A DNA stretch of 64,000 bases from Agrypnia vestita (lineage: Eukaryota; Arthropoda; Insecta; Trichoptera; Phryganeidae). Of this stretch, positions 1 to 64,000 are shown in pieces (position 1 is the stretch's first letter; every line of letters begins with the position of its first letter). The translations under genes were made by a program, and so were the position numbers. Location of the stretch: positions 1-64,000 of the forward strand of contig JADDOH010023713.1 of assembly GCA_016648135.1 (NCBI GenBank), read 5' to 3'. Under the pieces are notes generated by a model. That model was not told the origin of the DNA, searched no databases, and was given only the letters and a program-made list of their open reading frames with translations.

Positions 1-178
1 TACTTTACACTTTTCTGCACGTATACCTTTTTACATATATGTCTAACCTCATTATGTTTAAACTATGTATATATACTTTTTTACATTTATACCCTTTATT
101 TTTCTTTCACATTTAATCGTTTGTTGTATTTTAATTATGTATAAACCTGTTGTAAAAGGCTATCAAGCCGTGTAATTA

Positions 179-179
<1 letters not shown>

Positions 180-235
<56 letters not shown>

Positions 236-262
236 TATAATAATAATAATAATAATAATAAG
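180..262. repeat. (TAA)n microsatellite
   Basis: A run of TAA/AAT trinucleotides with a few interruptions (ATTAT, AAGAAT). It is a simple-sequence tract with no coding potential. Confidence 0.95.
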
Positions 263-1026
263 AATAAAACTAAATCGGCGGACCCTAAAAGTAATATGTA
301 TTGACCTTATAAAGATGTAGACTAGTGGGGTTTTATTATAGAAGCAATCAATTCTTTAACAACAACAAGTGGACAAGTGGTTGCTTCATGGGTTTGTTAA
401 AACTTATAAATGGATGGAATTCTAGATTCAAAGCTTAATCCCGGTATTTCGGATAAATATAAGAATATGTAACATCGGAAAATAACGGGTAACGGGTTTT
501 ATGAAAAATATCGGTGCGTATAATCATTAGAGTATGATCATTAGAATTGGAGTCTAGTCTCGATGACCCGGGAAGTACGGATACGTAAGACGGGAATAAG
601 GACTATGTTGCAGTATTATTAAGATATATAAATACTTACAATTGTCGAGCTAGAGTCTAATTCCGGTATCCCGAGGACTATAAATTCAAAGAAAGGGAAA
701 TAATGTCTAGTTTCGGTTTGGTTAGAGTATATACACCGTATAGTTACAGAGGCTGGATACTAAGCCCAAGCTACGGAAACTTAAAAACGCGTGATGGCAG
801 GATCAAAGGTTAGGTCGCGAACTATAGTTAATTAGGGGCCTGTGAATCGTGTGCGCGTGCGAGGCAAGTGTTCGCAATCCTTAGGTATAAAGTGAGGTAC
901 TTAAAGTGAAACTACGAAGCACTGGAATGGATATAATCGGCGGCGGATGGGTAAGTCATGTCATCCTCTTTCCGTTTTGAGATTATAACGATATATAAAG
1001 GTGGCGCACGATTAAGAAGAATGGTC
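263..1026. other. Unassigned spacer, no gene seen
   Basis: About 760 bases of moderately AT-rich unique-looking sequence. The reading frames are short and have no recognisable motif. I see no splice-flanked exon, RNA gene or transposon end here. Confidence 0.4.
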
Positions 1027-1106
1027 TCGGGTTCGATACCCCAGACAGAGACGGAAGAAGCGCCGACAGTGAAAGACAGAGACGAAAGAAGCGCCGACAG
1101 TGAAAG
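1027..1106 (+). repeat. 31-bp tandem duplication after a tRNA B-box-like motif
   Basis: A stretch reading GGGTTCGATACCCC (near 1029) resembles a tRNA T-arm / RNA polymerase III B box. It is followed by two copies of a 31-bp unit beginning GACAGAGACG (1044 and 1075). This could be the remnant of a tRNA-derived SINE. No complete A box or tRNA fold was found. Confidence 0.4.
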
Positions 1107-1248
1107 CTAACCCCTGTACCGTAAACTTTAAATATACTTTTATCCACAGGTGTTTTTTTGCATGTTGGATCCGTACTGACCATAATAGGGGCGAATTAAT
1201 TCGCCAAATAACCCTTCTCTGCATGTGTGTGAACTTCCAGGGATCGCG

Positions 1249-1545
1249 CGGCCCGTGTGCTCGACGCCGAATTTAATTATTCATTTCTATTTATTTATTT
1301 AATTGATGATTCATTAATAAATTAGGTGGTTATTTGTCTATTCATATGCCGCGTCCCAGTTATATATAGTCAGGCGGCGTTTCGATAGCATCATCATCGG
1401 CCCGTGTGCTCGACGCCGAACTTAATTATTCATCTCTATTTATTTATTTAATTGATGATTCATTAAATAATTAGGTATTTATTTGTCTATTCATATGCCG
1501 AGTCCCAGTTATATATAGTCAGGCGGCGTTTCGATAGCATCATCA
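1249..1545. repeat. 149-bp direct duplication leading into the satellite
   Basis: Two copies, starting at 1249 and 1398, begin with CGGCCCGTGTGCTCGACG and continue through an ATTTATTTATTTAATTGATG segment into the CCCAGTTATATATAGTCAGG core of the downstream satellite. They differ by a few substitutions and small indels. They look like the edge units of the array that follows. Confidence 0.85.
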
Positions 1546-2500
1546 TCATCACCATCACCAGCAGTGTCCCAGTTATATATTGTCAGGAGACGTTTCAATA
1601 GTACCATCATCATCATATTCATTAGCGGTGTTCCAGTCATATATAGTCAGGAGGCGTTCCGATAGTATCATCACCATCATTAGCAGTGTCCCAGTTGTAT
1701 ATCGTCAGGAGACGTTTCAATAGTATCATCATCATCATCTTCATTAGCGGTGTTCCAGTCACATATAGTCAGGAGGCGTTCTGATAGTATCATCATCATC
1801 ACTAGCGGTGTTCCAGATATATATCGTCGGGAGGCGTTGCGATAGTATCATCATCATCATCGTCATCACTAGCGGTGGTTCAGCTTTATATCGTCAGGAG
1901 GCGTTTCGATAGTATCATCAACATCATCATCATTAGCAGTGTCCCAGTTATATATTGTCAGGAGACGTTTCAATAGCATCATCATCATCACCATCATTAG
2001 CAGCGTCCCAGTTGTATATAGTCAGGAGGCGTTGCGATAGTATCTTCATCAACATCATCGTTAGCAGTGTCCCAGTTACATATAGTCAGGAGGTGTTTCA
2101 ATAGTATCATCATCATCATCATCACTAGCAGAGTCCCAGTTATATATAGTCAGCGGGCGTTTCGATAGCATCATCATCATCATCATCATCATTAGCGGTG
2201 TTTCAGCTATATATCGTCAGGAGTCGTTACGATAGTATCATCACCATCATTAGCGGTGTTTCGGCTATATATAGTCAGGAGACGTTACGATAGTATCATC
2301 GTCATCATCATCATCACTAGCGGTGGTTCAGCTATATATCGTCAGGGGGCGTTTCGATAGCATCATCAACGTCATCATTAGCGGTGTCCCAGTTGTATAT
2401 CGTCAGGAAACGTTACGATAGTATCATCATCATCATCATCATCATTAGCGGCGGTTCAGCTAAATGTCATCAGGTGACGTTTCGATAGTGACATCATCAT
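1355..2500. repeat. Satellite/minisatellite of ~60-70 bp units with embedded (ATC)n
   Basis: About 17 diverged units, each with the core CCCAGTTATATATAGTCAGG, then a GCGTTTCGATAG-type segment, then a variable ATC/CATCAT run and a TTAGCGGTGT-type joint. Unit length changes mainly through the number of ATC triplets, so a minisatellite period and a microsatellite are combined in one array. Units degenerate towards both edges, and the last recognisable ones lie near 2460-2570. No coding potential. Confidence 0.9.
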
Positions 2501-2579
2501 CTTCATCAGTGATGGCAGGGTTCCAGTTACACATCAGTCGGAGATAATTAGGCAGATCCCATCATCATCGATGGCAGGA

Positions 2580-4177
2580 TTCTAGCTGTACACCATTTGG
2601 AGAAAATACACCGACATCCCTGGCCAGGGGCTAGGCATATCCCTACTGTCCAGATCCACCTTTCCATCTACTAATACGAGGGGTCATGGCCTCGTGAAAC
2701 CACATGGCAACCAACCATTACAAGTATTTATTTATGTATTGTATATGTATGTATATGTATGTATATTATATTTTATTAGTATGTATCTATTCGTACGTAG
2801 TGTATGAGGGGGCTCTTCACGGGTGGCACAACACCCGTGCGGATGTCTTCCCTCGTCTGGAATGGATTGAACGTATTGATGCATATCAGATTATAATAAG
2901 TACTACCTGGGAGGGTGGTTGCAGTCACTGTAGTGTCGCGAATGGCCAATGGGCTGCAGTTGCTCACAGGCGAGGGTTGGGGAGCCTAGGAAACTCCCCT
3001 TCCCCACTCGCATATTTTTGACTTGACAGGTGGCCCGGGACCATCTTTACAGTAGCTTCAGTATATATACCGTAGTTTAACTTAGTTTAACCTGGAGGAG
3101 TTGGAATTCGGGGGGCAAACTGGCTCTGAGCCCGGACGCCAGACACTGACGCGAGGGATGGTGCGGTACTTTGCACAGAAGAGGCCCAACATGAAAAGGC
3201 GCATCCAGGCTCAGGTCAACGTATCCGGAACTCGTGTCGGGAGAAGGAAGATGGGATCAGTCACCGATGAGCCTTTGGGTATGGAGGGGCCGAATTTAAA
3301 GCAACCACATTTTCCGCGTACACATACACTTACACATACCTTCTACAAACCCCTTATCCATTAGAACCCAACGTACTACTAGAATGAGACATAGGGCCAG
3401 ATACAGGTGACGGAACTTAGGCCGGCTAGTAAATAAACGTAACAATGTAATTGATATAAAGATAATGCAGAGTAAATATAAAAGATCGTAAGGAATAAGC
3501 ACAGCGAGATAAAGGCGGGAGATAAAATTATTAATCAGCGAGGGCGTCGAAGACGGAATCACCCATAGGAGCGGCTACGAAGGACTTGAGGGCTTTCAGG
3601 GGATCTATGTACTCTATATGTGCATGCGCATGTGATAACGGCACGTTACTAACCTTTCCAGTGGATGGCGGTCGATCCCATACAGGTAGGACAATGGGGG
3701 ATCGAGCGGAGAGGGCGTGGGAGCAGAGGATCGCGCACTCTGGAAGCGCAGCTACACCAGATGCAGTGGTTTCAGTCCGTAGGAATGATAGGTAAATAAT
3801 ATAGGGCCACGGAACATAGTATGTTTAGCAATTGCACCGTAGGGCTTAATTGACGTTCTAGGTAGTTTTGGTTGCGTTTTCCATGAACATTCACGAACTT
3901 CATACCCCAGTATTTAATTTAAGTTTAGCTTGCGATAGGGTTACCACAAAACCAATTCATCCCCTATAGTTCGAAACAAAAAATTACACAACGTGAACTG
4001 GGGAGGTCTTGAATAAAGCGAGGGTGTTTGGAAATACTACGTTAAAAACCGTAGAGCCTTCATCCGACGTAGATAGATAGCTTGTTTGCCTCTAACAAGG
4101 CGTAAACTCAGTTAGGAGTAGGATCGAGCTGAAAGGCGAAGAAGAGGAGCCATCACAAGCTGTTGGCAACTTTTTAT
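2580..4177. other. Unassigned region, no gene seen
   Basis: Reading frames of 60-116 codons occur (for example 2704-3021 and 3101-3364) but show no domain, no codon pattern and no splice context. A short TATGTATG-type run lies at 2740-2770. I could not place this region in any element family. Confidence 0.4.
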
Positions 4178-4180
4178 GCC

Positions 4181-4258
4181 ATTCAGTAAACCATTTATCA
4201 TGTCATCTGTAGATAACTGCCGTTCAGTAAACCATTTATCATGTCATCTGTAGATAAA
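4181..4258. repeat. 41-bp perfect-core tandem duplication
   Basis: Two adjacent copies (starting 4181 and 4222) share TTCAGTAAACCATTTATCAT and the following TGTCATCTGTAGATAA with almost no change, indicating a recent local duplication. The flanking 4260-5140 segment has no recognisable gene. It includes a GC-richer patch at 4630-4920 whose frames match nothing I know. Confidence 0.85.
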
Positions 4259-5148
4259 TGTCTTAGAGTGTATGTGTATGTGTGTTATTTCACTGCTCAA
4301 TCATTTGTAAATGTTGAGACAACTTTAATTTCGCTGATTTGGCAAATTCGTGATAACAGGGTACAAAATGCGCCATGTGCGCGAAATAAAATCACCTCCC
4401 GCCCACTCTCTTAGAAACAATGAAAATGCAATACATACAATTGTGATTCAGTTCCATCAAGATCTCTGAAATCAAGAATTCATTAATTTCCATCACGTTA
4501 GAAAGCTCTGAAATGTTAAAAAATCTGAAAATTAATATTTTCATATAATATTCTCAGTGAAAAACATACACATTTTAGATCAAGCTACTCAGCGCATTTT
4601 CATTGCCATCAGCGGGACGCGATTTCATGTAGCTGTTGCTTCCCATTCGCTACCCCCTCTCCCGGCTGCCGCCGCCTGACGCCCCGTCCCGTATGACGGC
4701 GACTACCTCAGCCGAAAACTCACGCGCCGTCTTCGGCACGGTACCCACCCCTAACCGGATCGCGGCGATCGGCAGCGGCCCTGAAAGGGGCCTTTCTGGA
4801 GAGTACAGTCTCCGCTCTGCTTCATTCACAGCAGAGATTTCTACCCTTAAGGTGATGCGGTTGCGTCAACCACAGAACTCGAGAGTTCTGTTGCCTGATG
4901 GTAGGATCAGGTCTTGTCCTGTCCGTAACAATAGATGTTTCCCGAAAGCCGTAGATTACTCTAGGCCATTCTGGAATCTTCGATAGTGTTGTAATCATTT
5001 CAAACAACTGTCACTTGACATGAGTGCGTGATTCTTTTTTAGCCTCGTTACACAGCCTCCCTCTTTCGAAAACTGTTCGTCCTGAACAGAATAATAATTG
5101 TCTCCATGAGATTTGGTCAGCCAGTACAGTTTTGTTTTCATTTTAGTT

Positions 5149-6030
5149 CTTGGTCGTTTGCGATGATCTCCACATTCCCATGCTGCCATACTCCAACACA
5201 CGAGCGCGTGGTTCTCACAACTATCCCAATCGACCTCGTTTTGTTTCCTTTTCAGCTTATCGCGTGCCTTATGCGGTCGATGTCGCGCTGTGACAATCTA
5301 TCCTTGTTAATACCGATTGTGGTAGTGTTGTGTTTACCCGAGCCTGTTTCCTTAGCAGATACGTTTCGAATTCCATCGATGTCTAGGTCAGAAGCGACTT
5401 CAGTCCTAGTGGTACACTGCGTGGTGGAGGGGGAATTCCTATCAAGGCGAAGGTTTCCATCAAATTGTTGTCCTTAGTCATGGAACGCCCATCCTCGAAT
5501 ACCTGCACTGCGACTGCTGACTTGTTGTCAGCATACGTGGTCTGCATCTGCTCGCAAAGAATCCGAACGTTGCACTCCCAGACCTTGGTCATCACTCCTC
5601 CAACAGTTTCAATGCCGTTAACGAAATTTAATAGAAGATTATGATTCTTGGGAATCTACTCGAACCATCAAACAATACCGCATCATTGATGTCGCCCTTG
5701 TTCATCTTAGCATCATTTAGGGCCTTCTTCACGGACTGGAATGTATCACGGAAGAGGTCGGTACATAATCCTTCTCAACGAGCCCTCGTCACTTTGGTAT
5801 AGCAATCTACTACCTCATTCAAGGCATCAATCTCAATGCTTACTTCTGTACTGGAAGAATGTGTTTTCTTGACTCCCTCAGCTGCCATTAGTAAACATCT
5901 CTGCTCCTTCTCCTGCTCATCGTCTGCTCCAACTCGTCCAATACCATGGGACTAATTTCCTCGGAAGAGGATTGCTTGTTCTCTTCCTTGTACTCTACTA
6001 GGACCCTGGGCTTGTTCTTATTTTTTTCAC
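5149..6030 (-). pseudogene. HSP70/HSC70 pseudogene, fragmented and rearranged
   Basis: Conceptual minus-strand translation gives clear cytosolic HSP70 segments. Reading down from 6020: the NKPRVLVEYKEENK region of the ATPase domain, then (after an internal gap) [13 protein letters not shown] and [19 protein letters not shown] (5880-5650). Next come [27 protein letters not shown] and [20 protein letters not shown] of the substrate-binding domain (5620-5400), then [19 protein letters not shown] and DRLSQRDIDRI (5400-5268). Below these, near 5243-5149, a second block matches the protein's N-terminus: SIGI...[13 protein letters not shown] and NVEIIANDQ. Stops, frameshifts and deletions interrupt it, and no intron is visible in the retained parts. 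HSP70 is an ATP-driven chaperone; this copy cannot encode one. It is probably a dead processed or duplicated copy. The head-after-tail order is odd. Confidence 0.9.
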
Positions 6031-6762
6031 AGACACAGACAAGATGAAACTAATAAGAGTACAATAACTTAACCATAAATTGAACAGCTGTAATATTTGT
6101 CCATATTTTACAACTAGATGAATTCATGTACTGACGTTTTTCTTTTAGTAAAATATTTTTAAAACATACTTTTATCAATTTGCTAACATTGTATTGGTAG
6201 TGCCAAGTCATAGACGGTTAAGAATTTAAGCCTGAAATAGAGAGTGTAACGAGGCTGAATGCGGTGGAGAGGCAGTTGCTTGAGTAGGTGTTAAATAAGC
6301 AATGAAAGATCAAAATATCTGAATGAGCTTGTGTATTTGAGAATAATATTTATTTAAAACGGTAATTCTGAGAATATCTAATGGAGGGTAACTGTGGGAT
6401 GTAGGGAAAATGGTGCCCTGAATGCAATTATGGCCAGTGATGGTATTCACCGCTTGCCCAGGACCGCTCTGAGAGCAAAAGCTTCTCTATCGGGCCTTCT
6501 ATAAAGAGATGAGGCTATTGTTACGGTCATCGGACATATTTTTGTTTTAAATAAAACTGATATTTTATACGAACCGTGTATTTTACTAAGTGGCAAATCT
6601 CATGCTAGTTTGTATTTGTATTTTTAAGTATTTGGTGCCCTATTCTCACGACTTTGATTCCACCTTTAGGAGACGTCACTGAAAGGCCTGAAAATGTAAC
6701 TAGTACATATTGCACACTGGCAACCTCTATCGTAGAAAAAGTGAACACTCCACAACTAAGTG

Positions 6763-6875
6763 CATATATATATTTATATATATATATATTATATAGATAT
6801 CTATAAATTATATCTATATATATATATTATATATATATATATCTATATATATATATATCTATATATCTATATTAT
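6763..6875. repeat. (TA)n / (TATC)n low-complexity tract
   Basis: Alternating TATATA and TATCTATA runs with many internal palindromes. Simple sequence with no further signal. The flanking 6030-6760 and 6880-8130 stretches hold no gene that I can support. Confidence 0.9.
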
Positions 6876-7028
6876 ATTAAAGAAACACATTCTTATTGTG
6901 AAGTTGTAATTTCAGAACAAATTCTGTGAATTATTAAACAATTTTAATTAATCAATAAGAAAAGACATACAGAAAAAATCAAATCAACGAAAAAATATTT
7001 AAATACCACCGGGAATCTAACCACGGAC

Positions 7029-7068
7029 CTCACATTCTATCCGGGAATGGTTCCGGATAGAATGTGAG
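7029..7068. repeat. Perfect 16-bp-arm hairpin next to a tRNA-like B box
   Basis: CTCACATTCTATCCGG (7029-7044) and its exact reverse complement (7053-7068) enclose an 8-base loop. Immediately upstream, the minus strand reads GGTCCGTGGTTAGATTCCCG, similar to a tRNA T-arm/B box and to the tRNA-like unit at 31465-31545. It is likely a fragment of a tRNA-derived SINE or a small foldback element. Confidence 0.6.
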
Positions 7069-8131
7069 TTTACAATCTAAATTTATACATTACATATTTA
7101 ATTCGTGTATCAGGAAACTGATATCACTTCCATGTTATATAAATATTTAAATTAAAATTTCTATATTTGTAACATATCACAGATGTAGTTTTATATTCAT
7201 GCATAAATTAGGCAATGAACTTTCTACATATGTCGACATTTTTAATCCATCTCTTTCAAAAATTAAACTATCATAATACCTATGTATTACCATTTCTTCT
7301 CAAAACACTTAACTCGAGAGTAATGTCTTATTTTTCACATATACCTATAGAGATACATTGTAATTTTAACCATGTATATTTAAAGTTATGTGTTTTCTTT
7401 TAGTCTAATAGCGGCCATTTTTGTATTTAATTAATTAAGGCAGTAAACAGCAATCAAACAAGTGGTTAGCGAAAAAAGTCACATCTTCACAGATTGACTA
7501 ATCGTTGTTACGCATGCGTCCCTGCATCCACCCCACCTTCGTCATGCGATGGTTGGGATAACTGGATATTCGGTTTAAAGTGGGTTCGGTTGTTTATTGT
7601 TTATCGCTACTACATCCGTATACAACTTGTTGACTCTTGCTTGCAGTATACAGTATAGTTTGTAAAAGCCTAATTGTGTTGTCCATCACTATGTGGTTAG
7701 CGATAGTTCTCCTAGCGGTAGATAGGTCTCCTAGCAGTAAAGGTCAGGCTACAAATTTCCTAATACATAATAAAGTGCTACATTTATAGTTTTTTTGTAT
7801 GAAACGTATATACATAATTATCTACTTTCTCCCGTGTGCTATATAACCTCTTGTATATGTATACTCGAGCCATCGTAAGATGGCATTTTTGACAGATCGT
7901 AATAGTGTTGTTACACACTTAAAATCATTAACGAAAAAATTCAGTCGAAAAAAAAATTCGACTCACGGTGTGAGTTGAGAAAGTATTTGTACATAAAAAA
8001 GGTTATGGAAGAACAATAAAACACATTTTTCTTTGATAATAATATTTACTTGAATGTTTCAATCTGATTCATCCCCATTACTATCACTCTCCATTGAATT
8101 ATCATTTCCTAAATTAATTATAATATCATTA

Positions 8132-8600
8132 CTAGGTGCCCGTTGCACGACTACGCATGCAATTTAGCCTGGCGGCAGACTCATTGATAATTAAGTAACG
8201 AAGAAGAAGAAGACGGACTCACTGTTCATTGAGTAACGAAGAAGAAGTGTTAACGGTAAACACTGCGCGCTGAGCTCCCCTTTTCGGTGACGCCCCGATC
8301 GCGAAGATCGGACTGCGCGTTCGGGTGTAAAGGCCGAAAAAATTAAATACAAAATATATCCGAAATGTTTGAAATGGCCACCCAAAGGGCAAATGGCTGC
8401 GCGGTCGAAACGGTCGAAACCGGAGTACTACCGCTGCGCTGCCGTGGCGACCGCTGCACGGCCGTGGCGACCTCTTTGCGGCCGTGCGACCGCCGCGCGG
8501 TCAAAACGAAGCGTCCACTGTGTCGCCGAAGAGTATTTTCACTGATTTGTCAGTTTTTAAATCATTGTGTGCCCAAAGAAGAAGGTAACCTTACCTAAGA
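8132..8600 (-). mobile_element. Helitron-like element, 3' end at 8132 (copy 1)
   Basis: Read on the minus strand the element ends ...GTGCAACGGGCACCTAG followed by T. The GTGC/GCAC inverted repeat makes a small hairpin just before a CTAG terminus, the classic Helitron 3' signature, with insertion between A and T. The same end occurs at 18148. The body contains GC-rich GCGCGGCCGTGGCGACC-type ~20-bp tandem units (8430-8510) and ends in sequence shared with the 10.2-10.4 kb copy (ATTTGTCAGTTTT...ATCATTGTGTGC). No Rep/helicase is visible, so it is non-autonomous. The 5' end is not fixed. Confidence 0.55.
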
Positions 8601-8639
8601 ATGTAGAAGCAATTTAACTTAATAAAATATTTTTTTCCA

Positions 8640-10030
8640 ATTTTGCGGTACTAGTGATACATCTATTAAATTTTTTTATAACCTTTATTTAAAAAAATAA
8701 AATCGATGGAATTTTACGTCATCTACATTTCTGCATTTTTATTTTATTTGTATCTTTATTTTTAGAAAAGTTGTAAACGAATGAAATATTTATCCAATTT
8801 GAACCTGGCCTATATTAGACATCTGTTGATTTTTTTTTAAAGTTATCGCCTTATGTAAATTTTTGTCCTTATGTTTTTAAACCATAACTTCTAAACGCAT
8901 AATCCAATTTTAGTCGTCGATATCTCAATCGATAAGGAAATAGTGCTTCTATCGAACTTACCAATAATATTTTTTTTACAATGGCAGACTTTAGAATTAC
9001 GTCCGCTTTCATCCGCGTTTTGCTGTTTTGTCTGTGGCTTCGCGGGGAATATTTAAATTACATTTCCAAAAAATACAGTCTGTATAATTTAACGTTTTCT
9101 ACATTTCTGCATTTTTATTTATTTTTTATCATTATTTCAAGGAAAGTTTTAAAATACTTGGTTAGTTTTAAAATACTTGAAGATGGAATTTTATTTTATT
9201 TTATTTTATAACTTTTCTCAAAATGGTGATTAAAAATAAATAAAAATGCCGAAAGATAGATAACGTTAAATTCTACAGATTGTGATTTTAAGAATAAAAA
9301 TTTTCCCGCGAAGCCACAGTCAAAACCACAAAACTCGGATGAAAGCGGACGTAATGCTAAAGTCTGTAATTGTAACAAAATTATTTTCAATATGATCTAA
9401 AGAACAACTATTTCCCTATCGATCGAGATATCGATGACTAAAATAGGATGACGCGTTTAGATGTTACAGCCAATAAAGTAAACATCAAAAATTTACCGAT
9501 ATCTCGAGCTTCAAAAATTTTTCAATAGATGTCTACCTGGCCCCAGAAAAAATGGAAATAATTATTTCTTTAATAACTTTTCTAAAAAAAATAGATAAGA
9601 AAAAACTAAAAATGCAGAAATATATATCATGTTAACTTGTACAGATTTTATTTAATAAAAATTTTTCTAACATCCTTATTGCAAAGCCACGGCTAAAATC
9701 GCAAAACTGGGAACATAATTTTGAAGCCTGCCATGTTAAAAATACCATGCCATATTGCCGAATAAAATGGCGTTTCGGAGTTACAGCCAAAAAACTAAAC
9801 GTCAAAAATGTATCGAAAACTCGAGCTTTTAAAAAAACTCAACAGATGTCTAAGTTGATCTATAAAAATAGAAATCGTTTATAACTTTTCTAAAAATAAA
9901 GTTAGAAAAAAACTAAAAATGTAGAAAGGTAGGTAATTTTAAATTCTACAGATCGTGAATGTCAGAAAAAAAATTAAAGTCTCGCCGCGAAACTACGGTC
10001 GAAACCGTGAAACTCGGATGAAAGGAAATA
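8640..10030. repeat. Diverged ~300-bp repeat module in inverted and direct arrangement
   Basis: The module carries TAACTTTTCTAAAAA, CTAAAAATGCAGAAA, a TTCTACAGATTGTG segment, GCGAAGCCACGG and an AACTCGGATGAAAG end. It appears direct at 9207-9352, 9573-9720 and 9878-10024, and inverted at about 8885-9215, so 8885-9480 forms a large imperfect palindrome. Another copy lies at 16799-16950. No protein is encoded. It looks like old satellite or transposon-derived DNA. Confidence 0.75.
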
Positions 10031-10224
10031 TTTTCTTATATATTATACTTTTATGATAATTGAATTATCAAAAAAAAATAATATAAGGATGGCCGATCTT
10101 ACAAAATCTTGAAAAAAAATTGTTTTTGATTTTATTTCTGTTTTGTTGAATTTTATTTTATTTTTTACTTTTGGTTTTTTAAATTAGGTTTTTCTATTTC
10201 GGTTTTTGATTTTGGCTTTTTGCG

Positions 10225-10365
10225 TGAGTGCCACTGCGCGGCCATGGCGACCGCTGCGCGGCCATGATGACCGCTGCGCGGCCCATGCGACCGCTGCGCA
10301 GCCGTTGCGACCGCTGCGCTGCCGAGGCGATAGATGCGCGGCCGTGACGACCGCTATACGGTCAA
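10225..10365. repeat. GC-rich ~20-bp minisatellite
   Basis: About seven units of the type CCGCTGCGCGGCCATGGCGA with point changes, standing out sharply from AT-rich flanks. Related units occur at 8430-8510, and both are followed by the same GATTTGTCAGTTTT...AAATCATTGTGTG sequence. It therefore belongs to one dispersed element family. Frames here look like arginine/alanine-rich proteins only because of the repeat. Confidence 0.85.
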
Positions 10366-10949
10366 AACGTGCCTCCGAAGCTTGGAATGTTTTCATAGAT
10401 TTGTCAGTTTTAAAATCATTGTGTGCGTAAAAGAAAATTATTTATTATAGGTCAGGTTAGGTTAGGTCGTAAATGGAAAAATATGAATGAATATGTAAAA
10501 GATTATGTATCCAAAGTAGAATTAAAAATAAATGCTTTTTTAAAATTAAATATAAAATTAACATATCAATAAAATCTTTTTCGACTTTTTATAAAAAAGA
10601 AATTTTGTTTATTTTTAAACAATGGCTTATCCAAAAAAGTAAGAAATAAATTTAAAAAAACATTACATTAAACAAAATAGAAAAACAGTTTTCAAAATTC
10701 AAATCTGTCAGAAAATAACGAAGAGAGAAAAAAATTAATTTAATACTATAAAAGAGAGATCCCTGAGACGAAAATAGCTGAAAAATATGCAATTTTTAAA
10801 TTGTCGAAATCCGGCTTACGTCAAAATAAAAATAAAATCTCATTAAAAAACTTTCAAACACACATATCGAAAAAAAATTGATTATAATTTTTTTATATAT
10901 AAAGATAGAAAAAATTTAAAAATATAGCAATCATTGCGTACAAAAAAAT

Positions 10950-11210
10950 AAAGATGGCCAGACTCGGCACAAAACGTCATACTTCAATTTTGAATCCGAT
11001 CACAATACAATAAATAATATGAGGTAAAAAACGAAATGAACCAAGCAACAAAATAAGAAAAATTAATAGAAAATAAATTTTACAAAAATGTCACGCGGCA
11101 ACGACTTATCTTTTTTTTTTAATTGTCATTATCTTTCATATTTGCAGAGAAAATCGTAAATATGTCCGAAAAAAGTTAAAAAAAAAACGCCAAATAAGGC
11201 TTTATAAAAA
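10950..11210. repeat. Dispersed repeat module B (copy 1), Copia target
   Basis: It begins near AAGATGGCCAGACTCGGCAC and continues to GCAGAGAAAATCGTAAATATG and CGCCAAATAAGGC. Related copies are at 17478-17760, 17830-18090 and 20640-20910. The Copia element at 11211 inserted into the end of this copy. Confidence 0.65.
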
Positions 11211-11215
11211 AAAAC

Positions 11216-11336
11216 TGTTGAAACACGTGGGTAGTTCGCAACAGACTGACCTTTATTTCATTTAAAGGTGTTACACATACATTCACTAGTAGGTAGTTAT
11301 GACAAATTAAATAATTTTGATATTAACATCTTGACA
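11216..11336 (-). repeat. Copia 3' LTR (121 bp)
   Basis: On the element strand it begins TGTCAAGATG and ends GTTTCAACA. It sits directly after the polypurine tract. It differs from the 5' LTR at two positions. Confidence 0.96.
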
Positions 11337-11347
11337 CCCCCACTTAT
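11337..11347 (-). promoter_or_regulatory. Copia polypurine tract
   Basis: The minus strand reads AAGTGGGGG immediately before the TG of the 3' LTR. This is the expected place and composition for the plus-strand DNA primer in reverse transcription. Confidence 0.85.
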
Positions 11348-11367
11348 CAAAATAAACTAAATATATA

Positions 11368-12231
11368 TTAAATAGATGCGATGCCAAGTAAATTCACAAA
11401 TTTGGAATGTTTCAAGTAACATAGGCCTTTTGTTAAAATGTCCGCAGGCATTTCCTCACTAGGTATATATTTAATTTTAACAAATTTGTACTTTACAACA
11501 TCTCGAATATAATGACAACGCACATCTATATGTTTTGACCTATTATGACTCTGACTACTTAAAGCTAACTTTATTGCACTTTGGTTATCGCAATACAAGT
11601 CAATTACATAAAGTGTATCAGTAATTTCATGCATTAAATTTCTCAAGTAAACAGCTTCTCTAGAAGCTTCGGACAAAGCAGTGTATTCTGCCTCTGTACT
11701 AGACAACGAGACTGTTTTCTGTTTTCTACTTTGCCAAGATATAGCTGATCCTGACAGCATAAAACAAAAACCAGTATAGGATTTCCTGTCCAAGGCGTCA
11801 CTTGCCCAATCACTGTCCACAAATCCTTGTAGATTACTATTATTATTACTATATCTTAAACAATAATTTTTAGTACATTGTAAATATCTCAACACACGTT
11901 TTGCATAATTCCAATGTGTATGACTATAACAATTATTGAACTGGCTAAGATAACTTACAGAGTAAGCAATGTCTGGCCTCGTTAACACAGCTAGGTACAT
12001 TAAACTTCCAATTAATTTTTGGTAAGGTACATTAGGTAAACATTTATCAGTTGATTTGTCTAAATTTAATTTAGGCTCAATTGGAGTACATTGTGTTTTA
12101 CAATCAGACATGTGAAATTTAGAAATTAACTGTTCAATATATTGTTGTTGATCTACAGTAATAACATTTTTATTTTTATCTAAATTAATTCTCATGCCTA
12201 GATATTGTCTTACAGGCCCTAGGTCCTTCAA
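11368..12231 (-). CDS. Copia pol, C-terminal half: end of reverse transcriptase and RNase H
   Basis: An open frame of 287 codons. It starts inside the reverse transcriptase just after the catalytic motif (MKDLGPVRQYLGMRI is the classic copia motif after YVDD). It continues through PIEPKLNLDK...YQKLIGSLMYLAVLTRPDIAY and WNYAKRVLRYLQ. The RNase H follows: GFVDSDWASD, SRKQKTVSLSSTEAEY, LYCDNQSAI and NRSKHIDVRCHYIRD carry the conserved Asp/Glu residues. It is not an independent gene. It is the 3' part of the single gag-pol frame, separated from the rest by a rearrangement near 12285 that introduces stops. The ATG is simply the first Met in the open stretch. Confidence 0.93.
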   Translation of the reverse strand: MKDLGPVRQYLGMRINLDKNKNVITVDQQQYIEQLISKFHMSDCKTQCTPIEPKLNLDKSTDKCLPNVPYQKLIGSLMYLAVLTRPDIAYSVSYLSQFNNCYSHTHWNYAKRVLRYLQCTKNYCLRYSNNNSNLQGFVDSDWASDALDRKSYTGFCFMLSGSAISWQSRKQKTVSLSSTEAEYTALSEASREAVYLRNLMHEITDTLYVIDLYCDNQSAIKLALSSQSHNRSKHIDVRCHYIRDVVKYKFVKIKYIPSEEMPADILTKGLCYLKHSKFVNLLGIASI

Positions 12232-12463
12232 CTTAAATTCTGAATCTAATACATTTTTTAAATCATTAGTTTCAGTCTCACTGTCACACTAGAAAATCAT
12301 CGACATATAATGCTACTATTATTTTAATTTCACCCTTAATTTTTGTAAACAAACATGGTTCATATTGACTATTTTTAAAATCTAATTTACTTAAAACCTC
12401 CTTTACTCTTTCATACCATGCTAGGGAAGATTGCTTTAACCCATAAATGGCCTTTTTTAATTT
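12232..12463 (-). pseudogene. Copia pol, disrupted reverse-transcriptase core
   Basis: It joins the two open frames. It begins after a nonsense codon where copy 2 has Leu (KVLKLKKAIYGLKQSS in copy 2), passes through the YVDD catalytic motif at about 12290-12310, then hits a small replacement/deletion compared with copy 2 at its 63.98 kb end. These lesions inactivate copy 1. Confidence 0.85.
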
Positions 12464-15286
12464 TTACACCTTTCCCCCACTTTTGTTTACAAAACCTTCA
12501 GGTAATGACATATATATCTTTTCTTTTAGATATCCATTCAGAAAAGCAGTACTTACATCTAGATGAGTAATACTCATTCTTATTTTTACAGAAAGGGCAA
12601 ACAATAATCTTAGGGTAGAATGTCGCACTACTGGTGAAAAAGTATCTGTATAGTCAATACCGGGTTTCTGCGAGAAACCTTTTGCCACAAGCCGAGCTCG
12701 AAACCGCACTTTATTATCAATATCAAATTTTTTATTAAGCACCCACCTGCACTTCACTATTGTCACATCACCTGGATTATCAACAAGCTCCCACGCCTCA
12801 CTCTCCTCAAATGACTGCAGCTCCTCAGCCATGGCCTGCTTCCACTGGTCCCTCTCTGGCCCCTCAAGAGCCTCTGAGAATAAAATCTCTTCTGATGCTG
12901 GAACAGTACTGAAAATGCACATGTTACTAAAACCATACCTCTCAGGTTTCTTTCTCTGACGCTTGTTGCATACATCTGTCACTTGTTCGGGTGTGGTTGT
13001 TGACTGGACTACATATTCTGAGGCATCTTGTGGATGTTCAATTAATGTTTGATTGCCATCAACATATATTGAAGAATTTGAAGAGCAGTCAAAAGAATCC
13101 TCAGTTTCTGGAATGTTCTCAAACAATTCCCCCACTGAACTACTACTTTCTTCTACCAGACTGTCTGCTGTTGTCTCTTCATTAGAAATCCAGATGGCGG
13201 AATCTTCGGTTTCCTTGACATCTGACTCATCTTCCATCACTATGACATCTCTGCTCATAATAATTGAGTTCTTGGTAGTATTATACAAACGATAACCTTT
13301 CACATCCTCACCATATCCAACCAAAATGTGTTGTGTGGCTTTCTTGTCCCATTTTAAGCGCTTTTGTTTAGGAACATGCACCATGACTTTGCTGCCAAAC
13401 AAACGTAGGTGACTCAAGTTTGGTTTCGATCCATACCACAATTCATATGGAGTTTTATCCAATCCTGATGCAATAGATCTATTTTTTAAATATACAGCTG
13501 TGTTAGCTGCTTCTGCCCAAAATTTTTTTTCTAACTTTGCATCATATAATAGGCATTTAGCTTTCTCAACCACTGTACGGTTAGCTCTTTCACAAAGTCC
13601 ATTTTGCTCTGGCGTATAATAATTTGATTTTTGATGTATTATACCAGCGTGTTTCAGGTAACTCTTAAAATCCTTATTGCAAAATTCAAGACCATTATCT
13701 GTTCTCAATATCTTAATTTTCTTACTAAGTTGATTTTCAACTACTGATTTGAACTCTTTAAATCTGTTGAAAGCTTCACTCTTCTGCTTCAGAAAATATA
13801 TGAATGTCATTCGACTATAATCATCTATAAATAGCAGGAAATATCGAGCACCATTCAATGAACTTGTTTCCATCGGGCCACAAATGTCACTGTGAATTCT
13901 GTGTAGCGTTTCTGTACTTCGCTCACCCACATGAGAAAAAGGTAATCTCATTTGTTTTCCCTCACAGCAAGTGATACATTGGGACTTTGTTATGTCAAAA
14001 AAGGTATCATAAGATAAACCATCTACAATACCGTTTCTCATTCTCTGCATATCTTGACTGTTAATGTGTGCTAGTCTTCTGTGCCATAACTTTCCACTGA
14101 CAGTAGTCAACAAACAACTCAATTTATATACACCATCTGTCAAAACCGCAATTGCAACCAAATCATTGTTCTTGTTTCTAATATAACACTGATTCTCTTC
14201 AAATATGACGTTATTTCCATTTTTGATAAGTTCACTTACGGATAATAGGTTAGTTGTCAAACTAGGCACACATAGCACATTTTTAACTGTTATTTGATAA
14301 TTTAATTCCGATACAATGTCTACATCTCCGGAACAAATAACTGACACTTTTGATTCATCGGCGACAATAATTTCTGGTAAACACGATGTTGTATTCATGT
14401 TCTTTACCCAAGCTTTATTTGCCGTCATATGCGCACTTGCACCAGAGTCCACGTACCATTCATTCTTGTTATACTTTCCATTCAGGAAAACAACATTAAA
14501 AACACATTTATTTGTATTTTCCTTTAACATTGGGCACTGATTTTGATAATGTCCATGCTCCTTACACCTGTAGCATGTAATTGTTTTCGTCGGTGAATTA
14601 GCTGTCACTGTCATTTTGTTTGACGTTGACGGACCGCCACTATATCTCTTTGGTTTATTTTTACTAGAGGAATATTTATTTTTCGCTGCAAATGCTATGC
14701 CACTACTACTTTCAAAATCACTGGTTACCTCCATGTCAAGTAATTTCGACTTAATGACATCGGCAGTTATTGAAATTCCCGAGTGTTCTATTGCCATTAT
14801 CATTGGAGAATAGCGATCGGACAAACCTGCTAATAATAATGATCCCACCCATTCATCTGTTATTGTAAATCCCGTGCCGTTTAACCGTTGAGCTGTTTCA
14901 ATCATTTGTGTGACATAATTAGCCATTGAGTCACAATTTTCTAGCCTTATGGATATCAAATGTCGAAGCAAGGTAATTTTTCTTGAGAAACCAGAGTCAT
15001 CAAACATGGTTTTTAATTTATTCCATAATTCTGCCGAACTCTTCGTGTTCTTAATATGAACGTACAAAACTGGATCGATCATAAGTATTAATTTTGCCTT
15101 AGTTTTTGCATCATCTACTGGTTTTAAATCGAAATCTGCCGTTGGTCTGATGTATTTATCCATACCCTCCAGCACCAATAAATTTTCAGCTGCAAAACAC
15201 CACTCATCATAGTTCTCCCTGCCTTTTAGCTTTGGCACACTTGCAATGTAATTTGTCATCATGTTTCCGCGAAACCACGCACACAA
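12464..15286 (-). CDS. Copia gag-pol polyprotein (gag, protease, integrase, start of RT)
   Basis: 940 codons. Gag (UBN2-type) covers about residues 10-200, with a CCHC zinc knuckle CYRCKEHGHYQNQC near 237-250. The protease active site WYVDSGASAHMT is near 280. The integrase follows with its HHCC zinc domain (WHRRLAHIN...CITCCEGK) and the core HSDICGPM, RTDNGLEF and TPEQNGLCER carrying the D,D,E residues. An acidic linker precedes the start of the reverse transcriptase (WELVDNPGDVTIVKCRWV, FRARLVAKGF, LDVSTAFLNG). The integrase-before-RT order marks the Ty1/copia superfamily (Pseudoviridae-like). Translation ends early at SGGKV through a nonsense change. The start MCAWFRGNMMTN follows the primer site by about 40 bases, and the second Met pair could also serve. 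Confidence 0.97.
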   Translation of the reverse strand: MCAWFRGNMMTNYIASVPKLKGRENYDEWCFAAENLLVLEGMDKYIRPTADFDLKPVDDAKTKAKLILMIDPVLYVHIKNTKSSAELWNKLKTMFDDSGFSRKITLLRHLISIRLENCDSMANYVTQMIETAQRLNGTGFTITDEWVGSLLLAGLSDRYSPMIMAIEHSGISITADVIKSKLLDMEVTSDFESSSGIAFAAKNKYSSSKNKPKRYSGGPSTSNKMTVTANSPTKTITCYRCKEHGHYQNQCPMLKENTNKCVFNVVFLNGKYNKNEWYVDSGASAHMTANKAWVKNMNTTSCLPEIIVADESKVSVICSGDVDIVSELNYQITVKNVLCVPSLTTNLLSVSELIKNGNNVIFEENQCYIRNKNNDLVAIAVLTDGVYKLSCLLTTVSGKLWHRRLAHINSQDMQRMRNGIVDGLSYDTFFDITKSQCITCCEGKQMRLPFSHVGERSTETLHRIHSDICGPMETSSLNGARYFLLFIDDYSRMTFIYFLKQKSEAFNRFKEFKSVVENQLSKKIKILRTDNGLEFCNKDFKSYLKHAGIIHQKSNYYTPEQNGLCERANRTVVEKAKCLLYDAKLEKKFWAEAANTAVYLKNRSIASGLDKTPYELWYGSKPNLSHLRLFGSKVMVHVPKQKRLKWDKKATQHILVGYGEDVKGYRLYNTTKNSIIMSRDVIVMEDESDVKETEDSAIWISNEETTADSLVEESSSSVGELFENIPETEDSFDCSSNSSIYVDGNQTLIEHPQDASEYVVQSTTTPEQVTDVCNKRQRKKPERYGFSNMCIFSTVPASEEILFSEALEGPERDQWKQAMAEELQSFEESEAWELVDNPGDVTIVKCRWVLNKKFDIDNKVRFRARLVAKGFSQKPGIDYTDTFSPVVRHSTLRLLFALSVKIRMSITHLDVSTAFLNGYLKEKIYMSLPEGFVNKSGGKV

Positions 15287-15328
15287 TTTATCTTTTTTAC
15301 ACTAAAAAAAACTGATAAATCGAACGAA

Positions 15329-15341
15329 AAGGCCCATAACC
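15329..15341 (-). promoter_or_regulatory. Copia primer-binding site (initiator-Met tRNA half)
   Basis: Directly after the 5' LTR the element strand reads GGTTATGGGCC. This is complementary to the anticodon arm of initiator methionine tRNA rather than its 3' CCA end. Drosophila copia is known to prime from such an internally cut tRNA half, so the same mechanism is inferred here. Copy 2 has one more C (GGTTATGGGCCC at 60910). Confidence 0.88.
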
Positions 15342-15462
15342 TATTGAAACACGTGGGTAGTTCGCAACAGACTGACCTTTATTTCATTTAAAGGTGTTAC
15401 ACATACATTCACTAGTAGGTAGTTATAACAAATTAAATAATTTTGATATTAACATCTTGACA
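15342..15462 (-). repeat. Copia 5' LTR (121 bp)
   Basis: The same 121-bp sequence as 11216-11336 with two differences. One is at the 3' terminal dinucleotide (CA changed to TA). The AAAAC target duplication lies outside it at 15463-15467. Confidence 0.96.
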
Positions 15463-15687
15463 AAAACTACATGTAGAAACCCTAGAAATCCATTTCCGCC
15501 TACCTTCCTTTCCCTCTGGAAATAAATTTACATACTTCCCTTATGCATTAATGTACTCCTATATCTCATTTATTCAAACAATTTCTTTCTTCAATCTTTT
15601 CATTACTCCTGCTAGATATATTATGTTTTCTCTATCTTTTATTACAATGAATTCTAAATTCATCAAGCGAATTATTTTAATTGGCTT

Positions 15688-15811
15688 AGGGCTTGTTGTT
15701 TGATCAGAAGTAATAGTTTTTACGAAAACGGGTATTTTGATTGGAAGAGAATGCAAAAACTATGCTTTTTTCTTAACTATTACTCTTTCTTCTGATCAAA
15801 CAACAGGCCCT
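15688..15811. mobile_element. 124-bp MITE with long terminal inverted repeats
   Basis: AGGGCTTGTTGTTTGATCAG at the left is mirrored at the right by the complement of AGGGCCTGTTGTTTGATCAG. The inverted repeat continues for over 20 bp with about one mismatch, then more loosely inward. The whole unit folds into a hairpin and has no coding capacity. The family is not determined because no clear target duplication was found. Confidence 0.75.
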
Positions 15812-15814
15812 TGA

Positions 15815-16798
15815 TATTTTTATTTATCACATATGTGGCGTCTCATATATAAAAGCAAAGGTAGCAACGTCCAAAAAATTTAAAAAAATGTTTTGAAAGC
15901 ATTCACCGAAATCGACTCATTAAAAATGTACTATATTTTAGATTTTATGTATCTGTCCCTTCCAAAATCATGTTTTCTGTAAATTTATTTCGTATAAAAT
16001 ATCGAATTCAGTATATTATAAATTAATAATCCTCAATGATTACATTTAATTTTTTTTCGATATTGCTGCCTTCGCTTTTATACCCCAGTATGTTATATGT
16101 TATATTTATTTTAACGAATAAGCTGTTAAAATTCTAAATAATATAAAATAAAATATACCCAATTGAGGCCTTTAAAAAAATAACAAAAAACTTTTCAAAA
16201 TGATTTAAATGAAAAGATATTCCGATATATAAAGGAAAGTAAATATAAAAGAAATATAAATATTAATACTATAAATAAGTTAACAATATTTCAAAATTAA
16301 AAAGACCCAAGTTATTATTTAATAAATAACCATGAAAGGATAAGTCTCCGAACAAATTAATAGATTAGATTTTGACAATTAAGATGTTTCCAACAAAAAT
16401 CCATAAATCGCATTTTTATAGCTTTCGAGAATTGAAAAATTTAGCAAAAATTGTTTATGTACTGAAAAATATTATTTTTAAAAATGATATATTAAAAAAC
16501 ATTAGTTAAGTTTTCAATCTTTAAAAATATTATTCGTAGGGAATAACAGAAAACTAAAAATGTATGTACAATTATTTTTTGAAAAAGTATAATCGTAATT
16601 CGAAAAAAATTCAATTAAATTTACGTAAAAATATTAAAAAATTGAGCGCGGCATCCGCGCACGATGGGAGATCTCCTGGTACTGAGGAAAATTAAATAAG
16701 TCGTATTAATAAATACATTCCAGTGGGAAACGATGCGTTTCGGGAAAACAAAAGAAAAGCTAGAATATATTTATCAAATTTATAGTCTAGTTTAGCTT
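15815..16798. other. AT-rich spacer, no gene seen
   Basis: Very AT-rich sequence with homopolymer runs. No open frame with recognisable content, no RNA gene and no clear element ends. Confidence 0.4.
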
Positions 16799-16950
16799 AT
16801 AACTTTTCTAAAAATAAAGATAAAAAAAATCAAAAAACAGGGTCATCTGTGAAAAGCTGGGCTCTACAAAATTTATTTTTTAGATTTGAAATTGGCCTTA
16901 CTGCTGCGAAGCTACGGCTGAAATGGTAAAATCCGGATGTAAGCTTCCGT
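16799..16950 (+). repeat. Copy of the 8.6-10 kb repeat module
   Basis: It shares TAACTTTTCTAAAAATAAAG, the CTGCGAAGCTACGGCTGAAA segment and the CCGGATGTAAGC end with the direct repeats near 9.2-10 kb. It is diverged and non-coding. Confidence 0.65.
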
Positions 16951-17477
16951 CATGCAAAAACGTTTCATTTTGGGACGATATTTTTTGCTAGACTCGTTAG
17001 CTGCACTCTTCTTCTATCGAATGAGATATCGTCGGTGAATGTAGGTCTCTCCGTCTCCGAGCAGCATACAAACATATAAAAAACGCCGAAAAAACGCACT
17101 AAGAAGATTGCCGCTGCTTGGACACGTGTTTGGAAGTAATTATTTTCAATAGAAAAGATGCGCACCGTCATGCGCCATGCGGTGATGCCACTTGCGTGTC
17201 TGTGCGATTTTTTTTGACCGAGTTATTAAAGAAACGGAAATTTCGATTTTGGTTGCGTACCGAGAAAAGTGGAGGGGGTGAAAAAATTTAAGAATATGCG
17301 CAAAAGATGGCACCTTCAACTGTTATTTGAACCTGGTACTCGATTTTTTAATTTCGTTAAAACTACGCCTACAGTTGCAGAAACGGCGCCCTCGCGAAAA
17401 CGGACTGAAAACGGGGGTTTATTTTTGTATTTCGGCGAGAAAGAAAGCTACGCAAAATTGATTTAGGTATGAAAAAA

Positions 17478-18090
17478 AGATGACCGGATTCAGCACAAAA
17501 CGTAATACTTTTTTTTTAATCCGATCACAGGACACCGAGATGTGCAGTAAAAACGAAATTTCACGCCATCGAGCATAGAAACTAAAAAAGAAAAAGAAAA
17601 AATAATTTTTTAAAAAACAACACGTGGTAAAGAGTTGGCCTTTGTATTCTTTTTAAAAATTGTGATTATCGTGTATACTTGCGGAGAAAACGGTAAAAAC
17701 GTGCGAAAAAAAAGCCAAAAAAACCCCAAAAAACGGCTTTGTCAAAAAAGGCCGAAAAAGTGTAAAAGTGTATAAAAAAGTGTATAAGGATAAGAAGGAA
17801 AAAATGATGAATTAGAAATCACGCGTTATTGGCGTGTCCATCATAATCAAGTTTCAAATTCCAAAATTTCGAAAAACTCGCAAAGTTATAAGGCAAAAAC
17901 GACTTTTCACTCTAACGGGCATAGAAACGACATTAGAAGAAGAAGAAAATTTTTTTTATAAAATCTCACGTGTCAAAGAGTTTTCTTTGTATTTAAAAAA
18001 AAAAATTGTGAATGTCGCGTAAACTCGCGGAGAAAACGGTAAATATGTGCGAAAAAAAAGTCAAAAAACGCAAAAAAACGGCAAATGTCA
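17478..18090 (+). repeat. Dispersed repeat module B (two successive copies)
   Basis: The first copy runs from AAGATGACCGGATTCAGCAC to CGGCTTTG (17478-17745). The second, partial copy is at about 17830-18085. Both contain an ACTTGCGGAGAAAACGGTAAA-like segment followed by GTGCGAAAAAAAAG. They match 10950-11205 and 20640-20910. No protein or RNA gene is evident. Confidence 0.65.
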
Positions 18091-18147
18091 ATAATTCGAT
18101 GTGACAAACATATTTACCTTAATACCTTACAACTTTAATATATATTA

Positions 18148-18550
18148 CTAGGTGCCCGTTGCACGACTACGTGTGCAATTTAGCCTGGCGGCAGACTATG
18201 CCAGATTATAATATTCGATAGAAGAAGATAAAGGCTGTCTGTGGTATTTTTTAAAATTAAAATCGGTTTATAAATAACCTAGTTGTGAAAGATCTTGTGT
18301 GGGGGTGGGAACTTCGAATTTAAAAAACCGAAGGATGGGAGAAGAAATCGCTGCGCGCCCGAAGCCGCGCAAAGGCCGCGCAAAGGTGAGTGAGACAGAC
18401 AGCTCCCGCTTTGCGGTCGCAGACGCCCGCTGGGCGGGCGACGGGTGACGGCAGTGAAAAGGCGCGGACGGGCTGCGCCCGTCTATGATTTTTTAAATTC
18501 TCGAAATCGGGCTTCGCTTCGCGAAGATATCCATGAAAAAACCCAATAAC
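18148..18550 (-). mobile_element. Helitron-like element, 3' end at 18148 (copy 2)
   Basis: Same terminus as at 8132: on the minus strand GTGCAACGGGCACCTAG followed by T. The next ~35 bases, GACTACGTGTGCAATTTAGC and onward, match copy 1. The body has a GC-rich stretch at 18340-18480 with GCCGCGCAAAGG repeats. It is non-autonomous and the 5' end is unclear. Confidence 0.55.
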
Positions 18551-18655
18551 CAAAACCTAACTTAATCTAAACTAACCTAACCTTACCTAATCTAACCTAA
18601 CCTAACCTTACCTAACCTAACCTAACCTTTCCCAACCTAACCTAAACTTACCTAA
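18547..18655 (-). repeat. Degenerate insect telomere-type (TTAGG/CCTAA)n tract
   Basis: The plus strand carries repeated CCTAACCTAACC with scattered substitutions (CTTACC, TCTAACC). TTAGG is the usual insect telomere repeat. The tract is short, imperfect and interior, so it is an interstitial block or an element-derived tail, not a chromosome end. A shorter tract, GGTTAGGTTAGGTTAGG, is at 45865-45910. Confidence 0.75.
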
Positions 18656-18989
18656 GAAACTGGAAGCAAATTAACCTAAGAAAAAATATATTTCCAATTT
18701 TAGAGTACTAATGAGACAAAAAAATTGATTTTGGTTTTTTGATTTTGACTTTTTGATTTTGTTAATATGTATTTGGAAAAAAAAAAAGGTTTTGGTTTAA
18801 AAAAATTTTTTGGTTTTTGGTTTTTGAAAAAAAAATATTTTGGACAAAACACTTTGACAATTTTTCAAAAATTTCAACTCTGTATATAATTTTCCAAACG
18901 GTTAAAACGTAACGTGATGCTTAAATTATTCAAAATCCCCAAAATGTGACGTTAATAACTAAATAACATTCTGTAGAATATTTCTTAAA

Positions 18990-19500
18990 TAATCATAAAA
19001 TATAATCCCCCCTGCGAGGCGTATTTCGATAAAACGCGCATTTATGCAATTTTACATTATTACCATAAAAAAAAACACCTTGATTAAAAAAAATTTTCCC
19101 AAAAAAAAATGTCATCAATGTTGAAAATCTAAAATCCAAAAAAAAAAATTAGAGTGATCACAGATAAACATCCTTGCATAAAAAACACCCTGTATAGTAT
19201 TTCCCATCCAAGCACATTCTTAAAATCGTTACGTCACATCTATGCAAAAGCTCATTTCGAAAAAAGGCGCATTTTCTCAATTTTACATTATTACCATCAT
19301 AAAAAACACCCTGTATAAAAAACATTTTCTAAAAAAAAAATTCGAGTGATCACAAATAAACATTTTTGCATAAAAAACACCCTGTATAATATTTCCCACT
19401 CGATCGAAATCGTGACGTCACATCTATGTAAAAATAATTTTAAAAAAAACGCGCATTTTCCCTATTCTAAAAATATTATCATCAATAAAAACACCCCTTA
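18990..19500. repeat. ~190-bp satellite, two to three units
   Basis: GAGTGATCACARATAAACAT recurs at about 19152 and 19344. Each unit carries AAAAAACACCCTGTATA, a TGACGTCACATCTATG or TTACGTCACATCTATG segment and an AACGCGCATTTT- or GGCGCATTTT-type stretch. The period is about 190 bp with moderate divergence. It is a short tandem array in AT-rich DNA. Confidence 0.75.
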
Positions 19501-20639
19501 TAATATTATGCGGTATATTTAATAATGAAAATTAATAAATCTCAAAATCGTGTTTTTGTATGAAAAACGCGCTCTTGTTGAATTAATTAATTATATCTCA
19601 TACAAATCATCGAAAATACATGTCATCACTCCCGTGTGAAAAATGGTTTATTACCTACCTACTATTATCATTTTAAATACCTTTAATATTCGAAAAACTC
19701 ACTAAGGCTGGTTATATGTTACATTTAATGCCCTTATATTAAATATACGAAAAAAAAACTAATGTCAATTTTGCGAATTCTATCAAAAAACAGCATTTTT
19801 TAAATAGCTTTACTGGCCGTTAATTTTTTCTAAAACATTTTAATTTTCTCTTGAAAACTATGAAAAATATATATAGCATTCTTATTCTAATATTTATATC
19901 TTTCCAAACGGTAGAAATGACCGTATAATATATTTTGAAAATCAAAAACACGTATTTTTTTGAAATGTCACATTTTTTTGTTAAGCAAAAGTCAAAGCTA
20001 TTCCGCCGACGTTTTAATTTAATTTGAAATAAGAACATTTTTCCATACAAAATAATATGAGAGTTGGCGTAGTTGGCGCCGGGGTATATTGTTCCACATT
20101 ATTTTATATTTATTTTAAAAATTGTATTTTTGGCGAATTATAATTACAAAAAAACTAAGTAAAACGATGTCGATCGATATGATTTTTTTAGTACAGGTAC
20201 AGTATAGTCTAACTCATCATTATAATTCAAAATATCGTATTTTTATCCAGAATTCGTCGAGTTATTCGTTAAAAAAAGAAATCACTAAAAAAATCGTAAA
20301 AAATTCAAAAATTTAAAAAAATTAAATATTATTGTTGTATCGTATACAACATACTAATATGCATCATCAGTATCATTTCCAACCAATTATCTCAAACACT
20401 CACCGAGAAATTCTTCATAATATTTTTAAAATTTCAAAGTTCAAAAAAAAGAAGAAGAAGAAGTACTAAAATATGACTCTAATTTTAGTTTTACGCCAGC
20501 GTCAGGGTCTTTCATAAACTGTTTTTAAAATTAAAATATTCCTCGTACTTTCAGAAAAAAACGTGAAGAAAGGAAACGCAAAGTTTGCAAAAAGTACGTA
20601 AAAACGAAATAAAATAAAAAAAAATAATTTAATAATTAG
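19501..20639. other. AT-rich spacer, no gene seen
   Basis: Open frames here are lysine/phenylalanine/isoleucine-rich products of base composition. There is no motif, no splice-flanked exon and no element terminus that I can support. Confidence 0.4.
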
Positions 20640-21050
20640 ATCACACGCGATTTATGATTATCTATCTTTTCACCGATTCGAATTTAAAAATTGTGAAAAC
20701 TGACTAAAATATGTAAGAAAAACCCATTTTCGCTCAAACGGGCGTAAAAAAGAAAGAAGAAGAAGAAGAAAAATAAAACCTAAATATTTGTATGCGGCAA
20801 TTAATTGGCTTTCATATTCTTTTTACAAAATATTTTTATCGTGTATACTTGCAGAGAAAACCGCAAAAAAGCGCGCAAAAACGGAGAAAAAACGAAAAAA
20901 AATCGAAATGTAACTTTTTGTTACAAACAATCAAACATATAAACATATTAACATATAAACATATATCGGCCAATGTGCACTATTTTTTAAATATATATGA
21001 TGATCTAAAATATTATCGATTCTAATATCTCTTTCGTAATCTTCCTTTAT
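20640..21050 (+). repeat. Dispersed repeat module B (copy at 20.7 kb)
   Basis: It contains ATCGTGTATACTTGCAGAGAAAACCGCAAA and a following lysine-codon-rich CGAAAAAAAATCG run, matching 11120-11205 and 17650-17745. The 21050-21650 stretch beyond it has no recognisable gene. Confidence 0.55.
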
Positions 21051-21654
21051 TCGCAGGGGTCAAAATATAAAAGTATCAATGTCCGAAATCTAAAGCCAGG
21101 TAAAAAATTATATCGTAATCACAGCGTGCACACATTCGTTCTTTCCGTAACAACGTTAAAACAAAACTGTCAAAACTTTAGAGTATCTACAATATATAGA
21201 GGGATAATAAAGCATTTTACCAAACCTTTATACGCGGTAAAATAGAGCTTACTCAGTTTAAACAATATGGCGACACATGAGAGAAAAAGAGACAAAAAAA
21301 CATCACCCGGTCTGATCCGTCTTTTATTGTTTTGTAGCCGTTTTCTTTGCCCTCTAATAAAGCCATAGAAAATAATCATATTTAGAGGGCAGAATCGATC
21401 TGTCATATTTGTTGTGTTATTTTGGATACTTATTCTGCGTATTCTACGCATATTATACAGGCAATCAATATCCTATAACATTTTGAATCATTTCGTTCAT
21501 TCCATATTTAATGTTGATGGACATCACTACTCTGGCGTTCGCGCAATAAAGTATAGCATTTGTCCTCCAATGTTTAGCTGTCATTAATTACGAAACTTCA
21601 TGTAAGTCTCAACGTCAAAAGTGCGATCATAGAGTGGCCATACTGTAATATGTC

Positions 21655-22372
21655 TCAAAAATGCAGTTTGAAGTTTTTTTTTAAGGTTTTTAGGTTGATA
21701 GGGCGGTTTTAATAGACCCGTCTCCGTCTATCAATAAGATGCCTTGTCAAGGAAGGTGGAGCGGGAATTTCAAACACTCTAGCACTATTATATACATTTA
21801 TTACAAAAGAAAAACAGTTAAACCTTACGTTCTAAAGCACTATTACTAGTTTTATAACTAATCCTAACCTAAACGCCAGCAGTCCGACCGTCACAGAAGT
21901 CCGTCCTGTCCTTTCACATTCTGTTCAAACAAAAAAAATCACAACACACTAAAACACGTGTCCACTATCAGAGGCCCTCGTGGCCGCCATCTGGATGCCG
22001 CGGGTGGCTCGCCGCGTGGTCCAGACCTGGCGCGTCCGGCGGCGGGATCCACGATCGGCTGGAGGCATCTGGCCGGAGTCTCGGTGACCCGCGGGAAGCG
22101 CACGTGGTCCAGGCCGCGGAAGTACGTCGGTCCCCTCCGGTCGCTGCTAGGGCCGAGCTGCAGAAAAGCGTCAGGCCTTCCTCGGGAGCCCGCCGAGGTG
22201 AAGCGGCCATCGCCTGGAACCGTCCAGAGCGCTGCAGGCCGCCTTCTCCTCAAGCGACGTTGACGGCGCCGCCCCGCGTTCTTGAACACACGTGGCGGAG
22301 GCTCAGGGCCCGCCGCCGAAGGGGCGGCCGCGGGCGAGGAGCCCGAGCTGTTGCGGCGGTGGCGGTCGGAAC
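21655..22372 (-). mobile_element. GC-rich element remnant, 3' part (family unknown)
   Basis: An abrupt GC-rich block (21955-22380) continues on the far side of the hAT insertion at 23982-24110. On the minus strand it holds an open frame (22379 down to 21939) rich in Arg/Pro/Ala, containing FPRVTETPARCLQ. It is followed by an AT-rich tail with an AATAAA signal near 21800. The layout, coding end followed by a possible 3' UTR or LTR, suggests the 3' end of a retroelement. No domain is recognisable, so neither class nor function is claimed. Confidence 0.4.
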
Positions 22373-22380
22373 GAGACAAG

Positions 22381-23973
22381 TAGGGATGGGCGTTGAATGG
22401 ACGGACTAGTTGAAATCAACCGTTGACGTTGCATCGACGCGTCGACCGTTTATGTTTATCGCATGGACTAGTTGAATTCGTAGACGGTGGACGATTCGAG
22501 ATTACAAAGCAACGAGCGAGAGCAAGACAAAACGTCTCCGTTTATTTCTCTCTCATCTCTCGCTGTCGACTTGTAGATGCCATAGACGTCATAGACGGCT
22601 CGACGGGTAATTTCATTTCAACTCTAAAGTACACTACCATAGAGTGCAGATCTGTGTACACGAACTATGACTAGAGATTTGAAATTTGAATACATGCGTA
22701 GGGCGAGATAGGCTTAATAAGCTATTATCTATTATTTTTTTACTTGATTTTTTGTGATGTCACGTGCGACGATTCGGTGAATTCCCAATTTTACGCTGTA
22801 TAAAATAAAACAATTCTGTTTAATTATTTTATTTTTTATTGAACCATTATTAATTAACAGGCCGGCTAGATATTTTTCTAAAATCAATATTTTATTCGAT
22901 CGATCTCGACTTCTTATATCTACCTGAAAAGGGATGCTAAAATTTAATTATTGTGTTATTTCCTTACTTTTCAACTTTAGCATATAAATGATAAAAAAAA
23001 CTTGTAGGGAATAAATTTTCTATACCTAACTATGGTCCTTATTCAGGAGTCCAACATTAATTATTATATATGTAATATAATCTTGAATTTAGGTTTAATT
23101 AATTTTTATTAAAAATTCCCTATTTTCAACTTTATAGATAAAAAAATAAATCTATTATAATTTTGTTTACACCACTTTTTATTGGTTTTTTACATGTTTC
23201 GGGAACAATGTTCCTTTTCTCAGACTGAGCCTTAAACTAAAGTTGACAAATAATACAGATATATTTATTTATTAATAATGTCACCACAAAGTGAAAGCCT
23301 GACTTTGAAAGATGTATTCTTCAATAAATTTCTATATAACATCTCAAATGTAAAGTATTTTTAAATGATGTATTTATTTATAAATTTATAGATAATAAAT
23401 AAATGTAAAGTATTTTTTACCGCACCTCATAACTGGTGCCTTTATTACGCAAAATCATTGTTTCCTTCCATTTTATTTACTCACATTTTAATGCTTATAC
23501 CCAATACTTTCACTGCTTATATGTGTAGTTTATATTTATATTTTACTGCTAACACCTGATATTGCTGTGTATACCTACTTCTTTCTTTGTTATATATAGA
23601 AATAAGTATATAAAACAATATGTAAAAGCCTATAATGTGCGTAAAAAAATAAATAATAAAATATTTCTTTTTACATATAAGCACAAGTAGCGGTTTTACT
23701 TTCCCCGAAACTATATTCCTTCGAACTTCTTTAAATTTTAAAAATTAACGTCATAAAAATAGCCAACGGTTGAGCCGTCGAGAAGCGTCGCGTTGAACCG
23801 TAGACAGTTGACCATCATCCCCATGTTTAGTTAGATAGAACGTCCGCGACGTCCGCGTAACGAAGTTGACGCGTCAACTAGTTGACGAATTCAACTAGTT
23901 GATCGTCTCGTCGATGGATGGACGTGGACGGTCTCGTTTCGTCGACGGTAAATACGTCGATGACCCATCCCTA
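22381..23973. mobile_element. Non-autonomous hAT transposon (1.6 kb) with perfect 8-bp TSD
   Basis: The ends are TAGGGATGGGC... and ...GACCCATCCCTA, a terminal inverted repeat of the hAT type. Both sides are flanked by GAGACAAG (22373-22380 and 23974-23981), an exact 8-bp target duplication as made by hAT transposases. Subterminal DNA is full of short CTAGTTGA, CGTCGAC and GTTGACG motifs in both orientations, as expected of transposase-binding regions. The interior is AT-rich with no transposase frame, so it depends on a source elsewhere. Removing it rejoins the GC-rich block. Confidence 0.93.
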
Positions 23974-23981
23974 GAGACAAG

Positions 23982-24114
23982 CGGGCGTTCTTGGCCCGCC
24001 GGTTTCAACTCTCTGTGTATGCGGGGGAGGGGGGTAGCCTCCCCCACCCGCAATGGCACCCTACCAACCCCTGGCGGTGCGGGGTGGCAACCCGTGGTGC
24101 CGCGCGAAATTTAA
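23982..24114. mobile_element. GC-rich element remnant, far side of the hAT insertion
   Basis: It continues the GC-rich block left of the hAT: GCGGGCGTTCTTGGCCCGCC, then a G-run GCGGGGGAGGGGGG and a CGGTGCGGGGTGGCAACC segment. GC content falls sharply near 24110. The following 24115-24820 stretch shows no gene. Confidence 0.45.
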
Positions 24115-24827
24115 AATTACCTAAATCTATTTTAAAATAAAACTTACATTCTAATTTACAAAGGACGCGATGCGGAACGTCACATGCAGGTCGCGGATGC
24201 ATCAAGGTATGTATTTTTAATTTGCAAATTTTATTAAGCACTATGAACATAATGTAACGAGCTGTTCGTTGACATTTGACAGTTCCATAGAAAAGTGTCA
24301 CATGCGCAGAACGGCAGGCCGGTATGCCCAGTGGTTGAAATAAGAACTAACATGATTAATAAATAGCGAAGAAATGGAAGGGTTCTTACCCGAGTAGAAA
24401 AACAAAAGAGAGCTGTTCTTTTGTGTTTGAATAAAAAATAGCAGGAGTATTGCATTGTGAGCGATTGTAAAATGTCAGAGATAATGTATAAGCGATAATA
24501 AAAGATTTATTTTATGAGTTGTGCCATTTCATTTTTCGAGCGAGCCACGCCACGTAACAATAATTTAAAAATGGTCACACACTTAGGTGGTTTAGGCAAA
24601 TTGAGCGAATGAACGAGGAAAGACTGATAAGAAAATAGGATTAACTGGAAATGATTTCGTCGTTAGTCTAACAAAAATTACCACTTGCGAGAGGCAAGGG
24701 ATAGAATTGGGATTAAGAATATGATGAACGATACAGAGTAAATTTCCACCAATACTTATCGTTTCCAAAAAAATTGTTTTCCGATTGTCTAATTTATGAA
24801 CTGTACCATTTGTTCGTTCAGAAAAGT

Positions 24828-24872
24828 GAACTGTTCAAAAAGAACAGTTCGTTCTTAAGCGACCCATCTCTA
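24828..24872. mobile_element. hAT-family terminal end (element otherwise unresolved)
   Basis: GCGACCCATCTCTA ends at 24872. Just inside is the palindrome GAACTGTTC / GAACAGTTC. The same terminal and subterminal combination, TAGAGATGGGTCG then GAACTGTTCG, starts at 25486. No matching partner end or 8-bp duplication was found, so this is an element end or relic 48 bp upstream of the zinc-finger exon. Confidence 0.5.
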
Positions 24873-24920
24873 GTCGGCGTCGGTTTGACAAATGTCGTTT
24901 TCTTATTCGTCTCGTCGCAG

Positions 24921-25095
24921 GTCCAGGTTACCAGAACCATGAACAGCGTTGTCCAAGATGTTCTTGACGTCAAGACGGAGCCAGGGTCTTCCGCCGCGAG
25001 CAGCGATGAAGAGCTCTACACTGATGTAGACATCTCGTATCCAGACATCAAGCAGGAGTGCTCGGAGTACTCCAGGAGGGCCGACCAGCGCGCCG
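24921..25095 (+). CDS. N-terminal acidic/SUMO-motif exon of a zinc-finger gene (gene 1)
   Basis: This is a coding exon with an upstream acceptor (CTCGTCGCAG at 24911-24920), ATG at 24939 and a donor at 25095/25096 (GCCG|GTAAG). The coding part is 157 bases, ending in phase 1. It encodes 52 residues plus a split Gly, with DVKTEPGSS, an acidic DEELYTDVDI, PDIKQECSEYSR and RADQRAG. VKTE and IKQE fit the SUMO consensus (hydrophobic-K-x-E). There is no finger in this exon. The next compatible acceptor on the strand is at 29640 (phase 1), where a finger array begins, so the two are inferred to be spliced across a 4544-bp intron to give 356 residues. The acceptor before the ATG implies a separate 5' UTR exon upstream, not located. 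Confidence 0.82.
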
Positions 25096-25485
25096 GTAAG
25101 AAGTTGCTTCATTCTCAGAGATGTGAATTGCGCGAACCTGATATGAATGTTAAAAACAATTAAATAATGACTTAGAATTATGAATTTAGTTCAGTGTGCA
25201 TAACTTAAGTATTTTACGTGACACTTAAATATTTTATATTTATGCACCGTTAGAGTTCTGTTATTCCAGTGCCATATCTACGTATAAATGTACGTTTACA
25301 TTTCATCTCAAGTATTTTTTTTTATTTCACTGAATGCGGTTTTGAAGGAGGGTATTTATGTTGGGTCCTTTAAAAACAGCAAAAAATATACATGCCATTC
25401 TGAAATAAAAATGTTTTGGTAGTGTCATACAAATACAAAAGCAATTTACATTTCGTGTGACAGACGCCATAGATAATATGCTTAC

Positions 25486-25570
25486 TAGAGATGGGTCGTA
25501 CATAAATAATCTGTTGTTTATGAACTGTTCGGTTCACCTTCACCAACAACCTTCAACAGTTTAGGCCGCA
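25486..25570. mobile_element. hAT-family terminal end in the intron of gene 1
   Basis: It begins TAGAGATGGGTCGTAC and has GAACTGTTCGG close inside, like the opposite end at 24872. No right end was found before the LINE at 26.8 kb. Confidence 0.45.
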
Positions 25571-25587
25571 AAGAAAAATAAATCTTA

Positions 25588-25783
25588 AACAAAAATGAAT
25601 AATTAACAATAGCTTCTCGCTGGCAACTCCTGTATTTTCTGTCATAATTAATGGTTATCGTAATTTCATAGTGCAAAGATTGTTTTTTAAACAAAAACGA
25701 ATAATTAACTATTTAACAATAGCTTCTCGCTAGCAACTCGTGTATTTTCAATCATAATTAATGGTTATTGTAATTTCATACAA
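25588..25783 (+). repeat. ~100-bp tandem duplication
   Basis: Two copies about 102 bp apart share AATAGCTTCTCGCTRGCAAC and CATAATTAATGGTTATYGTA, with small differences. No function is seen. The remaining 25784-26790 intron sequence has no gene that I can support. Confidence 0.8.
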
Positions 25784-26794
25784 TAACCATTAATCCGGGA
25801 CTCCGAACTGAATTTTTCCGTGTTTGCATATAAACACAAACTTGCCCTTTTTTTACAATGAAATTTTGACAGGGCTTTCAAAAGTTGGCGTTAATTGTTT
25901 TTATTTGTAGAAATCCATTTTAACAATTATGAACAAAACACTAAAACAATTATGAGTAAAACATTGTTTTTTTTCTCCACTATTTTATTTTTGAGTATAA
26001 CACAAAATGTTTAGGAAACCTTCGTTTCCTTCTTCTGGAGACTTAGATGTGTGGGATTGGATGTCTGATGTATGGACTGTGGATTCAGTAGTGGAGGGGG
26101 TGTCTAGGTGGTGGGAGAGCGGGAAAATTGTGAGAAGGGGTGATGTGAAGGGTTGTATTTGATTATTGATGATGTTATGTGTTGTGTTTAGGTTTTAATG
26201 AATTTCAATTGTTTCTAATTTTTTTATTTTTTTTATAATACAGTTAGCATATTCCGAAAAGTTATGATTAGTGAGACACCTTCGAGTCTAGTTTCTATTG
26301 ATCTGCCTGTCCGACCTATATTTGTAAATCCCACTGTAGCGTAATTAGTTAAGATTTTTCGACATATTAATTGTTTTTCAATTGAAATGTCGGTGTGGAA
26401 AGCTGGTTTTATATTACTTGGTAGTTTTATGGTAATATCATAATATTGTATCTACAAAGATTATCTTTTGCCAGTTATTGTGTGTCTTTAGCAGGGGATT
26501 GCAGTGAGAACAAAAAGCGTGAATTTTTCCTAAGCTTATATTTTATTTATTTATTTCAATATATGACACAGATGTACCTTTTCCAGAAATCCAACGAGTA
26601 GAAAGCAAAAAATAAAAGAATTGTCATAGTATAGATAGTTGTTTAAAGTTATAACAGTAATTTAGAAAAGGAAGGTGTGAAATATATACCAGGTTAAACA
26701 AATAGGTATAATAATTTGTTATTTTTTTATGAATTCAGAACGGCCAATCTTTATATTGTGCTAAATTGGAATTGAAAATATCAGAGACATGCGC

Positions 26795-27760
26795 ATAGGT
26801 GTTACCTAGCCTGTGCAGTCTGAATACAAGAGAGGGGTTGCTCGATGTCACCAGCATTGTTCAATTGCTACATATAACAGACTATCGACGAGGTGAGAGA
26901 AGAAATGAGAGATTGGTCCGGCGTTAGAATCCAAGGACAAAAAATTGACATGATTAGATATGCCGACGATATTGCACTGTTTGCGGAGTCGGAAAAAGAA
27001 TTGAACGAGGCTCTGAGAAAGATGGAAAATGTTTTGGCAGATAAATACAACATAAAAATAAACATAGACAAAACAAAGTGCATGGTTGTTGGAAGACAAG
27101 AGGAATCGACAAATGTTGTTTTGAGCTCCGTCGCTATCAAACAAGTGAAAGAATTCACATATTTGGGTAGCAAAATTTCCCAAGATGGCCGCTCAGAGGC
27201 TGACATCACAAGCAGAATACAACAAACAAGAGTTGCCTTCAACAAAAAATCCAAAAATTGAATCCCCCAACATAGGTTTAACGGTTCGGAAAAACTTAAT
27301 TAAAACTCTTGTCTGGATTGTGCTGATGTACGGCAGCGAAACATGGACCATCGACCAGAGCATGTCCGGGAGGATAGCGGCCTTTGAGATGTGGTGCTAC
27401 AGGCGCATGGCAAGGATCCATTGGTCAGATCATATCCGAAACGACGAGGTGTTGAGCAGGGTGGGTGAAAGGAAGTGGCTCCTTAACAGAATCGCCCAAC
27501 AGCGATTTGGATAGGCCATAATATAAGGCATCCGGGCCTGCTTTTAACCATCGACGACGGAATTGTTGAAGGCAACAATCGTAGAGGCCGCCAGAGATCA
27601 AGCAATGGGTCAGATTATCGGAGATGTGCGCTATAGCACCTGCCAAGAAATGAAGAGGCTGGCAGGTGACAGAGAGGAATGGAGAAAGCGAGTGCTTGTT
27701 GCAGACCAATCCTAGGATTGCGACCCAAGAAGAAAAATTTAACTTTTTATTGAACTCTAA
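26795..27760 (+). pseudogene. LINE reverse-transcriptase fragment (RTE/L2-like, 5'-truncated)
   Basis: Translation shows the RT motif B (GCSMSPALFN, about 26840) and motif C MIRYADDIALFAE (26950-26990). These are followed by KINIDKTKCMVVG, VKEFTYLGSKISQDGRS and, after frame changes, LVWIVLMYGSETWT, RRMARIHWSDHIRNDEV and a C-terminal segment to about 27715. Several frameshifts and stops break it. It is the 3' end of a non-LTR retrotransposon in the intron of gene 1. Clade assignment is tentative. Confidence 0.88.
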
Positions 27761-27806
27761 TTATGTACCAAAAAAAATAGCGAAACAATTTTCACTCTTG
27801 TGGAGA

Positions 27807-27808
<2 letters not shown>

Positions 27809-27847
<39 letters not shown>
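27809..27847. repeat. (TA)n microsatellite
   Basis: About 19 TA units, close to the 3' end of the LINE fragment. It may be the LINE's simple-repeat tail or an independent tract. Confidence 0.9.
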
Positions 27848-27849
<2 letters not shown>

Positions 27850-27850
<1 letters not shown>

Positions 27851-29639
27851 TTTAATGGACACAACAATAATAATAAAAAAATAATTAAAAATGAGCACTT
27901 GTTGTATATAAAAAAAGATTATAAATTATTTTTGACATCTCTCAGATTTCATATTTAATTTCCCTTCCCAATGGCGGGAAGGATATTCCTGGACCAGCTC
28001 AGTTGGCAACATTTTCTCATCAACAGTTGTAAATACAAGAAAAATGACACTACATATTCTCATCAATACTTAAAATCCTAGTGGGTTGCAACCGCTTTAA
28101 AAATTTAGTAACCTATAGTTAATGTGCTTAAAATTAATTTAGAATTAAATTCTTAACAATTGTTTTACTTCAAGCAATGTACAGGTTAAGACAGAACGCA
28201 GGACACTAGAGGAAGTCAAATGTCAAGTTCACAGAGATTAACTACTTTTAACCTGTTATTCGGGGGGATGACTTTGCACATAAAAAAGGGTGATAACACG
28301 AGGAACAATGGTTTCTTTTTCCTACTTGACTTGGAGAGGGCCGCCCTTAGCCAAGGTCGGCGTTGGCCTGCTGGTGTTCGGAAGACTCGTCAGGAACAGC
28401 GGGCTGATTGTTCCCTTGTTGCAGATGACATGCAGTGTGTGCAGGTCCACTCCGGACGGCAGTTCAAGCAAATGAGAATGTACAGAGTCAAACGGGTCCC
28501 CGAAATTAACCAAGCACAAATGGCAACACAAGTACTTGTGAAAATAATGCCGTAAAATCCTTTTCCCGCCTTGTTAGTTTTAAACCTTTGACTCCTGTAT
28601 TCGTTTGATCTTAAATGTAATCCTTTGGCTAGCGTTCTAATAAACGACGAGGCATGCGTACGATGTTATCTGACATCTCTTTTACTTGATACTTTTACTT
28701 TGTAATTAATTACAGGCTTACAGTTTCGAAGCTAATTTTAAAAATAGCGAAATATTAGTTCAATGTACACAGATACTTTCGAATTTCTGAAATAATTAAC
28801 GTTTTACTTTAGCGCTGTTACAATCCAGATCATTTTTATACAAATGGTATTTGATGAGCCCAGTGACGCGTCTAAAACTCGGCGGACAGCGAAAATCGCT
28901 CACAGCGTAATGGCGGCCATTTAAAACTTATGCGATTTCGCCGGCTATACACAATAAACGCTGGAATATATACACAATGCACCATCAACACGGAAGCTTA
29001 CTTGCCGCGAGACATTTTACACATTCGTACACATTTATCAACAACTGTAAATGAAATCCTGCGTCAATTTCCGGTGAATTTACACGACAAAACCCGTGCG
29101 ATCCGCCTTTTTTGCGTTCGATCCGAAGACTCTCGCAAAAAGATGCGTCCCATGCGCGCGCACACCCACGCCGTCCGGCACGCGCGCAGGCAGCGCCGCA
29201 GTGGCGGAATTCTGAAACCATTCCAGAGATACAAATATAGAAAGACCCATGACACACTGTACAAGAAGAAAAGATGAAATAAGATTACCATTCCGAAAGA
29301 ACAAAAGATCGCATGATCGTGCTTCTATGAAGTCCACTGGGATGAAATTATGAAACTACCAGGGGATATTAGGGATGAAAACAATATAACGACTTTTATG
29401 ACAAAATTTAAAAAATATGTGATACTTACTTTTGATTAAAAATTTAATATACTTATATCTTATGCTGTATATATTAGAGAATATAAAAATGATTGTATTA
29501 CCTACTTTAAGAAAAATAAAAAAAAGAAGGAATGGGAGATTTCCGAAAAATGTTATATGATACTCAAAAGTAAAATAGTGGGGAAAATAAACAAAGTTTT
29601 ATTTTTTTATTAATAATTGACATCATACTTACTTTGCAG
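27850..29639. other. Rest of intron of gene 1, no further gene supported
   Basis: Open frames at 28220-28555 and 28930-29277 have no recognisable domain and overlap frames on the other strand. A GC-richer patch around 29090-29200 with GCGCGCGCACACC-type runs stands out from the AT-rich flanks. The segment ends at the acceptor ACTTTGCAG before 29640. Confidence 0.4.
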
Positions 29640-30553
29640 ATCTCCTGAGAATACAAGATTTTCTTATGGCCAATTCAACTACGTCATCGCCTGCCCCTGG
29701 AAAGCAGCCGGAATCGAAGGGAGTTTCCAGCGTTAAACAATTTACAAGCAGGTGCACGCTTGCTACCGCTGATAAGAAGATGTTTTCATGTTCGCACTGC
29801 AATTATTCGTGTATTCAGAAGTCAAATTTGATAGTACATGTGCTTAAGCACACTGGAAAAAAACTTTTTTCATGTTCACAGTGCAATTATTCTTGCAATG
29901 ATAAGTCAAATTTAAAAGTACATGTGCTTAAGCACACTGGAAAAAAACTTTTTTCATGTTCACAGTGCGATTATTCTTGCAATCGGAAGTCACACTTAAA
30001 ACGTCATGCTCTTACGCACTCTGAAGAAAAACCATTTTCATGTTCACAGTGCGATTATTCTTGCAATCGTAAGTCAAGTTTAATAATACATGTGCTTAAG
30101 CACACTGGAAAAAAACTTTTTTCATGTTCACAGTGCGATTATTCTTGCAATCATAAGTCAAGTTCAAAATTACATGATCTTAAGCACACTGGAAAAAAAC
30201 TTTTTTCATGTTCACAGTGCGATTATTCTTGTAATTATAAGTCAGATTTTAAATTACATGTGCTTAAGCACACTGGAAAAAAACTTTTTTCATGTTCACA
30301 ATGCGATTATTCTTGCAATCGTAAGTCAGGATTAAAATTACATGTTCTTAAGCACACTGGAATAAAACTTTTTTCATGTTCACAGTGCGATTATTCTTGT
30401 AATTATAAGTCACATTTAAAATTACATGTGCTAAAGCACACTGGAAAAAAACTTTTTTCATGTTCACGGTGCGATTATTCTTGCAATCGGAAGTCACACT
30501 TAAAACGTCATGCTCTTACGCACTCTAGAAAAAAAAAATTGGAGTTTTTTTGA
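29640..30553 (+). CDS. C2H2 zinc-finger array exon of gene 1 (9 fingers)
   Basis: The exon starts after ACTTTGCAG. Two bases complete the split codon, then LLRIQDF and ATG at 29666 follow in frame, to the stop at 30551-30553. A linker containing SSPAPGKQP leads to nine fingers of the form C-x2-C-x12-H-x3-H, each 28 residues (84 bp): FSCSQCDYSCNRKSHLKRHA is typical. Linkers are TGKKLF rather than the canonical TGEKPF in most repeats. Helix residues -1, 3 and 6 vary (Q/D/R/H/Y; N/H/S/D/G; V/R/I/L) while the rest is almost constant. It is presumably a nuclear sequence-specific DNA-binding protein; targets are unknown. If the upstream exon is not used, translation from 29666 gives 295 residues. 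Confidence 0.9.
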
Positions 30554-30670
30554 CGCTCACATTTGACTTATTCGTAATCATAAATCACACTTAAAAATAT
30601 ATATAATTTCATACATTGGGGAAGACTTTTTTCTGGTTCACAGTGTACTTATACGTGCAATCAAAATTAT
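30554..30670 (+). pseudogene. Fossil zinc fingers beyond the stop codon
   Basis: After the stop the sequence still resembles finger repeats: CATTTGACTTATTCGTAATC, a CACTTAAAA block, then TTTTCTGGTTCACAGTG, ACTTATACGTGCAATC. The frame is broken. The array was longer and has decayed at its 3' end. Confidence 0.7.
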
Positions 30671-31159
30671 AATTGTATTTTATTTAAGTGAAAAGGTATT
30701 TCTTTTTGTTTACTCTAATTTTTAAAGTCGCAGCTGCATATTGGAAAAAACTTGTATATTTTTCTTTTTTTAAATTTAATTAAATATTCCTTAAAATGTT
30801 TATTTACTTATTTCGATGTAAATCGCATGCTTATGAAGGCATTAAGGTCTTAAAAGAAGAACATAATGGAAAACTTTGAATATGCCCCCTTATTTTGGAA
30901 GAAAACCATCGTGGAAGATGATTTGCGAGTGGCGGGCTGGGGGCGTGGCTGGTCTGTATGATTGTATGGAAAGGGCTCCAGGGCGGGGGTGCAGTGATGT
31001 GTATCCCATTCAGATTCAACCACAAAACATCCCATCACATCTCAACTTTCCGCAATATTCTCTGGTCTGGAATCGGACAACAATACAACAATTAGGTTGT
31101 ACCTAAAATGTCTTTTTCAATCCTCACTTCTGTACCTGAAATCTAAATTCATCTTTCTG
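30671..31159. other. Downstream spacer, no gene seen
   Basis: AT-rich sequence probably including the 3' UTR of gene 1. A short GC-richer patch lies at 30900-31000 with no recognised coding content. Confidence 0.35.
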
Positions 31160-31365
31160 CCTTATCGTGCCTTCCGCTCCGTTCCGCTGACAGCTTCACT
31201 TCCGTCACCATTCACGTCACCGAAATTTCCAGCTCCCCATTCCAAGTACAGTCGGCTAGGCTGTGGAATCAGCTATGCACAGATATCACATCAGCACAGG
31301 CCATTACAATCTTCAAAAGCAGACTTAAGCTATTTTACAGTTCCCAAAACCTAGTTTAACCCTTC
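31160..31365 (+). pseudogene. LINE reverse-transcriptase C-terminal remnant
   Basis: One frame reads QSARLWNQLCTDITSAQAI and FKSRLKLFYSSQNLV then stop. This is the typical extreme C-terminus of CR1/Jockey-like LINE ORF2 (RLWN..P..I...S..FK..LK). Upstream fragments lie in other frames. It is short, truncated and inactive. Confidence 0.75.
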
Positions 31366-31464
31366 CTTGTCCTTATACATCTTCCGCTAGTCTTGTTATC
31401 AGGGAGCCATGTAAATGAAATGCAGAGACATACACAAATATCTTATAATAAAACTGAAAAACTT

Positions 31465-31545
31465 ATTGCTGGAACCTGGATTCGAACCACGGACCTCTGT
31501 CTTACGCGGACAGCGTGTTACCAATTTCACTATCCCCGCTACTAT
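31465..31545 (-). repeat. tRNA-like unit, probably a SINE head or tRNA pseudogene
   Basis: The minus strand carries an A-box-like TAGTGAAATTGGTAACAC and a B box GGTTCGAATCC at tRNA-like spacing, with a CTGTC/GACAG anticodon-type stem. The base before the would-be anticodon is G instead of U, the T stem has a mismatch and the acceptor arms do not pair. A working tRNA is therefore unlikely. Confidence 0.5.
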
Positions 31546-33872
31546 AAAAATATTCCAAAAGTGCTGCAACTTATTAATTTATTTGATTTAAGATCTCAAG
31601 TTTATAGTCCTACGTCTTATAAAGAAATGTATTTTAAAATTGTTTCTTAAAAAAAATAACTCCCAAAATCTGGGATGCTCAGGCACCCCATGTAGTAAAA
31701 TCGATTGGGCAAAACAGTGTAGGATTCTAGGGTTAAAATGTCGTCATGCGCACAACACTCGAGACCGAATCTGAGGCGAATATTGTTTATCGGATTTAGT
31801 ATAGTATTTTCATGCATTTGAGAGGGCGTCCAATATTAAGTGCACTTGGTAAACGATGATTTTGAAGCCAGGCCACAATTGTTTACGCCCTTTGCACCCT
31901 GACGAGGTAGGACCACCAGGTCGTAGGATGCATCCGTTTTCCTAGCCTAATCGCTGCTCATCTGGTCTCCATTCGCCCCATCGGCGCCGCTGGAGCCATT
32001 CACTCGATTTCCATCGCCCGCCTCCCGATGTCGTGGACTATGGACACGGATAATTTACCTAAATTTACTCCATATAGAAGACATTCTCTTTTTAAATTTC
32101 AATTAAACGACGTGCTGTTCCCAGGTTTCATATCTCTAAAAAGACTGTGCTGAAAAATACCTTCGGGTACGGTGGTGTAACACATAGTTACCCGATTAAA
32201 AATCAGCATTGTTTTTAATATGTGATAAAATATACGTATAACGATACAGATAAGACATTTTAAAGGTCCCTTTATATAATTATGTAAGGTAAACATGCAT
32301 ATTCGCATTATTTCAGTAAATTATTATAAAACCATGGCATATCGAATTTTCGTGCGTTTCCGCTGACCTAGCATTAGCAACTGAATTCAACGACGCGGTC
32401 GCCAGCTCGCGTCAGTCGCTGCACTCCGTCTTTGTCTAACACAGGTTACCCGATTCTACCGTACTCTTTCTATATTGTGTTCGCTTTCGCCGAAACCCAA
32501 GCAACCGCCATCACTGTACTACATGAAATGTGTGGTATTGTCGTGCTCTTTCTTGCTCGATTTAGCTACGATGTGAAATATTCTTCTTCCTTTTGCACAC
32601 TGGCCGAAAATACGAGAGTAATGAATAAATCTTTTAAATTAATTAATAATTAAAAAATCCGTACATTCCTAACACTTTTAATTAGTCATTTTGGTGTAAA
32701 AATGTCTATTCGATGATTACAAAAAATGTGACTTTTTAGTTTTCGTAAATAATGTAGATTTTTCATATTTTTTATGACAGGTAGACCTGCGTTACATCAC
32801 CGACACACCGAGATATTCAGGGTTTTGCTTCCCCATTGTGCGGCGCGTCCCGGTGCGTGTGTACGGGCCGCTGTGAGTTCCCTAGATGCTTTCGATGATT
32901 TCTTTCTATGGGCCACTGACCTCTAGCGACCATAAAGTTCGCAATCACTCAAATAAACTTGCATTTTCGGAGCACGGGGTCAGTTGTCGCGACTTTTAAA
33001 TGCCCATTAATGTTTTTATTTCAGATCAGAGTAATTTACGTTGAAAAATTTTGCAAATCGCTTTTATGGCACATCTACTATGTGGCAATATATACAACTT
33101 TCAACAAATTTATAGAAGTGGTAGTTTAACGTGGGAGGAATGAACGTCGCATTATGTAAAGTGATCACTTAAGCCAGCCGTACTATAGGTCATAAGCCTT
33201 ATGAACTTTCTCATATAAAATTAGCTTTCTCTATGAGACTTCTATTATATACCTTCTTCAAAATTATTTACTCGTGTTTTTGGGTATGCTTTTGTAAAAC
33301 TAATTCCTCTCATCGGTAACTTTAGTTTCCTGACATTCGCATAATGCTTACGAGGCATTTGAGACACAATTTAAATTTAATCGCAGGACGATGACTTCAG
33401 AATTATTTACGATTTTTAAGAATTAGGTTTAACTCTAGGATAGCGGCACACGCAATTAATTCCCACCCACAAAAAATACTGTAAGTAAGAAATATTTCAG
33501 CAATCGAATATCTGACGTAACGTACAATGTAAAATTGTTTTATCTTATTATTCGTACCAAAATATATAAATATCCGCGATGCTTCCTTAGACGTAGGAAA
33601 AAAATGCAATAACTATTCATTCGACCCCATTTTCCCCTTATTTCACAAACGCTCTGCGTGTAGACAGAAAAATCCGGTAATTTTATGTCACGGTGACTAA
33701 AATAACACTCTTTCTTACAGTAGTGTGCGATACTCTGTTCCTTTTTCCCAAGGACTTTTTTCGGCGTAGCATTGCTTACGATCACCGTTCGTTAACGAAT
33801 GCAAGTAAGGCAATTACATTCCTTTTGAGTTGCCAAGATTTCACGCTTGTAACGTATCTACAGTTTATTATA
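31546..33872. other. Unassigned region, no gene supported
   Basis: About 2.3 kb of mixed composition. Open frames such as 32432-32653 and 33693-34034 show no motifs and no exon context. I see no element ends until the Helitron-like element at 33873. Confidence 0.4.
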
Positions 33873-34782
33873 TCTATAACTATAAAACCCAATGTCTGTC
33901 TGTCTGTTCTCTATACAAATATCCACACCGTTTGTCCGATTCGATTCAAATTTTGCATACTTATGCTTAAGGACCCGGCGGGTAACATAGGCAACATTTC
34001 CCTTCTATACTCATGCTCCTTCCCCTCCCCCTGACATTTTTTCAATGCAAATCTGTACCGTTTGACCGATCGGACTCAAAATTTGGAAACTTATTCTTTA
34101 GGACTCGGCGGGTAACAAAGGCAACATTTCCCCCTATTCTCGTACCCCTTCCCCTCCCCTGACATTTTTTCGATGCAAATCTGTACCGTTTGATCGATCG
34201 GACTCAAAATTTGGCAACTTATTCTTTAGGACCCGGCGGGTAACATATTCGACATTTCCTCCCTATTATTTTAACCATTCCCCTCTTCTGATATATTTTT
34301 AATGCAAAACTGTACCGTTTGACCGATCGGACACAAAATTTGTAAACTTATTCTCTAGGATCCGGCGGGTAACATATGCGACATTTTACCCCTATTATTT
34401 TACCCTTTCTCTTCCCCTTGACATATTTTCAATGCAAATCTGTACCGTTCGACCGATCGGACTCTAAATTTGAAAACTTATTTGTTAGGACCCGGCGGGT
34501 AACAAAAGTTACATTTCCTCCCTCTCTTTTTACCTTTTACCCTGATATATTTTTCATGAAAATTTGTACCGTTCAACCGATCGGACTCAAAATTTGCGAA
34601 ATTATTCTTTAGGACTCGGCATTTAACAGTGGTGATCTCCCTCCTATTCTTTGACCCTTTCCCCTCCCCCTGATATATTTTCGATGCAAATCTATACCTT
34701 TCGAATCGAACCTTTGTCTACCCTCACAAATTTATTTTAAACTTAATCCTTTACCCGTGCAACGCCGGGTATAAACAGCTAG
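33873..34782 (+). mobile_element. Helitron-like non-autonomous element with ~127-bp internal repeats (long copy)
   Basis: It starts TCTATAACTATAAAACCCAA and ends CCCGTGCAACGCCGGGTATA...CAGCTAG. The ends lie between A (33872) and T (34783), as Helitrons insert between A and T. A CCCG/CGGG hairpin precedes the terminal CTAG. The body is six tandem units of 124-130 bp, each with TGTACCGTTTGACCGATCGG and GGACCCGGCGGGTAAC, and no coding capacity. The second copy at 48423 has four units, so unit number varies between insertions. The structure resembles insect HINE/DINE-type Helitron relatives. Confidence 0.85.
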
Positions 34783-34821
34783 TCATTGATAATATCCATT
34801 ATTCCAAGTGCTATTTATTAT

Positions 34822-35199
34822 CTAAATTTGATTTCTTTTTCTTCTGAAAGTATCAGTTTTTACTGAAATGCCCGTATCTGTTAAGATTGTAAAATCGTGG
34901 GCCTTTCTTTTGGTAGATATCGGTTGAATCTTTGTGAGACGTTGACACATTTTGAAACTTATTAGATTTATTAACGTAGTCGGCCGAAGAATCCGACACT
35001 TTAACATCCTGTAGCAGCTTTGTTTTGACAAAATCAACACAGCCATAATCATCGATTCGCAGGTATCAGGGAGGCCAGCGAGCAGCAAAGTACCAAACCA
35101 CTCGTCTTCAACTACAAAGTTGATATTTCTAAGCTTATGAGCTTTTATCATTACTTTGTTAATGTAGTCTTCAACACTAGAGCTGTTATATAAACTGCT
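34822..35199 (-). pseudogene. Copia-type gag fragment (family B), downstream piece
   Basis: The minus strand encodes SSVEDYINKVMIKAHKLRNI and VEDEWFGTLLLAGLPD, aligning with the gag segment MANYVTQMI...DEWVGSLLLAGLSD of the intact Copia family here, but clearly from another family. It is the continuation of the gag piece at 36975-37240, split by the transposon at 35200-36974. Stops and frame changes follow. Confidence 0.85.
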
Positions 35200-36974
35200 C
35201 TTCCAAGCTAGAAGGCAGTAACGAACAAAAAATTCAAAAACTATTCATATATATAATAAACACCTTCTGGTGAATAATTTTGTTTATTTTCTAATTATCT
35301 TACTCAAAAAGCATTATTTAAAAAAAAACTAGAAAAAACTGATAAGAAAAAATGTTCAACTACAAAAACAACACTCAAATCTTAGCAAATAAGCAATAAA
35401 TATCTTTTTCTTAGCTAAATGGCAGTAAAAGCAGATACTTTTCTGTAGATGCTGCTTTTTTGCTAAGAAATACATCACACTTTAAATTGTTGACAAGATA
35501 TTAAGTGTAATAAGATAAACAAAATAATCATATCATTCTGATCGAGTCTTAGGTGGTAATAGATTATTGTAACTGATTACTACAAACCCATACAAGTATA
35601 TAATATTAGTGGTAATACATTGATACTGATACAATTTTTATTAATAAGTGCTTAAAAATGTCGTCAAAGTGTTAAAATGACGCTGGAAATGCAAAATGAA
35701 AACAATTCACCAAACGGTCAAATTCCTTTACAAAACTGTATGTAGGTATTAAGATCATTGCTAATAATATTATTTATGAATGAGTTGTTAAACATAATTA
35801 TAAATATTTTATTTTAAATTTGTTAGGACGTGTTATAATATTTTTTAGATTGGAAAGATGAAACTTCCCAGTATAAAATTAACACGATGAAGCCACGTGC
35901 CTACATATGTGTCATAACTCAGCTGCAGTTCAATGGAAGAGATTATACCATGCGGTATACTCTATGGATTTTGAAATTTGAAAGATTTCTTGAAAAAATC
36001 TATTATTAAGAATAATTTTGAGGAGCCTCAAAAAATGATAATAGATCACGGAATTCCTGAATTAAAAAAACAGAATATTATTCAGAATCTTCGACTATAG
36101 AAAGATCGCCCATATTGGAATGTCTATAAGTGCCGCTGTGGCCTGGACCGGGGGAACACTCCGGTACCGCACCCAGGCGGTCCCGACTCCCAAGGCCACA
36201 GGGATCCCGATATCGTTCGCACTTTGAGGCTGCAACCAGCGTGTCTAGGGTATTGTCAGATGGTACTCACGTTTTGGTGATGCAGCTTGGTCCAGATAGC
36301 AGGGTCGCCGCGGGGTTTCTAACTCCTACTAAATGATGCACTGAATGTAGCGTGTACAAGTCACAAGGAGTTTATTTAGTCAAGATACAATATAAGTTGA
36401 AAGGCGTTAATCTTAAATATGTTAGTATCAAAGAGATTTTTAGAAAAATCTGCAAACTCGTGATGTTCAAGATCTAACTTTTGAGTTTGATTAATGAAAA
36501 AAGCTTTAAAAAAACGAAAATAAAATGGTTTAGATAAAATATTTGTACATTACCATTTCTGTTCATGTATCTAATTATTAAGAAAATATTAATTTTGTAA
36601 ATAATTACGTACCTACGTTACACCAAATAAATAATTTTTTATTGAATCCCGATTTTAAACACCCTATGTGTGCCTAAGTGAATAGAGCAAACTTCAAAGA
36701 TTCTTTGAAACAAGGCAGTAAGTACGTAGTTACTGCCTTGTTTCTAAGAAAGTTGACACTATCATTGAAGAACATTCTAAGGCAGAAGGCATTTATTGAT
36801 TTAAATATTGAAATTCCATAATTTTATATCGCTTTCGCTTTGAAGTAATTTTGCATTAAAATATTTGAAAAAATAATAAAAAAATTTAACATACGGCGAA
36901 AAAACACAAAAAACCTAAGACTCCAATTATCTCAAAACTTTGAAATATGTAGTTACTGCCTTCTTCCTTGGAAG
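35200..36974. mobile_element. Non-autonomous DNA transposon inserted in Copia gag
   Basis: The left end CTTCCAAGCTAGAAGGCAGT continues AAC. The right end is the complement of CTTCCAAGGAAGAAGGCAGT plus AAC, giving about 21 of 23 bases matched. The 1.8 kb between has no transposase. An internal perfect palindrome (AAACAAGGCAGTAA / TTACTGCCTTGTTT, 36708-36743) repeats the AAGGCAGTAA core of the ends. The insertion sits inside a gag reading frame that continues on both sides. No clear target duplication was found, so the superfamily is open. Confidence 0.75.
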
Positions 36975-37240
36975 GGGAGTAAAGTGGTTGTAATCAGATG
37001 AGGTAATAAACCTACTTTTCTACTGAGACCGGAGTCATCAAATACTTTTTCTAACTTTGTCCATACCTGTTTCGCCGTAGTCGCTTCCTGCACATGGACA
37101 TAATTAATAGGATCAATCAGAAGTATTATTTTAGACCTTGCCTTTACGTATTTTTTACCGTCTTGTATAAAACCCACACTTGGTTCAATTGAATCCCATA
37201 AATCTTCATGTTCCAAATAATTTTTGGCTGCAAATTTCCA
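36975..37240 (-). pseudogene. Copia-type gag fragment (family B), upstream piece
   Basis: The minus strand reads WKFAAKNYLEHEDLWDSIEP, then KARSKIILLIDPINYVHV, VWTKLEKVFDDSGLSRKVGL and HLITTTL. This is a Ty1/copia UBN2-type gag, homologous to LMIDPVLYVHI...MFDDSGFSRKITLLRHL of the intact family. Its 5' side is cut by a plus-strand LINE at about 37240. Confidence 0.88.
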
Positions 37241-38912
37241 CGTTCCAAAATAACAACCAGTTTGGATTTAGAAAAAATCGGGGTACACAAGAAGCAATAC
37301 AGGAAGTTATTGGTTATATTTCAGACAAACTTGACAATTATAAAAAATGTATAGCAATAGAACTAGACTTGACGAAAGCTTTTGACACAGTTTAACATGA
37401 AAAAATGCTTCACAAACTATAACAGACTGGACTTTCGGAAGCAAGTTACAACTGGTTCAAAACTTACCTTACAGACAGAACACAATTTACACAACTTGAC
37501 AAAACTAAAAGTGACGAACATTACATCAAATACGGAGTCCCTCAAGGAAGTACACTAGGACCTGTTTTATTCCTCCTATACATAAACGATTTATGCAAGC
37601 TAACAACGGGGGGGAAAGTAGTTATTTTTGCAGACGATACAATACTCCTGTTCCACGCTTCAACATGGGATCTTGTTTTCAAAGCAGCTGAACTGGGTTG
37701 CAACATAGTAAAACACTGGCTGGAAAATAATTTGCTAACAGTCAATCTCAAAAAACTAAGTATTTAACATTCAGCATAGATAAAAGAGGGCAGCCATCTA
37801 GCGATTTCAAATTGGCTATGCATGATTGCCAACACCAAAACTGTGATTGCACCCCCTTGGAAAATGCAGATAGTGTGAAATACTTGGGAATCATAATAGA
37901 CAGGCACCTAAACTGGAAACTTCACATTGAACTATTATCGGGAAAACTTTTAAAACTCATTTACCTTTTTAAATCCATACGTAATATTTTTAATAAACAG
38001 CAACTCAAAACTATCTATTATGCTCTTGCCCAGTCATTTTTGAACTATGCGATTCCAAGTTGGGGAGGTACTTACAAAACCACATTAAAACCAGCTATAA
38101 CGGCACAAAAAACCTTGCTCCGAGTCATTAATAAGAAACCATTTACATACCAATCAGACAGACTATTCAGAGAATTTAATGTACTGGACGTTAGACTGCT
38201 GTTCGTTAAGTCTACCCTCTCTTCTACATCAAAAACACAAACCACCTAACAGCAACCAGTAACTCGCATTCACATAATACTAGACAAGCATTACGAAACC
38301 TTGACGAAATACCAAAAACTAAGACAACACATGGACAGAAAAATTATTCATACATAGGGCCTAAAATATTTAACATATTTAAAACAGACTTCCCGGAAAT
38401 CAGAACATATTCAATTAATAAAATAAAAGCTTTAGCAAACAACTGGCTTACCTCCAAAGGCAGAACAGCAACTAAAAATTTACTTACTGTAATTGCATAA
38501 TAATGTCTTCAAATAAAAATATATACCTATATAAATTAATTAATTAATTAAGGAAAATAAAAAATAATCTTAAACAAAACTTTAACCCTTTTTACATTAA
38601 ACAATTATTCTACACATATTTACACTTGGACTTATGACTAACTCAACTTTCACTAACATTCCACTTGATACTCTGTAGATACATAATAACTACCTTATGA
38701 AAATAAATACTACTGACGAACTCGAAAAAATATTATAATTGTGTTCTATAACGCCACTCTGGGACAGGCGTAGCCTAGTAGAGTGGCATAATCTACAAAT
38801 TAAACAAAACAAAAAAAATGTATAATTTATCTTATGTTTTATTGTTAAATTAATATTAAGTATCTTTATTTGTAAACAAGGATTTTTTTTAAATAAATAA
38901 ATAAATAAATAT
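37240..38912 (+). pseudogene. CR1/Jockey-group LINE, 5'-truncated and broken
   Basis: Reverse-transcriptase motifs in order: QFGFRKNRGTQEAI (37255), the motif A region IELDLTKAFDTV ending in a stop (37360-37395), motif B YGVPQGSTLGPVLFLLYIND (37530-37590) and motif C VVIFADDTILLF (37620-37660). Further on are VKYLGIIIDRHLNW, FLNYAIPSWGG and LLRVINKKP (37880-38140). Multiple stops and frameshifts intervene. The element ends with an AATAAATAAATAAATA tail at about 38890-38912. It inserted into Copia gag sequence at its 5' end. Confidence 0.9.
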
Positions 38913-39354
38913 TACTGAAGTTCTTGATTACTCGCAATTATTGGAAAAACAACATCTTACGATGGAAAGGTTTTTCTGAAACACGTTGGTGTAATTAATC
39001 AAATAAAAGAAATAGATATATATACAAGTAATACAATCAATACTTCTTATATATTATTTCTTACAAGATAACATTTTACACATGTAGATGGCGTTGTGGT
39101 AGCATGAGTTGGTTTGCGATTAACTTGATGATGTGTTAAGTTGGATTTGGGAAGAGGGCAAGGCTTCAATACAAACGCGTGAGGTAACTCCAAGCGATAT
39201 ATATTCTCGTTGTAATAATAAGTCCGCAGCCTACTGCCTGCCTAATTTGGATGGCCGCGTGTTGGGCGCGAGCCGACCCCGCCGGTGCCGCGCGTCCCCA
39301 CCTGGCGGCGGCGCGCGCAACTCGTGTGTGCGCGGGAGATTTACTATCTCACGT
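38913..39354. other. Spacer downstream of gene 2, no gene seen
   Basis: It includes a short GC-rich patch (39240-39340, GCCGCGTGTTGGGCGCGAGC and similar). No domain is recognised. Confidence 0.35.
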
Positions 39355-39400
39355 GATGTTTTTAGGAAAAGGCATAATCCCATTGAGAACGAGAAAATAG
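39355..39400 (-). pseudogene. Fossil finger beyond the stop of gene 2
   Basis: Directly after the stop the minus strand, in a nearby frame, still reads LFSRSQWDYAF, a decayed FSCSQCDYAC finger start. The array lost at least one finger to a nonsense change in a linker. Confidence 0.65.
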
Positions 39401-40650
39401 TTATTCTCCAGAATGTGTACGCATGTGTCTTTTTAAACTTGTTTTTCGGGAACAGGCATAATCACATTGAGAACAAGAAAATGGTTTCTCTCCAGAATGA
39501 GTACGCATGTGGAATTTTAAATTACGTTTTCGGGAACAGGCAAAATTACATTGAGAACAAGATAATGGTTTCTCTCCAGAATGTGTTATCATGTGACTTT
39601 TTAAACAATGTTTAAGAGAACAGACATAATCACATTGAGAACAAGAAAATGGTTTTTCTCCAGAATGTGTAAGCATGTGTCTTTTTAAACCTGTTTTTCG
39701 GGAACAGGCATAATCACATTGAGAACAAGAAAATGGTTTCTCTCCAGAATGAGAAAGCATGTGACTTTTTAAATGATTTTTTTGGTAACAGGCATAATTA
39801 CATTGAGAACAAGAAAATGGTTTCTCTCTAGTATGTGTAAGCATATGTCTTTTTAAATTACGTTTAATGGAACCGACATAACCACATTGAGAACAAGAAA
39901 ATGGTTTTTCTCCAGAATGTGTACACATGTGGTATTTTAGACTTTGTTTTTGGGAACAGGTATAATTACATTGAGAACAAGAAAATGGTTTCTCTCCAGA
40001 ATGTGTAAGCACGTGTCTTTTAAAATTACATTTAAGGGAACAGGTATAATCACATTGAGAACAAGAAAATGAATTTTCTCCAGAATGTGTACGCATGTGG
40101 CATTGTAAACTATGTTTGTTGGAACAGGAATAATTACATTGAGAACAAAAAAATGGTTTCTCTCCAGAATGTGTAAGCATGTGTCTTTTTAATTGATGTT
40201 TTCGGTTACCGGCATAATCACATCGAGAACAAGAAAATGGTTTCTCTCCAGAATGTGTAAGCATGTGACTTTTTAAATTTGTTTTTAGAGAACAGACATA
40301 ATCGCATTGAGGACAAGAAAATGGTTTTTCTCCAGAATGTATAAGCATGTGTCTTTTTAATTGATCTATTCGGCTACAGGTATAATCACATAGAGAACAA
40401 GAAAATGATTTCTCTCCAGTGTGTGTACGAAAATGGCTGTTTAAGGTTTGCGGTAAAGAACAGGTGTAATTAGATTGGGAGCAAAATAAAGGTGAACCAG
40501 GATGTGTGAGGAAGTGCGTCTTGATCACTGATTTCTCCGAAGAGGTATAATCGCGCTTTAAGCAAGACAAGATTTCCCCACTGGGTCTCTGGAATTCTTT
40601 AGTACTGCAGTCTGAATGGTTCCTTAAGTTTTGAGTTTTATCGAGATAAC
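39401..40650 (-). CDS. C2H2 zinc-finger array exon of gene 2 (12 intact fingers)
   Basis: The exon starts at an acceptor (minus strand ATTGTTCCAG before 40650). Two bases finish the split codon, then YLDKTQNLRNHSDC follows in frame. Two degenerate fingers (one with CSQSN in place of CSQC) are followed by twelve intact C-x2-C-x12-H-x3-H fingers in 28-residue repeats with near-canonical SGEKPF linkers. Helix positions -1, 2, 3 and 6 differ from finger to finger (for example R-T-S-R, R-D-Q-R, L-T-N-S, Q-N-H-S) on an almost fixed FSCSQCDYACSRK framework. Spliced in phase to the 45481 exon this gives 468 residues. It is expected to be a nuclear DNA-binding protein. No other domain is visible. An uninterrupted frame extends upstream to 40687 through intron sequence. 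Confidence 0.92.
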
Positions 40651-40710
40651 CTGGAACAATCAAGATAATTTTAAATAACATTGACAATCAACGATAACAT
40701 CTTTATTAAT

Positions 40711-40740
40711 ATTTTATTTGGTTAATTAACCAAATAAAAT
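40711..40740. repeat. Perfect 30-bp palindrome
   Basis: ATTTTATTTGGTTAA is followed by its exact reverse complement, in the intron of gene 2 just upstream of the finger exon. Low complexity, with no assigned role. Confidence 0.85.
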
Positions 40741-40765
40741 ATATAAATAAAACGTAAAACAAATT

Positions 40766-40850
40766 AAAAATTATCATTTAAAACCAATCAATAAACTGTA
40801 AAATAATTTTTTGTTTTACGGTTTATTAATTGGTTTGAAATGATAATTTT
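40766..40850. mobile_element. Small hairpin (MITE-like) in intron of gene 2
   Basis: Arms of about 37 bp (40766-40803 and 40814-40850) are imperfect reverse complements around AAACCAATCAATAAACTGTA and TACGGTTTATTAATTGGTTT. It could be a tiny foldback element. No target duplication is evident. Confidence 0.55.
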
Positions 40851-41084
40851 ACGGATGAACATGCAGCGGAACATGAAACGCAACTTGTTAAATTGAATTA
40901 TTCTCAGCTGTCAGATTCTGTTAACACGCGAGTTCACGAAAGTATATTTTTTTTAATTTAGAAATAATATGAGAGAACCGAGGGGTCTATGAAAAATTAC
41001 GTTTTCATGTATATTTAACAAAATTAATATAATAAAAATAAATTAAAATGGAATAATTTTTTTTTTTTAGTTGCCCATGTCTGT

Positions 41085-42310
41085 ATGTTTGTCAATTTTT
41101 TGTGTGTTCAGTTGTTTTGTTTGTTGCGGTAATTCGTTATATAGTTTCAGTCCGTCACAAACAAGTTGTGATTGTTCCGTTTTTGTGTTGGCATTATTTT
41201 GTAGTAGTTTTGTGAAGTTATGATGTGATGTTGATGTATTTCGTGTATTTTTTTGTTATTTGATGTCCCTGTATTTTATATCACCATTTCTTTGTTTGTG
41301 TATTAGTTTTAGGGTTTCAAACTTCGTTGTGTTATTAATGTTTAGTTGTTTTGTTGTCTGGTAGACTGATTCAGATAGTGTCACGTAGTCAAGGTTGTAA
41401 ACCATTTTTAAAATTTTATTTTGTCTTTAAAGTCTGTTTAGGTCAGTTTTGTTTCCGGTTCCCCAAACAGATATCATGTATACTTCATTACTCTTAACGT
41501 AAGCTTCATGCATTAATATTTTTATGTTTTTTGGTGTATATTCATGAATTTTGTGGAAAATGCTAGTAAGTTTGGTCATAGTTTCCATTTTAGTGTCTAT
41601 GTGTTTAGTCCATTTAAGTTGTCTGTCTATACTTAGTCCCAGGTATTCAGTGTGTTCTAGTTCCGTCAATGCTTAGATGTTTATTTTTATGTCCATGTGA
41701 TGTAATTTCGAGCTTGATTCAAAGTGGATATAAATACACTTTTTGGCTTTTCAGGTCAGTCAGGAAATTATTTTTTGTTCATTTTTTAATAAGTCTATGT
41801 CATCGTTTATGATTTTAATGGTTTGTGCATCGTTTTTTCTTCGTAGAAAGTTCCAAGGTCATCTGCATACATTATAGTTTTCCCTTAAATATCGGTCATT
41901 TATGTATATTATATATATCAAAGGTCTCAGGAAAAAACCTTGTGGTATACCGTAATCAAATTTCATTTGTCGGCTTGTTTCTTCTGGGAGCGTGGTGTAT
42001 CGTTTCCTGCCTTTTAGGTAGCCTAGGAAGATTTTCAGGAAATTATTTTTTAGTCCAAATTTTTAGAGTTAATCTATAAAGTTGTCTAGATGGACTCTGT
42101 CGTCAAAAGTCTTTTTGAAATCGAAAAATAGTCCATTTACATTTCTTCCGTCATCAATTTTCGCATGTAGATACTTTAGTTTATATATCAAAGCTGTTTT
42201 GGTGACTTTTTTTCTTAGAATCAATGTAAATTTTCTGTAAGTAGATTTAAGGTATTTTATTGGTTTTTAAGAACGTTGTTTGTAGAATTATATCTTTTAC
42301 TCCGCGTACA
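41085..42310 (-). pseudogene. CR1/Jockey-like LINE remnant
   Basis: Minus-strand fragments with RT features: LKNNFLKIFLGYLKGRKRY and the motif-B-like FDYGIPQGFFL (42080-41930), then HTEYLGLSIDRQLKWTKHID and KILMHEAYVKSNEVYMISVW (41669-41427). Many stops and shifts. It is an old non-LTR fragment in the intron of gene 2, opposite in strand to the LINE at 37.2 kb. Confidence 0.8.
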
Positions 42311-42878
42311 TGAGTACACATAATTGTTTTCTTTATATAAGGTAATCAAACATCCTTGATCAACAAAAAATTCCTATACTTTTAAGATCATTAGTCTTGC
42401 AAATATTTTTGTTTATCATTATACAGCTAGCGTGTGCTTTATCGAAGGTCTCAGAGCCATTTTATATTCTAAGGCAAGAGAGTTTTATTTCAGAGGTGCG
42501 CAATTGCTTCGTACTTTGTCAAAACACTAGGATGCCCCTGGCGATAACAACACATTTATTAATTTTGTTACATATATATATATATATATAACTAACATGA
42601 TCCCGTAACAAAATAATTACATACAAATGTATTAAATCAAAACAGATTAAACTTACGAGATGCCCATCAACTTAAGAAATTTAGGTGAATCCTTTAGCAA
42701 CAAGTCTTGCCTTATAACGCACTTCACCATCATTATTGTACCTACTTCTTTTTGAAAATCCATCTGGAAGATTTGAACTCGTCATTCATTGCCCTCATCT
42801 ATTGCTCTTTTTCAGAACCATCCATGACTTCATTCAGTGTGATTTGGTCGCCTGTTTCATCTTCAACGCACATGTTGG
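42311..42878. other. Intron sequence with a (TA)n tract, no gene
   Basis: A TA run at 42570-42592. The segment nearest 42879 reads on the minus strand into the Copia family-B acidic linker. Nothing else is supported. Confidence 0.4.
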
Positions 42879-44250
42879 TCATGCCTTGTCTGGCTTCTTA
42901 CAAGCTCTTTTTTCCGGCTGAATGTTAGTTTGAGAAACAACTTCCTCATGAGATGTATCAAAAGATTCATGATGATCATCCTCTGAAAGTGATGTTTCAC
43001 TATGAAAATATGTTTCATAATAATTCTTCTTTGACTGCTCATTCTCGTCACTCACTGCCACTTCCTCTCCTGGGCTTTGAATTACTGACTTTTCCGCTAT
43101 CATCACATTTGTTGTACAACTGTCACTCTCAATGTTTTCCATTATTATAACATCTCTAAGGCCCGGTTGTTTCAAGTTGGATTAAAGTAAGCGTTCTTTT
43201 AAAGCATAGATTTTTACGTTCTCCACCAATCAGACGATCCGTTTTCGTAAAAATCTATGCTTTAATCGACCGCTTACTTTGATCGAACTTAAGGCCTTAA
43301 GTCACTGCTCGGCTCTCGGGATTGTACAGACGATAACCCTTGACATTTTCGGAGTATCCAATTAGGTACATCTTCTGAGTATTCTTGTCCCACTTCTTTC
43401 GCTGTTCTTTAGGTATGTGAACCATAACTGGGCTACCATACACCCGTAAATGGCTTAGATTTGGTTTTCTGCCCGTCCCCACCTCATAAGGGTAGTACTG
43501 TGGTCAAGAGCGGCTACTGGTGATCTATTCTTAAGATACACCGCCGTATTCACGTTTCATTTTGTCAGGGTCATTGGCATTTATGTGACCGAGTCGTCTA
43601 TGCCAAGTTGTACAAGTTTGCGCTGTGGCTGCCAAAACTTGCTCAGACTTCACAATGTTTAATCTGTATACATTATTTTCCAAACTAGCTTCACCAATGC
43701 AGTCATTCTGAGCATTGTAAATGTAACAACCACTTTTGTGGATGTGTACTCTGTTACCATTCTCAATAATTCTGCTCACTGACAAAAAATTCGTGGTTAA
43801 ATCAGGTACACACAAAACATTGCTTACTTCTATATCATAATTTGTTTTCTTAACACACGTTTAAGCTTAACGTAACATTCCAGAGCATTGGACCTTTAGA
43901 CTTGTTTGGTTAGCCACTATAATTTCCTTAGTTATTTGTTGGTACGAAATATTTGATAATTAGTCTTCGTTGGATACTAGATGATTACTAGCGCCGGAAT
44001 CTACATATCAATCGTTAGTACTGAATTATTTGGAAAGAAAAACTGCCCCAAAAGCATTTGTCGTATTTGTTTTCTCAGCTGAGGTACATTGGTTTTTATA
44101 GTGACCAATCAATTTGCATTTATAACAACGAATTACTTTGTCTGGCGCCGGTGTTTTGAGGTTATCGTTGACATTTACACTACTGTCAGATTTTGATTTT
44201 GAAATATTCATTATCGCCATTAGCGTCTCTTTTATCAATGATTTCCGTAA
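42879..44250 (-). pseudogene. Copia family-B fragment with integrase core deleted
   Basis: Minus-strand order: zinc knuckle CYKCKLIGHYKNQC (44135), the pre-integrase stretch MCVPDLTTNFLSVSRIIENG and WHRRLGHINANDPDKMKRE (43815-43540), then directly VNTAVYLKNRSPVAAL, GRKPNLSHLRVYGSPVMVH and IGYSENVKGYRLYNP (43560-43300). The acidic segment before the reverse transcriptase follows (43175-42879). The jump from KMKRE to VNTAVYL removes the integrase D,D,E core. The protease motif is also lost. It is related to the gag pieces at 34.8-37.2 kb in style, but whether it is the same family is not proven. Confidence 0.88.
43157..43299. mobile_element. ~143-bp MITE inside the Copia fragment
   Basis: The ends AAGGCC...GGCCTT plus the internal inverted repeat AAAGCATAGATTTTTACG / CGTAAAAATCTATGCTTT make a hairpin. 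It interrupts the Copia reading between RAVT and RDVIIME. The flanks fit a TA target duplication (CTCTA|AGGCC...GGCCT|TAAG), which would suggest a Tc1/mariner-type source. This is tentative. Confidence 0.75.
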
Positions 44251-44282
44251 ACTCAGTTTATGGCCTCACTCTGATTTTCTTG

Positions 44283-45369
44283 AAAAAAAAAGTATCCTGG
44301 TGTAGTTGAGTGCCCTGATGTCAAAACTGAAACCAAAATTTGGGGGTCGTAAGTATTTAAAAAGTTATTACACTTTTAATTTTGAACATTTTCCATACGT
44401 TGTGACATTTCAATAACTTTATTTATAATAATAATTTATAATAATTTTCTGACTTAGTTGACCTGGGAGCCTACATGCCTATTATGTCGTGCGGAGAACG
44501 TGAACTTCGTTCATTTTGTAATCACTTATTGTACTATACTTGTGTGTATAATGTATTAATGTTTTATTTTAATGTATTATCGTAAATTGTAACTGTACCA
44601 ATCACCTTGTCCTAAAAGAATATTCATTAGGGTCATTCTGACCTGTGGATAGGCTTTAAATTAAAATATAAATAAAATATATATGACGCGAACCATAGAC
44701 AATTTTTCACCAAGATTTTTTTTGTTAAAAATCATTAATAATTCTAGTAAGGTGCGAACCATAACTAAGGAAAAAAACATGATGCAATAATAAATACATA
44801 GATTTGGCAAAAAGTATGTTTTATAAAAAATTATCATTTTCTATAAAACATTTTTTAATTTTGTGCCTATTTCCCTATAACTATGAAATATATTTTCAAT
44901 ATGAATGTATATTTTCGAACCGGTGTGCCCCCGTATACTCGGAAAAGGCAATAATAACCTGTCTTTTAGAAACGTCAAAACAAGAGTAAAAATTTTTCAA
45001 TTTGTCTAATTCAAAGAAAAATACAATATTTTCAAAAAAAGAACATTAGTGTACCTTATAATATTCATTTTGTCTCTTCTAAAATTTGCGTAAAGTAATT
45101 TTGTCTATGGAAAATGCATTTCAAACGTCAAAAAGTTGTTAAATAATTTTAAACTTTAAAATGTAACAATTTTTAAACAGTTGCAATAAAAGTGACTTGA
45201 TTTAATTTTAGAAATCAGGGCTTTTAAATTAAACGACTCAAATGTCGAAATGTATATGAAAAATTTTCAAACTTTAAAGTGCGATAATCTTTTAAAATCT
45301 TACGACCTCCAAATTTTGATTTCAGTTTTGACATCAGGGCACTCAACTACGCCAGGATACTTTTTTTTA
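44283..45369. mobile_element. Non-autonomous DNA transposon with ~120-bp inverted ends
   Basis: AAGTATCCTGGTGTAGTTGA GTGCCCTGATGTCAAAACTG at the left is mirrored by the complement at 45310-45361 (CAGTTTTGACATCAGGGCAC, TCAACTACGCCAGGATACTT). The inverted homology continues inward to about 44400 and 45240. The interior is AT-rich with no transposase. The superfamily is not assigned. Confidence 0.75.
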
Positions 45370-45480
45370 TGAAAAATAATGTTTAGCCGTTTAATTTTTT
45401 CAATGATTTCACTTTATAACACTCAACCATACCGTGATACATTCCCTCGAAAAGATCGGAGTAACTTCATATATACTCAC

Positions 45481-45654
45481 CGGCGGGCTGGTCGGCCCTC
45501 CTGGAGTACTCCGCGCACTCCTGCTTGATGTCTGGATGCGATATGTCCACATCAGTGTAGAGCTCTTCATCGCCGCTCCCGGCTGCAGACCCTGGCTCGG
45601 GCTTCACGGCAGCAATATCTGGGGCGGCGCTGTCCATGCTGCTACTGTCTGCTG
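45481..45654 (-). CDS. N-terminal acidic/SUMO-motif exon (gene 2, proximal)
   Basis: On the minus strand: acceptor CTTTCTGACGCAG before 45654, ATG at 45637, donor GCCG|GTGAGT at 45481/45480. It has 157 coding bases ending in phase 1. Encoded features: AVKPEPGSAAGSGDEELY, TDVDISHPDIKQECAEYSR and RADQPAG. VKPE and IKQE resemble SUMO sites. It is the nearest same-strand N-terminal exon to the finger exon at 40650 (4830-bp intron), so it is the likely partner. It is very close to the exons at 24.9 and 57.2 kb. Confidence 0.85.
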
Positions 45655-45864
45655 CTGCGTCAGAAAGAATATTCTAGAATTCTGAAATCTCTTCATAAAA
45701 TAATGTCTGTTCTACTAGCCTATCGACAGTAATTAACAGCAGACGCGTATTTGTGAGAAGTGAAACGGCAACTTAACTTGTATATACCCGGAATATTAGT
45801 CAGGGAATCACTTGTTTACTCGAAAAATGCATTGCATATTTTGACATTTCATAGGCAATATATG

Positions 45865-45910
45865 AGGTTAGGTTAGGTTAGGTTATTAGGTTTGGTTTGG
45901 TTAGGTTTAT
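45865..45910 (+). repeat. Short TTAGG-type tract
   Basis: GGTTAGGTTAGGTTA followed by degenerate TTAGGTTTGG units, between the two N-terminal exons. It is an interstitial telomere-like motif, common in insect DNA. Confidence 0.7.
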
Positions 45911-46028
45911 TTAATTTAAATTACAATATTTAAGTTAGATTAAATTAACAGGACATTAAATTATATAGTGAAATACTTATTTTCGTTGTACTAACAACGG
46001 GACCATATTCTTGGATTATTCCATTTAC

Positions 46029-46195
46029 CGGCGGGCTCGTCGGCCTTCCTGGAGTACTCCTGCTTTATATCAGGATACGAGGTGTCGATGTAAGGCGCTT
46101 CGCCGCCTGCTCCTTCATCGCCGCTCTCCACTGGAGACCCTGGCTCGGCCTTGAAGGCCGAAATATTTGGAGCAGTACGGTCCATGCTTCTAGAG
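46029..46195 (-). CDS. Second N-terminal exon of the family (orphan or alternative first coding exon)
   Basis: On the minus strand: acceptor CTCGCTGACAG before 46195, ATG at 46185, donor GCCG|GTAAAT at 46029/46028. It again has exactly 157 coding bases in phase 1. It is more diverged: AFKAEPGSPVESGDEG, then PYIDTSYPDIKQEYSR and KADEPAG. It keeps both K-x-E motifs and the total length although an insertion and a deletion have reshaped the acidic part. No separate finger exon follows before 45481, so it may be an alternative start for gene 2 or the relic of a tandem duplicate. Confidence 0.75.
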
Positions 46196-46199
46196 CTGT

Positions 46200-48422
46200 C
46201 AGCGAGCAAGAGGGGTTATTCGCGGTTAACCTCGAAATGCTGTTGTCCATAGAAATCGGGTTGACCGTAGACGAATTATATTTTATAATGTAGGCTAGTC
46301 CTACTTGTAGACAAAAAGTTCTCGTATTATTACTCCCTTTTAACTCGTAGCGTCTGCTTGCTTGACGAAAAAAGAAAATACCTTGGATCGATTTTTAACC
46401 CTTTTCCCGTGATCCGATCGAGCTGAAACTTTGCAAGCAGACTCGTGGCGATGATCAAAGAGACCTGTGTATCGATTTTTGTTACAAAAAATTAATAATT
46501 ATAGTATAATTATGGATTTTTAGAAATTTTTCATGTTTTTTTCATACAACTTACTAAGTTGTATGGAGATTCCGACGCATATGGTAGACACTAAACCTGA
46601 TTATAGTATAATTTTGGATTTTTGGAATTTTTTTATTACTCCCTTTCGTAGCGTCGCCCGACCAAAGCCGAACGCGTAGTTTAAGCGCCAAACCAGTTTC
46701 CACTAGTAAATGAGAAAGGGAGTATAATTATAACTTGGTTTTTATAGGTTAGTTTTTTTTAAATATTTCATTCAATTTAATATGCCAGTTTTACAGCTCA
46801 GAAGTCGATGAGTGAAACGAGCAACGGATCTGTTCCAGCGATCCCTCAAAAATGACGCAGACAATGGTCGAGAAAGTTGAGCTTTTTAAAAACATCGCCG
46901 AATGTTTTAAAAAATTTTTACAAACATTTTTTTAGAATAACTAAACAATATTTTCGAAAGTTTCCGCCATAAACTTAGGTACTATTGTCAACGATAGACT
47001 GTACGTACCTTTTGGAAGCACGAGGCATGCCCAGAGTCCCACACATGGCTGCCGCGAGACGAGAATAATTCAATTTCTCTCCGCGATACAATGTATATAA
47101 TTGTGTAAAGTGTATAATTGTGTTGTGGCCCGAGACACATACACACAGACACCCGTGTAATGGGTTACCACAGATGCTGACATCGAGACGGCAGGCCGTC
47201 GCCCTCGATACAGAGGTTGAGGCAAAATTGCTGAGCAAGGCAAACAGGCGACGATGTAAGCCTGACCAATGACCGAGTACAAAGGCGACGTATGGCAGGG
47301 GGCATGAAGAGCGGATAAACTCACATTGCTGACCAGACTAAATATTGCACACACGAGCGGCCGAGTAAGACGAAGGCATAATACGCCGAGTCCTTTGTCC
47401 GCAACAACTATAAAAATGGTAGGCTCCAGAGCAGACTATCTCACTTCCCCAGTGGACGGCTCGTATAGCGGAAGCCCTTGCCCTTCGAACGTCACGCTTG
47501 CACTTGTAACCTTTGTACCTACTGTATTCTTTATAACTTTTACTTTTGAAATTCAATAAATTCTGTAAAACCATCGTGACTTTACATCATCAACACCACA
47601 TCAACTCATCCATAACCGGAGGGCTCATCCACCTCCACAATTGTACTATAGGGCCGTCGACATTGAAAGCGTGCAGATTCCGAGACGCGTGACCAAGCAG
47701 TTACTATCGATAAAAAAATAAAACGGGTAAATCAATTAAGAAGGTAGACATGCCAACCGTTAAAATGAACGCCGATCACGGTTAATAATGTAACGTAGAT
47801 GGCAGGTGTCTGCATCTATTCAATTATAGTCGATCACACGGATAGATGGCACTAGGGAATATTTATTATAGGTGATGAGTGCTAGAAATACGGCAAAGTG
47901 GTAATTAATAATATTAGTGTATATCACCTGATTTCTTTCCTCTGTCTGTAATGATACAATTTATTTTGACCACAATCAAGAAAGCTTTTTATAACTGAGG
48001 TTCACGAGATATTATCAACGTATTCTAATAAGTTTAAATATTTTGTAGGTTTTGAATGAATAGTTATTTTATACATGAAGTGGGTGGCTAGCGCACCCGC
48101 TGAAAATGATTTTTGACACTGTAAAATTTTTTCGTATAGTAATGTGTATCGGTAATATTTCATCCAGATTGGTATAGTCAATAAAATACTCAGTATTTCT
48201 GTAGGAATAATGTGAAATGCATTGAATAATTTATTATGTTAGCTATCATCGGCACAAAAAAAATTGCGAGTAAATCGGGAAAGATGTATGGCGTCTTTTT
48301 TATAACTTGAATTCATTCGAACCACCATTTCTACGGGCATTTAATTTTACGATGCATTAGTTTACACCTACTTACGGTATTCAAAGAATTTGAATAGTTT
48401 GTGATTTAAATTTTGAATTATA
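46200..48422. other. Unassigned region, no gene supported
   Basis: Frames at 46975-47574 lack motifs. A TATAAAAATGG and an AATAAA around 47410-47560 could belong to a solo LTR or promoter, but no LTR pair was found. Two similar GATTATAGTATAAT-type passages near 46500 and 46600 suggest a small local duplication. Confidence 0.35.
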
Positions 48423-49080
48423 TCTATAACTATAAAACTCAATGTCTGTCTGTCTGTTCTCTATACAAATCCACACCGTTCGTCCGATTTGAATCAAATT
48501 GTGCATACTTATGCTTTGGGACCCGGCGGGTAACACAGGTAACATTTCTCCGCTATTCTCATACCCCTTCCCCTCCCCCTGACATATTTTCGATGCAAAT
48601 CTGTATCGTTTGACCGATCGAACTCAAAATTTGGAAAATTATTCTTTAGGACTCGGCGAGTAACATAGGCGATATTTCCCCCATATTCTCATACCCCTTC
48701 CCCTCGCCCTGACATATTTTTGATGCAAATCTGTACCGTTTGACCGATCGGACTCAAAATTTGGAAACTTATTCTTAGGACTCGGCGGGTAACAAAAGTG
48801 ACATTTCCTCCCTCTCCTTTTACCTTTTACTCTCCCCCTGATATATTTTAGATGTAAATTTGTACCGTTCGACCAATCGGACTCAAATTTTGGAAACTTA
48901 TTCTTTAGGACCCGATGGGTAACATAGGTGACATTTCTCCCCTATTATTTTACCCTTTCCCCTCCCCCTGTTATATTTTCGATGCAAATCTATACCGTTC
49001 GAATCGAACCATTGTATACCCTCACAAATTTATTTTAAACTTAATCCTTAACCCGTGAAACGCCGGGTATGAACAGCTAG
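48423..49080 (+). mobile_element. Helitron-like non-autonomous element (short copy)
   Basis: Same ends as the 33873 copy: TCTATAACTATAAAACTCAA ... CCCGTGAAACGCCGGGTATG ... CAGCTAG, inserted between A (48422) and T (49081). It has about four ~129-bp units with TGTACCGTTTGACCGATCGG. The terminal hairpin has one changed base in its loop. No coding. Confidence 0.85.
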
Positions 49081-50756
49081 TCTTTTATATAATTTTAATA
49101 AGTTTGAATCCATTTTTTTATGCAGTAGAAAACAAGTTATAGAGTAAGTGCTTCCAGTGAGTTTCAACCATAAATCTATTCGATGTTTGTATTTTGAATC
49201 ACTCTGAACTGTGGCTTATACATCCGCAATGAGGATAAGATTAAAATCTCTTATAAATAAGAAATTACAAATATGTATACATGACACTTTAAGGATATAC
49301 CTATATGAATAATAATAGTATTAATCCCATGAAAATAAGTTTTAATGTTAATTGGCTCACTAAGAAACGTAGCTCTGTCTGTATAATTTAAGTCATTTTG
49401 TAGTGTCCTTATGTCACAGATTGGTAGTTATGTTTGATCCAAATAAGAAATATGATGGTTTGTTTAATTTAATTTGAAAATAAAAAGATCCGTATCATGT
49501 ACCTGGTGTCATTGTTTAACATTGCCTTACCGAACAGGGGTACTTACATCCCCCAGATATCGCTTTAAACTCGTTAACTCAATAATTATGCAAACGATTT
49601 CTTTCTTATTTTTTTAATCTTAACGGAAATTGTGATGAACATTTTACCATTTTTTGTTTTCAAAATTTCTAAGCGAACCTATGATATTTAAAAATATTGT
49701 TTTCGGTCCACTGATTTTCGCGCGGTACACACATTTGCGCTAATTCATACCATATCACGTGTTATATCTTTATATTATTATGATTATTATTTGTTTCACT
49801 CTAATGCATTGCGTAGCCCCATACACAGATGAAGAAAATAAAATTTAGGGCAAGTTTTGTAAATAAAATTGATGATAATATTTCAACATGAATTTTTAGT
49901 AATTTTAGTAATTTTAATGAATCCATGCCTGCCCCCTTTCTATACACGAGTTTCCTGGGGATAGTGACAACATGTGAGTCCTCATTTTAGATGTTTTGTT
50001 GTAACTAATGTAAAATTATAAATCATGTTAAAAAATTAAAATAAAAACTATTTTATCGTGTTTTACGTTCTCTTATGCCCCATGTTTTTTTTAATTATAT
50101 TTGTATTTACTGTTTCTATGTTAATTACGTTTCTATGTAATTACTGTTTCTGTTTGTATATATAAATTTAAAAAAAACAGCACCCATTTTTTTACATATA
50201 CTTTCGGTAATCCCACGCTAATATATTTTCGGTTTTAACGGACGCCCCCCGTTAAGAATAAGATTTAAAAAAATCTGATTCAGGGTATTTTATTGAAAAA
50301 GCGTAAGGCCAGTGTTTTCATTTTGTTTTACGACCATTGTAATTTTGGATGGGACCTTTGCAGTAGAAGTTGCATCCTGTGTTTTTACGTCTGCATATAC
50401 GATGGCCATTCAACACCCAACATTTGGCCAGTAATGGCAAATAAGCCGTTTCAAATTAAAAAAGGTTCACTGGTATTCAATGTCGGACCTCCACGGTGAA
50501 TGGGTGTTGTTAAAAAAAATATATGTTTATTTGATTTCGAAGCGATATTTTATTTGCAATCTAAAGTTTTGTCTAAAATATAAGCATAAACTGAATATTT
50601 TCAGCATGTCTTTGGGCATGTTACACTGGGCATATTACTCCGGTTATTGAGATTTGTGGCAAGTAAATCGTTAATTAACCACAATTCGCGCGCTCATACG
50701 ACCGCCGCGGGCGCCCACACGTCTCCACGTATTGTGGCGAACTCATGTTCGCCTAT
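49081..50756. other. Unassigned AT-rich region, no gene supported
   Basis: The 50293-50499 frame is rich in Cys and aromatic residues but matches no domain and has no exon context. A GC-rich patch at 50690-50740 precedes a TATATAAAG. Confidence 0.35.
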
Positions 50757-51500
50757 ATAAAGAACCTATCAATAGAAAAATCACAAACAAGGTGGCTTGG
50801 ACATGTCTTTCTTTAACCAGACATTTTCATCTTTAATCCAGTTAACAAGATTCATTTTTTCTTTTTTAAATCCGTTCATGTAACGTCATATGCTAGATAT
50901 CTACCGTGGTTTATGTCTGCCGACAGTGGTTTTTCCGGACTGGCGAGTCCTTTGTTCGTTGTGTACAACTTTATTTTCATTTTTCTCTCGGGGGAGTGCC
51001 TATTTTAACTGTCTCTACGGTATTTCTTCACATAAATTTATATCATTATATCATATCTCGTTCTATTGTTTAGTATTGTATGGTTTGCTTTTCATGACAG
51101 TAAAGCGGTTTTGTATGGACGCCTCCCCGCACCGCTTGCATTCATGTGAGTTTAAGAAGCGCGGGGAGGCGTCATTAGCGTAACGAAATGCCAAATTGTG
51201 TGGCGAAAGTGAAGCGCCGATATAGGAGCTATAGCTGGAGGGATGTGTGGAGGGCACCTCTTCACTGGCTTGGACATGTGCTATGAACGCCAGAGGAAAG
51301 AATACCAAGACGAACCCTCTTGGCAACCCAAAGAAAGACGATCGGTGGGTCGTTCCAGATTAAGCTGGGAGAAACAGCAAAAAATGTTTTTGAAAACAGA
51401 ATGGGTCTAGACTGTTTAACCAAAGCGAAAGCAGCGCAAGACAAGCGAATATGGAAGCACTTTGTCGAGTCTTTGGGCCCCCGATCTAACTAGGGCAAGG
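50757..51500 (+). pseudogene. LINE 3' remnants
   Basis: Two fragments carry the LINE C-terminal signature: IEKSQTRWLGHV (50772-50811), and APLHWLGHVL, TPEERIPRRTL, then KAKAAQDKRIWKHFVESLG (51255-51490) ending in an ATGATGATGATG run. This resembles RTE/L2-type ORF ends with short-repeat tails. They are old and inactive. Whether they are one or two insertions is unclear. Confidence 0.65.
51118..51173. repeat. GC-rich 13-bp-arm hairpin
   Basis: GACGCCTCCCCGC (51118-51130) and its exact complement GCGGGGAGGCGTC (51161-51173) flank a 30-base loop, in AT-rich DNA between two LINE remnants. It could be a tiny foldback element. No role is assigned. Confidence 0.7.
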
Positions 51501-51599
51501 GGATGAAGATGATGATGACGTTGAAAATGAATATTATTGAAAACGAGTATGATGATCAAGAGTACTGATATTATTATAGCAGGAATCAGTTTGCTTCAC

Positions 51600-52815
51600 A
51601 CATTTACAAATTTTTTCACCGAAGGAGTTCATATACTAAATTAGAGTAAATGTTTTCACCGTACTTATAATCGCACAAATAATTAGTCTGTGAACAGGAA
51701 AAAAGTTTTTCAGATTTGTGTGTGGGCATATGTTTTTTTAATGTTTGACTTATCATTGCAGGAATGATTACACTGTGAACATGAAAATGGTTTTTCTCAT
51801 CTTCATGATTTACTGTTACAAGAATTATTATTTCAGTTTCATTATATTATGCGAAAGATTGTGAATTTTCAAACTAGATTATCGATTGCGTGAATAATTG
51901 CACTGCGAACATGAAAACGGATTTAATGCATTGTTCGTAAGATTATGACGTTTCAAATGATATTTCTGATTGCATGAATAATTGCACTGTGAACATGAAA
52001 ACAGCTTCTTTGCATTATGCGTAAGATAATGACGTTTTAAATGAGATTTTTGATTGCATGAATAATTGCACTGAGAACATGAAAACAGTTTTTCTCCAGT
52101 GTGCTTGGGTACGTGTACTATTAAGTTTGTTTTCTGATTACATGAATAGTTGCATTGTTAACATGAAAACAGCTTCTTTGCATTATGCGTAAGATTATGA
52201 CGTTTCAAATTACATTTTTCATTACATGAATAATTGCACTGGGAATATAAAAACAGTTTTTCTCTAGTGTGCTTGAGTCCATGTACTATTAAGTTTGACT
52301 TTTGATTGCTTGAATAATTGCACAGTGAACATGAAAACAGCTTCTCTGCAGTATGCGTAAGATTATGACGTTTCAAATTAGATTTTTCATTGCATGAATA
52401 ATTGCACTGTGAACATGAAAACAGTTTTTCTCCGGTGTGTTTGAGTACGTGCACTATTAAGCTTGACTTTCCATTGCATGAATAATTACACCTGAACATA
52501 AAAACCGTTTCTCTGCATTATGTATAAGATAATGACGTTTCAAAGTAGATTTCTGATGAAATGAATAATTGCACTGTGAACATGAAAACATTTTCTTCCC
52601 AGTATGTGCAAGACCGTGAATTCTTAAGGAAGTTTTCTTCTTTCTCGTGTACGGGCACAAGGAACATGAAAACACTTTTTCACCAGCAGGAGAAATCATG
52701 CACCAGCTTGAGAATATTTTATCTTTGGAAACGGTCTCCAATGCCGGCTGCTTTCCGAGGGCACGCGAAGACACATTTGGATTTTCCGAAAAAGAATCTT
52801 GCATCCTCAAGTGAA
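51600..52815 (-). pseudogene. C2H2 zinc-finger array exon of gene 3, broken
   Basis: The acceptor ATTCTTTTGCAG precedes 52815 on the minus strand. The frame is phase 1 with HLRMQDSFSENPN...ALGKQPALE, homologous to LRIQDF...APGKQPE of gene 1. At least ten fingers follow in the FSCSQCNYSCNQKSHLKRH style. Disabling changes include a frameshift near 52490 (FLCSG), a nonsense codon inside a finger at about 52158, lost zinc ligands (YSQC, HNLTN) and further stops towards 51800. The order and phase fit an N-terminal exon at 57205 (4389-bp intron). It was once a working paralogue of gene 1 and is now most likely dead, unless an assembly error is involved. Confidence 0.88.
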
Positions 52816-53099
52816 CTGCAAAAGAATTTTTTTGTGAATAAAATGTTTTGAATTGTATTTAAGCCAGCTCTGTCAGTTTATTTCAAAATTAACACATATA
52901 GTGGTTATCCGCTCACATACAATATCAATCTGCATTTGGAGATTTCGAAAAAGGAATGAAAAATCCGTAGGTACATTGGGCTCTCGATTATTTATTTATT
53001 TATTTTATTTTTGGGGAAAATTAACAGCAAAACTACAATCTTAACAAGTATGAAATAATGGTTGTTAAAATTATGCCAATTACAAATTTTCCACTGAAT

Positions 53100-53480
53100 A
53101 TAGTAATTTACTTTAACAGCGAGTGGAGAGGGTGGAGGGGAATGTGGGACGGGAGTAGAGGGGAAGATATAATGTACGAATTAGTTTGGGTGCGGTTGTG
53201 TAGATATTGTTTGTTTTATGTTTCTTATTGTTGAGTTGAAAATATCAATGTGGTGATAGTTTGTGTTAAATGAATTTGTGGATCTGTACATAAAGGAGTT
53301 TTGTTTTGAGTTGGTCTTACTTTTGAGGGGAGATGAAAAGTAGGTGAATATCTGTTATTGCGAGTTAGGATGTGGTAAGATATTCGTTGAAGAAGTTCCG
53401 GACTATCAACTAGATTGTGTGTTATTTTGAATACCATCACCGCGCCAGCTATGTTTCTTCGACGAGTTAGGGTCTGCATG
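53100..53480 (-). pseudogene. LINE reverse-transcriptase C-terminal remnant
   Basis: The minus strand encodes RRRNIAGAVMVFKITHNLVD, SPELLQRISYHILTRNN and FHLPSKVRPTQNKTPLC. This is the C-terminal RR..AG..VFKI...D.P.LL..I region typical of Jockey/CR1 LINEs. It is truncated at both ends and sits in the intron of gene 3. Confidence 0.75.
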
Positions 53481-53706
53481 TTAAAAAACTTCGCAGAGTC
53501 TTCATCATTATCGGAGGTGGCAGAGAAAAAGTGACCCGGATAAGTTCGTGTGAAGCGTTTATAAACTATTCAAGTGAAACCTCTATGCCCCAGAGAATCG
53601 CAAATCCGCATGTTGGTGACGTCCTATTTGCCTTCAGGCGCCCAAAGAATGACCTCAAAACATACCAGCGAACAGAGCCATCTGACAAGCAACACAAAAC
53701 TACTAA

Positions 53707-55265
53707 TTAACCCGATCAGTGCCACTGCCGCGTAAACGCGCGAAATTTTGCATGTCCCGTCAGGCCAGTGACGCGTTACCGCGCGGGAATTTTTAGATGT
53801 AAATGCGCACAATAACAAACGATTTTTAACACGTCACCAATTTTAGATCGTACTGGCATCTATAGACAACGATCCTAACCAGTTACCATATTTTTAAAAC
53901 CACCAAATCTCGTAAAATTAGCGATTTATTAAAGTGTTTCATCTGACAGTTCTCAGAGTTCGCTAGGGTCACCGCTTGCAAAGTTTTTTGGCTGAGAAAC
54001 GGGAAATCCTGCAATACTTCAATTTAAAACTGCGCGTTTGGCTTGATTTTGTTCCCAATTATTGACAATATTCGTCGTTTTTTTCGCCATTTTCGTATTT
54101 TTAATGCATTTTGAGTGAATATAACAATCTTGTGCGCCTATAAAATTATTTTTTTATCTTTATTTTAGCGAGATTCAACTAAATTTTTTGTTTCTCTGTT
54201 TTTCAGTACTTCAGTTTGATTTTGTTCACGATTATTTAAAATATCAGTGGGTTTATTTCGCCGTATTCCTGTATATAGTGTAATGTGAGTGAGTATATAT
54301 ATATATATATATATCTATCTAGTGTGTCTATGAAATTATTTTTTCTTTGTACACGTTGTGTTCAAATTATCGTGTTATTTTTTCTCTGTGTACACGTGTT
54401 CAAATTATTGTGTTAATTTTTTGTTATAATACATGCGGCAACGGACTTATTTATTTATTGCAAACGCCGTGCGCGTGTGTGTATACGGAACGGCAACTCG
54501 TAGCACAAGACGCGTCGGCTCGCAGCGAGCAGGTACAAACCTCGCTAGCATCGAGTCACGCGACGCGGCGCCCGCGCGCTCTATATATACCACATTTTTA
54601 TCTTTTTTCGCGATATTCGCGTGAATTTTTTGTTTCTCTGTTTTTTTATAAAACATTTTTTATATTTATTTTCGTGACATTACAATGGCTGACATATGAT
54701 AATGATGAGATTGTTGGACAAACCGCCGAATCTGATGAGAGTGATGTGGAATTCGAATTGCGAGAGTTTTTTGAGCCAGATGAAAATGAAAATAATGTGC
54801 CTGACGAAATAGAAATTATTGCCTCTACTAGTAACGTCGATAGTACCTAGACCACTATTTCATTGGGATAGCGATCCTTTCGTGCCTCAAAGGATAATTT
54901 TGATTCATGTTTTGATTCATTCAATGCTATGAGTTGAACCGTATTTTGAAATATACCACACGCAGGAAGACTTCACTACATATTAGTAAGATATTAAAGG
55001 TGTAACATTAAAAAACAGGTTAAAATAAACAAAAAAAAGTGAAATTGTGACAACCCTGTTGTATATTTTGCGGAATGAATTTATTTTGCTTTTGCTTCAA
55101 AAAACTCAGTCATAAATTCGGAAAACATAATTCTTTGGTAAGTTCTTACACTTTTTCATCATATTATGTTTATCTTTATTGTTTTTTATTTACTTAATTT
55201 TACGGAAAAATGTCTGGCCTATAGGTGTCCCTCATAGTAAATATGGCTGGCAGTTAAAAGGTTAA
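53707..55265 (+). mobile_element. piggyBac-like element, internally deleted
   Basis: TTAA at 53707-53710 and 55262-55265 flank a 1551-bp insert. The ends CCCGATCAGTGCCACTGCC and the complement of the right end, CCTTTTAACTGCCAGCC, form an imperfect inverted repeat. It has an internal GC-rich promoter-like stretch with CTATATATACC (54575-54592) and a start of an acidic transposase N-terminus. The catalytic domain is missing. TTAA target and CCY...GG ends are the hallmark of piggyBac. It lies in the intron of gene 3. Confidence 0.8.
54684..54905 (+). pseudogene. piggyBac transposase N-terminal fragment
   Basis: ATGGCTGAC at 54684 is followed after a frame change by YDNDEIVGQTAESDESDVEF and ELREFFEPDENENNVPDEIE, a very acidic stretch like the N-terminus of piggyBac transposases. 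A stop at 54848 and a following WDSDPFVPQR-like segment in another reading show continued decay. The DDD catalytic core and the cysteine-rich C-terminus are absent. Confidence 0.6.
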
Positions 55266-55371
55266 GAGGACAAAACTCGGCAGTAAGCCGCGATGCAAAA
55301 CTAAATAAAGAACTTGGCGTGGTGCATCCGCCCGCTCGCATTATGAATATCTCATTAATTATTTACAACTA

Positions 55372-55516
55372 TTAAACTTGTCTGTGAGACGTACTGTGAC
55401 AGACCTAATATTTCTTTATAGGATCATAAACAGCGTGATTGATTGCCCCCAGATTGTTAGTCTAATCGACTTATATGCCCCATTGAGGTCATCAAGACAC
55501 AGTGCATTATTCTAGT
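55372..55516 (+). pseudogene. LINE reverse-transcriptase C-terminal remnant
   Basis: A single 45-codon stretch reads LSVRRTVTDLIFLYRIINSV, IDCPQIVSLIDLYAPLRSSR, then stop. This is the same LINE C-terminal module as elsewhere in the window (RR..DL.FLYKI.N..IDCP). It is short and inactive. Confidence 0.75.
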
Positions 55517-57204
55517 GAAAATGTCAGAACTAATGCATTAGCAAACTCTAATTCCCAGATTACACTCAATAGGGAATGAACATGCAGAGGCGGCTGACAT
55601 TTTTGCTGATAATATAACTGTGTTTAGGACAAAGCTGATACAATTCTTTACATCTCAACGAAATGGATTATAAATTTTTCTGTATTATGATTTTACCTTT
55701 TAACTATTATTTATTTTCCAAAAAAATGTTTTGTATGAAAATCCTATACCTGACCTAACATAACTTAATGACATAGTTATCACTACCACAGGGATTAAGT
55801 TACACAACATCAAAGAGTTAAGGTTGTTATTACGGTAGTTATACGTATTTAACTGTAAACAGTTGCGGATATTTTATATTTTTTCCGAGAAACGATTTTC
55901 GACCTTTCGTTGAATGCTTATTCAACGTCATCAGGAGGACACCTTTACCCGCGGAGTTAGAGGGCGGATTGATTACAGCTTTCGAGGCCGCAAATTATAT
56001 GCACTGAATGTTTATTTGTATTGTAAGTAGATTATAAGTACTGGTTTTAAGTCTTTCGGTCTCAGATAAATAATCCATTTAAGGTGAACAACATGTCAAT
56101 GTCGTATATAAATAATTCTGTAATGATTATGTATTAAGGTAATATAAATAAAAAAATTTAATCGTCTACATAGTGTGGAAAAAACGAAGTGCATACGAAC
56201 AGTGCAGATAATACGAACAATAAATTTGCTGAATTTAGGCCTACAAGATGTGCCTCGTATCGGGTCCATCACAAAATGACTCAGGCGAGGAGGCGGGGCC
56301 AGATAAGAGGTTGTCGCCAATCAATGGCTACCCTTCTGGGCGCCGAGGTGACGCCGATTGACCGATCCCGAGAAGGAAGGTCGGACCAAGGAAACCGGCA
56401 GAGATCCGCCCTGACGGTCGAAGATAAAAGGCGGGATGCTGTGCCGGAACAGGCAGTGATCGAGAGGTCTCTAGGATTAAGGTAGATATAAAATTAGATG
56501 ATAGATTAACGATAAAGCATTTGTGCCATTTGTATCATAGAAATAAATTGTAAATTGTAAAATATCATAAAATAATGTGTAAATATGTATAAATAGATTC
56601 GTTTCGTTCCAATTCCCGCCACCTTTATTCAGTGACCATCTCCGAGTAATTTGTAAATTTGATAACACCACAGAGCGGCAAGCTAGCCGGATATCTGCCC
56701 TCTGAGAGGTGGACATTCAGAACCCACCCAGGTGTATATCACTAACCACAATACTTATTTTTAAAAAAGTATTGATTTTCTTACAAAACACTTATTTTGA
56801 AAAAAATAGTAGGTAAATCGTCTATGCTTCCAATATAGATCAATTCTTTTATCGTTGAATTAAATATCACATTGTCTCTGGTTTGCGTTTCGTATGCATA
56901 AAATGGCTGATCTGTCAAACATATTAAGGGAATAATTGCGATTTTCAAATTGAAATTACTCGTTTATTACTTGCGAGTGGAGATATTTCATGTGATTTTT
57001 GAGATAAAGACATTCAACTATACGGATAATCTGTACATTATGTTAATATTAGAAATAGCTCTCAGTATCGTATTCTGCACTTTACCCAATATCTCTGAAC
57101 GCGTTCACGTATTCTATATATCTATCCATCTTCCTATGACGATCACAACAAAAGCGGGATCTACTTCACGGATTGACAATCCAAGGGATTGATAAACTAC
57201 TCAC
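55517..57204. other. Intron/spacer, possible solo-LTR-like block, no gene
   Basis: A GC-richer segment at 56270-56470 followed by AT-rich sequence with AATAAA and then CGCCACCTTTATTCAGTG (56615-56640) looks like LTR or promoter-type DNA. No LTR partner or TG...CA pair could be fixed. Frames here carry no motif. Confidence 0.3.
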
Positions 57205-57373
57205 CAGCGCGCTGGTCGGCCCTCCTGGAGTACTCCGAGCACTCCTGCTTGAAGTCTGGATGCGATATGTCCACATCAGTGTAGAGCTCTTCATCGCCGC
57301 TCCCGGCTGCAGACCCTGGCTCGGGCTTCACGGCAGGAACATCTTGGTCAGCGCGGTCCATGATTGTGACACG
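57205..57373 (-). CDS. N-terminal acidic/SUMO-motif exon (gene 3)
   Basis: On the minus strand: ATG at 57361, donor GCTG|GTGAGT at 57205/57204, 157 coding bases, phase 1. It encodes MDRADQDVPAVKPEPGS, GDEELYTDVDISHPDFKQEC and RADQRAG. The acceptor is probably GCCTGGAG before 57373 (weaker than in the other copies). Its own frame is intact, but the only finger exon downstream on the strand (52815) is broken, so the gene as a whole may be dead or may make only a short N-terminal product. Confidence 0.8.
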
Positions 57374-57746
57374 CTCCAGGCAGCACAAGGCGTGACAGGC
57401 GAGTAGAGAATGTCAAATGGAAGCCAACTATAGACACGAGCGGGGCATAGACTAAGAAATTTATTAATTGATGGATAGGTAGGACTTTTAAAAATGTTAC
57501 TTTTGAACCCGCATCTTTCTTCTCCAGACACATTTCACACAAATTGTATAGAAAATTGCCAAGGGAGGCGGAAATTAAAAAAAAAAACAGAAATTAAAAT
57601 ACACATAAAATGCTAACGCGGACGGCTAAATCCAAGATAATGGTCCCATTGCATATACAACGAAAATGATTATTTCACTATATTATTGAATGTGCTAATA
57701 ACAAAATGAAAGATAATTTACGTTTAAAAAGTAAGTATTAAATTGA
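57374..57746. other. Spacer upstream of the R1 LINE, no gene seen
   Basis: AT-rich sequence holding any promoter and 5' UTR exon of gene 3 upstream of 57373. No element ends recognised. Confidence 0.35.
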
Positions 57747-58590
57747 TTGGTTTCTGTTGTCAGGGCGGCTGACCGATCTCTTGGTCGCACCAGACTAGGT
57801 AAACCAACCAAGGCCCCTTGGTGGACAGGTGAATTATACAGATTACGGGCCGTTTATCGTCGTGCATACCGTCGACGCGGTGCGGTGAGACGTGGTGATA
57901 TAGATACTGTTGGGAAGAGAGCCTTGTCTGAGGCTCTGAGAATAGCACGCTCCGAATATTCTGCTGCTATAAGAACGGCAAAAAGAGAATCCTGGACAAG
58001 GTGGGTCACGGATATGGGAAACGCCGATCCTTGGAAGATTACAGAGCTCATTGGCGGTGCCGGTAAGGGGTCGGCTCGGGTACTCTCCGGGATACTCCTT
58101 GGAGAGTCAACCACGACTGGCCTCGCAGACACCGTTAGAGGGCTTCTGGACAAACTGGTTCCGCGGCATGACGCTGGGCGGGATACCGACCGTCATAGAC
58201 AAGTCCGATTGATAGCTGGAGTCCCATCCATTCTCATGCTGAATGACAGCAGTGATCCGCCCTTGGTGACGGTGGCTGAGATTGACAGCGTTATAAAGAA
58301 CCTTTGTGCGACGAAGGCTCCGGGCATGGACAGGATCACCAGTGTGATTATCAAACAAGTGTGGAAGATTGCCAAACCAGAGGTGGTATGCATGTTTAAT
58401 GCGTGCATAGGTGCGAGAACGTTCCCAGCATCTTGGAAGGATGGCCTGCTGTGTGTCATCCCAAAAAACAACGGTAAACTGCGGTCAGACCCAGGAGCGT
58501 ATCGGCCTATCACGCTCCTTCCCGGTATCGGGAAGGTGTACGAGACTCTGATACGCAACAGGCTTGAGATAACACTCTCGCCGCCTGCGA
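57747..58590 (+). CDS. R1-type ORF2, N-terminal part (pre-RT and RT fingers)
   Basis: An open frame with GKPTKAPWWTGELYRLRAVY (R1-family post-endonuclease motif), RIARSEYSAAIRTAKRESW, then TVAEIDSVIKNLCATKAPGM, PASWKDGLLCVIPKNN and AYRPITLLPGIGKVYETLIR, RT motifs 0-2. At about 58575-58590 the reading shifts: QFGFVRGMSTEHAI continues in the frame used from 58616 on. The open frame as such runs to 58736, but its last ~45 codons are out of frame. Confidence 0.9.
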
Positions 58591-59650
58591 CCGGCAGTTT
58601 GGCTTTGTTAGAGGTATGTCCACGGAGCACGCCATTTTATATACACAGGACTGGGTTGGCAATGTGTCCACGAAGTACGCTACGGGTGTTTTCCTGGACA
58701 TATGCGGAGCGTTTGACAATGCATGGTGGGATATGATCCTGACCAAGCTGAAGGTGAGGCTGTGCCCTAGGTATCTCTTCGAAATCTTGAAGAGCTACCT
58801 AAGTGGCAGACACGCTACCTTGAGCTATGGCGGGACAAGGGTCACCAGAGACACGGATATCGGCTGCCCACAGGGCTCTGTGCTCGGCCCAACTCTGTGG
58901 AAGATTTTCTTTGACGATCTTCTTCTCCTGCCTTTGCCATGTGGTTGCACACTAATCGCGTACGCGGATGACGCTCTGCTACTGGTGTCTGGTGAAAGTC
59001 GGCGCGAATTAGAGCGTAGGGCGAACAAGGTACTTGGAATGATCAGCGACTGGTGCATAAAAAACAAGCTGACTCTCGCGCCTCAAAAGACTGTCGCCAT
59101 GATGTTACGGGGTCGCTTCGAGAGGGACCCGATAATAGAGTTGAACGGACAAAAAGTTAAATTCGAGAATATAGTTAAGTACTTGGGTGTCTGGATGGAC
59201 ACGTCGGGCTCCTTCCTGGCGCACGTCAAGGCGGTGTCTGAAAGAGCCTCAAACTTTTTCTTATTAGTCAAACGTGTCAGTGTTGCGGACTGGGGACTGA
59301 GGTCTCCGGCGGTGCGCCGGATATATCAGGCGGTGTACGTGAGTCAAATAACGTACGCGGCCAGTGTCTGGGCGCACCGTCTGGACACTCTGGTCATATC
59401 GTCGGCCCTGAATCGAGGACAGCGAATTCCTCTACTTGCCCTGACTGGGGCATATCGGACAACATCGAGTGCAGCGTTGCCTGTGTTGGCCGGCGTGCTG
59501 CCGGCTGACTTGCAGGTAATAGAGGCCAAGGTTCGGGGCTCTCTGAGGCAAGGGCTGGATATTGAACTATATGGTGAGATATTCAGCCCTTCGGATACTA
59601 GATACCGGGAACTGTGCGAGAGGGTTAGAACGGTTATGTTGCGAAAGTGA
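58591..59650 (+). CDS. R1-type ORF2, RT palm and thumb
   Basis: Contains motif A GVFLDICGAFDNAWWDMIL, motif B GCPQGSVLGPTLWKIFFDDL, motif C IAYADDALLLVSG with the catalytic Asp pair, and the thumb region VKYLGVWMDTSGSFLAHV. It ends at a TGA (59648), probably from a CGA arginine codon, after which the same frame continues. The RT synthesises cDNA from the element's RNA at a nicked target. Here the frameshift before it and this stop inactivate it. Confidence 0.92.
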
Positions 59651-60065
59651 CAAGAGAGATGGGACGCGGCCACCCAGAGGAGATGGACTTACTCCTTTCT
59701 CCCTAGAGTGACCGCATGCGACATGGGCAAGGAGGGTCCTCCGGAGCTTGACCACTATGCTATGCAGCTCATTGCGGGCCATGGTGAGTTTAGGATCAAA
59801 TTGTTTGATCTTGGACTCGCTGAGGACCCGTGGTGTGCTTGCGGGCGTGTGAGACAGACTCCGGGGCACATTCTTTGGGAGTGCTCGATGCTGAATGACG
59901 CGAGAGAGGAGATGCTAAGCGAGTTGGAAGGAGTGGGGCATCGTTCACTTAGGAACGATAACCTCATTAAAAAAGGTAATAATCTCAGACTCTTTCGAGC
60001 CTATGCCCGGACGTGGATGTCGCGCTGGGATCTGCTTCGTGGATCCTGCGGGCGTCAAGAACTGA
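59651..60065 (+). pseudogene. R1-type ORF2, C-terminal zinc-knuckle domain
   Basis: It continues the ORF2 reading past the stop: RWDAATQRRWTYSFLPRV, GHGEFRIKLFDLGLAEDPWC, and CACGRVRQTPGHILWEC (59835-59885), the C-x-C-x7-H-x4-C motif found at the end of R1 ORF2. The last part, RLFRAYARTWMSRW, reaches about 60030. Confidence 0.88.
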
Positions 60066-60788
60066 ACTCCTATCCTTTGGTATGCGTCCCTCCCTGTTGG
60101 GAGTGTCGTTTAATCCAAAAAACCCACATATCCACTGTCCCTTCCACCAGATCTTTCTCTCCAACTTCTTGTGTGACGGCTCCACTGTCGTATACTTTGT
60201 GTATCACTACTCTGCTTCTTTTCTAACCAGTTTTTATACTTTACTTTTCTTTTCTTGGATAATTTATGAAACTATTTTGTTGCTATTTTTGCTTATGAAT
60301 TTAACCCTTTACTTCCTCGCTTATACTGTTTTATGTTACTATTTTGCTTTCTTCTTTTTATTACAATTTTGTATTTAACCTGATTTTATTTCTATTTTCT
60401 TTGCTTTTGTTTTTCTACTTCTGATTTTTATGCCGCTGCACAAATCTATTTCTTTTATATGCTTTTCATTTTCTTGTATTTGATTTAATAAAGAGAGTTC
60501 TTGGTGGAGGGGACAACGAATGGGTTTTTGCAGCCAGAACCTTGCGGCGTTCGCCCTTTACACGGGCGCCGCACGGGGATGGCTTTAAATAAGAAAAATG
60601 TCAACCTGGCGACGTAAGAGTAGGGCCTATATGGGAGCCGTCAGCTCATAGAACGGCCCTGGGAAAGTGGTGGGTCCCCATTCGTTGATGCTTTTTTGCT
60701 TCTTGTACCTAATTATGATATTATACCTCATTATAATTTTAGCTATCTGGCCATTAGTGACGGACATTGTTAAAAAGAGGATCATTCT

Positions 60789-60909
60789 TGTCAAGATGTA
60801 AATATCAAAATTATTTAATTCGTTATAACTACCTACTAGTGAATGTATGTGTAACACCTTTAAATGAAATAAAAGTTAGTCTGTTGCGAACTACCCACGT
60901 GTTTCAACA
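60789..60909 (+). repeat. Copia 5' LTR (121 bp), copy 2
   Basis: TGTCAAGATG ... GTTTCAACA, 121 bp, differing from the copy-1 LTRs at a handful of positions. The canonical CA end is intact. Confidence 0.96.
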
Positions 60910-60921
60910 GGTTATGGGCCC
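60910..60921 (+). promoter_or_regulatory. Copia primer-binding site, copy 2
   Basis: GGTTATGGGCCC directly after the LTR, complementary to the initiator-Met tRNA anticodon arm (GGGCCCATAACC). It indicates priming by an internally cleaved tRNA half, as known for Drosophila copia. Confidence 0.9.
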
Positions 60922-60964
60922 TTTCGTTCGATTTATCAGTTTTTTTTAGTGTAAAAAAGATAAA

Positions 60965-62677
60965 TTGTGTGCGTGGTTTCGCGGAAACATGATGACAAAT
61001 TACATTGCAAGTGTGCCAAAGCTAAAAGGCAGGGAGAACTATGATGAGTGGTGTTTTGCAGCTGAAAATTTATTGGTGCTGGAGGGTATGGATAAATACA
61101 TCAGACCAACGGCAGATTTCGATTTAAAACCAATAGATGATGCAAAAACTAAGGCAAAATTAATACTTATGATCGATCCAGTTTTGTACGTTCATATTAA
61201 GAACACGAAGAGTTCGGCAGAATTATGGAATAAATTAAAAACCATGTTTGATGACTCTGGTTTCTCAAGAAAAATTACCTTGCTTCGACATTTGATATCC
61301 ATAAGGCTAGAAAATTGTGACTCAATGGCTAATTATGTCACACAAATGATTGAAACAGCTCAACGGTTAAACGGCACGGGATTTACAATAACAGATGAAT
61401 GGGTGGGATCATTATTATTAGCAGGTTTGTCCGATCGCTATTCTCCAATGATAATGGCAATAGAACACTCGGGAATTTCAATAACTGCCGATGTCATTAA
61501 GTCGAAATTACTTGACATGGAGGTAACCAGTGATTTTGAAAGTAGTAGTGGCATAGCATTTGCAGCGAAAAATAAATATTCCTCTAGTAAACGTAAACCA
61601 AAGAGATATAGTGGCGGTCCGTCAACGTCAAACAAAATGACAGTGACAGCTAATTTACCGACGAAAACAATTACATGCTACAGGTGTAAGGAGCATGGAC
61701 ATTATCGAAATCAGTGCCCAATGTTAAAGGAAAATACAAATAAATGTGTTTTTAATGTTGTTTTCCTGAATGGAAAGTATAACAAGAATGAATGGTACGT
61801 GGACTCTGGTGCAAGTGCGCATATGACGGCAAATAAAGCTTGGGTAAAGAACATGAATACAACATCGTGTTTACCAGAAATTATTGTCGCCCATGAATCA
61901 AAAGTGCCAGTTATTTGTTCCGGAGATGTAGACATTGTATCGGAATTAATTTATCAAATAACAGTTAAAAATGTGCTATGTGTGCCTAGTTTGACAACTA
62001 ACCTATTATCCGTAAGTGAACTTATCAAAAATGGAAATAACGTCATATTTGAAGAGAATCAGTGTTATATTAGAAACAAGAACAATGATTTGGTTGCAAT
62101 TGCGGTTTTGACAGATGGTGTATATAAATTGAGATTACAATCACAAAGTTGTTCGTTGACTACTGTCAGTGGAAAGTTATGGCACAGAAGACTAGCACAC
62201 ATTAACAGTCAAGATATGCAGAGAATGAGAAACGGTATTGTAGATGGTTTATCTTACGATACCTTTTTTGACATAACAAAGTCCCAATGTATCACTTGCT
62301 GTGAGGGAAAACAAATGAGATTGCCTTTTTCTCATGTGGGTGAGCGAAGTACAGAAACGCTACACAGAATTCACAGTGACATTTGTGGCCCGATGGAAAC
62401 AAGTTCATTGAATGGTGCTCGATATTTCCTGCTATTTATAGATGATTATAGTCGAATGACATTCATATATTTTCTGAAGCAGGAGAGTGAAGCTTTCAAC
62501 AGATTTAAAGAGTTCAAATCAGTAGTTGAAAATCAACTTAGTAAGAAAATTAAGATATTGAGAACAGATAATGGTCTTGAATTTTGCAATAAGGATTTTA
62601 AGAGTTACCTGAAAGACGCTGGTATAATACATCAAAAATCAAATTATTATACGCCAGAGCAAAATGGACTTTGTTAA
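60965..62677 (+). CDS. Copia gag-pol, copy 2 (gag, protease, most of integrase)
   Basis: 570 codons: gag with the CYRCKEHGHYRNQC knuckle (about 61675-61720), protease WYVDSGASAHMT (about 61790), the integrase zinc domain WHRRLAHIN...CITCCEGK and the core residues in HSDICGPM and RTDNGLEF. It stops at TPEQNGLC because a GAA codon has become TAA, just after the third catalytic residue. The start and layout match copy 1. Confidence 0.96.
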   Translation: MCAWFRGNMMTNYIASVPKLKGRENYDEWCFAAENLLVLEGMDKYIRPTADFDLKPIDDAKTKAKLILMIDPVLYVHIKNTKSSAELWNKLKTMFDDSGFSRKITLLRHLISIRLENCDSMANYVTQMIETAQRLNGTGFTITDEWVGSLLLAGLSDRYSPMIMAIEHSGISITADVIKSKLLDMEVTSDFESSSGIAFAAKNKYSSSKRKPKRYSGGPSTSNKMTVTANLPTKTITCYRCKEHGHYRNQCPMLKENTNKCVFNVVFLNGKYNKNEWYVDSGASAHMTANKAWVKNMNTTSCLPEIIVAHESKVPVICSGDVDIVSELIYQITVKNVLCVPSLTTNLLSVSELIKNGNNVIFEENQCYIRNKNNDLVAIAVLTDGVYKLRLQSQSCSLTTVSGKLWHRRLAHINSQDMQRMRNGIVDGLSYDTFFDITKSQCITCCEGKQMRLPFSHVGERSTETLHRIHSDICGPMETSSLNGARYFLLFIDDYSRMTFIYFLKQESEAFNRFKEFKSVVENQLSKKIKILRTDNGLEFCNKDFKSYLKDAGIIHQKSNYYTPEQNGLC

Positions 62678-64000
62678 AGAGCTAACCGTACAGTGGTTGA
62701 GAAAGCTAAATGCCTATTATATGATGCAAAGTTAGAAAAAAATTTTGGGCAGAAGCAGCTAACACAGCTGTATATTTAAAAAATAGATCTATTGCATCAG
62801 GATTGGATAAAACTCCATATGAATTGTGGTATGGATCGAAACCAAACTTGAGTCACCTACGTTTGTTTGGCAGCAAAGTCATGGTGCATGTTCCTAAACA
62901 AAAGCGCTTAAAATGGGACAAGAAAGCCACACAACACATTTTGGTTGGATATGGTGAGGATGTGAAAGGTTATCGTTTGTATAATACTACCAAGAACTCA
63001 ATTATTATGAGCAGAGATGTCATAGTGATGGAAGATGAGTCAGATGTTAAGGAAACCGAAGATTCCGCCATCTGGATTTCTAATGAAGAGACAACAGCAG
63101 ACAGTCTGGTAGAAGAAAGTAGTAGTTCAGTGGGGAAATTGTTTGAGAACATTCCAGAAACTGAGGATTCTTTTGACTGCTCTTCAAATTCTTCAATATA
63201 TGTTGATGGCAATCAAACATTAATTGAACATCCACAAGATGCCTCAGAATATGTAGTCCAGTCAACAACCACACCCGAACAAGTGACAGATGTATGCAAC
63301 AAGCGTCAGAGAAAGAAACCTGAGAGGTATGGTTTTAGTAACATGTGCATTTCCAGTACTGTTCCAGCATCAGAAGAGATTTTATTCTCAGAGGCTCTTG
63401 AGGGGCCAGAGAGGGACCAGTGGAAGCAGGCCATGGCTGAGGAGCTGCAGTCATTTGAGGAGAGTGAGGCGTGGGAGCTTGTTGATAATCCAGGTGATGT
63501 GACAATAGTGAAGTGCAGGTGGGTGCTTAATAAAAAATTTGATATTGATAATAAAGTGCGGTTTCGAGCTCGGCTTGTGGCAAAAGGTTTCTCGCAGAAA
63601 CCCGGTATTGACTATACAGATACTTTTTCACCAGTAGTGCGACATTCTACCCTAAGATTATTGTTTGCCCTTTCTGTAAAAATAAGAATGAGTATTACTC
63701 ATCTAGATGTAAGTACTGCTTTTCTGAATGGATATCTAAAAGAAAAGATATATATGTCATTACCTGAAGGTTTTGTAAACAAAAGTGGGGGAAAGGTGTT
63801 AAAATTAAAAAAGGCCATTTATGGGTTAAAGCAATCTTCCCTAGCATGGTATGAAAGAGTAAAGGAGGTTTTAAGTAAATTAGATTTTAAAAATAGTCAA
63901 TATGAACCATGTTTGTTTACAAAAATTAAGGGTGAAACTAAAATAATAGTAGCATTATATGTCGATGATTTTCTAATATTTTCAAACAGTGAGACTGAAA
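62678..64000 (+). pseudogene. Copia pol continuation, copy 2 (integrase end, RT)
   Basis: It is readable after the nonsense codon with one frameshift (seven A's near 62741 where copy 1 has eight). It passes through PYELWYGSKPNLSHLRLFGS, the acidic linker, WELVDNPGDVTIVKCRWV, LDVSTAFLNG, then AIYGLKQSSLAWYERV and the catalytic YVDDFLI at about 63958-63978. It lacks the nonsense change that ends copy 1 at 12464. It leaves the window inside the reverse transcriptase. Confidence 0.93.

What the first reader, a model, noticed from the sequence alone, without database searches (positions are those of the whole stretch)
24921..57373. A modular zinc-finger gene family with a shared 157-base N-terminal exon and phase-1 joints
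Four N-terminal exons (24939-25095 +, 45637-45481 -, 46185-46029 -, 57361-57205 -) all have exactly 157 coding bases from ATG to a GCYG|GT donor in phase 1. Three finger-array exons (from 29640 +, 40650 -, 52815 -) all begin at a phase-1 acceptor. The pairs are separated by introns of 4544, 4830 and 4389 bp. The fixed module length and phase mean any N-terminal exon could splice in frame to any finger exon, an architecture like KRAB- or ZAD-finger families but with a different module. The exon coordinates and phases are seen; the splicing is inferred.
Basis: partly seen in the sequence, partly recalled or inferred. Interest (0 to 1): 0.85.

Follow-up and report, generated by a model that had tools for sequence, protein, structure and literature searches.

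The report
Giant zinc-finger family with shared tag
This stretch of what is probably an insect genome holds a few members of a very large family of DNA-binding genes that share the same short starting piece carrying two likely SUMO attachment sites, which may be how they switch off their targets without the partner protein used by mammals.

Summary
In detail: four 157-nt ATG-to-GT exons and three phase-1 finger exons lie at the stated coordinates. One finger exon (52815 -) is a frameshifted pseudogene. The constant 157 nt is partly coincidence: 19 sampled modules run 151-175 nt, all 1 mod 3. No Pfam or protein-database relative was found. Two SUMO-consensus sites (psi-K-x-E) are among the best-kept residues (52 and 54 of 54). 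The neighbouring exons at 46185 and 45637 are a recurrent A-B pair (42 of 53). B has an acceptor and an in-frame leader before its ATG (21 of 21), so it is probably an internal phase 1-1 exon. The module exon stays nearly identical across subfamilies whose introns do not align and whose finger-exon spacers carry 3-5 times more silent divergence, which suggests exon-limited gene conversion; a tree test is only marginal. Best reading: a KRAB/ZAD/FiNZ-like repressor family with a new, SUMO-acceptor N-terminus. No transcript data; the organism is unconfirmed.

The parts
24939..25095 (+). N-terminal module exon N1 (157 nt, phase 1, donor GTAAGA); 52 aa with psi-K-x-E sites VKTE and IKQE
25096..29639 (+). 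intron of gene 1 (4544 nt)
   Evidence: GT...AG; splicing inferred
29640..30553 (+). [not shown]
46186..46330 (-). upstream region of the A exon, weakly alignable between A-type loci; promoter-like by position only
   Evidence: alignment of 13 loci (extent by eye); identities
46029..46185 (-). A-type module exon N3 (157 nt here, mostly 163 nt in relatives), donor GTAAAT
45655..46028 (-). proposed A-to-B intron (374 nt), ending in TTTCTGACGCAG
   Evidence: acceptor AG in 18 of 18 and 3 of 3 further copies; splicing inferred
45638..45654 (-). 17-nt leader between acceptor and ATG of the B exon; in frame with a phase-1 upstream exon (AADSSS-M)
45481..45637 (-). B-type module exon N2 (157 nt; 174 nt with leader), donor GTGAGT
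40651..45480 (-). intron of gene 2 (4830 nt), holding broken copia-like reading frames
   Evidence: splicing inferred, copia-like by eye
39401..40650 (-). [not shown]
57205..57361 (-). N-terminal module exon N4 (157 nt), donor GTGAGT; sites VKPE and FKQE
52816..57204 (-). intron of gene 3 (4389 nt)
   Evidence: GT...AG; splicing inferred
51840..52815 (-). [not shown]

Best explanation
Shown by sequence: a very large C2H2 zinc-finger gene family in one 1.32-Gb genome, often clustered, built as a short acidic N-terminal module exon (about 50-58 codons), a phase-1 intron, and one exon of tandem fingers (8-24 in the arrays read). Inferred mechanism: the fingers, which vary most at the base-contacting positions, pick DNA targets (most likely transposable elements). 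The probably unstructured acidic module is a SUMO-acceptor tag with two consensus sites, which recruits SUMO-binding repressors such as the SetDB1/HP1 machinery, doing here what KRAB does through KAP1 in tetrapods. Genes of the A-B subfamily would carry one or two copies of the tag depending on whether the internal B exon is spliced in. The tag exon is kept uniform across the family by short gene-conversion tracts (or by very strong constraint at the nucleotide level) while the fingers diversify.
For: Architecture: in the 20 stretches (chosen around module hits) 15 of 15 arrays of 8 or more fingers, and all 3 arrays of the window, have a same-strand module within about 5.5 kb upstream. Best-scoring acceptor is phase 1 in 14 of 17 arrays, two are ties, one disagrees. 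Tag: psi-K-x-E at site 1 in 52 of 54 and at site 2 in 54 of 54, and at both sites in 12 of 12 further modules; two K-x-[E/D] sites in a shuffled window module P 0.0007-0.0015; net charge -6 to -8 in the four window modules; no confident fold from a single sequence (mean pLDDT 65.5, pTM 0.22). DNA reading: positions 6, 2, -1 and 3 are the four most variable of 21 among 198 distinct fingers. A-B pair: 42 of 53 A exons have B downstream within 4 kb, against 1 upstream and 1 on the other strand; B acceptor AG and in-frame leader in 18 of 18 and 3 of 3. Homogenised exon: silent divergence of B exons 0.065 within group 1, 0.073 within group 2, 0.065 between groups, against 0.186 and 0.398 for the finger-exon spacer within groups 1 and 2. 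In the window N2-N4 silent divergence is 0.058 though their arrays differ most, N1-N4 0.179 though their arrays are alike. Literature: insects have no direct KAP-1 orthologue and partners of expanded finger families are called open (PMC6444547, passages); SUMO pathway and the 'SUMO spray' idea for SetDB1 recruitment (PMC9406493, passages).
Confidence: 0.48

Rival explanations
1. The module is a protein-protein docking or dimerisation element (as ZAD is), and the K-x-E sites are only incidental parts of that interface, possibly a short helix over PDIKQECAEYSRRADQ.
For: Strong conservation extends beyond the K-x-E sites (P15, G16, S17, S21, D42, S51, A54 at 96-100% of 54). The single-sequence model places one helix at residues 36-48. 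The second site is embedded in D-I-K-Q-E, nearly invariant.
Against: Low confidence of any fold. The stretch between the two sites varies in length, which fits a flexible tag better than a folded domain. No ZAD match.
Confidence: 0.28
2. The module is an acidic activation domain and the family are activators or architectural factors rather than repressors.
For: Net charge -6 to -8 in 52 residues; expanded finger families can take positive regulatory roles in vertebrates (PMC6444547, passages).
Against: Few aromatic or leucine residues among the acids (by eye); paired SUMO-consensus sites are usually linked to repression (recalled, and PMC9406493 passages).
Confidence: 0.12
3. On the separate question of why the exon is uniform: constraint on the DNA or RNA itself (splicing enhancers, overlapping signal) rather than gene conversion.
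For: Some silent sites are frozen in all subfamilies read: AAG CAG GAG in 54 of 54, a purine-rich string that could be a splicing enhancer; CCA, GGG and TCT in 51, 50 and 50 of 52, while other silent sites vary. Tree tests for mixing are marginal.
Against: Five A exons with A-type flanks carry B-type coding sequence (median 0.96 to B with flanks at or near shuffled level; 0.70 to the other A exons, whose flanks they resemble a little more, 0.56 and 0.61 against 0.51-0.52 shuffled), which constraint alone does not predict. L014 has an A-type upstream and a B-type downstream flank around one exon.
Confidence: 0.32
4. On the separate question of the pair: A and B are alternative first exons with separate promoters, not a start exon and an internal exon.
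For: Both begin with ATG (17 of 18 B copies; L023 lacks it); a TCAGT string, like an arthropod initiator as I recall it, lies upstream of B in 7 of 13 loci (read by eye).
Against: The AG and an in-frame leader are kept in 18 of 18 (the pattern used to pick them contained the AG, but all 9 other N2-type rows have visibly different flanks) and in 3 of 3 more, where the leader is 17, 14 and 17 nt, always in frame. A-type upstream DNA aligns over a longer stretch.
Confidence: 0.3
5. Most copies are dead relics or assembly duplicates, and the family is ordinary debris of tandem duplication.
Against: 147-149 of 150 module hits in each search have no stop (top-scoring rows only); arrays of 8-24 fingers.
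Confidence: 0.1

Closest known systems
FiNZ-ZNF genes of cyprinid fish (Wells et al. 2023, PMC10547256; abstract, introduction start, passages and section 4 seen)
   Same: Hundreds of lineage-specific genes; [quoted passage not shown] no match to known domains; clustered
   Different: The FiNZ sequence itself was not compared here
KRAB zinc-finger proteins of tetrapods
   Same: N-terminal effector exon plus finger exon, large clusters, rapid finger evolution (family facts recalled)
   Different: No KRAB match; insects reported to have no direct KAP-1 orthologue (PMC6444547, passages)
ZAD zinc-finger proteins of insects (PMC7655104, listing only)
   Same: Common N-terminal module and finger arrays
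   Different: No ZAD match in Pfam; ZAD's four zinc-binding cysteines (recalled) are lacking, N1-N4 having 1, 1, 0 and 1 cysteines
APEZ / ZF271-like expansions of aphid and milkweed bug (PMC6444547, passages)
   Same: Large lineage-specific expansion of tandem-finger genes in insects, clusters, pseudogenes
   Different: Those are reported to have no domain besides the fingers; here there is a shared module

Membership tests
C2H2 zinc-finger proteins | tandem C-x2-C-x12-H-x3-H fingers | tested here: met
   [not shown]
KRAB-ZNF | KRAB domain in the N-terminal exon | tested here: not met
   0 Pfam families at E 0.1 for N1-N4
ZAD-ZNF | ZAD domain at the N-terminus | tested here: not met
   0 Pfam families at E 0.1 for N1-N4
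FiNZ-ZNF | the 28-aa FiNZ sequence | not tested
   FiNZ sequence not at hand; only its description read
FiNZ-ZNF | one short acidic N-terminal exon upstream of one finger exon, hundreds of copies | tested here: met
   for the A-B subfamily there are two module exons
ZF271-like/APEZ | no domain other than finger arrays | tested here: not met
   shared N-terminal module upstream of arrays; splicing inferred
SUMO-modified repressor (works like) | psi-K-x-E acceptor sites kept in the family | tested here: met
   52 of 54 and 54 of 54
SUMO-modified repressor (works like) | actual SUMO conjugation and recruitment of SetDB1/HP1 | not testable with these tools
   needs biochemistry

The most novel reading that the evidence does not exclude
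An animal lineage, probably an insect, has evolved its own KRAB-equivalent: hundreds of finger proteins share a 'SUMO tag' exon that is kept identical family-wide by exon-limited gene conversion while fingers diversify, and one subfamily doubles the tag by a symmetric phase 1-1 cassette exon, so the number of SUMO sites (two or four) is set by splicing.
Probability: 0.3. Interest if true: 0.82.

Novelty: new variant of a known kind. Interest (0 to 1): 0.62.

Why it matters
Insects are reported to have no direct KAP-1 orthologue, and what their expanded finger families recruit is stated as an open question (PMC6444547, passages). A shared, highly conserved module with two SUMO-consensus lysines gives a directly testable answer for one lineage: change two lysines and look at repression. 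The exon-limited homogenisation, if it is gene conversion, would be a clean case of an effector exon evolving in concert while its DNA-reading partner exon diversifies.

Tried and rejected

Literature: nine searches showed no description of this module in their listings; only the papers cited as read or by passages were opened. The Lepidoptera segmental-duplication paper mentions C2H2 only in its reference list, and the Trichoptera genome-size paper did not contain this assembly's size in the forms I searched.

Organism: Pfam PF03260 gave nothing here and nothing in the controls, so it is uninformative; PF05849 and PF00379 did not complete.

Fixed exon length as a constraint: rejected. Mobile-element spread of the exon: considered; I made no systematic search for terminal repeats, but the strand-consistent A-B-array order argues for gene duplication. 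AU tests for conversion were weak.

Rows dropped or chosen: the 53 A-type exons are the 53 best of 150 rows, cut by eye, 20 of 27 N2-type exons were used (N1, N4, L026_6719 and L016_6054 left out, three others failing a length or ATG filter); one search used 14 and one search used 18 B exons; one search used 13 pairs; searches used 12 genes and one search used 11, where I could name an array. L058 failed the script and is not among the 54, nor are L029-L040 (counted apart). In one search the script printed 51 for site 1 because its pattern missed N1 (VKTE); I count 52. In one search the A donor of L013 read TC with my coordinates (10 of 11 GT), and the frames were followed only 60 nt into the array. 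The lists were copied by hand from the outputs.

Full report

It is a giant family. The window is the first 64 kb of contig C18600 in a held genome of 1.32 Gb in 19,947 contigs. Three protein searches of that genome with three versions of the module each returned the maximum of 150 scored matches out of 1896, 1860 and 1938 first-look candidates, with no stop in 149, 147 and 147 of them. Their union is 381 distinct places on 208 contigs, up to 26 on one contig; 83 contigs hold two or more. This is a lower bound for places, but some are probably haplotig duplicates (for example C3690 and C17263 have pairs with the same scores and spacing).

Module and array belong together. In the twenty stretches fetched around hits (193 kb), all 15 arrays with 8 or more fingers have a same-strand module upstream within about 5.5 kb, as do the 3 arrays of the window. 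Because those stretches were chosen around module hits, I also drew 20 at random from 295 places on other contigs and read downstream of five of the 20: three have arrays (11, 7 and 10 finger matches on the module's strand), one has a single finger in the 2 kb left of its contig, and one has none in 6 kb.

Phase is kept, length is not. The 19 of 20 sampled modules that my script parsed are 151, 157, 160, 163, 172 or 175 nt, all 1 mod 3 with a GT donor, though the script looked only for phase-1 donors; one has an internal stop. The best acceptor by a simple score is phase 1 in 14 of 17 arrays, ties in two and disagrees in one. The arrays are related, so this is not 17 independent tests. 157 is the commonest length (8 of 19).

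The module looks like a SUMO-acceptor tag. N1-N4 match no Pfam family at E 0.1, and no relative was found in the large protein collection. In an alignment of 54 modules, the positions kept at 98-100% include K12-x-E14-P-G-S, S21, D-I-K44-Q-E46 and S51. psi-K-x-E holds at site 1 in 52 of 54 (L010_9174 and L028_5573 have lost it) and at site 2 in 54 of 54 (whose script printed 51 because its pattern missed N1), and at both sites in 12 of 12 more. Two K-x-[E/D] sites are expected in about one shuffled window module in a thousand. Some members read F-K-x-E-P-G-S-P, which fits the phosphorylation-dependent form of the SUMO motif as I recall it. A single-sequence AlphaFold model gives no confident fold, weak evidence for a flexible tail. 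Against a purely protein-level reading: pN/pS among close copies is 0.5-0.76, and silent sites are unusually quiet as well.

The fingers look like a diversifying DNA reader. Among 198 distinct fingers, the four most variable of 21 positions are helix positions 6, 2, -1 and 3 (3.48, 3.20, 3.15 and 3.01 bits; the next two have 2.97 and 2.95), the base-contacting ones by general knowledge.

An A-B pair of module exons. Of the 53 best N3-like (A) exons, 42 have an N2-like (B) exon on the same strand within 4 kb downstream; 28 of the 42 lie 306-389 nt start to start. The reverse order and the opposite strand occur once each. B exons share TTTCTGACGCAG (with small variations), 17 nt and ATG. The AG is present and the leader open in frame with an upstream phase-1 donor in 18 of 18 (the picking pattern contained the AG, but all nine other N2-type rows have different flanks). 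Three B exons of the random sample have the AG too, with leaders of 17, 14 and 17 nt, each in frame (the 14 read from its printed sequence). With a 17-nt leader B is 174 nt, a symmetric phase 1-1 exon. Isoforms A-B-Z, A-Z and B-Z have no stop as far as 60 nt into the array in 11 of 11 triples. A-type exons align over a longer upstream stretch, as a promoter might. I therefore favour A as the start exon and B as an internal, perhaps optional, copy of the tag. Alternative promoters remain possible (a TCAGT string in 7 of 13 loci by eye).

Comparison with known families. It works like KRAB-, ZAD- and FiNZ-type families: a short effector exon joined to a fast-evolving finger exon. It is not KRAB or ZAD by Pfam; FiNZ's own sequence was not compared. 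The nearest described case in layout is FiNZ (PMC10547256; abstract, passages and section 4 seen). For insects, the hemipteran ZF271-like expansions are described as having no other domain, and the partner that replaces KAP-1 as unknown (PMC6444547, passages). Recruitment of SetDB1 through SUMO on several proteins has been proposed (PMC9406493, passages). The link from those papers to this family is my inference.

Limits. No transcripts, no named species, no relatives' genomes. That the genome is an insect's, and lepidopteran, is inference; my one answered test was uninformative.

Noticed in passing
window 12290-15466 and 60785-63975: Two copies of a copia-like retrotransposon (by eye) in opposite orientation, 98.7% identical over 3.2 kb (reading frames), so probably recent.
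   Followed up: no
window 42879-43860 and 34822-37267: Broken copia-like reading frames, the first pair inside the gene 2 intron (family read by eye).
   Followed up: no
window 33927-34698 and 48475-49002: Two arrays of the same roughly 129-bp tandem repeat, 87% alike over 589 bp, about 14 kb apart.
   Followed up: no
window 57747-60226: Non-LTR retrotransposon-like reading frames directly beside the N4 exon (read by eye).
   Followed up: no
window 31467-31539: A tRNA-Thr (CGT) gene on the minus strand, just downstream of gene 1.
   Followed up: no
window 1502-2508: A 64-bp tandem array of about 16 copies.
   Followed up: no
L014 4734-4890: A module exon with an A-type upstream flank and a B-type downstream flank, as a crossover or deletion between an A and a B exon would leave.
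   Followed up: partly
L023 8001-8157: A B exon whose start codon position reads threonine (ACG) while the rest is open, as expected if B is an internal exon or if the copy is decaying.
   Followed up: no
all 54 aligned modules, second K-x-E site: The nine bases AAGCAGGAG are identical in 54 of 54 modules including silent sites; possible splicing enhancer.
   Followed up: no
G000 genome: The lepidopteran Lipoprotein_11 family (PF03260) has no match in this 1.32-Gb genome; controls were silent too, so the order remains open.
   Followed up: partly
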